A stretch of DNA of 36,135 bases from Oscillospiraceae bacterium (GTDB taxonomy: Bacteria; Bacillota; Clostridia; Oscillospirales; Ruminococcaceae), in the NCBI GenBank assembly GCA_031280965.1, contig JAITFZ010000008.1:1-36135 (forward strand), written 5' to 3'. Each line of letters starts with the position of its first letter. Position 1 is the first letter of the stretch. Of this stretch, positions 1 to 36,135 are shown piece by piece. Below the pieces are notes generated by a model. The model made no database searches, was not told where the DNA came from, and saw nothing but the letters and a program-made list of their open reading frames with translations. A program made the translations under genes and the position numbers.

Positions 1-73
1 AATTTGAAGCCGGCGCTACCTCGGGTTCTTTCTTACTCACTTTCCTTCTACGGTTTTTAGGTAGTTTCACCAT
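1..73 (-). CDS. Start of an unknown gene running off the left edge
   Basis: An ATG at 73-71 opens a leftward frame that is still open at base 1, giving 24 residues rich in Lys/Arg (MVKLPKNRRRKVSKKEPE...). A TTGACA/TAATAT promoter lies about 65 bases upstream. The leader between them contains a short CCCG-ATAA-CGGG hairpin. The ribosome binding site is weak (GTAAGAG). The basic N-terminus would suit a nucleic-acid-binding or ribosome-associated protein, but too little is visible to name it. Confidence 0.4.
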   Translation of the reverse strand, partial: MVKLPKNRRRKVSKKEPEVAPASN

Positions 74-136
74 CGTTACTCTTACCGCATTATCCCGTTA
101 TCGGGTTTTACTTTGTGAATTTCTTCACACAATTAC

Positions 137-166
137 ATATTACCATATAATGTATACGAATGTCAA
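137..166 (-). promoter_or_regulatory. Predicted sigma-A promoter for the partial gene at 1-73
   Basis: On the minus strand, TTGACA (166-161) and TAATAT (142-137) are separated by 18 bases. It points at the partial ORF at the left edge. Confidence 0.5.
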
Positions 167-332
167 TAGTCATAATAACCAAATAATTTCGCGATTTCAT
201 AGGGCGTAACGGACTGGTTACGGCGGCTGTTGTTGATTCGAGTTTAATTAAGGTTTAAATTCCTCGCCAATGAAAATATGAACTTTCAAATCATTTCGGC
301 AATGCCGTTTTCGCAATATTTGAGAATCTAAA

Positions 333-452
333 ATGAAAAATCACAAAAAACTCGAACCTAAAGAATTCATAAAAGAATTATCTGCTTATATGAAAACCAA
401 AGGATTAATCCTTGTAACAGAAGACAAACCGCCGATATTACTCTTTGTATAA
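333..452 (+). CDS. Possible 39-residue small protein
   Basis: This is a short ATG-to-TAA frame rich in Lys and Glu (MKNHKKLEPKEFIKEL...), ending in a hydrophobic LLFV tail. The ribosome binding site is poor (TGAGA). No family is recognised. It lies between the leftward promoter at 137-166 and the bidirectional terminator at 492-539. It could be a chance frame or the remnant of a larger gene. Apart from this frame, the stretch 167-490 shows nothing I can interpret. Confidence 0.22.
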   Translation: MKNHKKLEPKEFIKELSAYMKTKGLILVTEDKPPILLFV

Positions 453-491
453 TTCCCCGCGCAAAATGCCATCAAATAGCTTTGCAATCGT

Positions 492-539
492 AAAAACGCC
501 CTGTTGTGAGTTTTTAACTCAACATTCAGGGCGTTTTTT
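492..539. terminator. Bidirectional intrinsic terminator
   Basis: Outer arms AAAAACGCCCTG (492-503) and CAGGGCGTTTTTT (527-539) enclose a second inverted repeat, GAGTT/AACTC. The A-tract on the left and T-tract on the right make it read as a terminator on both strands. It closes the leftward gene 591-1172. Confidence 0.8.
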
Positions 540-590
540 GTCATTTTGCGTGGAACGCAACAAAGTGCAGGGTTCTAATTTGCTTAATTA

Positions 591-1172
591 TTATTTCCTT
601 TTACGTGCGAATACAACAGCACCTGCCGCTACAAGAGCGATTGCGGAAGCAACTGCTACGTCAGCAACGCCGGTTTCAGCGCCGTGCTTATCATCGTCAT
701 CGTCGCCGCCCGGAGCAGGAGAAATGACAGGAGGTGCATCGTCATTGTCATCAACGGCGTAATCAAATACGATGCCGGTGATGGTGATTTCATCGCCCCA
801 CCACTGTTCCATCATAACTACGGGACCGTCTGCTTCTATAGGTTCGTCAAGGGTTACTTTAATAGTTGCTCCGTCAGAAACGATAGCCTTACCTGCGTCT
901 TCATCGCCCCATTCAGTCCAAGAACCACCTGCGGCAGCCCACCAACCCTCTTCAAACATTTCGCCGTACCATATGATACCGCCGCCAAAGCCTTCTTCAA
1001 CATCTCCGTCATCAAAGCTGATGGTGAATCCGGTGATAGTACCTTTTCCTTCAAAAACATACTTGCCGTCTTCGTCGTAATCTGCGCCATTGGCGTTAGC
1101 AATTGCACTTGCGCCGAGTGTAAATACGCTAATCATAGCGATTGCTAAAATAATTGATGCTAATTTTTTCAT
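591..1172 (-). CDS. Secreted, probably surface-anchored beta-rich protein
   Basis: The product is 193 residues. Residues 1-27 form a signal peptide (MKKLASIILAIAMISVFTLG, then ASA). Residues ~35-145 are rich in Gly, Trp and acidic residues, with a pattern of short beta strands (GGGIIWYGEMFEEGWW, WWGDEITITGIVFDY) that resembles a carbohydrate-binding module, but no family can be assigned. An Asp-rich linker (GGDDDDDKHG) leads to ETG, a hydrophobic helix and a terminal RKRK. That tail has the layout of a sortase or PxTG-like sorting signal without a canonical LPxTG. The start has a good site (AAGGAG, then ATG), and the gene has its own promoter and terminator, so it is monocistronic. A pI this low also fits an extracellular protein. 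Confidence 0.75.
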   Translation of the reverse strand: MKKLASIILAIAMISVFTLGASAIANANGADYDEDGKYVFEGKGTITGFTISFDDGDVEEGFGGGIIWYGEMFEEGWWAAAGGSWTEWGDEDAGKAIVSDGATIKVTLDEPIEADGPVVMMEQWWGDEITITGIVFDYAVDDNDDAPPVISPAPGGDDDDDKHGAETGVADVAVASAIALVAAGAVVFARKRK

Positions 1173-1228
1173 AAGTTATTACTCCTTAAAAATCGGTGCG
1201 GCAGATATGCCACCCGTTAATTAAAATC

Positions 1229-1257
1229 ATTATAGCACGTCCTTATGCATTTGTCAA
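1229..1257 (-). promoter_or_regulatory. Consensus promoter of the secreted-protein gene
   Basis: On the minus strand, TTGACA (1257-1252) and TATAAT (1234-1229) are 17 bases apart, about 57 bases upstream of the start at 1172. Both hexamers are perfect. Confidence 0.85.
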
Positions 1258-1374
1258 TACTTTTTTCCTATTTTTTCCATATAATGTTTGTTTATATTTT
1301 ATCATGTCGCTATAAAAGAAGCGTCGCACATACGGACAAGCTGCCCGTTCATATAGTTTACACGGGTGATTATA

Positions 1375-1542
1375 TTGACGGACGACAACAAACAGACCAA
1401 CCTCACAGCGCATATTTTTTATAATGAAAACGGCGACAGCTTTGAAAATTTGTTAACCGAGGGGATTAAAAAGGCAAATTTCAAAGCCATATACAAGCAG
1501 ATAACTATTGTTTACGATGCCTCCGAGAAAGAGGAGCGTTAA
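1375..1542 (+). CDS. Small protein translationally coupled to the serine recombinase
   Basis: The product is 55 residues from TTG 1375 (GTG 1366 is an alternative), starting LTDDNKQTNLTAHIFYNENG and ending YDASEKEER. Its stop TAA (1540-1542) is one base before the recombinase ATG, and its last codons supply the AGAGGAG ribosome binding site of that gene. Small proteins in this position are common ahead of large serine recombinases on clostridial integrative elements. By analogy it may be an accessory or directionality factor, but nothing in the sequence proves that. It is not clearly TnpW. Confidence 0.55.
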   Translation: MTDDNKQTNLTAHIFYNENGDSFENLLTEGIKKANFKAIYKQITIVYDASEKEER

Positions 1543-1543
1543 A

Positions 1544-3106
1544 ATGAGAAACGATAATTATTTAAGCACTTCAGTTTACAACGCCGCGTTATATCTGCGG
1601 CTGTCAAAGGAAGACGAAATCGCGGGACAGTCCGAGAGCATACAAAATCAACAGGATTTTCTGACTAAATTCGTACTGGAACAAGGGTGGAATATCGTTG
1701 ACATTTATATTGACGACGGGTACAGCGGCTTGAATTATGACCGTCCCGGCTTTCAGCGTATGCTTGCGAATATAGAAAAGAAGAAAATCAACCTTGTTAT
1801 TACAAAAGACCTGTCAAGGTTAGGGCGGGATTATATTGATACAGGCTACTATTTGGAGCGGTATTTTCCTTCGGGCAACATTCGTTATATAGCTTTGAAT
1901 GACGGTATAGATACAATGGCAGACAACGGAAACAACGACATTTCGCCGTTTAAGGCAGTCATCAACGATATGTACGCAAAGGATATTTCAAAGAAAGTCC
2001 GGGCGGCATTCAACACCAAGCGTCAGAAAGGGCAGTTTATAGGCGGTTTTGCGCCGTATGGCTACATGAAAGACCCGAGCAACAAAAACAAATTGCTGAT
2101 TGACCCCGATGTGTCGGCAGTCGTCAGGCGAATTTTCGGGCTTTATCTAAACGGCGGGAGTATGTGCGGAATTGTCAGATTGTTCAATAGCGAGGGTTTA
2201 CCCTGCCCCGCGAAGTACAAGAGCGAAACTACCGCATATAAAAACGCAATGGTCAAGCGGTATTTGTGGACACAGGAAACAGTAAAGCGAATACTTACCA
2301 ATCCCGCCTATATCGGCAATATGGCACAGCGCAGGCAAGAGAAAATCAATTACAAGGTAGATAAGTTTCGTAAAATACCGCCTAAAGACTGGATAATTGC
2401 CGTGGGAACGCATGAACCTATAATTGAAAAGGCGGATTTTGAGCTGACGCAGACGCTTATTCAGAAGAAAATCCTGCATTATAACAAGCCCGAAAAAGCG
2501 GTTCACTTATTAAACGGTTTGATGTTTTGCAAAGAATGCGGCGCAAAAATGACATACCGCCGTAACAAGTCAAAGAAGATGGTTGCGCTCTGCATGACCT
2601 ATTCAAAGTATGGTATTACCCTTTGCACCGCTCATAAAATTCGCGAGGATTTAATTGAAAAGTGCGTTTTTGACAAACTGCGGGAAATTGCCGAAAAAAC
2701 ACTCGGCGAGAATTTTACCGGGCAATTTAAGGATTTATTCTTTGAAAAGCCCGATTATAGCGAAAAGGAAAGTATTCAAAAGCGGTCAGATGAAATTAAG
2801 GGCATAATAAAAAGCCTGTATACCGACAAGCTCAAAGGCATAATTGACGAAGATTTATTTATTGAAATGTCGAGCCGGTACAGCAACGAGAAAAATATGC
2901 TGTCAGACAGGCTGTCGCAAATCGAGACGGAAATGTCAAAGCCGGTCACAGAGCACGATTACAAAGACATTATCAGCAAGATTATCGGCTTTGAAATAAT
3001 TGAGCGCAATATACTTGCGAAGTTAATTAACAGGATTGAAATCTCCGAAGAAAGACAAATATTTATAACTTTCAACTTTTGTAAGCCATGCAAGCCGCAC
3101 GAATAA
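1544..3106 (+). CDS. Large serine recombinase (site-specific integrase), element 1
   Basis: The product is 520 residues. The N-terminal resolvase domain (~10-160) has the nucleophile Ser21 in ALYLRLSKEDE and the conserved LVITKDLSRLGRDY. A recombinase domain follows at ~170-290 (GFAPYGYMKDPSN..., TNPAYIGNMAQRR). The zinc ribbon has CKECG and a second Cys pair near CTAHK, and a long coiled-coil region reaches the C-terminus. This architecture belongs to phage and ICE integrases that recombine attP and attB without homology. I chose ATG 1544 over upstream starts because AGAGGAG sits 7 bases before it and the preceding ORF stops there. Its 3' end abuts a broken CotJC gene, the usual position of an attachment site beside such integrases, so the element probably extends leftward from about 3110. 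Confidence 0.93.
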   Translation: MRNDNYLSTSVYNAALYLRLSKEDEIAGQSESIQNQQDFLTKFVLEQGWNIVDIYIDDGYSGLNYDRPGFQRMLANIEKKKINLVITKDLSRLGRDYIDTGYYLERYFPSGNIRYIALNDGIDTMADNGNNDISPFKAVINDMYAKDISKKVRAAFNTKRQKGQFIGGFAPYGYMKDPSNKNKLLIDPDVSAVVRRIFGLYLNGGSMCGIVRLFNSEGLPCPAKYKSETTAYKNAMVKRYLWTQETVKRILTNPAYIGNMAQRRQEKINYKVDKFRKIPPKDWIIAVGTHEPIIEKADFELTQTLIQKKILHYNKPEKAVHLLNGLMFCKECGAKMTYRRNKSKKMVALCMTYSKYGITLCTAHKIREDLIEKCVFDKLREIAEKTLGENFTGQFKDLFFEKPDYSEKESIQKRSDEIKGIIKSLYTDKLKGIIDEDLFIEMSSRYSNEKNMLSDRLSQIETEMSKPVTEHDYKDIISKIIGFEIIERNILAKLINRIEISEERQIFITFNFCKPCKPHE

Positions 3107-3110
3107 AAAG

Positions 3111-3428
3111 CAGCGTCATAAATTCAGCGGTGCAGACGGCGAACTGGGTGCCTCTCTGCGCTACCTTTCACAGCGATTCACCATGCCGGATAAAAGAGGA
3201 ATTGCGTTGCTGACTGATATTGGAACCGAAGAACTCGGACACCTTGAAATGATAGGTTCCATAGTTACTCAGCTCACAAAAGGCGAAGGCGCAAAGTCTT
3301 TCGATAAGTGGGGACGCGGCGACTACTATGTTGACCACGCAAACGCGGTTTTCCCCGCTTCGGCGAGCGGTGTACCGTGGAGCGCGGCAGGTATGCAGAG
3401 TAAGGGCGACCCTAATTACCAATGGTAG
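3111..3428 (+). pseudogene. cotJC: CotJC/manganese catalase internal fragment, broken at both ends
   Basis: In frame from about 3111, the translation reads HKFSGADGELGASLRYLSQR, then LLTDIGTEELGHLEMIG, then GDYYVDHANAVFPASASGVPWSAAG and ends QSKGDPNYQW-stop. These are the core motifs of manganese catalases of the spore-coat CotJC type, including the Glu and the ExxH metal ligands of the first half. The N-terminal ~30 residues and the second metal-binding half (normally following GDP) are missing. There is no start codon before the homology. The fragment begins 4 bases after one serine recombinase gene and ends 5 bases before a converging one, so it was probably split by two integrations, or carried as cargo. 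Confidence 0.85.
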
Positions 3429-3433
3429 CATTT

Positions 3434-4873
3434 TTATTTATAAACAAGTTTTAAGGTCTTTTCGGGCTTTGAATATGTGATTTTTTCTATGAGCATATGA
3501 GCCGTCTGATATTTTTGTTCTATATTAATGCTCTCATCAGTCAAAAGTTCGTAAACGCTCATAATTTTTTTGACTATTTCGTTGTTATGCCTGTTTTCGA
3601 TTAATTTGCCCTTTAAAAGTTCCAGTGCGTTCTTTAAGTCCTCCCGCTCGTCTGAAAGCCTTTGTTTCTTCTCCTTATATTCGGAAAGGCTGTCTATACC
3701 GTCCTCGTATGCTATTTTAACTCTGTCCTCTTTGTCCGTGATTTTGGAAAGGCGGTCTTGAAGCATATCATATTCAAGGCTTGTGCCTGTATCGGCTACG
3801 CTCGGTACAATGTTTATTTCGATTTCGCCTGTGTAGGTCTTTTTAAGTTCCTCTAAAACTGCGCTTTCTAATATTTCAATAGCAGTATGAGCACTTACCT
3901 TGCATGAGCCTTTAAAATAAGCATTGCACTGCATAAATCTACTTCTATGAATAACCATAGAACGTCCGCAAGCACCACATTTCATAAGTCCTTTAAGCCA
4001 TGTCGATATAGGTGAGTTTTTGTTTTCAAACTGGCGGTATAGCTCTTTATTTTCTCTCATGCGCTCTTGAACCTTGTCCCATGTTTCAATATCTATGATT
4101 GGCTCATGGTCGCTATCTCGAAGAATCATGTCAGGGTGATTAAAATTATTATTCATTCCACCGTGAGGTGTCCAACGCACTTTTCCGATATAGACAGGAT
4201 TATTCAGAATATAATTAATTGTATGATTTGAAAATTCTTTTCCTGTTCTTGATTTACCTAAACTGTTCGCAAGCCTTATAGTTCCAAACAAGCTATTTTC
4301 CCTGTTTGCAAAACTCTGAAAAATAATCTTTACAAAATTTGCTTCTTTGGGTGATACTATGAGTTTTTTATTTTCCACTCTATAACCAAAAGGCGGTCTT
4401 GTTTGAAATTCGCCCCGCTCCGCTTTTTCGGTCATGCCCTTTGTCACTTCATCAGCTAAGTTAAGTGAGTAGTATTCTGCCATAGCTTCAAGCATGGCTT
4501 CCAATATAACCGAGAATTTATCGTTTTCAATACTTTCAGTAATAGAAATAACCTTGATGTCACATTCTTTTTTAAGCAAAGATTTATAGACTATGCTGTC
4601 TTCTCTCGAACGTGCAAACCTATCAAATTTATGTACAAGAATCACATCAAAGGGTTTCGGCTTGATTTTTGCTGTAGCAATCATCGTCATAAACTGTGGT
4701 CTTTTATCAGCCCGTTTCCCTGAAATGCCCTCGTCTATATAAATATGTTCCTTTGTGAGTATAATATCATTCTGATTAGCATAATTTTTTACAGCCTTTA
4801 ATTGAGCGTCTGGCGAAAACTCGGTTTGATCATCGGTAGACACTCTTATATAACAGGCTCCGTTTTGAATAAT
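3434..4873 (-). CDS. Large serine recombinase (site-specific integrase), element 2, with an apparent ATT start
   Basis: The product is 479 residues if initiated at ATT 4873. The resolvase domain has the nucleophile Ser in GACYIRVSTDDQTE and the motif VILVHKFDRFARSRED. The recombinase domain (PPFGYRVENKKL, LNNPVYIGKVRW), zinc ribbon (LMKCGACGRSM, later MQCNAYFKGSC) and coiled coil follow. No ATG, GTG or TTG lies between the strong ribosome binding site TAAGGAGG (4885-4878) and the catalytic Ser region. The first standard start, GTG 4843, is immediately before that Ser and would delete the first beta strand. Relatives as I remember them begin Met-Ile-Gln-Asn, so ATT-ATT here looks like a mutated ATG-ATT. 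The gene could be expressed weakly from AUU or be dead. Its 3' end abuts the CotJC fragment. Confidence 0.88.
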   Translation of the reverse strand: MIQNGACYIRVSTDDQTEFSPDAQLKAVKNYANQNDIILTKEHIYIDEGISGKRADKRPQFMTMIATAKIKPKPFDVILVHKFDRFARSREDSIVYKSLLKKECDIKVISITESIENDKFSVILEAMLEAMAEYYSLNLADEVTKGMTEKAERGEFQTRPPFGYRVENKKLIVSPKEANFVKIIFQSFANRENSLFGTIRLANSLGKSRTGKEFSNHTINYILNNPVYIGKVRWTPHGGMNNNFNHPDMILRDSDHEPIIDIETWDKVQERMRENKELYRQFENKNSPISTWLKGLMKCGACGRSMVIHRSRFMQCNAYFKGSCKVSAHTAIEILESAVLEELKKTYTGEIEINIVPSVADTGTSLEYDMLQDRLSKITDKEDRVKIAYEDGIDSLSEYKEKKQRLSDEREDLKNALELLKGKLIENRHNNEIVKKIMSVYELLTDESINIEQKYQTAHMLIEKITYSKPEKTLKLVYK

Positions 4874-4928
4874 TACCCCTCCTTACACAAAAAACCTTTA
4901 CCCCATGTATAAGAGGGAAAAGGCAATC

Positions 4929-5102
4929 TTATTCTTTAAAATCTAACTCTAATTTTGTTCTATCAAGAGCATTTAATAGATTTATCGTTTTTTCTATATC
5001 TAAATTCTTACATTTTTTAGATTTACTGTAAACTATATTGATGAGGCTTTTCAAAGGCTTCTTCAAATCACTTAAACGAAAACGCGCCAAATGCGGAAGC
5101 AA
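4929..5102 (-). CDS. Possible small ORF upstream of recombinase 2
   Basis: The frame is 57 codons from TTG 5102, directly after a stop, with no clear ribosome binding site. The product is basic and helical (FRLSDLKKPLKSLINIVYS, ending TKLELDFKE). It lies on the same strand and 56 bases ahead of recombinase 2, so it could be a co-transcribed accessory protein or the tail of a truncated gene. No family is recognised. The remainder of the gap 4874-5234 holds the tandem repeats and promoter listed separately. Confidence 0.28.
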   Translation of the reverse strand: MLPHLARFRLSDLKKPLKSLINIVYSKSKKCKNLDIEKTINLLNALDRTKLELDFKE

Positions 5103-5114
5103 TCATTCGACAAA

Positions 5115-5174
5115 ATCGGAATTAATATAGCGCCAATATCGGAATTAATATAGCGCCAATATCGGAAGTAATAT
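5115..5174 (+). repeat. 23-bp tandem repeat (2.6 units) ahead of the ATPase promoter
   Basis: The unit ATCGGAATTAATATAGCGCCAAT is exact at 5115-5137 and 5138-5160, and a third begins as ATCGGAAGTAATAT (5161-5174). The CGGAA core also occurs at 5094 and inside the promoter spacer at 5185 (ACGGAAGTGCG). Regular spacing just upstream of a -35 box suggests binding sites for a repeated regulator. Confidence 0.85.
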
Positions 5175-5175
5175 C

Positions 5176-5204
5176 TTGACAAACACGGAAGTGCGTGATA
5201 TAAT
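5176..5204 (+). promoter_or_regulatory. Consensus promoter of the ATPase gene
   Basis: TTGACA (5176-5181) and TATAAT (5199-5204) are both perfect, with a 17-base spacer that itself contains a CGGAAGT motif like those in the tandem repeats. Transcription would start near 5211, leaving a leader of only about 24 bases before ATG 5235. Confidence 0.88.
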
Positions 5205-5234
5205 GATATTAAAATCAAAGAAAGCTGTTATAAT

Positions 5235-6500
5235 ATGGAAGAAAAATATTTACCCCGCATAGCGGATAGGGTTTTAAATTTCGCATTGGAAGCGTCCGGT
5301 GCGGTGCTGATTGAGGGAGTAAAGTGGTGTGGCAAGACCAGAACTGCCGAAGAAAAAGCCGCCAGTATCTTATATATGCAAGACCCCGATAAAGCCGAAT
5401 CGTATTTGAAAGCCGCCGACACCAAACCTTCGTTCTTGCTGAAAGGCGATACCCCACGCTTGATAGACGAGTGGCAGACAGCACCGGTTTTGTGGGATGC
5501 AGTGCGCTTTGCGATTGACCAACGGAGAAAGAAAAGTCAATTTATCCTAACGGGTTCTGCTGTTCCAAAAGATAATATTGTTCAGCACACAGGAACGGGA
5601 CGGATTTCGCGTATGCTCATGCGTCCGATGTCTTTGTTTGAATCGTTGGAATCCAACGGCTCTGTTTCGCTTAAAGCATTGTTCGATGAAACAGCTGATG
5701 GCGAATGTGTTTCGACCTTAACGATTGAAGAACTGGCTTTTGTCTTAGCACGCGGCGGATGGCCGGCTTCAATCGGAGAGAAAGAATCTGTTGCTTTAAA
5801 ATTAGCACACGATTATACTGAAGCAGTTATTAATATTGACATATCAAAAGTTGACGATGTGGAAAAAAATCCGGCGCGTGTCCGGGCACTCATGCGTTCG
5901 CTCGCTCGGAATGTTTCCACAATGGCAACGATTGCTACCATTCATGGAGATATTTCTGCGAATGAAGAACTTGTTTCTGAAAAAACTATCAGCGTATACC
6001 TTAACGCACTACGGCGAATTTTCGTGGTAGAAGATTTATCCGCATGGGGTCCGGCTATGCGTTCAAAGACTGCATTGCGAACTTCATCGAAGCGACACTT
6101 CACTGACCCGTCGATTGCGACTGCCGTACTTCGTGCTACACCGGAAAAGTTATTACAAGATTTCAATACGTTTGGTTTACTGTTTGAGTCAATGTGCGTT
6201 CGGGATTTACGAGTTTATGCGAATGCGATTGATGGTGAAGTTTTCCATTTCCGTGATAAGAGCGGGTTGGAAGCTGATGCCATTATTCACCTCGGCGATG
6301 GTCGTTGGGGGGCGATTGAAGTCAAGATGGGTGCTAAGGAAATCGAAACTGCCGCCGAGAATTTGAAGAAGTTACGAGAGAAAATTAATACAGACAAAAT
6401 GAAAGAACCGTCATTCTTAATGGTGCTGACGGCTACCGAATTTGGTTATAGGCGCGATGACGGGGTTTATATCGTGCCGATAGGATGTTTGCGAGATTAA
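5235..6500 (+). CDS. AAA-type ATPase with DUF4143 domain
   Basis: The product is 421 residues. The N-terminal P-loop domain has a Walker A-like GVKWCGKTRTA (~28-38), Walker B LIDEWQ (~76) and a sensor-like FILTGSAV (~103). The C-terminal DUF4143 part ends in a nuclease-like fold signature, FHFRDKSGLEADAII...GAIEVKMG, with the Asp and Glu-x-Lys spacing of the PD-(D/E)XK superfamily. Such ATPases are widespread in gut anaerobes and often sit on mobile or defence DNA. Their cellular role is not established. The ribosome binding site is very weak despite the perfect promoter. It is followed 21 bases later by a small unknown gene and may share a transcript with it. Confidence 0.88.
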   Translation: MEEKYLPRIADRVLNFALEASGAVLIEGVKWCGKTRTAEEKAASILYMQDPDKAESYLKAADTKPSFLLKGDTPRLIDEWQTAPVLWDAVRFAIDQRRKKSQFILTGSAVPKDNIVQHTGTGRISRMLMRPMSLFESLESNGSVSLKALFDETADGECVSTLTIEELAFVLARGGWPASIGEKESVALKLAHDYTEAVINIDISKVDDVEKNPARVRALMRSLARNVSTMATIATIHGDISANEELVSEKTISVYLNALRRIFVVEDLSAWGPAMRSKTALRTSSKRHFTDPSIATAVLRATPEKLLQDFNTFGLLFESMCVRDLRVYANAIDGEVFHFRDKSGLEADAIIHLGDGRWGAIEVKMGAKEIETAAENLKKLREKINTDKMKEPSFLMVLTATEFGYRRDDGVYIVPIGCLRD

Positions 6501-6521
6501 CGCGAAAGGGGAACCGCCTCT

Positions 6522-6803
6522 ATGAACACCAAACGCCGTCCCGACATAAAAATCACATTAACCCGCGAGATGTTCAACTCGCTGCTCACCATGTTCGCCT
6601 ACTACAAAGCGACAAAAAATGAAATCGGCGAGACCTATTACAGTCGAAGCGCCGATAAACTCGAGGGTAAAATCATTAGCTATGGTCGGTTCATTAAGAG
6701 CGAGACCGGCGATAAAGTCGTCGTAAACTTCTTCTCGAACGAAATCATAGCGCTTACAGATTTATTTGCGAAGTACATAAATTTAGGTCACGCTCCAAAA
6801 TGA
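6522..6803 (+). CDS. Unknown 93-residue protein
   Basis: The ribosome binding site GAAAGGGG precedes ATG 6522. The product (MNTKRRPDIKITLTREMFNS...) is mixed alpha/beta with a basic N-terminus and no recognised motif or membrane segment. It follows the ATPase by 21 bases on the same strand. Its last 16 bases overlap the end of the IS1-like transposase frame, and its final residues (INLGHAPK) may be encoded by the IS end, so the original C-terminus may have been lost to the insertion. Confidence 0.6.
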   Translation: MNTKRRPDIKITLTREMFNSLLTMFAYYKATKNEIGETYYSRSADKLEGKIISYGRFIKSETGDKVVVNFFSNEIIALTDLFAKYINLGHAPK

Positions 6804-7273
6804 TTTATATCAATATTAAACTCTAAAACATTTATTAATAAGGAAACCATAACAATATGCATTTCCATTGTCTTTGAGTAGCAGATTGCTTTTCGAGCAA
6901 GCCGCTTCAGTCTGGTGCGAAAAATCAAATGTTTGCGTTCGATTTTTTGCGTGTTTCTTTTTCCTGTTTTTAATATGCTCCTCGGAATAACATCGTGATA
7001 TGCCCAATTATTATCAGAATAAACAGCGACAATTTTAATGTTTAACAACGTTACCATGCCCCATAATATTTTGCACATTTCATTCTCACGAGAACCCAAA
7101 GTGAATGCGACAACATCACCGGTATCATGGTCGATTGCGTGCCATAGCCAACAAGGCGTACCCCTGCAATAAACCCGCCCCCACTGCTCATCCATCTCAA
7201 GCCTGATTCTTATTTTTCTCCTAAGATTACGATATTTTGGATTGATGTTGACAAGAGAATTTTTAGTTTTTTT
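6788..7273 (-). pseudogene. insB: InsB-like catalytic part of the IS1 transposase, reached by -1 frameshift
   Basis: The InsA frame reads TTA AAA AAA CTA at 7275-7264. Slipping back one base on the A run gives AAA AAA ACT and joins the InsB frame (KKTKNSLVNIN...LEMDEQWGRVYCRG). That matches the position and logic of IS1's programmed -1 frameshift. The catalytic frame runs uninterrupted to HFGA-stop at 6788 and keeps the acidic residues in MDEQW and YSDNNW plus the KIERKH...RLARK block. It is probably not mobile because InsA is truncated. Confidence 0.72.
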
Positions 7274-7410
7274 AACACAGCAGTAACTGTACCTTGACTG
7301 ATTTCTAAAACTCGAGATATGTCGCGGACTCCGCTGCCGTTTAATGACATTTTTATTATCATTAGTTTCGTGCCCGGTTTTGCTCCGTTGTTTACGTATT
7401 CTTCTGTCAA
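7210..7410 (-). pseudogene. insA: InsA-like helix-turn-helix part of the IS1 transposase, N-terminus missing
   Basis: The product is 66 residues from TTG 7410. The stretch PGTKLMIIKMSLNGSGVRD, then ISRVLEISQGTVTAVLKKLK corresponds to the helix-turn-helix of IS1 InsA. InsA normally begins with a CxxC zinc finger about 40 residues earlier. Here the frame upstream is hydrophobic, lacks cysteines and hits a stop near 7457. The zinc finger helps DNA binding in IS1, so this copy is probably inactive. Confidence 0.65.
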
Positions 7411-7458
7411 TAAGAAAATAAAAATTAGTGAATAAAGGTATTGGCGGGAATATTTCTA

Positions 7459-7487
7459 TTGACATGCTGAAACCTCTATGTTAATAT
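7459..7487 (+). promoter_or_regulatory. Predicted cysteine synthase promoter at the edge of the IS
   Basis: TTGACA (7459-7464) and TAATAT (7482-7487) have a 17-base spacer, about 45 bases before ATG 7532. The -35 box overlaps the 5' end of the IS transposase frame (ATG 7465 on the other strand), so the IS may have contributed it. Confidence 0.7.
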
Positions 7488-7531
7488 ATTTATATAAAGA
7501 CGTAATTTAAACAGAAGAAGAGGTTTTCACA

Positions 7532-8431
7532 ATGTATAACAATATTTTAGAGACAATCGGAAAAACGCCTTTAGTAAGAATCAACGCCCTCAACCCTACT
7601 CCGTCCGTTCCTTTGTACGCAAAATTAGAAGGCTTCAATCCTACGGGCAGCGTCAAGGACAGAATAGCCCTCAAAATGATTGAACAGGCGGAAGCAGACG
7701 GACTGCTCACAAAAGATAAAATAATTTTAGAACCGACCTCCGGCAATACGGGGATTGGACTTGCTATGATTGGGCGCGTTAAAGGCTATAAGGTTGAAAT
7801 CGTGATGAGCGCGGCTGTTTCTGTCGAACGGCGGAAAATGATTGCGGCTTTCGGGGCGAATGTTATTCTGACCGTGCCCGAACTCGGAACAGACGGCGCA
7901 ATAATGAAAGCGCGGGAGATGGTTGCCCAAAACCCCGATAAGTATTTCTGCCCTGACCAGTTTACCAATATTCACAATTGGGTAGCGCACCACAAGACAA
8001 CCGCCGAGGAAATATGGGAGGACACTAACGGGCGGATTACTCATTTCGTGTCTTCGCTCGGTACTTCGGGAACACTGATGGGAACAGGAAAATTTCTGAA
8101 AGAGAAGAATCCCGATATTAAAATCGTGGAAGCCCATCCCGAAGAAGGACATTATATACAAGGGCTCAAAAACATGAAGGAGGCTATTGTACCCGAAATC
8201 TACGACCGGTCTAAGATTGATGAGAGCATAATGATTGATACTCAGGACGCATATGCGAAAGCGAGGGAAATCGTTGCAAAAGAGGGAATTTTCGTGGGAA
8301 TGAGTAGCGGCGCGGCTATGATTGCGGCGGAAAAAACCCTTGAAAAGCTGACTTCGGGTTTAGTGGTGGTTGTTTTTCCGGACAGAGGAGAAAAATATCT
8401 CAGTACTAAACTTTTTGAGTTGCAGGAATAA
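7532..8431 (+). CDS. cysK: Cysteine synthase (O-acetylserine sulfhydrylase), CysK/CysM family
   Basis: The product is 299 residues and full length. It is a fold-type II PLP enzyme that makes L-cysteine from O-acetylserine and sulfide. The PLP lysine is in FNPTGSVKDR (Lys ~42), the substrate loop is PTSGNTG (~70), and the phosphate-binding Gly/Thr loop is LGTSGTLMGTGKFLK (~170). The C-terminus ends FPDRGEKYLSTKLF. The stretch VEAHPEEGHYIQGLKNM is closer to CysM (isozyme B) than to typical CysK, so the symbol is provisional and acceptance of other sulfur donors is possible. A strong site (AGAAGAAGAGG) precedes ATG 7532. The gene is monocistronic, between its own promoter and a hairpin terminator. 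Confidence 0.9.
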   Translation: MYNNILETIGKTPLVRINALNPTPSVPLYAKLEGFNPTGSVKDRIALKMIEQAEADGLLTKDKIILEPTSGNTGIGLAMIGRVKGYKVEIVMSAAVSVERRKMIAAFGANVILTVPELGTDGAIMKAREMVAQNPDKYFCPDQFTNIHNWVAHHKTTAEEIWEDTNGRITHFVSSLGTSGTLMGTGKFLKEKNPDIKIVEAHPEEGHYIQGLKNMKEAIVPEIYDRSKIDESIMIDTQDAYAKAREIVAKEGIFVGMSSGAAMIAAEKTLEKLTSGLVVVVFPDRGEKYLSTKLFELQE

Positions 8432-8436
8432 AAGGA

Positions 8437-8461
8437 AACCGGCGGTTGTTAACCGCCGGTT
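8437..8461. terminator. Hairpin terminator after cysteine synthase
   Basis: This is a perfect 11-bp inverted repeat, AACCGGCGGTT (8437-8447) and AACCGCCGGTT (8451-8461), with a 3-base loop. The T-tract is weak on the plus strand. On the minus strand it is followed by TCCTTTTATT, so it can also end leftward transcription from the muramidase gene. Confidence 0.75.
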
Positions 8462-8504
8462 CTTGTGTAATGAAAAATGCCGTTTAAAATGGGAAGCTGT
8501 ATTA

Positions 8505-8581
8505 TTTTCATAAAATCCTTTCTTCACCAACAGGGAATGAAAACAACGTTTTACCCGTTTCAGTTATGTTTTGTTTCAACC
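8505..8581 (-). repeat. Structured leader element, copy 1 (orphan)
   Basis: This 77-base copy reads, on the minus strand, GGTTGAAACAAAA, ACTGAAACGGG, a TAAAA/TTTT hairpin, CCCTGTTGGTGAAG, then AAAGGATTTTATG. It lies immediately downstream of the muramidase gene. Its start codon (ATG 8511) opens only a 20-codon ORF that stops at 8449 inside the terminator hairpin. It therefore leads no real gene and looks like a leftover whose gene was deleted. Confidence 0.8.
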
Positions 8582-8584
8582 TTA

Positions 8585-10027
8585 CTACCTCAAATTATTA
8601 AGCCCGTGCCTTCTCAGCACCTCCGGAAAATTTATGTACGAAATATTCAAGTCAACATCGCCGTTTATACCGGGAATCCTCCCCTTGTCCGTGTACTGCC
8701 ATATATGGAAAGGTCTCTCGTAAGTAGGTCTTGAAGCCCACTGTGCTAACCAAACTGCGTATGTATCAAGAACCCGCGGGTCGATTTTAGTTTCTAAGAA
8801 GTATTTATACGAATAAAGCATGGGGAAATATCCGTTATTCATGAGAACCTCGAAAAACGCTTCCGTCATTGCGGTTATTAGTTCCATGCTCATACGTTCG
8901 TGAATTGGGTCTTCTATATCGAAAACTACAGGATATGTAAGCTCGTAACCTCTTATTACCTCTATAAGAAATTCGGCTTCCCGCCTTGCGTCCTCAACGC
9001 TTCGGGCGTAACTGTAGAAGTACACTCCTACATCAAGACCGTTAGCGAGCGCGCCCTCAATGTATTCACGGAACCGCGTATCTTCAATCATAGGACGGTC
9101 ACTATTGATGTGACCGCGGGCGGCGCGGAGCATAACAAAATCGACTCTGCCGCTGTCTGCGACCCTTGCCCAGTCTATATCGCCCTGCCAAAACGAAACG
9201 TCAATTCCGCGAAGTTCCACACGCGGCTCGTTTTCGAGAATCATGGCGGTCATCTTCTCGAACGGGTGAGGGAGCCTTACCTCGGGCGGTTCGGCAATAT
9301 CCTCGTCATTATCAATAAAAAGACCTCTCAAGGCGGTTCTGAAAGAACCCGTACCGACAATCCGCGAATCGCCGCCAAGTTTAAAGGTTCCGTGATTAAC
9401 AACATCGCCGTTTCTTGCGACCCAAAATACACCGAAGCTGAGTACAGAGCCGCTCGGCGTAATTGTAACCGCACCATGAATAATTATACTGCCGCTTACG
9501 GTATTTTCAATAGCGCCGGTTGCGGTTATAACGCTTCTTCCTGTCGTTGTTATTTCACCTGCATTACTAAAAGTTCCCAGAGAAAATATGCTTATATTGC
9601 CGGAACTTGTGAGTTCGCCGCCGGCACGAATATCCACACGACCATCAATTACGTTGACGGTTGTATCCGGGTATTGCAAAACGCTCCCTAAAACCCAAAG
9701 AGCGCCCCCTCTCCTTACATCTACGTTGGCTCTTCTTATTTCAAGCGAACCTCTTACAATCAAGTTACCTCTGATTGTAAGCTTCATGCCGCTTGTAAGC
9801 ATTAGCTTACCGCCGTCGTTTACGGTCAAAATCACGCCGTCGGGAATAATCAAGTCAGAAGAAAGGCTTACCTGCTCGTTTATGATATAGGCAGTGCCGC
9901 TCTGAAGCGGGGTTCTGCCGTTCCATTCCGCTTCCGCAGAAGACGCGGAAGATATTAACGGCAAATATGTAAGAATCAGTGCCGTCAAACAAATAAGCAC
10001 GATTGTTTTCTTTAAAATTCTTTTCAT
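8585..10027 (-). CDS. Secreted GH25 muramidase with a beta-repeat N-terminal region
   Basis: The product is 480 residues. The signal peptide is MKRILKKTIVLICLTALILT, ending near SSASSAEA. Residues ~40-240 are short Gly/Val/Ile repeats (LTIRGNLIVRGSLEIRRANV, then VDIRAGGELTSSGNISIFS) that suggest a beta-solenoid. The C-terminal GH25 (1,4-beta-N-acetylmuramidase) domain starts at RGIDVSFWQGDIDW and contains VYFYSYA, the acidic YPVVFDIEDP, AVWLAQWA and the closing FHIWQYTDKG...GDVDLN. I chose ATG 10027, which overlaps the stop of a three-codon ORF started inside leader copy 2; GTG 10054 lies within the leader. It is probably transcribed with the upstream TSCPD gene and acts on peptidoglycan outside the cell. 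Confidence 0.9.
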   Translation of the reverse strand: MKRILKKTIVLICLTALILTYLPLISSASSAEAEWNGRTPLQSGTAYIINEQVSLSSDLIIPDGVILTVNDGGKLMLTSGMKLTIRGNLIVRGSLEIRRANVDVRRGGALWVLGSVLQYPDTTVNVIDGRVDIRAGGELTSSGNISIFSLGTFSNAGEITTTGRSVITATGAIENTVSGSIIIHGAVTITPSGSVLSFGVFWVARNGDVVNHGTFKLGGDSRIVGTGSFRTALRGLFIDNDEDIAEPPEVRLPHPFEKMTAMILENEPRVELRGIDVSFWQGDIDWARVADSGRVDFVMLRAARGHINSDRPMIEDTRFREYIEGALANGLDVGVYFYSYARSVEDARREAEFLIEVIRGYELTYPVVFDIEDPIHERMSMELITAMTEAFFEVLMNNGYFPMLYSYKYFLETKIDPRVLDTYAVWLAQWASRPTYERPFHIWQYTDKGRIPGINGDVDLNISYINFPEVLRRHGLNNLR

Positions 10028-10028
10028 A

Positions 10029-10124
10029 TTTTCATAAAGTCCTTTCTTCACCAACAGAGAATAGCTTCGTTTTTAAACGAAGCTAAAACAACATTTTCCC
10101 CGTTTCAGTTATATTTGTTTCAAA
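10029..10124 (-). repeat. Structured leader element, copy 2, before the muramidase gene
   Basis: This 96-base copy contains the shared blocks GAAACAAAT, AACTGAAACGGGG, AAAATGTTGTTTT and TTCTCTGTTGGTGAAG, then AAAGGACTTTATGAAAATA. It also carries a perfect hairpin insertion, AGCTTCGTTT/AAACGAAGCT (10062-10085). ACGGGGA can pair with TTCTCTGT around the AAAA/TTTT hairpin. ATG 10035 gives Met-Lys-Ile-stop, and the stop overlaps the muramidase ATG (ATGA, 10027-10024). Confidence 0.82.
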
Positions 10125-10143
10125 GGGCGATTGTTCATCGCCC
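10125..10143 (-). terminator. Small hairpin after the TSCPD gene
   Basis: The arms GGGCGAT (plus strand 10125-10131) and ATCGCCC (10137-10143) have a 5-base loop, directly between the TSCPD stop and leader copy 2. On the minus strand it is followed only by TTTG, so it is at best a partial terminator or an RNA-processing or stability element. Confidence 0.4.
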
Positions 10144-10150
10144 CTGCATT

Positions 10151-10402
10151 TTATTCGCTAATTGCTTCTTTTAAAGCTTTTGCTAATTCTGCCGGGCATG
10201 ATGTCCCCCTGCCCTGACAACTGATGTTTTCAAGACGTTTAATAGCCTCCTCGGCGTTTGCGCCCTCAAGTAAGTTAGAGATACCCTGCGCGTTTCCGCT
10301 GCAGCCGCCGTGAAACTTCACATCGGAAATTAAACCGTCTTCAAGCGAGAAGGTGATTTTCTGAGCACAGATATTTTTGGGTTTGAATTCGTATGTTTTC
10401 AT
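10151..10402 (-). CDS. TSCPD-domain protein (TIGR03905-type)
   Basis: The product is 83 residues with the signature cysteines: CAQKITF near the N-terminus, FHGGCSGNAQGISNLLEG in the middle and CQGRGTSCPAEL near the C-terminus. The TSCPD domain also occurs at the end of some ribonucleotide reductases, where it binds metal. The free-standing version is a small uncharacterised protein common in Clostridia. The start ATG 10402 is the start codon built into leader copy 3, with AAAGGA just before it. It lies between the PHP phosphoesterase and muramidase genes on one strand. Confidence 0.85.
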   Translation of the reverse strand: MKTYEFKPKNICAQKITFSLEDGLISDVKFHGGCSGNAQGISNLLEGANAEEAIKRLENISCQGRGTSCPAELAKALKEAISE

Positions 10403-10493
10403 AAAGTCCTTTCTTCACCAACAGAGGATAGCTTCGTTTTAAAACGAAGCGAAAATGACATTTTCCCCGTTTCAGTTGTATTTTGTTTCAACC
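10396..10493 (-). repeat. Structured leader element, copy 3, before the TSCPD gene
   Basis: This 98-base copy reads GGTTGAAACAAAA, ACAACTGAAACGGGG, AAAATGTCATTTT, a perfect 20-base palindrome GCTTCGTTTTAAAACGAAGC (10431-10450), TCCTCTGTTGGTGAAG and AAAGGACTTTATG. GGTTG can pair with CAACT, ACGGGGA with TCCTCTGT (one bulge), and GAAAA with TTTTC. Here the built-in ATG (10402-10400) is the gene's own start codon. Confidence 0.85.
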
Positions 10494-10535
10494 TTGCATC
10501 TTCCTTAATTTCCTTCAAACGGGCAGACCCCGCTC

Positions 10536-11402
10536 CTACACATTTATTTCTTTTTTGCTGTTACTGTGAAAACTCAGCATCCTTTGAAGCGAAGCGGCAG
10601 GCGTCAGGTTGGAGCCGAGCGGTTTCGCTTTATGGTTATAGAAGCCGTGAAAGTCCGAGCCGCCTGTAGTTATAAGGTTGTATCTTTCGGCGATTTCGAG
10701 CAGAAGCTTTTCGTCGTTGTCCCTGATGCTCTGGTGCCAGACTTCAATTCCGTCAAGCTCGCCTTTTTCAGCCAGTTCCTCAACCAAATCAAAGTTGTCG
10801 TAAACACGGGGATGCGCCAAAACAGCGATTCCGCCGGCTGAACGTATAAGCTGAATCACGAACTTGACTTCGGGGTATTCTTCTATTTCGCGCCTTACTT
10901 CCTCGGCGCAAAGCCCGTCGTCCATATTGAACAGCTTCTTGTAAAGCCCGCCGTACAGTCTCGTGGTATGCCCGTAATCCATAAGGGCATGCATGATATG
11001 GCACTTATAAATTGCGTTGCTCCCTGACGAATACCTCGCGATATGGTCGGGCGAGATGTTGTACTTGTCAATTACTTTCCTCGCCATAATCTTACCGCGC
11101 CGCTTCCTGAAGTCGGTGGTACGCATACAAAGCCCTTCAAGGCGGTCGGGCTTTTTAGGCATATAACAGATTATATGCGCCTTTGATTTACGCGCACCGT
11201 CAAAAGCGGAAAATTCAACCGCCGGAACAACGGTAATGCCGTAACGATTCCCCAATATGCTCGAACGCGATAACGACGATAAAGTATCGTGGTCGGTAAT
11301 CGAGATACAATCTAAGGAATTGCGTTTTGCCTGGGCTATGGTTTCCTCGATTCCGAGAGAACCGTCTGATAAAGTGGTGTGGCAGTGCAGGTCAGCTTTC
11401 AT
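10536..11402 (-). CDS. PHP-domain metal-dependent phosphoesterase
   Basis: The product is 288 residues. PHP-superfamily metal ligands are visible: DLHCHTTLSDGS (~5-16), SITDHDTLSSL (~37), PAVEFSAF (~64), AVLAHPRVYD (~187) and GGSDFHG (~243). The family includes nucleoside 3',5'-bisphosphate phosphatases (YciV/RNase AM) and other phosphoesterases, and the substrate cannot be told here. I chose ATG 11402 because GAAGGAG lies just before it; the TTG at 11417 would overlap that site. It lies 67 bases downstream of the DUF624 gene, probably on the same leftward transcript. Confidence 0.87.
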   Translation of the reverse strand: MKADLHCHTTLSDGSLGIEETIAQAKRNSLDCISITDHDTLSSLSRSSILGNRYGITVVPAVEFSAFDGARKSKAHIICYMPKKPDRLEGLCMRTTDFRKRRGKIMARKVIDKYNISPDHIARYSSGSNAIYKCHIMHALMDYGHTTRLYGGLYKKLFNMDDGLCAEEVRREIEEYPEVKFVIQLIRSAGGIAVLAHPRVYDNFDLVEELAEKGELDGIEVWHQSIRDNDEKLLLEIAERYNLITTGGSDFHGFYNHKAKPLGSNLTPAASLQRMLSFHSNSKKEINV

Positions 11403-11469
11403 GCCGTACTCCTTCAATTCGTTAATAATATAACATACATTATAACATAAATTTATCGAAAAGTCAAAT

Positions 11470-12303
11470 CTATCTTATAACTTTGCCTTTGGTTTTAGGC
11501 TTGGATTTAATTTCAGCCTCGCGTCCGCCCCAGTCCTCGAAAAGAACTTCTTCCTCGCTCTCTTCCTGCGACCAGTCGGGAATTTCCGGGTTTTTTTCGC
11601 CCCGCGCTTCATAAAAAGGGGTAATGATGTATTTGGTAATTACGGGATAGGCGTTAAAAACCATCAGGAAATTAAGCCATGCAAAAGGTATGAGCGGCAG
11701 TAAAAATACCGCAAACAAAAAGAACATATATATCCCCGCCGTAAACAAAGCTATGAACAAGAGCGTGACAAGGTTGCCTTTGATTCCGAGAATGACAAGA
11801 AGCATTGAATTCTTAATGATTTGATTAAGGCTCAGCGTCAGTGTCGCGATTTGCAAATATATATAAAAGTGCATCATTAATATAAAGCAACCCGCCGCAA
11901 TTGTCATCGACATAAGAGCTAAGTTAAATAAAGTAGGCTCAACCGCGGTCAGATGGTTGTAATAGAGATATGCTATAAAAAATGCGAGAATGAAGATTAC
12001 ATCAAAAATACCGATGATAACCCCCTGCTTAAAATTTTTCTTGAAAGCCTTCCAAAACTCATCAAAGATGAATATAGGCTGTTCAAGCGTGAATTTCCGC
12101 ATTACCTGTGTCAGCGCGACCGTAGCCGGCCCGAAAGTGATTATAGGTATGCAAAAGAGGAAGTAGAGCATGTTTATATAAAAAAACTTCCAGAATTTAC
12201 GCCCGAAAAGCTCCATGAACTTAAAGAAGCGCCTTTTTTCAGGCTCGTTTTTTGAAACGCCCTTACCTGCTTTACTGTAATCGAAAAAACCGAAGAAAGC
12301 CAT
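11470..12303 (-). CDS. DUF624 (YesL-like) multi-pass membrane protein
   Basis: The product is 277 residues. After a charged N-terminus there are about six hydrophobic segments, for example INMLYFLFCIPIITFGPATV (the conserved first DUF624 helix), GIFDVIFILAFFIAYLYY, a helix near AAGCFILMMHFYIYL, and IYMFFLFAVFLLPLIPFAWL. The cytoplasmic tail is acidic then basic. DUF624 proteins often neighbour carbohydrate transport genes in Firmicutes but have no proven function. A GGGAG site precedes ATG 12303, and a near-consensus promoter drives this gene and probably the PHP gene behind it. Confidence 0.83.
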   Translation of the reverse strand: MAFFGFFDYSKAGKGVSKNEPEKRRFFKFMELFGRKFWKFFYINMLYFLFCIPIITFGPATVALTQVMRKFTLEQPIFIFDEFWKAFKKNFKQGVIIGIFDVIFILAFFIAYLYYNHLTAVEPTLFNLALMSMTIAAGCFILMMHFYIYLQIATLTLSLNQIIKNSMLLVILGIKGNLVTLLFIALFTAGIYMFFLFAVFLLPLIPFAWLNFLMVFNAYPVITKYIITPFYEARGEKNPEIPDWSQEESEEEVLFEDWGGREAEIKSKPKTKGKVIR

Positions 12304-12378
12304 AGTTTTTTATCTCCCGCATAGATTATTACAATCACGGACGCGCCCTGCGCGCCTCTGTATTTATGTACTTATATA

Positions 12379-12407
12379 ATTATACAGCATTTCGGATTTA
12401 TTTGCAA
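12379..12407 (-). promoter_or_regulatory. Predicted promoter of the DUF624-PHP-TSCPD-muramidase group
   Basis: On the minus strand, TTGCAA (12407-12402) and TATAAT (12384-12379) have a 17-base spacer. The leader of ~70 bases contains a GC-rich GGCGCGCAGGGCGCG stretch able to fold. It is back-to-back with the mnmA promoter. Confidence 0.72.
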
Positions 12408-12417
12408 GCAAATTATC

Positions 12418-12446
12418 TTGTTTTTGACGTGAAATTATGGTAGAAT
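12418..12446 (+). promoter_or_regulatory. Possible mnmA promoter
   Basis: TTGTTT (12418-12423) and TAGAAT (12441-12446) have a 17-base spacer and lie 20 bases before ATG 12467. TTGACG at 12424 is an alternative -35 but lacks a well-placed -10. Confidence 0.45.
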
Positions 12447-12466
12447 AAATTTTGAGGTGCAATTCA

Positions 12467-13522
12467 ATGAAAAATATAATGCTTGCTATGAGCGGTGGAG
12501 TAGACAGTTCAGTTGCTTATATTCTGCTTAAAGACAGTTTCGGTGAGTCTAAAATCATAGGCGCAACGATGAGCTTGTTCGATGGCGGCGGAGAAGCCGC
12601 CGAAGAAGCGCGGGCAGTTACCGGACGCTTTGGAATCCCGCATGAAGTTTTTGACTTAAAAGAGCGGTTCAGGCAAGAGGTAATTGATAAATTCGTGCAA
12701 TCGTATGCAAACGGCGAAACCCCGAATCCCTGTGTCGCCTGCAATAAGTACATTAAATTCGGCGCGTTTTTCGAGGCGGCGAGCGCTTTGAATTGCGGAT
12801 TAATGGCGACCGGACATTATGCGCGTGTTGAATATGACGCAGGCAGCGGACGTTTTCTGCTAAAAAAAGCGGTTTCTGCAAAAGACCAGTCTTACGTGCT
12901 TTATAACTTAACGCAGGAGCAGTTGGGGCGCACGGTTTTCCCGCTTGGTAATCTTGAAAAAAAGCAGGTTCGGGAAATTGCGCTCGGACACGGCTTAGCG
13001 AATTCGGAAAAGCCCGACAGTCAGGACATCTGTTTTATACCGGACGGAGATTATGCAAGGTATATCGCAAACTATACGGGGCGAGTTTTTGAAGGCGGCG
13101 TTATTGCTGACAGGAACGGCAAAATCCTCGGACGACACAGCGGTATAATTAATTACACGGTCGGTCAGCGGAAAGGGCTCGGATTATCAGCGCCGACGCC
13201 GCTTTACGTAATCGGAAAAGACGCACAAACCAACACTGTCATAGCCGGAGAAAATTCGGAGTTGTTTTCTGACAGGCTTATTGCGGGAGAGGTGAACTGG
13301 ATTGCGTTCGGGAAACTCGGCGGAACTCTGCGGCTTTATGCACGAACACGTTATTCACAGCCGGAACAGCCCTGCACGGTTTCGCCGATTGATGAAAATA
13401 AAGCGAGCGTTATATTCGACAGCCCGCAAAGGGCGATTACACCCGGACAGAGCGTAGTTTTCTACGACGGAGATGTTGTTGTCGGCGGCGGGACGATACA
13501 ATCGGAAATAAATAACTGTTAA
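12467..13522 (+). CDS. mnmA: tRNA-specific 2-thiouridylase MnmA
   Basis: The product is 351 residues, close to the usual ~360. It thiolates U34 of tRNA Lys, Glu and Gln using ATP and a persulfide. Visible motifs are the PP-loop LAMSGGVDSS (~5-14), the catalytic Cys in NPCVACNKYIKFG (~91), GHYARVEY, KDQSYVLYNLTQEQL, the second catalytic Cys in SQDICFIPDGDY (~187) and TVGQRKGLGLS. ATG 12467 is chosen because AGGTG lies 8 bases before it; the TTG at 12452 contains that site. It converges with the SGNH hydrolase gene, whose stop is 4 bases away, and no terminator separates them. Confidence 0.95.
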   Translation: MKNIMLAMSGGVDSSVAYILLKDSFGESKIIGATMSLFDGGGEAAEEARAVTGRFGIPHEVFDLKERFRQEVIDKFVQSYANGETPNPCVACNKYIKFGAFFEAASALNCGLMATGHYARVEYDAGSGRFLLKKAVSAKDQSYVLYNLTQEQLGRTVFPLGNLEKKQVREIALGHGLANSEKPDSQDICFIPDGDYARYIANYTGRVFEGGVIADRNGKILGRHSGIINYTVGQRKGLGLSAPTPLYVIGKDAQTNTVIAGENSELFSDRLIAGEVNWIAFGKLGGTLRLYARTRYSQPEQPCTVSPIDENKASVIFDSPQRAITPGQSVVFYDGDVVVGGGTIQSEINNC

Positions 13523-13526
13523 CTAA

Positions 13527-14411
13527 CTAAGAATTTTCAATAGTGAATTGAATATAGCTTAATATGGCTTTATATGCACCGCTCTTGAAGTGCAGTCCGT
13601 CCGATTCGGCGTATTCCTGCGCGAAATAGCCCGTGCTGTCCTTTAGAATCTCACCAACATCTATGAGGAAAAAATTGTTAGCTGAAGAGGCTTCTTTAAG
13701 CAAGTTATTGTAATTGTTTATATCTTCCATATTTTCCGGTCTTGACTGCTCGTGTGCGGCGGTTACGGGTGAAATGGTCAGTACTATAACCTCGGAGTCC
13801 GGAACCTTGTTTTTTAATGTATCAATGAACGTGAGCATTCGCGGAATCATATCAGCGCCTGTCGAGTATCCTATTTCATTCGAGCCGAGCATTATGAAAA
13901 TGCGCGCCGGCTTCATCCTTACCGCTTTGCTTAAAACAGTTTCATCGTCTATTTCAGTAGTTAAAACAGAAACCAAATTAAGCCCGACCTTTGCAAAGAC
14001 GTTGCCGGCGGGAATGTGTCCGTACAGATGAATCCCCGTCATAATCGAATCGCCTATAAAAAGGTTGTTCGCGAAGAATTCCTTATCGTAATCTCCGGGA
14101 ATAAAGACAAAAGCGTCATTGCTTCCTGTTTCCGGCGGCGTTGTGGTGGCGCGGGTCATACTCGGAGGAGGAGTGGTTGTTATTATCGGCTCGGGGTCTT
14201 CGGAAGGAATGTTGTCCGCTTCCGTATTCGCGTTGTTTTCGGGCGGCGGTGTCCGGGAAGGGGGTGCTTCTTCCTCCGATGTTATGTAGCGATAAATAAA
14301 AAACAACATAAGAAACAAAACCCCCGCGATGAGAACATTGAGTAAGACTATAGCGGGAGTAAGCGAAACTTCTTTCTTTCCGTAGGGAATATAAGAGCGC
14401 GGACGCGGCAC
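13527..14411 (-). CDS. Membrane-anchored SGNH/GDSL hydrolase
   Basis: The product is 294 residues from GTG 14411, which has AGGTGA 5 bases upstream; GTG 14420 is an alternative without a site. A cytoplasmic stub is followed by one membrane helix (LTPAIVLLNVLIAGVLFLML) and a Thr/Pro-rich linker (PPSRTPPPENN, ITTTPPPSMT). The extracellular domain carries the SGNH blocks: NLFIGDSIMTG (block I Ser), a Gly in block II, IMLGSNEIG (block III Asn) and SDGLHFKSGAY (block V Asp and His). Such enzymes deacylate or esterify cell-wall or carbohydrate substrates; the substrate is not readable. Confidence 0.87.
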   Translation of the reverse strand: MPRPRSYIPYGKKEVSLTPAIVLLNVLIAGVLFLMLFFIYRYITSEEEAPPSRTPPPENNANTEADNIPSEDPEPIITTTPPPSMTRATTTPPETGSNDAFVFIPGDYDKEFFANNLFIGDSIMTGIHLYGHIPAGNVFAKVGLNLVSVLTTEIDDETVLSKAVRMKPARIFIMLGSNEIGYSTGADMIPRMLTFIDTLKNKVPDSEVIVLTISPVTAAHEQSRPENMEDINNYNNLLKEASSANNFFLIDVGEILKDSTGYFAQEYAESDGLHFKSGAYKAILSYIQFTIENS

Positions 14412-14499
14412 TATGCTCACCTGCCTGTGTTGAATTCTTTATATATGTCTAAGTATACAACAAAATTTTAATTAACGCAAGGAAAATTTGAAAAAAGCC

Positions 14500-14528
14500 T
14501 TTACAAGCTCAAATATTTATGATAGAAT
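14500..14528 (+). promoter_or_regulatory. queT promoter
   Basis: TTTACA (14500-14505) and TAGAAT (14523-14528) have a 17-base spacer. Transcription would begin just at the 5' edge of the preQ1 pseudoknot. Confidence 0.75.
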
Positions 14529-14535
14529 GAGAAAA

Positions 14536-14577
14536 TCAGTGTACCTTGCCAACCACTGAACACAAAAAAACAAGGAG
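14536..14577 (+). promoter_or_regulatory. preQ1-I riboswitch (translational) before queT
   Basis: The compact H-type pseudoknot has P1 TCAGTG (14536-14541) with CACTGA (14554-14559), a loop containing CCTTG (14544-14548) followed by CCAAC, an A-rich tail (AACACAAAAAAA) and CAAGG (14571-14575) pairing back to CCTTG. CAAGGAG is also the ribosome binding site of queT, so ligand-stabilised pairing would hide it. The size, the A-rich tail and the gene behind it all match the preQ1-I class. Confidence 0.87.
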
Positions 14578-14585
14578 AATATATT

Positions 14586-15095
14586 ATGCAAGGAAAATTT
14601 ACCACACAGCAAATTGCGTTCGGCGCAATTTTAGCCGCCGCTTACGTCGCGCTTACTCTTATCAATCCATTATCATTCGGCGAAGTTCAGTTCAGATTCT
14701 CGGAAATACTCGTGCTTTTCTGCTTTTACAATCCAATCTTCTGTATTCCGCTAATTTTAGGTTGTTTCATAGCGAACTTCATAGCGAGCCCGTGGGGCTG
14801 GATTGACATGATTTTTGGTACGCTCGGAACCGCGCTTGCGGTGTTCCCCATGTGCAGAATCAGGAATATATGGGTATCTTCCCTGCTACCGGTAGTCACA
14901 AATGCAATCTGTGTAGGCGTAATGCTTAAATACTTTGCAGGGCTTCCATATCCGTTATGGCAGTGTATGGCTTTCGTCGGTTTAGGGCAGCTTGTAGTAA
15001 TTACCATAGTCGGAGTCCCGATTTTTAAGTTTGTTTTAGAGAAAAACACGGCTTTTATGAGCATAATTCGCAAAGGAAAATTAAAAAACATATAA
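14586..15095 (+). CDS. queT: QueT family transporter of a queuosine precursor
   Basis: The product is 169 residues with about five to six membrane helices. Its N-terminus (FTTQQIAFGAILAAAYVALT) and following FGEVQFRFSEIL are the family signature, then FIASPWGWIDMIFGTLGTAL. QueT is the substrate-binding S-component of an energy-coupling-factor transporter for preQ1 or another queuosine precursor, working with a shared energising module that is not in this window. The upstream preQ1-I riboswitch fits repression of uptake when precursor is plentiful. A short AT-rich stretch separates it from the ribosomal operon promoter. Confidence 0.92.
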   Translation: MQGKFTTQQIAFGAILAAAYVALTLINPLSFGEVQFRFSEILVLFCFYNPIFCIPLILGCFIANFIASPWGWIDMIFGTLGTALAVFPMCRIRNIWVSSLLPVVTNAICVGVMLKYFAGLPYPLWQCMAFVGLGQLVVITIVGVPIFKFVLEKNTAFMSIIRKGKLKNI

Positions 15096-15120
15096 AAATA
15101 TAAAAAAATCAAGAAAACAC

Positions 15121-15149
15121 TTGACAAACCCTTTTTGTCGTGATATAAT
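15121..15149 (+). promoter_or_regulatory. Perfect promoter of the rpmG-secE-nusG-rplKA operon
   Basis: TTGACA (15121-15126) and TATAAT (15144-15149) are both perfect with a 17-base spacer, giving a leader of about 80 bases before rpmG. Confidence 0.9.
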
Positions 15150-15233
15150 GGTATCACCTCAACAGGGGTTATTTTTTATGAGCATTTATAAAACCCTTTT
15201 AATTCGAGGGAGGCTATAATAGGAGGTGCCGAT

Positions 15234-15383
15234 ATGAGAGTGAAAATTACACTCGCTTGCCAGGAGTGCAAGCAGCGCAATTACAACACCAAAAAGAACA
15301 AGAAGAACGACCCGGACAGGCTTGAAATGAACAAGCACTGCCGGTTCTGCCGTAAACACACGGCTCACAGAGAAACCAAGTAA
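15234..15383 (+). CDS. rpmG: 50S ribosomal protein L33
   Basis: The product is 49 residues ([17 protein letters not shown]...), a component of the large subunit near the E site. Two Cys pairs, CQEC and CRFC, make this the zinc-binding (C+) form. An AGGAGGT site lies 6 bases before ATG 15234. It is the first gene of an operon with secE, nusG, rplK and rplA, the standard bacterial order, and the gap to secE is only 15 bases. Confidence 0.97.
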
Positions 15384-15398
15384 GGAGGGGACTGCTTT

Positions 15399-15683
15399 AT
15401 GTCTGAAAAGGATATTCAAAAGGCTAAGGAAAAAGAAAAGCGAGAAAACCAAAAAAACGCAATGAAAGCCGCGGCGGCGAAACGTCCGAGGCGCTCCCCG
15501 TTCAGGTTTTTCAAGGACGCTAAAGCCGAATTCAAAAAGGTCACGTGGCCGACACCGAAGCAGGTTGTCAACAACACCGGCGTGGTGCTTACCGCTATAG
15601 TGATTACAGCGGCGGCTATTTACGGTTTAGATTCGGTTTTCGCATGGATTTTGAGGTTCGCGTACAACGTGAATATCAGGTAA
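15399..15683 (+). CDS. secE: Preprotein translocase subunit SecE
   Basis: The product is 94 residues. A charged N-terminal extension (~35 residues rich in Lys, Glu, Ala) precedes the conserved FFKDAKAEFKKVTWPTPKQV and one membrane helix (TGVVLTAIVITAAAIYGLDS). SecE clamps the SecY channel in the membrane. The site AAGGAGGGG precedes ATG 15399. It lies in its usual place between rpmG and nusG. Confidence 0.96.
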   Translation: MSEKDIQKAKEKEKRENQKNAMKAAAAKRPRRSPFRFFKDAKAEFKKVTWPTPKQVVNNTGVVLTAIVITAAAIYGLDSVFAWILRFAYNVNIR

Positions 15684-15712
15684 GTTACTAAAAAGGCAAA
15701 AGGGGATAACCG

Positions 15713-16234
15713 ATGTCAGAGGCAAAATGGTATATTCTGCATACCTATTCGGGTTATGAAAACAAAGTGGCAAATAACATAATAACACTGGTAGAGAACA
15801 GAAATCTCAAGCACCTTATCGAGGAAGTTATGGTTCCGACCGAGAAAGTCACGGAAACCAACAACGGTAAAACCAAAGAGGTTGAAGTTAAGCTCTATCC
15901 GAGTTATGTTTACGTCAAGATGATTATAACCGATGAATCATGGTATATATGCCGGAACACACGCGGGGTCACAGGCTTCGTGGGTCCGGGTTCAAAGCCG
16001 ATTCCGCTGACCGATGAGGAAGTTAATAACCTCGGCGTCACACAGCAGGCGGCTCAAACTTCCTTTAAAACGGGCGATATAGTAACCGTAAAGTCCGGTG
16101 CGCTCGAAGGCTTTGAGGGCGTAGTCAAGGAAGTGGATACTGCCGGCGGAACCGTTACGGTATCAGTTTCCATGTTCGGACGTGAAACTCCAGCAACTAT
16201 GGAACTTTCTGCCGTAGAAAAAATTACAGTTTAA
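15713..16234 (+). CDS. nusG: Transcription termination/antitermination factor NusG
   Basis: The product is 173 residues. The N-terminal NGN domain starts [20 protein letters not shown] and contains [17 protein letters not shown] and [10 protein letters not shown]. The C-terminal KOW domain is [19 protein letters not shown]. It binds RNA polymerase and links it to Rho or the ribosome. It is full length, in an operon with rpmG, secE, rplK and rplA. Confidence 0.97.
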
Positions 16235-16254
16235 TTCATTTCGGAGGAATAAAA

Positions 16255-16683
16255 ATGGCTCAGAAAATAGTAGGCTATATAAAATTGCAGATTCCGGCGG
16301 GGAAAGCCACTCCCGCACCCCCTGTAGGGCCGGCTTTAGGTCAGCACGGCGTCAACATAATGGCGTTCACAAAGGAATTCAACGAACGCACCAAAAACGA
16401 TATGGGGCTTATTATCCCTGTGGTAATCACGGTTTTCGCCGACAGAAGCTTTTCGTTTATAACCAAGACACCGCCCGCTTCGGTTTTGATTAAGAAAGCG
16501 TGTAAACTTGACAAGGCTTCCGGTGAACCTAACAGAAACAAGGTAGCGAAAATCACAAAGGCGCAGGTTCAGCAAATCGCCGAAACAAAAGCACCCGACC
16601 TCAATGCGGGCAGTATCGAAACCGCTATATCAATGGTAGCGGGAACAGCGCGCTCTATGGGTGTAGAGGTATCTGACAATTAG
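16255..16683 (+). CDS. rplK: 50S ribosomal protein L11
   Basis: The product is 142 residues, the normal length. Conserved features are the N-terminal [25 protein letters not shown], and the C-terminal rRNA-binding part with [20 protein letters not shown] and GTARSMGV. It binds the GTPase-associated centre of 23S rRNA. TCGGAGGA precedes ATG 16255. The 66-base gap to rplA contains a short direct repeat (ACAATGT twice) and a strong ribosome binding site. Confidence 0.97.
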
Positions 16684-16749
16684 TAATTGACAATGTACAA
16701 TGTACAATACGTGGGAGATTAAAAATCGTTAAACCACAAGGAGGATAAT

Positions 16750-17442
16750 ATGAAACACGGCAAGAAATACAACGAGAGTTCAAAACTCGTAGACAGAAAC
16801 AAGCAGTACGAAACGGCTGAAGGGCTTCAGCTCATCTGCGATTTACCAAAGGCAAAGTTTGATGAAACAGTTGAAATGCACATAAGACTCGGTGTTGACT
16901 CCCGTCACGCAGACCAGCAGGTCAGAGGCGCGGTAGTGCTTCCCAACGGCACAGGTAAGAAAGTCAGGACGTTAGTATTCGCAAAAGGCGATAAAATTAA
17001 GGAAGCCGAAGACGCAGGAAGCGATTTTGTTGCCGATGATGATACAGTCGCGAAGATTCAGGGCGGCTGGATGGACTTTGACGTTGTAATCGCAAGCCCC
17101 GATATGATGGGTGTTGTCGGGCGTCTCGGTAAAGTGCTTGGTCCGAGAGGGCTTATGCCCAACCCGAAAGCCGGAACGGTTACGCCTGATGTAGGCAAAG
17201 CCGTCACCGAAGCTAAGGCGGGTAAAATCGAATACAGACTTGACAAAACTAATATCATTCATTGCCCGATAGGTAAGGTTTCGTTCGGCAGAGAAAAGCT
17301 TGAAGAAAACTTCGATACACTGATTGGCGCCGTCGTCAAGGCGAAACCCTCCGCCGCAAAGGGTCAGTATATAAAAAGTTGCTCTGTTTCTTCAACAATG
17401 GGACCGGGCATAAAAATCAATACGGCAAAATATATTGTGTAA
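16750..17442 (+). CDS. rplA: 50S ribosomal protein L1
   Basis: The product is 230 residues, full length. Visible motifs include [43 protein letters not shown] and [13 protein letters not shown]. It forms the L1 stalk at the E site and in many bacteria represses its own operon by binding the mRNA. AAGGAGGATAAT precedes ATG 16750. The usual followers rplJ and rplL are absent; instead a perfect palindrome ends the operon. Confidence 0.97.
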
Positions 17443-17453
17443 TATAATAAATT

Positions 17454-17489
17454 AACACAAAATTCTTGCATATGCAAGAATTTTGTGTT
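17454..17489. terminator. 36-bp perfect palindrome ending the rplA operon
   Basis: The 18-base arms are AACACAAAATTCTTGCAT (17454-17471) and its exact complement (17472-17489), without a separate loop. A-rich and T-rich flanks make it plausible as a two-way terminator. It also overlaps a promoter for the next gene, so it could double as an operator. Confidence 0.7.
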
Positions 17490-17494
17490 ATACT
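17466..17494 (+). promoter_or_regulatory. Predicted promoter of the HPr-like gene, embedded in the palindrome
   Basis: TTGCAT (17466-17471) and TATACT (17489-17494) have a 17-base spacer. The -35 box is at the palindrome centre and the -10 begins on its last base. Confidence 0.55.
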
Positions 17495-17542
17495 GATATA
17501 TAAGGGCGAATTGCAAAACGCCCGTGAAAGGACGTAAAGTTT

Positions 17543-17821
17543 ATGTTCAACGCTGAAAGTCAAACGACAATAGGGGCAGATTGGAACAACCGATATGTTA
17601 ATCTTATGATTGACACACTCACAAAAAAAGCAAGTTCGAGCGTTTACATAGCCAAAGACCAGTCGCGTCAGGTTGCTATGAAGAGCCTTATCGGTTTGCT
17701 TTCCGGCAATTTTAGGCAGGGCGATGAGGTAAAAATAACCGTGATAGGCGAGAACGAGGATAATGCCCGTCGCGACTTGAAGCTCGCCGAGGAACTGCTT
17801 AAAGGAGAATACCATTTTTGA
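17543..17821 (+). CDS. HPr-like protein lacking the phosphorylated histidine
   Basis: The product is 92 residues. From ASSSVYIAKDQSRQVAMKSL through IGLLSGNFRQGDEVKITVIG it aligns well with PTS HPr, including the Ser46 region (KSLIGLLS). The active-site GLHARPA is replaced by WNNRYVNLMID, so there is no His15. Such a protein could not carry phosphate for the PTS; like Bacillus Crh it might act only in regulation through the Ser, though that is inference. A short N-terminal extension (MFNAESQTTIGA) is present. Its TGA overlaps the TTG start of the following dehydrogenase (TTGA), so the two are translationally coupled. Confidence 0.8.
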   Translation: MFNAESQTTIGADWNNRYVNLMIDTLTKKASSSVYIAKDQSRQVAMKSLIGLLSGNFRQGDEVKITVIGENEDNARRDLKLAEELLKGEYHF

Positions 17822-18843
17822 AAATCGCTTTCTATGACACCAAGCCATATGATAAGGTTTGGTTCGATACCATGGCTCAGGAGTACAATGCCGAAATTAA
17901 GTATTTCGATTTTAAACTGAACGCCGAAACCGCGTGTTTATCGAAAGGCTCCGATGTCGTCTGCATTTTTGTCAATGACACCGCCGACAAAGAAACGCTT
18001 GATATTTTACACGAAAACGGCGTTAAACTGCTCGCTTTACGTTCGGCAGGCTACAATAATGTGGATTTCAAGTCGGCATTCGGGAAAATCCATGTTGTGA
18101 GGGTTCCCGATTATTCGCCGGCGGCGGTCGCGGAACACGCAATCGCACTGCTTTTAACACTGAACAGGAAAACTCATCGCGCATATTCAAGAACCCGCGA
18201 TAATAACTTCAACATCAACGGCTTCATAGGAATTGATTTGGCGGGTAAAACTGCAGGAGTAATAGGAACCGGTAAAATCGGACGGGTCTTCGCGGGAATC
18301 TGCAAGGGTTTCGGTATGAGTGTACTCGCTTATGACCCGTATCCGGTGCAGGATTTGGACGTTAAGTACACTGGGCTTGACGAGTTGCTTGAAAGCTCGG
18401 ACGTAATTTCACTGCATTGTCCGCTTACGCCCGAAACACGGCATATGATAAACCGCGAAAATTTAGAAAAAATGAAATCTAAAGCGATTTTGATTAATAC
18501 ATCGCGGGGCGCGTTGATTGATACTTCCGCGTTGATTGAAGCACTCAAAAACCGCAAAATCGGCGGGGCGGGGCTTGACGTATATGAAGAAGAAAGTGAG
18601 TATTTCTTTGAGGATTTGTCCGATACGATTATTGAAGACGATGAGCTTTCGCGGCTTCTGACATTCCCGAATGTGCTTTTGACTTCGCATCAGGCGTTCT
18701 TTACGGAAGAAGCCATGCACGAAATTGCACGGGTAACGATGGAAAACGTTAAGGCTTTTGAAAGCGGCGGGGCGCTTGAAAACGAAATATGTTATAAATG
18801 CGACGGTCCTTGTGAAAAGAAAAATAAAAACCGATGTTTTTAA
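17818..18843 (+). CDS. ldhA: D-2-hydroxyacid dehydrogenase, probably D-lactate dehydrogenase
   Basis: The product is 341 residues from TTG 17818. It interconverts pyruvate and D-lactate (or a related 2-keto acid) with NADH. Visible are LRSAGYNNVD (~77), the NAD-binding GVIGTGKIGRV (~147), the catalytic Arg in INTSRGALID (~232), Glu in AGLDVYEEESEY (~259) and His in LLTSHQAFF (~293). An unusual C-terminal tail carries four cysteines (CYKCDGPCEKKNKNRCF). AAAGGAG lies upstream of the TTG and the start overlaps the HPr-like stop. Confidence 0.88.
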   Translation: MKIAFYDTKPYDKVWFDTMAQEYNAEIKYFDFKLNAETACLSKGSDVVCIFVNDTADKETLDILHENGVKLLALRSAGYNNVDFKSAFGKIHVVRVPDYSPAAVAEHAIALLLTLNRKTHRAYSRTRDNNFNINGFIGIDLAGKTAGVIGTGKIGRVFAGICKGFGMSVLAYDPYPVQDLDVKYTGLDELLESSDVISLHCPLTPETRHMINRENLEKMKSKAILINTSRGALIDTSALIEALKNRKIGGAGLDVYEEESEYFFEDLSDTIIEDDELSRLLTFPNVLLTSHQAFFTEEAMHEIARVTMENVKAFESGGALENEICYKCDGPCEKKNKNRCF

Positions 18844-18853
18844 GGGAGACGTT

Positions 18854-19354
18854 ATGAAAAAGATAACTGCGGTGTTAATAATTTTAATTGTTGTTTTATT
18901 TGTAACCGCATGTTCTTCGAGTCCGGAATTCACAGCCGAGGAAAAGTTCGCGGCGAGGGCTAATGTAACAATCAACCGCGGTATATGGGAATATCCCGAA
19001 TTGAAGAACAGTGTTAATTACACATTCATCACGCTTGAGTATTACATGGCAGACGGCGCAAGGGTAATAAGGGCAGACTGCTCGGTTCGGTTAGTTTTTG
19101 AGGATTCGGGCGATGAATTTGTAAGAGTTGTCTTTCTTCTAAGCGACACAAAGGCGTATTTAGATAACTTCATTATAGGAGAAAAAATTAACGCAGGTGT
19201 TGGTTATATAGCGCTTACGGAGATGTATTATGCAAACCTGTCAAACTTTGAATTTACACCGAACGAGGAAAATCTCGTTGACAGAGTAAATACGAACAAG
19301 CTTGCAGACCTGTATGTAAGAACGCGAAATAAGAGTTATCTCGGAATGGAATAA
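18854..19354 (+). CDS. Predicted lipoprotein of unknown function
   Basis: The product is 166 residues. A lipoprotein signal peptide (MKKITAVLIILIVVLFVTAC, then SSS) places the lipidated Cys at residue 20. The rest is a mixed, acidic domain with no recognised family (SVNYTFITLEYYMADGARV, VFLLSDTKAYLDNFIIGE). AGGGAGA precedes ATG 18854, 10 bases after the dehydrogenase stop, so it is probably the last gene of that transcript. It is followed by a strong terminator. Confidence 0.75.
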   Translation: MKKITAVLIILIVVLFVTACSSSPEFTAEEKFAARANVTINRGIWEYPELKNSVNYTFITLEYYMADGARVIRADCSVRLVFEDSGDEFVRVVFLLSDTKAYLDNFIIGEKINAGVGYIALTEMYYANLSNFEFTPNEENLVDRVNTNKLADLYVRTRNKSYLGME

Positions 19355-19377
19355 GATATATCATCATAAAATAGTAA

Positions 19378-19408
19378 AGCAACTTGAAAAATTCAAGTTG
19401 CTTTTTTT
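19378..19408 (+). terminator. Intrinsic terminator
   Basis: The arms AGCAACTTGAA (19378-19388) and TTCAAGTTGCT (19392-19402) with a 3-base loop are followed by seven T. It ends the HPr-like/dehydrogenase/lipoprotein transcript before feoA. Confidence 0.92.
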
Positions 19409-19478
19409 GTACGGTAACACCGAATCATACACGCGAATACAATAGTTATAAGAATTTTTTGTGCCGGGGAGAACATAT

Positions 19479-19706
19479 ATGTTTGAAAAAAATTTAACCT
19501 CCTTACATGAGGGCGAACATGCGCAGGTAGCCGCAATAACAAATAAAGGCGGGATTAAAAGACGGCTTCAGGATTTAGGGTTTGTACCGGGAACGCGGGT
19601 ACAGTGTATTCAAAAAAGCCCTTACGGCGACCCGGTGGCTTACGGGATTCGCGGCGCCGTTATCGCACTGCGCTCGGACGATGCAAAAGGTGTTTTAATA
19701 ATCTGA
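19479..19706 (+). CDS. feoA: Ferrous iron transport protein FeoA
   Basis: The product is 75 residues with an SH3-like fold: LTSLHEGEHAQVAAI, then GIKRRLQDLGFVPGTRVQC and DPVAYGIRGAVIALR, the standard FeoA pattern. FeoA is a small cytoplasmic partner of FeoB. I chose ATG 19479 because GGGGAG lies 8 bases before it; the GTG at 19461 is upstream of that site. It is 20 bases before feoB. Confidence 0.93.
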   Translation: MFEKNLTSLHEGEHAQVAAITNKGGIKRRLQDLGFVPGTRVQCIQKSPYGDPVAYGIRGAVIALRSDDAKGVLII

Positions 19707-19726
19707 CTGAAAGTGGGTAGATTTTT

Positions 19727-21589
19727 TTGGAAAATAATTCAAACCGTGTAATAGCTTTAGCCGGAAACCCTAACGTAGGAAAATCCACTGTTTTTAATCA
19801 CCTGACCGGTATGAAACAACACACCGGCAACTGGCCCGGCAAAACAGTTGTAAACGCTAAAGGCATACATCGCTTCAGGGGTCATAATTACATACTCGTT
19901 GATTTGCCCGGTACATATTCAATCATGGCACATTCGGCAGAAGAGGAGATTGCAAGGGACTTTATCCTGCATGGCGAGACGGACGCGACCGTTGTGGTAT
20001 GCGACGCCACCTGCCTGGAGCGCAATCTCAACCTTGTGCTTCAAATCATAGAACTTACACCGAATGTAATAGTTTGCGTAAATTTGTTAGATGAAGCCAA
20101 AAAGAAGAAGATTTCCATTGACCTTTCTGCATTGGAAAGGGAGCTTGGCGTACCGGTTGCGGGAACAAATGCGCGCGGCGGGAAAGGTCTTACCGAGCTT
20201 ATGGAAAAGGTGGCGGCTGTTTGCGCGGGAGAAATTAAAACCGCCCCGAGTAAAGGCAGGTTTGATACAGATGAAGAACTCATCAGACACTGGCAGTTTG
20301 CCGAAGAAATCGCGGCGTCTGTAACCCCGTATTCAGGCGTGAATCTCAGTAAGCGTGACCGTAAATTAGACAGGATTCTCACAAATAAACTGACAGGCAT
20401 CCCCATTATGCTGGCGCTTCTCTGCGCTGTATTCTGGCTCACTATTACCGGTGCCGAATACCCCTCCGAAGCGCTGTTCGCCGGTTTGTTCCGGTTCGGC
20501 GACCTTCTGACTGATTTTTTTCTCCGGCTCGGGACTCCGGAATGGGTTCACGGGGTGCTCGTTTTGGGAGTTTACCGTGTTTTGGCGTGGGTTGTGGCGG
20601 TTATGCTGCCGCCGATGGCGATTTTCTTCCCGCTCTTCACTTTGCTTGAAGATTTTGGCTATTTACCGAGGGTGGCTTTTAATTTAGACCATCATTTCAA
20701 AAAAGCAAAGGCTTGCGGGAAGCAGGCACTGACGATGTGTATGGGATTCGGGTGCAATGCTGCGGGTGTAATCGGATGCCGTATTATAGATTCGCCGCGT
20801 GAAAGGCTGATTGCGATTATTACGAATAACTTTGTGCCGTGTAACGGCAGATTTCCAACCCTAATCGCGATTATTTCCATGTTCTTTGTAGGCGTTGTGG
20901 GCGGTGTTTTTGACACGCTTTTATCAACATTAATCCTGACCGGCGTGATTGTGCTTGGAATTGTTCTTACCTTTTGGGTTTCCCGTTTCCTTTCCGGAAC
21001 CATTTTGAAAGGCGAGGCTTCTTCTTTTACACTTGAACTCCCGCCTTACCGTACACCGCAGATTGGCAGGGTAATAATACGCTCAATTTTCGACCGAACA
21101 TTGTTCGTGCTGGGAAGAGCCGTGATTGTGGCGGCTCCCGCCGGGCTTGTTATTTGGCTTCTCGCCAACATCACGGCAGGAGACACGAGCCTGCTGAATC
21201 ATTGTTCGTCTTTTCTTGACCCGTTCGCAAGATTATTAGGATTAGACGGTGTTATCCTGCTTGCGTTTATCTTAGGGTTTCCGGCAAACGAAATCGTCTT
21301 CCCCATAATTATTATGGCGTATATGTCAACCGGAAGCATTTTGGAATTAGACAGTCTTGCGGAATTGCGGTCACTATTAACGGAAAACGGCTGGACTACC
21401 GTAACGGCAGTTTCGACCATGCTGTTTTGCCTGTGTCATTGGCCCTGTTCCACAACATGCCTTACTATCAAGAAAGAAACCGGAAGTATAAAATGGACGG
21501 CACTCTCAATGATTGTCCCGACTGTAATCGGGTTGCTCGTATGTTTTCTGTTTGCGACCGCAGCGCGTTTATTTTTCACTTTGTTTTAA
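19727..21589 (+). CDS. feoB: Ferrous iron transporter FeoB
   Basis: The product is 620 residues from TTG 19727, somewhat short for the family. The N-terminal G domain has G1 [11 protein letters not shown], switch I around [14 protein letters not shown]3 VDLPGTYS and G4 [11 protein letters not shown]. The membrane part has the FeoB core motifs [14 protein letters not shown] and [12 protein letters not shown], and Cys-rich helices near the end ([14 protein letters not shown]). It moves Fe2+ across the cytoplasmic membrane. The ribosome binding site is weak (GTGGGTAGA), so translation may depend on feoA. Its last 14 bases overlap the 3' end of the converging chemoreceptor gene. Confidence 0.95.
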
Positions 21590-23618
21590 ATTTTTCAATC
21601 AGGTATTGCAGGCGCACCGACTGATTACTCATTTCATCAGATGCGGCCGCGCCGTCCTCCGCGGTCGCACTGGTATGCTGAACCACCTGCGCCACTTTAG
21701 TGATGCCTTCGTTAATCTGCTCAATACCGGCTGATTGTTCCTTACTGGACTGCGCTATTTCCGAAATGATTTGACTGCTTTGGTTAATTCCGGAAACTAT
21801 CTCGGACAGGCTGGCGGCGGTTTCGCCGGCTATACGGGTGCCGAGGTCGGCTTTTTCTATTGAGTTTTTTATCATGCTTCCGGTATCTTTTGCCGCTTCT
21901 GCGCTTTTAGAGGCGAGATTACGTACTTCTTCGGCAACAACCGCAAAGCCCTTGCCGTGCTGTCCGGCGCGGGCGGCTTCAACTGCGGCGTTAAGAGCTA
22001 AGATATTGGTCTGAAACGCAATATCGTCAATTACTTTTATAACCTTTTGAATGTTTTGGCTGGCTTCATTAATTCCCCTGACCGCCGCTATCATTTCGTC
22101 CATCTGATGGTTGCCTTTTTCGGCGTTGTTTTTTATCGTGTTGGCGAGCGCGGCGGCTTTACCCGCCATGTCCGCATTGTTTTTGGTTTTTTGCGCGATT
22201 TCGGAAATAAAGGAAGACAGTTGTTCGATAGAGGCGGACTGCTCTGCCGAGTCCTGCGATAACATCTGACTGCTCTCGGCGACATTCTTTGCTCCGATTG
22301 TAACGTGGGTACTTACGGATTTAATTTCCTGCAATATGTTTTTTAGGTCGGCTGTAACTTTTTTCATATCCGTTACATCCTGGTCAATCTCAATATAACC
22401 CACCTGCTTACCGGATGCATTCGTTAACGCCGCAATATCAACCTTGCAAAAATAACCATCGGGCGTGGTGTATTCCGTTACTAACTCTCCCCTCTTAAAA
22501 CATTCCACCCCGCATTGAGGAGTGTTGCAGGCGGTGCAGGCGTGAGCCCAGGCGTTACACTGCCGCCCTTTTAAGTCCTTCCATTCTTTTCCGATTGCGT
22601 CAAGACCTGTTTTATTCAAGAAAGTAAAGTTCATATTATTATCAATAACGGACACAACAAAAGGAATTGCGTTAAGAATAGATTCGTACCAGTAAATCTT
22701 TCGGTTAATCCAGTTTGACAGCACAAACAGAATTGGCACGATTATCAGCATAATCACGGCAATTGCGGTAATTATCTTCCAGAGAGTCGCCAAAACGCTG
22801 TCCATTATAATTGAAGTCGGTCTGAGGGAAACCACATACCAGCCGGTGGTTTCAAGCGGCGTGCCTATGTAAATATAACCGCTTTCAGTATAAATACCAT
22901 CTTTTACGATAGATTCAAACATATTTTTCAGGCTTCCGGATTCAACGGTGTTGATGTTTTTAAAGGTCGCATCCGCATTCGGGGCAAAAGCGGGGTCGGG
23001 GTGCATTAGAATATCTCCGTTTGTGTCGAGCAGAAAAGATGTGCTGACCGAATCTGCATTGGCTTGTCTGACGTAATGCACCATAGTGTCAAGCGGAATA
23101 TCAATAGAAACAACTCCGGCGTCCGCATTGCTGTTATTAACGGTACGCACGATAGCGAAAGCAAGCTGATTCAGGCTCCTATCATAATAAGGCGGCGGGT
23201 AAACAATCTGTCCGGGCTGTCCGGCGGCGGCTCTGAACCATGGGCGCTGAGTGGCTTCCCACGTTTCGTCCGGTTCCCATCCCATGCCGAAGATTCCGGT
23301 ATTGTCGGCGAAGCCCGCATAAACATCGGAAACATCGGCACTTACATTCACTATATCGGTGAAGTACGCTTTCGCGAACTCCCGGCTTGTTTCCGGGTTT
23401 CGCAGCAGAATTGCGTTGTTTTGCGCTAACTCCCCTTTTGAACTAATCCACCCGTCAATTTTATTCATCAGCGATATGTTTTCCTGTTTCATAATCCGGG
23501 TGCTTTCGTTATAAATAGAGGAATATGTAATAACGCACATAATGATTGTGAGAACTATGAAACACGCCACGATAAGACAGAGAACGGGAACTACGATATT
23601 ATGTTGCTTTTTAAACAT
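21576..23618 (-). CDS. Methyl-accepting chemotaxis protein with dCache and Cys-rich PAS domains
   Basis: The product is 680 residues. Membrane helix 1 is at ~10-32. The extracellular dCache region (~40-270) contains [25 protein letters not shown] and TGWYVVSL, the typical double-Cache pattern for small ligands. Helix 2 is at ~283-308. A PAS domain ([20 protein letters not shown]) carries the cysteine cluster [20 protein letters not shown], then the signalling hairpin with [20 protein letters not shown] (tip region). I see no clear HAMP. It would send attractant or redox signals to CheA. AGGAG precedes ATG 23618. The cysteines could bind metal or an Fe-S cluster, which is inference. Confidence 0.92.
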
Positions 23619-23739
23619 TTTCGTAAAACTCCTTTTATTTTTGATTATTGGGGGTTATCACATCTCGTTGCATTTTTTTGTCTGAAACGCCGAATACGAA
23701 CAGGAAAACACCCGTTCGCATCCGAACTATTATATTATC

Positions 23740-23768
23740 ATGTTAACAGAGAATTCTTGATTTGTCAA
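23740..23768 (-). promoter_or_regulatory. Possible chemoreceptor promoter
   Basis: On the minus strand, TTGACA (23768-23763) and TAACAT (23745-23740) have a 17-base spacer, followed by a GTTCG-GATG-CGAAC hairpin in the leader. The -10 match is only 4 of 6. A flagellar-sigma promoter was not found. Confidence 0.38.
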
Positions 23769-23821
23769 TAGCTTTTATATGTATTTTTATGAAATATAAT
23801 TTTTTACGACAAAATGACAGC

Positions 23822-24220
23822 TTACGCCTTCGGCTTATTGTTCTTTGCCGCGAAATAAATTTCCGTCACACATGTAAATAACGCCTGCTTATCCTCCTCC
23901 GACAGCTTGTCCCCGGCGAAAAGCTCCCGGGATTTATCAATATAAAACATCGCGTCCAAAATCCCGCGCCCCTCCGAGGTCGCGCCGAAATAAAACCTTT
24001 CCTCACTCGTAAGTGTCAGGCTTTTCGCGTCGTCAGTCAGGAAAACCATATCGGTGTCAAGCGTTTCGGCGATTTTGAGAAGAACCGACTTCTTAGGTTC
24101 ACGCGTTCCGGAAACGTAATTAGCCAAAGCACGGTAGGTTATACCGATTTTTTCGGCGAACTCGGTTTTTTTCATACCGTTTCTCCGTATAAGAACCTCA
24201 AGTTTCTCGCTGAATTTCAT
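23822..24220 (-). CDS. XRE-family transcriptional regulator
   Basis: The product is 132 residues. An N-terminal Cro/CI-type helix-turn-helix spans ~5-60 (KTEFAEKIGITYRALANYVS, GTREPKKSVLLKIAETLDTD). The C-terminal half (~65-132) is an unassigned helical domain ending YFAAKNNKPKA. I chose ATG 24220, with GAGGG 7 bases before it, over ATG 24244, which lies inside the inverted repeat at the promoter. That repeat suggests the protein represses itself. It is divergent from argG, but nothing shows it controls the arg genes. Confidence 0.85.
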   Translation of the reverse strand: MKFSEKLEVLIRRNGMKKTEFAEKIGITYRALANYVSGTREPKKSVLLKIAETLDTDMVFLTDDAKSLTLTSEERFYFGATSEGRGILDAMFYIDKSRELFAGDKLSEEDKQALFTCVTEIYFAAKNNKPKA

Positions 24221-24238
24221 GATTTCCCTCGCTTTCCC

Positions 24239-24264
24239 GTTCATGATTATATTATAGCATGAAC
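24239..24264. promoter_or_regulatory. Inverted repeat over the XRE gene -10 box, likely autoregulatory operator
   Basis: The arms GTTCATG (24239-24245) and CATGAAC (24258-24264) are separated by 12 bases that include the ATTATA complement of the -10 box. The position, between -10 and the start of the regulator's own gene, is typical of an autorepressor site. Confidence 0.6.
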
Positions 24265-24278
24265 AAAAAAAATGTCAA
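24251..24278 (-). promoter_or_regulatory. Promoter of the XRE regulator gene
   Basis: On the minus strand, TTGACA (24278-24273) and TATAAT (24256-24251) are perfect hexamers with a 16-base spacer that includes a run of eight T. Confidence 0.78.
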
Positions 24279-24358
24279 TATACGCAGCAAAATTTTTACA
24301 ATATACATTAAATATACTAATTAAATCGTATAATATGCAGTTTTAATTATATTATTCC

Positions 24359-24386
24359 TTGACAACAGCACAAAATAGTGTATAAT
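24359..24386 (+). promoter_or_regulatory. Promoter of the arginine operon
   Basis: TTGACA (24359-24364) and TATAAT (24381-24386) have a 16-base spacer, 45 bases before argG. ATTCATA at 24387-24393 resembles half of an ArgR box, but I could not find a convincing full box. Confidence 0.8.
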
Positions 24387-24431
24387 ATTCATAAGCAGGG
24401 GTGTATTCAGCGTCCTCAGAAAGAAGAAGCA

Positions 24432-25628
24432 ATGAAAATAAAAAAGGTGGTACTCGCCTATTCGGGCGGGCTTGATACTTCGATTATAATTCCGTGGTTG
24501 CGGGAAAATTACGATAACTGCGAAGTTATATGCATGGCGGCGAATGTCGGGCAGGACGCGGAGCTTGAGGGTCTTGAAGCGCGTGCGCTTCAAACCGGCG
24601 CGTCAAAACTGTATGTAGAGAATCTTCAGGATGAATTCGTGAACGATTTTATTTTCCCGACACTTAAAATGGGTGCTAAGTACGAGGGTTATCTGCTGGG
24701 GACTTCGTTTGCAAGACCGGTAATCGCGAAAAGGCTTGTTGAAATCGCAAGAGCCGAAAACGCCGATGCAATTTGTCACGGCTGTACCGGCAAAGGCAAT
24801 GACCAGGTGCGTTTTGAGCTTACAGTCATGGCGCTTGCTCCTGAAATGAAAATAATCGCACCTTGGAGAATCTGGGATATTAAAAGCCGCGAACAGGCTA
24901 TTGAATACGCGGAATCACGCGGAGTACCATTAAAAATTAACCGCGAAACGAATTATTCAAAAGATATGAATCTATGGCATTTATCGCACGAGGGATTAGA
25001 TTTGGAAGACCCCGCGAACGAGCCGCAATATAATAAAGAAGGCTTTCTTGAACTCGGTGTTTCGCCTGAAAACGCGCCCGACGAGCCGATTTATGTAACA
25101 ATCGGATTTGAAAAAGGCGTGCCTGTTTCGCTTGACGGCGAGCGAATGAGCGGCACGGAGCTAATAAAGGCGCTGAACAAAGTCGGCGGCGGGAACGGCA
25201 TAGGGCTGTATGACGTGGTTGAAAACCGCCTTGTCGGAATGAAGTCGCGGGGTGTTTATGAAACGCCGGGCGGCACGATTTTGTACCACGCGCATGAAGT
25301 GCTTGAAAGTATATGTCTTGACAGAGAAACACAGCATTATAAAACCGCAATGGCGCTTAAATACGCCGAGCTTGTTTATAACGGGCAGTGGTATACGCCG
25401 CTTCGCACCGCGATGGACGCATTCGCAGACAGTACGCAGAAAACAGTCACGGGCGAGGTAAAATTAAAACTCTACAAAGGTAATATCATAAACGCCGGCA
25501 TTACATCGCCTTATTCGCTGTACAGCGAGGAAATCGCATCATTCGGCGACACGGCGTATGAGCAGAAAGACGCATATAACCAAAAAGATGCGGAGGGTTT
25601 TATAAACCTTGTTCGGACTGCCGGTTAA
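24432..25628 (+). CDS. argG: Argininosuccinate synthase
   Basis: The product is 398 residues, the normal length. It joins citrulline and aspartate with ATP. The N-terminal P-loop is [18 protein letters not shown], followed by [15 protein letters not shown] (citrulline/aspartate site), [15 protein letters not shown] and [17 protein letters not shown] chose ATG 24432, where the family alignment begins, with a modest AGAAGAAG site; the upstream in-frame ATG 24378 lies inside the promoter. It is the first gene of the arg cluster. Confidence 0.96.
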
Positions 25629-25675
25629 GGTGAAGGCGCTATTAGACAAAAGCAGGGGTGAATAACATTGAATAA

Positions 25676-25804
25676 CATTCTCAATATGTTGCCGCAATTA
25701 AAATTTTTGTTTTAAAGGATAATGAAGGCGGAAATGCTTTCTGGGAGAAGCTTGGTTTCGCGGAAAATGAGTTGGCGGTTACGCGGACATTTGCAGGCGG
25801 GTAG
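25676..25804 (+). pseudogene. C-terminal remnant of a GNAT acetyltransferase
   Basis: An open frame of 42 codons without a start encodes QYVAAIKIFVLKDNEGGNAF, then WEKLGFAENELAVTRTF and a stop. The AFWEKLGF motif is the end of the GNAT fold. It fills the argG-argH gap. A direct repeat GAATAACATT (25660-25669 and 25670-25679) sits at its 5' edge, where the missing domain was probably deleted. Confidence 0.7.
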
Positions 25805-25812
25805 AGGTATTT

Positions 25813-27132
25813 ATGGATAAGTTATGGAAAGGGCGTTTTTCAAAAGAAACCGACAGCAAAGTCAACGATTTCAATTCATCTTTCAGGTTCGACTGCCGAA
25901 TGTGGCGCGAGGATATTGAGGGCAGCATGGCTCATGCTGAAATGCTCGGGAAATGCGGGATTATTTCGCAGTCTGACAGTGAGAGGATTATTGAGGGGCT
26001 TGAGCGAATTAAAAAAGATATTGAAAGCGGTAAGCTTCAATTTGATTCTAATGCGGAAGATATTCACACGTTCATTGAAACGGAATTAACCGCACAAATC
26101 GGCGAAGCGGGCAAAAAACTGCACACCGCACGTTCGCGCAATGACCAGACAGCAACAGATTTAAGATTATATTTACGGCGGGAGATTGAAGAAATTCAAG
26201 AGCTTTTGCATGATTTGCGAGTTACCGTTTGTGCTGTTGCCGATGAACACGAAAATACAATAATGCCGGGTTACACACATCTGCAAAGAGCGCAGCCGGT
26301 AACGTTCGCAAGCCACTTAGATGCGTATGCGGCTATGTTTTGGCGTGATGATGACAGGCTTGATGATGTAATCGGGCGGATGATGAAGCTTTGCCCCCTC
26401 GGATGTGCCGCTTTAGCGGGAACCACTTATCCTATTGACCGGGAAATGACTGCTGAATCGCTTGGATTTAAGTACCCCTGTGTTAATACACTTGACGGGG
26501 TTTCCGACCGTGATTTTTGCATTGAAATAGTAAGTGCGCTCGCTATAATTATGATGCATTTATCGCGATTTTCCGAGGAGATAATTCTGTGGTGTTCGTG
26601 GGAATTTAGGTTTATTGAGCTTGACGATGCATATGCTACAGGCTCCAGTATTATGCCGCAGAAGAAAAACCCCGATATTGCCGAGCTTGTCCGCGGAAAG
26701 GCGGCGCGGGTATTCGCGGATTTGCAAACGCTTTTAGTTATGATGAAAGGGCTTCCTTTGGCTTATAATAAGGATATGCAGGAGGACAAGGAAGCGATTT
26801 TCGACGCTGTTGATACAGTTAAAATGTGCCTTGAGGTGTTTGCGCCTATGCTTGCGACCATGACGGTAAACAAGGCGCGAATGAGAGAAGCGGCGGCGCA
26901 GGGCTTTATTAACGCAACGGATTGCGCTGATTATCTTGTGAAAAAGGGAATGGCGTTCCGTGACGCTTATAAAATAACGGGAGAATTAGTCGCGCTGTGT
27001 ATAGAAAAAAACACAGATTTGGAGAATTTGCCGCTTGATGAATATAAAGGCAAAAGCGGATTATTCAGCGAGGACATTTTTGAGGCAATAAGGCTCGAAA
27101 CCTGTGTGCGGAACAGAATCGGGAAGGATTGA
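25813..27132 (+). CDS. argH: Argininosuccinate lyase
   Basis: The product is 439 residues, within the usual range. It cleaves argininosuccinate to arginine and fumarate. The N-terminus LWKGRFSKETDSKVNDFNSS, the middle HTARSRNDQTATDLRLYLR, the TH-containing PGYTHLQRAQPVTF and the family signature GSSIMPQKKNPD are all present. TAGAGGT lies before ATG 25813. Leader copy 4 begins 3 bases after its stop. Confidence 0.96.
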   Translation: MDKLWKGRFSKETDSKVNDFNSSFRFDCRMWREDIEGSMAHAEMLGKCGIISQSDSERIIEGLERIKKDIESGKLQFDSNAEDIHTFIETELTAQIGEAGKKLHTARSRNDQTATDLRLYLRREIEEIQELLHDLRVTVCAVADEHENTIMPGYTHLQRAQPVTFASHLDAYAAMFWRDDDRLDDVIGRMMKLCPLGCAALAGTTYPIDREMTAESLGFKYPCVNTLDGVSDRDFCIEIVSALAIIMMHLSRFSEEIILWCSWEFRFIELDDAYATGSSIMPQKKNPDIAELVRGKAARVFADLQTLLVMMKGLPLAYNKDMQEDKEAIFDAVDTVKMCLEVFAPMLATMTVNKARMREAAAQGFINATDCADYLVKKGMAFRDAYKITGELVALCIEKNTDLENLPLDEYKGKSGLFSEDIFEAIRLETCVRNRIGKD

Positions 27133-27135
27133 AAA

Positions 27136-27212
27136 GGTTAAAATAAAATACAACCGAGATGGGAAAATGTCGTTTTCATTCATCGTTGGTGAAGAAAGGA
27201 CTTTATGAAAAC
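27136..27212 (+). repeat. Structured leader element, copy 4, before the GNAT gene in the arg cluster
   Basis: This 77-base copy reads GGTTAAAATAAAA, ACAACCGAGATGGG, a GAAAATGTCGTTTTC hairpin, TTCATCGTTGGTGAAG and AAAGGACTTTATGAAAACA. GGTT pairs with AACC, and GATGGG with TTCATC: different bases from the other copies, but pairing is kept. It lacks the extra hairpin. ATG 27205 gives Met-Lys-Thr-stop, whose TGA overlaps the GNAT ATG (ATGA 27213-27216). It is the only copy on the plus strand and lies ~17 kb from the others. Confidence 0.82.
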
Positions 27213-27641
27213 ATGAACTGCGAATTTGATAATAAAATCACGTATACCGATTACAGGAATTTACGGGCGGCAGTGGGTTGGCGGGCGGTCAGCGAAAGGC
27301 AGTTTGAAGCCGGATTGAAAAACACTCACTATATCCTCGTAATTAAAGTTGATAATAAAGCGGTAGGCTTAATAAAAGCCTTAGGCGATATGGGATACTA
27401 CTGGCTTATGGTGGACGTTATCGTTCATCCCGATTATCAGGGGCAAGGTCTCGGAAGAGAATTAGTCGGGAAGTTTCTTCAGTTTGTTGACTATTCAACA
27501 ATGAGCGGCGAGAATATTCATATCGCGCTTCTTTCCGCAAAAGGCAAAGAATCTTTTTACGAGAAGTTCGGATTTAAAACACGCCCTTACGGCGATGATT
27601 TAATCGGAGCGGGAATGAGTTTGTTTTACACTAAAGAATAA
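27213..27641 (+). CDS. GNAT-family N-acetyltransferase
   Basis: The product is 142 residues. Acetyl-CoA-binding motif A is VIVHPDYQGQGLGRELV (~70-86), and motif B ends SFYEKFGFKTRPYG. The substrate is unknown. Its place inside the arg cluster makes a glutamate acetyltransferase (ArgA-like) role possible, but ArgJ is already present and small GNATs are often unrelated to their neighbours. I chose ATG 27213 because it overlaps the stop of the leader's three-codon ORF; the longer frame from 27159 runs through the leader element. Confidence 0.83.
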   Translation: MNCEFDNKITYTDYRNLRAAVGWRAVSERQFEAGLKNTHYILVIKVDNKAVGLIKALGDMGYYWLMVDVIVHPDYQGQGLGRELVGKFLQFVDYSTMSGENIHIALLSAKGKESFYEKFGFKTRPYGDDLIGAGMSLFYTKE

Positions 27642-27661
27642 TTTGAAAAGGAAAGTTAAAA

Positions 27662-28573
27662 ATGAAAAAAATTAAAGTTTTTATTGACGGAGAATCGGGA
27701 ACTGTCGGATTAAAAATCCGTTCACGCCTTGAAAACAGGACGGACATTGAACTGCTTATAATTTCACCCGAACTAAGCGAGGATAAAAACGAACGTAAAA
27801 AGTTTTTAAATGAAGCCGATATTGTATTTCTCTGTCTGCCCGACGACATAGCTCGGGAAGCGGTCAGTTTAATTGAAAACCCTGATGTCCGTATAATTGA
27901 CGCATCAACCGCGCACAGAACAAATCCCGAATGGGACTACGGTTTTCCGGAGCTGTCGCCGGAACAGTACGAAAAAATTCGTGTATCAAAGCGCGTGGCG
28001 AATCCGGGTTGTTACGCAAGCGGATTTATTGCGCTTGTTGAACCGTTGGTTAAGGCGGGTGTGATTGCGAAAGATAAATCTATAAGCTGTTTCGGAATTT
28101 CCGGTTACAGCGGAGCGGGGAAAGCGTTCATAGAGGAGTATGAAAATGTCGGCAGAAATCCTGAATTATCAGGTGCAAGGCTTTATGCCCTGTCGCAATC
28201 TCACAAGCACCAACCCGAAATGCAGATGATTTGCGGCTTGGAAAAAACGCCCATGTTCAACCCCGTAATTGATGATTATTTCAGCGGAATGATTGTTTGT
28301 GTGCCTTTACAAATACAAGCAAGTGCGGAAAGTATAAAAAATATATATAAAAATCATTACAGCGGCAAAAATAGCCGAATTAAACTCATGGATTCGGACG
28401 GCATAAGCTTCCTTGCGGCGAACACGCTCAGCGGCTCCGATGATATGGAACTGTACGTGTTCGGAGATGGCGATAAAATTCTGCTGACCGCAAGATTCGA
28501 TAATCTCGGCAAAGGCGCTTCAGGCGCGGCAGTGCAATGCTTTGACATAATGACAGGGGCGAACAGCCCGTAG
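27662..28573 (+). CDS. argC: N-acetyl-gamma-glutamyl-phosphate reductase (short type)
   Basis: The product is 303 residues, the shorter of the two ArgC classes. It reduces N-acetylglutamyl phosphate to the semialdehyde with NADPH. The N-terminal FIDGESGTVGLKI is the nucleotide-binding start, the catalytic Cys is in KRVANPGCYASGFI (~117), and SGYSGAGKAFIEEYE and SQSHKHQPEM follow. A weak GAAAAGGAAAG site precedes ATG 27662. Confidence 0.94.
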   Translation: MKKIKVFIDGESGTVGLKIRSRLENRTDIELLIISPELSEDKNERKKFLNEADIVFLCLPDDIAREAVSLIENPDVRIIDASTAHRTNPEWDYGFPELSPEQYEKIRVSKRVANPGCYASGFIALVEPLVKAGVIAKDKSISCFGISGYSGAGKAFIEEYENVGRNPELSGARLYALSQSHKHQPEMQMICGLEKTPMFNPVIDDYFSGMIVCVPLQIQASAESIKNIYKNHYSGKNSRIKLMDSDGISFLAANTLSGSDDMELYVFGDGDKILLTARFDNLGKGASGAAVQCFDIMTGANSP

Positions 28574-28585
28574 AAGGAGAAAAAC

Positions 28586-29827
28586 ATGATAACATTTGAT
28601 GGCTTAAACCCCGTGTACGGCGGCGTTTGCGCCGCTAAAGGCTTCACTGCCGGTTCGGTTAGGGCGGGTATAAAGGCGGGCTCGGATAAAGACGACCTTG
28701 CTATGATTTACTGTGTTAAACCATGCGCGGCGGCGGCGGTTTATACGAAAAATATCGTCAAAGGCGCACCGATTACCTTAACGCAAAGGCACCTCAAGAA
28801 CGGCATCGCGCAAGCCGTAATCGTGAACAGCGGGAATGCAAACACCTGCAATTCAAACGGCATGGAAATTGCCGGGCTGATGTGTGACCTGACGGCGGAA
28901 AACCTGAAAATGAAAAAAGAAGACGTGATTGTCGCGTCTACCGGAGTAATCGGGCAGAAACTGAAACCCGAGCCTTTCGAGCGGAGCATACCTATACTCA
29001 CGTGCAGTTTGAGCGAAGTCGGAAGCACCGATGCATGTAAGGCAATTATGACTACCGATACGAGGGTTAAGGAATTTGCGTTTGAGTTTGAAATAGATGG
29101 TAAAATCTGCAATATCGGCGGTATTTCAAAAGGCAGCGGGATGATTAACCCCGATATGGCGACTCTGCTTGCCTTTATTACGACAGACGCGGCTATTTCC
29201 CACGAAATGCTTAGGCAGGCGCTGAAAGACGCAAACGAAGTTTCGTACAGCAGGGTAAATATAGACGGCGATACTTCCACAAACGACATGGCGGCGATTA
29301 TGGCGTCAGGCATGGCGGGCAACGCGGAAATCACCGATGAAGACGAGGATTATGAAGCTTTTTTCAGCGCGCTTTGCGCCGTTATGATTAACCTTGCGCG
29401 GGAAACCGCCCGCGACGGCGAAGGCGCGACAAAGCTAATCGAATGTGCTGTTATGAACGCGCCGAGCGAGAAAGACGCCGCGCTCATTTCAAAGGCTGTG
29501 GTTTCATCGAGCCTTGTGAAAGCGGCGGTATTCGCGGCGGACGCGAACTGGGGCAGGATTTTATGCGCGGCGGGATATTCGGGCGCGGATTTTACCCCCG
29601 AAAATGTTTCGGTAAGACTTGCTTCGGAGAACGACTGGGTTTTGGTCTGTGAGAATGGTGTCGGCGTTGATTATTCGGAAGATAAAGCGCATGATGTGTT
29701 ATCGGCAGATGAAATTACAATCATCATTGACTTGAACGAGGAAGATTCTGAATTAAATCAGTCGATTGCCTGGGGTTGCGACCTTACCTATGATTATGTG
29801 AAAATCAATGCGGAGTACAGAACGTAA
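28586..29827 (+). CDS. argJ: Bifunctional ornithine acetyltransferase/N-acetylglutamate synthase
   Basis: The product is 413 residues. It recycles the acetyl group from N-acetylornithine to glutamate and may also use acetyl-CoA. The autocleavage site KGSGMINPDMATLLAFITTD is intact, with the Thr nucleophile in the ATLLAF part, so alpha and beta chains should form. Other motifs are NSGNANTCN (~75) and the SRVNIDGDTSTND region (~217). AGAAGGAG precedes ATG 28586, 12 bases after argC. Confidence 0.96.
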   Translation: MITFDGLNPVYGGVCAAKGFTAGSVRAGIKAGSDKDDLAMIYCVKPCAAAAVYTKNIVKGAPITLTQRHLKNGIAQAVIVNSGNANTCNSNGMEIAGLMCDLTAENLKMKKEDVIVASTGVIGQKLKPEPFERSIPILTCSLSEVGSTDACKAIMTTDTRVKEFAFEFEIDGKICNIGGISKGSGMINPDMATLLAFITTDAAISHEMLRQALKDANEVSYSRVNIDGDTSTNDMAAIMASGMAGNAEITDEDEDYEAFFSALCAVMINLARETARDGEGATKLIECAVMNAPSEKDAALISKAVVSSSLVKAAVFAADANWGRILCAAGYSGADFTPENVSVRLASENDWVLVCENGVGVDYSEDKAHDVLSADEITIIIDLNEEDSELNQSIAWGCDLTYDYVKINAEYRT

Positions 29828-29863
29828 TTATTTAAAGCCCTCGAAAGCTAAAAGGAGAAAAGT

Positions 29864-30730
29864 ATGATTGACAATAATATGCGGGCAAACGTTTTAATTG
29901 AAGCACTGCCCTATATTCAGCAGTATTCGGGGAAAATCGTCGTTATTAAATACGGCGGGAACGCCATGACGAGCGACAAACTTAAACAGGCGGTCATGTC
30001 GGATATAGTTTTGCTGTCGCTCTGCGGAATCAAAATCGTGTTAGTTCACGGCGGCGGCCCCGAAATAAACGCCATGCTTAAAAAAGTAGAAAAAGAGCCG
30101 AAATTCATAAACGGTTTGCGCTATACCGATAAGGAAACCATCGAAATTGTGCAGATGGTGCTGTGCGGAAAGGTCAACAAAGATTTAGTGGATTTGCTTT
30201 ATTCATACAGCGGAAAAGCAATCGGGCTGTGCGGACTTGACAACGGCTTGCTTGAAGCAAAGCAGTTAAGCGAAGAACTCGGCTATGTCGGCGAAATCAC
30301 GAAGGTAAACCCCGAAGTAATATCAATGGCGCTTAATCACGGTTACATTCCCGTTATAGCCCCCGTAGCAAACGGAATTGACGCGGCAGACAGCGTAACC
30401 GGCACAGTCTATAATGTGAATGCCGACACCGCGGCTTCGGCGATTGCTTCCGAAATAGGCGCCGATAACCTTATACTGATGACTGACGTTAAGGGTATAT
30501 TAGCGGATAAGGACGATGAAAATACGCTGATACACACGATTCATGTAAGCGAAATTCCGCTGATGAAGCAACAGGGAATAATTTCGGGCGGCATGATTCC
30601 GAAAATCGACTGCTGTGTTGAGGCGGTAAGGCGCGGCGTTAAGAAAGCAAATATAATAGACGGCAGAATACCACATTCGATACTGATTGAACTGCTGACC
30701 GACAAGGGCGCGGGAACAATGATAATTTAA
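29864..30730 (+). CDS. argB: Acetylglutamate kinase
   Basis: The product is 288 residues. It phosphorylates N-acetylglutamate. The amino-acid-kinase motifs are VVIKYGGNAM (~27), VLVHGGGPEINAML (~60), GLCGLDNGL, VNADTAASAIASEIGADNLI and DVKGILADKDD. The N-terminal helix before the kinase core (ANVLIEALPYIQQYSG) is the kind found in hexameric, arginine-inhibited forms, so feedback inhibition by arginine is likely. AAAAGGAG precedes ATG 29864. Confidence 0.96.
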   Translation: MIDNNMRANVLIEALPYIQQYSGKIVVIKYGGNAMTSDKLKQAVMSDIVLLSLCGIKIVLVHGGGPEINAMLKKVEKEPKFINGLRYTDKETIEIVQMVLCGKVNKDLVDLLYSYSGKAIGLCGLDNGLLEAKQLSEELGYVGEITKVNPEVISMALNHGYIPVIAPVANGIDAADSVTGTVYNVNADTAASAIASEIGADNLILMTDVKGILADKDDENTLIHTIHVSEIPLMKQQGIISGGMIPKIDCCVEAVRRGVKKANIIDGRIPHSILIELLTDKGAGTMII

Positions 30731-30741
30731 GGAGAAAAACC

Positions 30742-31911
30742 ATGAACACAATTGAAAAGTATAATAAGTATGTAATGAAGTCTTACGGGCGGCTTCCGCT
30801 CGCGCTTGCGGGCAGAGGTAAGCACAGCGCGTCTGCTGTCGGTGAAGACGGCAAGCTTTATATCGACTTCGGGTCAGGCATAGGCGTTAACTCGCTCGGC
30901 TTTTGCGACAGCGAATGGGCGGGCGCGGTGTGCAAGCAAGCCGTACTCTTACAGCACAACTCAAACTATTATTACAACAAACCGGGTGCGGATTTTTCAG
31001 AAAAGTTGTGTGAAATTACAGGTTACACCAACATGTTCTTAGGAAATTCAGGTGCGGAAGCTAACGAATGTGCGATTAAACTCTCGCGCAAGTACAGCTT
31101 CGATAAATACGGCAAGAACAGGCATACTATAATTACACTTGTGAATTCTTTTCACGGCAGGACTTTAGCGGCATTATCGGCGACAGGGCAGGAAGACATG
31201 CATAATTACTTCTTCCCGTTCGTTGAGGGATTCGTCCACGTGAAAGCCAATGACATTGCGGAATTAAAGGCGAAATTAGATGATTCTGTTTGCGCGGTTA
31301 TGTTCGAGTATATTCAGGGCGAGGGCGGTGTGGAAGAGCTTGAGCAAAGCTATGTTGATGAAATCTTCAGGCTTTGTTCCGAGCGTGACATACTGACAAT
31401 TGCGGACGAAGTGCAGACCGGTGCAGGCAGAACGGGGAAATTTTTGGTAGGCGAGCATTACGGGAAGCAGGCGGATATTACCACACTCGCGAAAGGCATA
31501 GGCGGCGGTTTGCCGCTCGGAATCTGCCTTGCAAACGAGAAGTGCGCGGGAGTATTAACAGCGGGAACTCACGGCTCCACTTATGGCGGAAATCCGGTGG
31601 TTTTAGCGGGCGCAACGGCAGTGCTGAACAAAGTTTCCGCGCCCGGATTCCTCTCCGAAATCCTAAAAAAAGGCGAGTATATCAGGGAAAAATTGGCAGT
31701 GCTTGATGAAGTTGTTTCAATCAGCGGAAAAGGGCTCATGCTCGGCATTACGCTAAATGAAAAGAAAGCCGCTGACATTTTGGAAGCCGCGCTTGAAAAG
31801 GGTCTGCTGACGCTGACGGCGAAAGAGAAACTGAGGCTTCTGCCGCCGCTTGTGATTGATTATGAGAGCCTTGATAAAGGCTTGGAAATCTTGGCAGAGG
31901 TATTGAGTTGA
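30742..31911 (+). CDS. argD: Acetylornithine aminotransferase
   Basis: The product is 389 residues, a class III PLP aminotransferase. Motifs are FLGNSGAEANECAIKLSRK (~96), FHGRTLAALSATGQ, the PLP-stacking DEVQTGAGRTGKF (~219) and the PLP lysine in TTLAKGIGGGLPLG (~247). It makes N-acetylornithine and may also serve lysine synthesis. AAGGAG lies 8 bases before ATG 30742, 11 bases after argB. Confidence 0.95.
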   Translation: MNTIEKYNKYVMKSYGRLPLALAGRGKHSASAVGEDGKLYIDFGSGIGVNSLGFCDSEWAGAVCKQAVLLQHNSNYYYNKPGADFSEKLCEITGYTNMFLGNSGAEANECAIKLSRKYSFDKYGKNRHTIITLVNSFHGRTLAALSATGQEDMHNYFFPFVEGFVHVKANDIAELKAKLDDSVCAVMFEYIQGEGGVEELEQSYVDEIFRLCSERDILTIADEVQTGAGRTGKFLVGEHYGKQADITTLAKGIGGGLPLGICLANEKCAGVLTAGTHGSTYGGNPVVLAGATAVLNKVSAPGFLSEILKKGEYIREKLAVLDEVVSISGKGLMLGITLNEKKAADILEAALEKGLLTLTAKEKLRLLPPLVIDYESLDKGLEILAEVLS

Positions 31912-31958
31912 AAATTTTTGCAACGTAATTAACAATCAACCGAAAGGAAATAAACAAT

Positions 31959-32861
31959 ATGAAACATTTACTTAAAATGCTCGACTTAGACGGCAGGGAG
32001 ATTATAGAAATATTAAATCTCGCCGACCAGTTAAAATATGAGCAGAAACACGGAATACCTCACGCTCTGCTTAAAGGCAAAACGCTCGGCATGATTTTCG
32101 AGAAGGCTTCTACAAGGACGCGGGTGTCGTTTGAGGCGGGAATGTACCAGCTCGGCGGTTACGCGCTGTTCCTGTCATCGCAGGAACTGCAAATGGGGCG
32201 GGGTGAACCTATTGAAGATACGGCGCGGGTATTATCGCGGTATTTGGACGGCATAATGATACGGACGTTTAAACAGGAGGATGTGGAAGCTTTGGCACAG
32301 CACGGTTCAATCCCGGTCATTAACGGGCTTACCGACGCTTCGCATCCGTGTCAGGTTTTGGCGGACTTAATGACAATCCGCGAGTATAAAAACAAGCTTG
32401 AAGGTTTGAAGCTTTGTTTTATAGGAGACGGACACAACATGGCGAATTCGCTGATTGTAGGTTGCCTGAAGGTCGGAATGAACGTTAGCGTTGCAGTACC
32501 GGAAGGCTATGAACCGTCCGAGGGCGCGCTGAACTTTGCGAAAGATTTTGCGGGGTTTGAGCTTGTGCGCGAGCCGCTTAAAGCCGCCGGGAACGCAGAT
32601 GTGCTTGTCACCGATGTCTGGTCTTCAATGGGTCACGAAAGCGAAGCCGAGAAGCGGAAGAAAGCTTTTGCGGGCTTCCAAATCAACGACAAAACAATTG
32701 CGGCAGCGAATCCCGATGTGATGGTTCTGCACTGCTTGCCCGCACATAAGGGTGAGGAGATTACCCATAAAGTTTTTGAAGAACACGCAAATGCAATCTT
32801 CGACGAGTCCGAAAACAGGCTCCACGCGCAAAAAGCAGTCATGGTAAAATTGATGGGTTAA
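31959..32861 (+). CDS. argF: Ornithine carbamoyltransferase
   Basis: The product is 300 residues. Carbamoyl-phosphate binding is shown by EKASTRTRVSFEAGM (~50) and HPCQVLADLMTI (~130), and ornithine binding by SSMGHESEAEKRKKAF and HCLPAHKGEEIT (~265). It makes citrulline, completing the set of arginine genes apart from carbamoyl-phosphate synthase (carAB), which is not in this window. CGAAAGGA precedes ATG 31959. It is the last gene of the arg cluster; no clear terminator follows. Confidence 0.96.
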   Translation: MKHLLKMLDLDGREIIEILNLADQLKYEQKHGIPHALLKGKTLGMIFEKASTRTRVSFEAGMYQLGGYALFLSSQELQMGRGEPIEDTARVLSRYLDGIMIRTFKQEDVEALAQHGSIPVINGLTDASHPCQVLADLMTIREYKNKLEGLKLCFIGDGHNMANSLIVGCLKVGMNVSVAVPEGYEPSEGALNFAKDFAGFELVREPLKAAGNADVLVTDVWSSMGHESEAEKRKKAFAGFQINDKTIAAANPDVMVLHCLPAHKGEEITHKVFEEHANAIFDESENRLHAQKAVMVKLMG

Positions 32862-32876
32862 ATTTTACAAAAAGGC

Positions 32877-32905
32877 TTGCATAATAATGAGAATTATGTT
32901 ATAAT
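32877..32905 (+). promoter_or_regulatory. hpf promoter
   Basis: TTGCAT (32877-32882) and TATAAT (32900-32905) have a 17-base spacer, 33 bases before ATG 32939. Confidence 0.75.
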
Positions 32906-32938
32906 TTAACAAATCATATAACAAAAGGAGAAAAACAT

Positions 32939-33460
32939 ATGAATGTAAAAGTTACCGCAAAAAAAATGCAGGTGGACGGCTTGGTTGAATACGCCGAAGC
33001 GAAACTCAGAAAGCTTGAGAGATTTTTCGGTGAAGATTTCGACGCGAAAATCACGGTGTCGTCACAGCGCGGAATGATTACGCTGGAGCTTACCGTAAAG
33101 CACGACAACTTAATTTTCAGGGCGGAACAGTCCGCGCAGAATAAAAACGATGCGGTGGACGCTTGCGTTGACCGAATCGTCAGGCAAATCCGCAAAAACA
33201 AAACGAGAATCGAAAAGCGTCTGCACGCCTCCGCTTTTAATGAAGGCTTTGAGGATGATATTGAGGAACAGGCGGCGTATGAGGTAATAAAGAAAAAGCC
33301 GATTATTCTGCACCCTATGAACGTAGACGAAGCGATTTTGCAGATGAATATGCTTAGCCACAGCTTTTTTATGTTCAAGAACGGCGACACGGGTGAAATC
33401 AACGTGGTTTATAAGCGCAAGGACGGACATTACGGCGTAATGGAACCTACTAAAGATTAA
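32939..33460 (+). CDS. hpf: Ribosome hibernation promoting factor, long form
   Basis: The product is 173 residues. The N-terminal HPF domain (~1-100) starts MNVKVTAKKMQVDGLVEYAE and contains AVDACVDRIVRQIRKNK. The C-terminal dimerisation domain is KKPIILHPMNVDEAILQMNM, then LSHSFFMFKN. The long form joins two 70S ribosomes into 100S dimers in stationary phase. Its own promoter and an AAAGGAG site before ATG 32939 separate it from the arg cluster. Confidence 0.94.
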   Translation: MNVKVTAKKMQVDGLVEYAEAKLRKLERFFGEDFDAKITVSSQRGMITLELTVKHDNLIFRAEQSAQNKNDAVDACVDRIVRQIRKNKTRIEKRLHASAFNEGFEDDIEEQAAYEVIKKKPIILHPMNVDEAILQMNMLSHSFFMFKNGDTGEINVVYKRKDGHYGVMEPTKD

Positions 33461-33504
33461 ATCACCGTAAACGTAAAGGCGGCTCGCATGAGAATGTTTA
33501 ATAA

Positions 33505-33533
33505 TACGGCGTAATTTTAGTAATTACGCCGTA
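33505..33533 (+). terminator. Hairpin after hpf
   Basis: The 12-base arms TACGGCGTAATT (33505-33516) and AATTACGCCGTA (33522-33533) have a 5-base loop. The following ATGTATGT is not a good T-tract, so termination may be partial. Confidence 0.6.
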
Positions 33534-33630
33534 TGTATGTATAAGAAGATATATAACAGGAACTTTTGTGAACTGCCATGCAAGACTAACACTTTTACTC
33601 CAAGAAATACCATAACGGAGGATAATCTGT

Positions 33631-33951
33631 ATGAACAAAACATTAGCTATTGTCGGTGTGCTCGTCGCAGTTTTCGTGGTGGGAGCAATGATTATCATCA
33701 TTGCAAGCGGCGGGGAAGAAGATACACTACCGACCAACGCAACCACTCCCGTAACAACTACAACTACATCTGTGACCACCACACCGCCGACTACAACGAC
33801 GACCGCCGAGACAACGACTACCCCCGAAATAACAACAGCACCGCCCGAAACAACAACTACCCCCGACGTCACGACAATACCGCCCGTTACCGCGACAACT
33901 ACGGTTGCACCGCCACCTTCTACTCCCGCTCCAACACGGAAAGCACAATAA
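33631..33951 (+). CDS. Single-pass membrane protein with a Thr/Pro-rich extracellular tail
   Basis: The product is 106 residues. One membrane helix (LAIVGVLVAVFVVGAMIIII) is followed by a ~75-residue low-complexity tail of Thr with Pro, Glu and Val (TTTPPTTTTTAETTTTPEIT). The tail resembles a wall-spanning or glycosylated linker with no folded domain after it, so it may be a stalk whose head was lost, or a small surface protein. AACGGAGGATAAT precedes ATG 33631. Confidence 0.6.
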   Translation: MNKTLAIVGVLVAVFVVGAMIIIIASGGEEDTLPTNATTPVTTTTTSVTTTPPTTTTTAETTTTPEITTAPPETTTTPDVTTIPPVTATTTVAPPPSTPAPTRKAQ

Positions 33952-33977
33952 AAAACTTATAATTATGAGGTTAGGAA

Positions 33978-34460
33978 ATGGAAGGAACGGATTTATTAGG
34001 AAACTATTTTAAAGTTGAGTGCATTGGTTGTGCGTTAGCAGATAAAAGCCTTGTACCTGTTGGGGGAATTATTAAGGAAACAGAAAACTTTATTTTGCAC
34101 CACGACCCCGAAGTACCGATTAAAGGATTTTTAATTATCGCTTCTAAACAACATATAAAATCAATTACTCAATTATCGAAACCACAGGCGATTGAATTTT
34201 TTGAATTGTGCTATAAAGCGAGAGTTGCCCTTTCCTCTTTTGAAGATATTGATGAATGTGCTTTAATTCAAGAGGAAAGAAGCAGTCACTTTCATTTTTG
34301 GATATTGCCGAAATATAAATGGCTAAATGATTTATTTGATAATTCTTTATCGTCGTTAAGACCTATTATGAAATATGCAGAGGAAAATTTGAAAACCGAG
34401 AAAAATATCGAGGATATAAAAATGTGTGTCGAGCGGTTGAAATTAATATTAAATGAATAG
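33978..34460 (+). CDS. HIT-like nucleotide-binding protein
   Basis: The product is 160 residues. An N-terminal Cys pair (VECIGCALAD) and the strand pattern FILHHDPEVPIKGFLIIASK followed by QHIKSI are typical of the histidine-triad superfamily. The catalytic motif is SSHFHFWILP: the first and middle (nucleophilic) His are present, but the third triad position is Trp, as in some GalT-like branches where it is Gln. It may hydrolyse or transfer a nucleotide group; the substrate is unknown. ATGAGGTTAGG precedes ATG 33978. Lower GC than the arg region suggests a different origin. Confidence 0.7.
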   Translation: MEGTDLLGNYFKVECIGCALADKSLVPVGGIIKETENFILHHDPEVPIKGFLIIASKQHIKSITQLSKPQAIEFFELCYKARVALSSFEDIDECALIQEERSSHFHFWILPKYKWLNDLFDNSLSSLRPIMKYAEENLKTEKNIEDIKMCVERLKLILNE

Positions 34461-34529
34461 CACAAACCTACACTACTCCATTAATCACAACGAGGAGTTA
34501 TTAAGGAATTTATAAAATACGAGGTTAAA

Positions 34530-34889
34530 ATGCAAGGAATTACAATTAAATATTTGCAAGAATACTTAAAATCAAAAGACCATAACGTGCGCTCACATTT
34601 GAAGTCCTTGCAACTAAAACCCGATAAAATCAGTTCGTTTTTTAGGGCAGAGTTTACAGCTTATGCTGCTGCGTAAGGATGGCAAGGTTTAATTTGGGGA
34701 GCAATAGCTAAGGGGCGGGATTTACATTTTTTGTTAGCAACGCAAGGAACAGAATATGTTAATGAGTTTTCGCAATTGGAGGGAGGTGGAGATGACGATT
34801 TTTCATTAAATATTAAAACTACTCTTGGTACTATAAAATCAATAGAAAATGATGCAATTAAATTATGTAATGCTGACAGGAAATTATAA
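34530..34889 (+). pseudogene. Interrupted ORF with a MazG-like N-terminus
   Basis: A single frame of 119 codons is broken by one TAA at codon 49 (34674-34676). The first part, ITIKYLQEYLKSKDHN, resembles the start of small MazG-like pyrophosphohydrolases, but what follows does not. The second half (GWQGLIWGAIAKGRDLHFLL...) is not recognised. GAGG precedes the ATG. It could be a nonsense-mutated gene or two joined remnants. The rest of 34461-35016 shows nothing I can name. Confidence 0.4.
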
Positions 34890-35016
34890 TCCTGTATACT
34901 TTATTTACGCAACCTACTTGAAAAATAAATCCGAATATGTTAATATTAGATATACGGTCATTGTTCAAGGGGTTTGCGTTGATTTGATTTTGTTCGTTAA
35001 AACCCTGTTGTAATCA

Positions 35017-35373
35017 TTAACCACGCCCTTTCGTTTTAGATTTTGCATTACATTGTGGGGTAATATTGCCGAGATTTGAAATACATCTCTTACATAATAT
35101 CACATCCCTCGATTTATTTTTCTGGCGAACCCGCTCACGGTTACGATTCCTCGAATTAACACGGTCTTGTTTGATTTCTTCCTTGATTGATTTTTTGCAG
35201 CTACGTTCAAGTTTCTTCAAGGAATAATCTTGCAAAACCGATTTCAACACGTTCACATTTTTCGCCTTAAAAAACACGACATACGACTTCGATTTATCGC
35301 CACTTTCATTAGCAGTAACGACTTTTTTGAGAGAATAACAAACAAATTTATGCGTGTGTTGGGGAAAAGCCCT
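35017..35373 (-). pseudogene. C-terminal fragment of a DUF3801 (PcfB-like) conjugation protein
   Basis: An open frame of 118 codons, with no start and a stop just upstream (35376-35374), reads YSLKKVVTANESGDKSKSYV, then VFFKAKNVNVLKSVLQDYSL and a basic tail. This matches the end of DUF3801 proteins as I remember them (a YxLKK strand, VFFKA-D, K/R-rich tail), which occur with relaxase and coupling-protein genes on clostridial conjugative elements. The N-terminal half is missing. It marks the relic of an ICE. Confidence 0.55.
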
Positions 35374-35425
35374 TTACAAAGGCTTTCGGAGCTGATGAAC
35401 ACAGAAACATCACAATTTCCACAGG

Positions 35426-35492
35426 GCATTTCGCTCTCTGCACAGAGCAAAATGCGAGCGACCGCTTGACCGTCGCAAGCTGATGCCAGCTT
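35426..35492 (-). other. Three consecutive hairpins in non-coding DNA
   Basis: On the minus strand the stems are AAGCTG/CAGCTT (plus 35477-35482 and 35487-35492), GCGAC/GTCGC (35458-35462 and 35472-35476) and a 12-bp stem GCATTTTGCTCT/AGAGCGAAATGC (35426-35437 and 35444-35455, one G-T pair). GCTTGACCG occurs twice. They lie just upstream of the DUF3801 fragment, so they may be an ICE origin of transfer, a leader or a small RNA. The remainder of 35493-35757 holds the tRNA promoter and AT-rich DNA. Confidence 0.6.
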
Positions 35493-35638
35493 GACCGCAG
35501 GAATGATTGCCTGTCGTCTGCAAATCTATAAACTGGTTCTACTATATATTGTCACCCCTCTCGAATGGCGATTTTAACTTTTTGGTTCAGATGTATTGAC
35601 AACACAGAATCCTGCTTCAAATATTTTGTTAAAAAGTA

Positions 35639-35667
35639 TTGACAAGCTGGTTATAAACTGCTATAAT
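35639..35667 (+). promoter_or_regulatory. Perfect promoter for tRNA-Met
   Basis: TTGACA (35639-35644) and TATAAT (35662-35667) have a 17-base spacer, about 90 bases upstream of the tRNA. A second TTGACA at 35596 pairs only with a poor -10. Confidence 0.85.
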
Positions 35668-35757
35668 GTATTGGAGTTCCAAAAAGAATACCTTTTTCAA
35701 TATAACAGCGATTAGCAAACATCATTTCAGTCTAACAACAGTTAACAAAATAGATTA

Positions 35758-35831
35758 GCACCTTTAGCTCAGTTGGTTAGAGCTACCGGCTCATAACCGG
35801 TAGGTCCGGGGTTCGAGTCCCTGAAGGTGCA
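35758..35831 (+). tRNA. tRNA-Met (anticodon CAT)
   Basis: A complete cloverleaf is present: acceptor GCACCTT with AAGGTGC and discriminator A, D stem GCTC/GAGC, anticodon stem ACCGG/CCGGT with loop CTCATAA (CAT), variable AGGTC, T stem CGGGG/CCCTG with loop TTCGAGT. CCA is not encoded. G1-C72 and the lack of three G-C pairs in the anticodon stem exclude the initiator tRNA. It is most like elongator Met; tRNA-Ile2 (lysidine-modified CAT) cannot be fully excluded. Confidence 0.93.
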
Positions 35832-35846
35832 GTAAGGCTTAACATA

Positions 35847-35891
35847 GACGAACCCCGAAAAACCCTGTGTTTATCGGGGTTCGTCTTTTTT
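35847..35891 (+). terminator. Intrinsic terminator of tRNA-Met
   Basis: The 12-base arms GACGAACCCCGA (35847-35858) and TCGGGGTTCGTC (35874-35885) are followed by six T. Confidence 0.93.
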
Positions 35892-36031
35892 GAAAATATT
35901 TTGTCCATTTCTTCACGGCTTAAACATTTCTCGCCATCCTTGTAATTGAACACGATTAGCATTTTATCGTCATAGACATAAACGGAGTTCACAAACACGT
36001 CAATCAAGCGTTGTTTATACCATGTTGCAAT
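35888..36031 (-). pseudogene. C-terminal tail of a third serine recombinase
   Basis: The frame YKQRLIDVFVNSVYVYDDKM, then LIVFNYKDGEKC is the typical last 40 residues of large serine recombinases. A stop (36034-36032) lies just upstream and there is no start. Downstream it runs into the tRNA terminator, so both ends are lost. It suggests an integrase once sat next to this tRNA gene. Confidence 0.65.
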
Positions 36032-36053
36032 CTATATAAATCTATGATATAAT
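36025..36053 (+). promoter_or_regulatory. Promoter of the gene at the right edge
   Basis: TTGCAA (36025-36030) and TATAAT (36048-36053) have a 17-base spacer, 30 bases before ATG 36084. Confidence 0.7.
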
Positions 36054-36083
36054 ATTATCATCAAATGTTGATGAGGTGACATT

Positions 36084-36135
36084 ATGGCGAGTCGAAAAAG
36101 AATTACTGACAATATAGACGTGGTAATTACCGCTA
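36084..36135 (+). CDS. Start of an unknown gene running off the right edge
   Basis: GATGAGGTGACATT, including GAGGTG, lies before ATG 36084. The visible 17 residues are MASRKRITDNIDVVITA. This is too short to identify, but its promoter and ribosome binding site are good. Confidence 0.6.
   Translation, partial: MASRKRITDNIDVVITA

What the first reader, a model, noticed from the sequence alone, without database searches (positions are those of the whole stretch)
8505..27212. Four copies of a structured, start-codon-bearing leader element of unknown class
Copies at 8505-8581, 10029-10124, 10396-10493 (minus) and 27136-27212 (plus) share blocks GAAACAAAA, AACTGAAACGGGG, AAAA-NGTNN-TTTT, CTGTTGGTGAAG and AAAGGACTTTATGAAAA. 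Each can form a GGTT/AAC(C/T) stem (weak in copy 2), a stem between the ACGGGG region and the CTCTGT region, and an AAAA/TTTT hairpin. In copy 4 the bases differ (GATGGG with TTCATC) but pairing is kept, although shifted by two bases. They sit before unrelated genes (TSCPD, muramidase, GNAT), always right after an upstream gene. I do not recognise the class: it may be a dispersed RNA leader, a riboswitch, or a small mobile element that brings a ribosome binding site.
Basis: partly seen in the sequence, partly recalled or inferred. Interest (0 to 1): 0.72.

Follow-up and report, generated by a model that had tools for sequence, protein, structure and literature searches.

The report
Mobile leader inserted at gene starts
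A repeat of about 75 to 100 bases, present in at least a hundred copies or remnants in this gut bacterium, appears to have inserted itself again and again into the tiny gap between a gene's ribosome-binding site and its start codon, bringing a replacement ribosome-binding site with it; how it moves is unknown.

Summary
The four copies are real, and the genome holds far more: 81 arrays with 102 copies or remnants in the stretches fetched. At three genes compared across relatives (pfkA, gpmI, gmk) the element sits between the native Shine-Dalgarno (SD) and the start codon, where relatives have a plain SD-start. In three genomes, 100 of 128 arrays with a matched 5' end have an SD just upstream (random positions 20.6%); 140 of 155 arrays run straight into an ORF (random 24.5%); 138 of 139 such starts are ATG. 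The element brings its own AGAAAGGA SD. Sequence-diverged families share a fold (S1-S2-S3; covariation strong on a model-fitted alignment, modest on an independent one). They were found in 12 of 71 genus genomes and, in a less sensitive search, in no other of 394 order genomes. No Rfam family matches the element. Reverse transcriptase was not detected in 8 of the 12 carriers, Y1 transposase in none, so the mover is unknown.

The parts
8503..8583 (-). copy 1, short form, followed by no gene (20-codon ORF only); SD-like TTGAGGTAGT directly upstream
8516..8521 (-). SD core AAAGGA of copy 1
   Evidence: sequence
10028..10124 (-). copy 2, long form with palindrome, directly before the muramidase ATG; the 5' AAG is missing
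10040..10045 (-). SD core AAAGGA of copy 2
   Evidence: sequence
10064..10083 (-). palindromic insert of the long form, copy 2
   Evidence: I12
8585..10027 (-). gene after copy 2: glycosyl hydrolase family 25 (muramidase), PF01183; its G012 homologue (57% identity) also has an element upstream
10395..10495 (-). copy 3, long form; its own ATG (10402-10400) is the start codon of the TSCPD gene
10407..10412 (-). SD core AAAGGA of copy 3
   Evidence: sequence
10431..10450 (-). palindromic insert GCTTCGTTTTAAAACGAAGC of copy 3
10151..10402 (-). gene after copy 3: TSCPD domain, PF12637
27134..27212 (+). copy 4, short form, directly before the GNAT ATG
27195..27200 (+). SD core AAAGGA of copy 4
   Evidence: sequence
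27213..27641 (+). gene after copy 4: GNAT acetyltransferase, PF13508

Best explanation
A family of very short (about 75-100 nt), apparently non-coding and non-autonomous dispersed elements that insert, in sense orientation, into the gap between the native Shine-Dalgarno and the start codon of protein genes. SHOWN: the position, by element-free orthologous sites at three genes and by flank statistics in three genomes; high copy number; tandem arrays; several sequence families with shared blocks and a shared fold; detection in only 12 of 71 genomes of one genus. INFERRED: after insertion the gene is translated from the element's own AGAAAGGA SD, so the host gene survives and the native SD becomes a relic. 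In the G000/G012 families the element's own ATG (well spaced from its SD) would start a three-codon ORF, ATG AAA AYA TGA, whose stop overlaps the gene's ATG and could couple the two by termination and re-initiation. UNKNOWN: the enzyme that moves it, and whether the start-site bias comes from target choice, from selection against other sites, or from a benefit to the host.
For: pfkA: element-free cggagaagaaat|ATG in L086 and SD-ATG in L087; tggagaagtatt|element|ATG in L088; two tandem copies in G000; a sequence-different family at the same place in L093 (R2 E 2e-13 there). gpmI: element in G000 only, none in the other 11 of 12 printed. gmk: element in G000 (long form), G012 (short form) and G032 (old copy, E 1e-4), a possible minimal relative in G017 (E 0.023), none in the other 10 of 14. 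SD of 4 or more nt within 18 nt upstream of arrays with a matched 5' end: 45 of 63 in G000, 28 of 31 in G012, 27 of 34 in G039, against 20.6% of 4000 random positions; an ORF of at least 60 aa (or open to the locus end) at the 3' end in 140 of 155 arrays, against 24.5% with at least 60 aa at random positions. Starts 138 ATG: 1 TTG, background 139 ATG: 39 other, p 5e-10. In six further carrier genomes 49 of 53 array-terminal copies run into an ORF of at least 60 aa. SD core differs from consensus in 5 of 282 cells against 344 of 3854 elsewhere. Fold: own S1 arms pair better than swapped arms, 158 against 146.9 +- 3.6 of 216, p 0.0017; on A4, 108 both-sided cells against 42.1 in shuffles, 0 of 500 as high, slid versions at most 31. 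Model R2, built without the G000 short form, finds it at E about 4e-7.
Against: Movement was not seen; only species-level comparisons were possible, and gene conversion could contribute. No mover is known: reverse transcriptase not detected in 8 of 12 carriers, Y1 transposase in 0 of 12. 15 of 155 arrays have no such ORF behind them, window copy 1 among them. Alignment A4 was fitted to the model's structure, which inflates pair counts; on MAFFT alignment A3 the signal is weaker (14 of 500 shuffles reach the covariation score, 19 the both-sided cells, 256 the number of both-sided pairs). The full S1-S2-S3 fold is the predicted minimum-energy fold in only 5 of 23 representatives, and the short-form consensus of this genome does not fold better than shuffles (z -0.13).
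Confidence: 0.73

Rival explanations
1. A host regulatory leader (riboswitch-like or protein-bound) that was copied to many genes and is kept because it controls their translation; the SD-ATG position reflects selection, not targeting.
For: Fold with compensatory changes; sense orientation at the start codon; 11 homologous gene pairs carry it in two of three genomes; in G000-type families the arm TTTTCAT could pair with ATGAAAA and might mask a start (read from the sequence).
Against: Eight downstream genes checked with Pfam are unrelated (PFK, iPGM, guanylate kinase, DnaB, a phosphoribosyltransferase, TSCPD, GH25, GNAT); tandem arrays and partial copies; found in 12 of 71 genus genomes while orthologues elsewhere do without it; no Rfam family on the element.
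Confidence: 0.2
2. A non-autonomous relative of IS200/IS605 or REP/REPIN elements, moved as single-stranded DNA by a HuH Y1 transposase; read on the other strand it inserts 3' of TTCAT, and repeated insertion at one site makes tandem arrays.
For: Hairpins, fixed orientation, no evident target duplication; in G000 the tandem junctions are mostly GAAAA(T/C)|AAG; ATGAA preference in G000/G012/G039 (83 of 111 against 43 of 139, p 4e-12).
Against: Y1_Tnp (PF01797) in 0 of 12 carrier genomes at E 1e-6, though in 15 of the other 59. No ATGA preference in six other carriers (17 of 46 ATG starts). ATGAA alone does not explain the choice of starts: outside elements a script counted 1103 ATGAA sites inside ORFs, 165 intergenic non-start and 111 start-like in 353 kb.
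Confidence: 0.2
3. A SINE-like retroelement copied from RNA by a reverse transcriptase, 3' end first.
For: 27 of 155 arrays begin with a copy whose 5' end is not matched, against one copy with a 5' end only in the G000/G012/G039 loci; the target looks like a feature of mRNA (SD plus start codon).
Against: RVT_1 (PF00078) not detected at E 1e-8 in 8 of 12 carriers, among them the copy-rich G006, G039, G073, G032 and G058 (some of these genomes are incomplete). Only 6 of those 27 arrays have an SD upstream, about background, so many look like later deletions or decay, and selection for the SD end would explain the asymmetry. Some of the 27 are merely diverged or internally deleted.
Confidence: 0.1
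4. A mobile upstream ORF: TTG at the 5' end is translated from the native SD into a peptide of about 22 residues, coupled to the gene.
For: TTG sits at a plausible distance from the native SD; a TTG-started frame is open to the element end in 24 of 31 G012, 22 of 34 G039 and 27 of 63 G000 arrays.
Against: Early stops in many copies (23 TTG copies in G000, 8 in G039, 3 in G012); families read the shared core in different frames (by eye); openness is highest in G012, whose copies are the most uniform, as expected without selection.
Confidence: 0.08

Closest known systems
BOX, RUP and SPRITE repeats of Streptococcus pneumoniae (PMC3049150, abstract read)
   Same: Small interspersed structured repeats, probably parasitic, confined to a few related species, likely to affect co-transcribed genes.
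   Different: The abstract reports no insertion between SD and start codon; I made no sequence comparison with them.
REP/REPIN elements with RAYT/TnpAREP transposases (PMC3116915 and PMC8266576, abstracts read)
   Same: High-copy miniature non-autonomous elements with hairpins.
   Different: [quoted passage not shown] here sites are start codons, orientation is fixed, and no Y1_Tnp was found in carriers.
TAACTGA repeats of Beggiatoaceae (PMC4679880, abstract and search passages read)
   Same: Most sets in one genome end within a few nt upstream of start codons of unrelated genes, in forward orientation.
   Different: Those are heptamer direct repeats with little SD character; here a folded unit of about 75-100 nt carries its own SD.
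IS200/IS605-derived miniature elements (general knowledge)
   Same: Hairpins, no target duplication, oriented insertion next to a short motif.
   Different: No Y1 transposase found in carriers; an SD context is not expected.

Membership tests
REP/REPIN | RAYT (Y1-type transposase) in the genome | tested here: not met
   PF01797 in 0 of 12 carriers at E 1e-6; some carriers are incomplete genomes
REP/REPIN | two inverted REP sequences with a tag motif such as GTAG | not tested
   no call looked for the tag; the fold found is S1 enclosing S2, then S3
IS200/IS605-derived miniature element | Y1 transposase present to move it | tested here: not met
IS200/IS605-derived miniature element | fixed short target motif on one side | tested here: inconclusive
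   ATGAA enriched in G000/G012/G039, no ATGA enrichment in six other genomes
Riboswitch or known cis-regulatory RNA | match to an Rfam family | tested here: not met
   no gathering-level match on the element in the window or in 12 relative loci; at E up to 5, copies 2 and 3 gave only a DapZ hit, E 3.3, far below gathering
Riboswitch or known cis-regulatory RNA | downstream genes share a pathway | tested here: not met
   8 genes checked with Pfam are unrelated
Riboswitch or known cis-regulatory RNA | covarying RNA structure | tested here: met
Retroelement | reverse transcriptase available | tested here: not met
   RVT_1 not detected in 8 of 12 carriers at E 1e-8
TAACTGA repeats | direct repeats of TAACTGA | tested here: not met
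   some copies contain a single TAACTGA (window copies 1 and 2), none of the 47 in A1 as a direct repeat, by eye
BOX/RUP/SPRITE | sequence relation to the pneumococcal repeats | not tested
   no pneumococcal sequence was compared

The most novel reading that the evidence does not exclude
A new kind of mobile DNA whose target is the translation start itself: it recognises the SD-to-ATG gap (perhaps through mRNA, the ribosome, or pairing of its TTTTCAT arm with ATGAA) and replaces the ribosome-binding site it disables, so that it can occupy essential genes; moved by machinery not yet known.
Probability: 0.3. Interest if true: 0.9.

Novelty: new variant of a known kind. Interest (0 to 1): 0.74.

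Why it matters
If right, this is a mobile repeat that rewires translation initiation of many genes (74 arrays with an ORF behind them in the fetched part of G000 alone), core metabolic and replication genes included, without breaking them. It would make 'how can a genome tolerate a mobile element inside its core genes' directly testable, point to an unknown mobilising enzyme in gut Clostridia, and offer natural series of ribosome-binding-site replacements in orthologous genes.

Tried and rejected
Rfam on the window (only a tRNA), on copies 2 and 3 at E up to 5 and on 12 relative loci (only an unrelated THF riboswitch in L059): nothing for the element. RNAalifold on A1: a weak, different fold. 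Peptide-coding reading: rejected for early stops and differing frames. Reverse transcriptase and Y1 transposase as movers: RVT_1 in 4 of 12 carriers, Y1_Tnp in 0 of 12. An autonomous version with a gene between the two ends: not seen in the fetched G000/G012/G039 loci; the single 5'-only copy (L113) is followed by an unrelated gene, named from recall. Phage and plasmid collections (blastn) and viral contigs (two exact patterns): no match. Ten literature searches (only for the MAG names) found no description of a repeat that inserts between SD and start codon; subscription journals are mostly not held. nhmmer returned nothing and was replaced by blastn. Rows dropped: 6 of 55 sequences without a recognisable 5' block before the swap test, which then used 24 representatives of the remaining 49; the G058-B group (L176, L179, L182, L209), L189 and the L178 copy of A2 were left out of A3 because MAFFT misaligned their S1 arm, and another L178 copy entered A3 shifted by six bases.

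Limits: the genome search scores a capped number of candidates per genome (12 to 69 in the DNA and RNA-model searches, 12 in the order search), so copy counts are minima and 'no other of 394 genomes' is less sensitive than the genus search. At least one more genome may carry copies: L092 (WRLV01), E 1.3e-4. The SD-age trend is weak: 20 of 22 in the youngest identity class, 80 of 106 in the rest. SD conservation is partly biased because copies were found by similarity. The background for start codons uses ORFs whose SD-supported start was chosen by script. In one search the array count admits ORFs open to the locus end, the random control does not.
Full report
THE OBSERVATION. Four copies are present as described. 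Copies 1 to 3 are on the minus strand (8503-8583, 10028-10124, 10395-10495) and copy 4 on the plus strand (27134-27212). They end in GAAGAAAGGA(C/T)TTTATGAAAA followed by T or C. Copies 2 and 3 are a long form with a palindrome in the middle; copies 1 and 4 a short form. Copy 2 is followed at once by the start codon of a GH25 muramidase gene and copy 4 by that of a GNAT gene; copy 3 lends its own ATG to a TSCPD gene (for the families). Copy 1 is followed only by a 20-codon ORF in the gap between two convergent gene ends.

COPY NUMBER. The window is a whole contig of a 2.0 Mb genome in 36 contigs. Searches with the long and the short form gave 74 and 61 matches (hairpin self-matches included in the first; scored candidates capped). 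In the stretches I fetched around them there are 81 arrays with 102 copies or remnants: 64 single, 13 double, 4 triple. Two other genomes of the genus are also rich: G012 (33 arrays, 38 copies fetched) and G039 (41 arrays, 53 copies fetched).

WHERE IT SITS. In most cases the element lies directly before a protein gene, in sense orientation. At pfkA, relative L086 reads cggagaagaaat|ATG without the element; L088 reads tggagaagtatt|AAGTTTG...GAAAAT|ATG with it; L087 has an SD-ATG without it; G000 has two tandem copies there; L093 (a contig of the same length as one of G012) has a copy of a different family there. L091 gives only a doubtful match there (E 0.052). At gpmI, G000 alone of the 12 genomes printed has it. 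At gmk, G000 has a long form, G012 a short form and G032 an old diverged copy (E 1e-4), G017 a possible minimal relative of 58 nt (SD, TTTGAAAG...CTTTCAAA hairpin, AGAAAGG, ATG; E 0.023), and the other 10 of 14 printed have none. The simplest reading is that the element has entered the gap between the native SD and the native start codon.

STATISTICS. Of arrays with a matched 5' end, 45 of 63 (G000), 28 of 31 (G012) and 27 of 34 (G039) have at least four SD bases within 18 nt upstream, mostly 3 to 8 nt from the element; 20.6% of 4000 random positions do. An ORF of at least 60 codons (or open to the locus end) starts at the 3' end in 74 of 81, 30 of 33 and 36 of 41 arrays, against 24.5% (at least 60 codons) at random positions. 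The start codon is ATG in 138 of 139 arrays with an ORF of at least 60 codons, whereas SD-supported starts of genes without an element in the same loci are 139 ATG, 23 TTG, 16 GTG (p 5e-10). In these three genomes the genes that start one base after the element read ATGA in 99 of 111 and ATGAA in 83 of 111, against 77 and 43 of 139. In six other carrier genomes 49 of 53 array-terminal copies run into an ORF of at least 60 codons (46 ATG, 2 TTG, 1 GTG), without an ATGA preference (17 of 46 ATG starts, some of them the element's own ATG). In 353 kb of G000, outside elements, a script counted 1103 ATGAA sites inside ORFs, 165 intergenic ones that are not starts and 111 start-like ones, so the motif alone does not explain the choice of starts.

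OTHER FAMILIES AND STRUCTURE. Queries with two diverged copies found related families in further genomes of the genus, with a different middle but similar blocks: AAGTTTGAAA, a GGGAAAA core, an arm TTTYA, then (type I) a GCAC-NTTT-GTGC hairpin and AGAAAGGA. The fold is a long-range stem S1 (GTTTGAAAx with xTTTCAAA) around hairpin S2, then hairpin S3, then the SD. It is the predicted minimum-energy fold, with the SD unpaired, in five of 23 representatives (G058-B, G058-C, G073-a, -b, -c); z is -2.5 to -3.8 in five (G058-B, G058-C, G073-b, G073-c, G032) and -2.7 in the G017 sequence, while most others, the G000 forms included, are near shuffles. Own arms of S1 pair better than arms swapped between 24 representatives (158 of 216 against 146.9 +- 3.6, p 0.0017 at fixed linker; the larger excess with the best linker is inflated by that choice; S3 gave no information). 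In MAFFT alignment A3 one S1 pair shows AU, GU, CG, GC and UG, with a modest overall signal. A covariance model R2 built from A3 gave 118 matches in the 79 loci searched; on that alignment 13 of 17 pairs have both-sided changes (6 of 500 shuffles as many), with 108 such cells against 42.1 in shuffles (0 of 500 as many) and at most 31 when the partner is slid. That alignment leans towards the structure. Whether the fold acts in RNA or in single-stranded DNA is not decided.

DISTRIBUTION. Model R1 of the G000 forms rang in 3 of 60 genus genomes. R2 rings in 12 of 71: G006 76, G039 69, G012 62, G000 58, G073 48, G032 35, G058 27, G003 10, G068 5, G074 2, G075 2, G017 1 (numbers limited by a candidate cap). 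G035, whose gpmI is 89% identical to that of G000, has none. In 394 genomes of the order only G000 rang, with fewer candidates scored. G012, G039 and G058 hold contigs of the same length as contigs of JAITFV01, WRCY01 and WRKM01, named Oscillospiraceae MAGs; the codes Th196, Lab288 and Emb289 appear in papers on termite-gut MAGs such as PMC7024585 (search listing only). No match in phage, plasmid or viral collections.

HOW IT MAY WORK. The SD core of the copies is among the best kept stretches: 5 of 282 cells differ from consensus against 344 of 3854 elsewhere (the TTTT block is even more invariant, 0 of 188). The upstream SD is a little commoner next to the youngest copies (20 of 22 against 80 of 106). 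I infer that translation now starts from the element's SD and that the native SD is a relic. In G000/G012 families the element's ATG begins a three-codon ORF whose stop overlaps the gene's ATG when the gene starts ATGA, which suggests coupling; other families do not share this. The TTG-started frame at the 5' end is not conserved.

HOW IT MAY MOVE. Unknown. Reverse transcriptase was found in 24 of 71 genomes but in only 4 of the 12 carriers (G000, G012, G074, G017), not in G006, G039, G073, G032 or G058. Y1 transposase was found in 15 of 71, none a carrier. Several carriers are incomplete (71 to 88%). The fixed orientation, the tandem junctions (in G000 mostly GAAAA(T/C)|AAG; in G039 also TATG|TTTG) and the lack of an evident target duplication recall single-strand transposition, but the enzyme is missing and the SD context would be unexplained. 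In 27 of 155 arrays the first copy has no matched 5' end (truncated, internally deleted or diverged), while one copy has a 5' end only; since only 6 of those 27 have an SD upstream, later decay plus selection for the 3' end explains this better than reverse transcription. Eleven homologous gene pairs carry elements in two of the three genomes, from inheritance, conversion or repeated insertion.

COMPARISON. Nearest in kind are small interspersed repeats: BOX, RUP and SPRITE (PMC3049150, abstract), REPINs (PMC3116915, abstract) and REP with TnpAREP (PMC8266576, abstract). Nearest in position are the TAACTGA repeats of Beggiatoaceae, most of which end a few bases before start codons in one genome (PMC4679880, abstract and passages) but are heptamers with little SD character. 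None is a member match on the features tested. I know of no repeat described as inserting between SD and start codon and replacing the SD, and ten searches of an incomplete library listed none.

VERDICT. A real, strong and unusual feature: most likely a structured mobile leader that lands at translation starts. I rate it a new variant of a known kind (miniature dispersed elements), with a fair chance that its targeting or mobiliser proves to be a kind of its own.

Noticed in passing
window 17442-17501: 60-base inverted repeat (83% complementary 30-nt arms, no spacer) near the end of an ORF
   Followed up: partly
window 10125-10143: GGGCGATTGTTCATCGCCC hairpin abutting the 5' end of copy 2, after the TSCPD gene
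   Followed up: no
window 33775-33870: Imperfect tandem repeat, spacing 18-21 bases
   Followed up: no
L254 (G017), upstream of gmk: 58-nt element-like insertion between GCGGAGGAC and the start codon with a perfect TTTGAAAG/CTTTCAAA hairpin; weak R2 match (E 0.023); ATG stands on both sides
   Followed up: partly
L091 3932-3993, upstream of pfkA: Doubtful R2 match (E 0.052) ending in AGAAAGGCATGG before the start codon; perhaps an old copy in another named MAG (WRMK01)
   Followed up: partly
L092 6444-6496: R2 match (E 1.3e-4) in a further named MAG (WRLV01)
   Followed up: no
L297 (G039): Four-copy tandem array whose junctions read ATG|TTTGAAA or ATG|TTTAAAA instead of AAG|TTTGAAA
   Followed up: no
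L283:1202 (G006) and L176 (G058): Downstream genes that appear to start with TTG AAA at the junction where another element copy would begin
   Followed up: no
L113 (G000) 710-1510: Only 5'-only copy seen; a zinc-ribbon-like gene (named from recall) lies between it and the next array
   Followed up: partly
L059 2726-2840: THF riboswitch (RF01831) in G039, unrelated to the element
   Followed up: no
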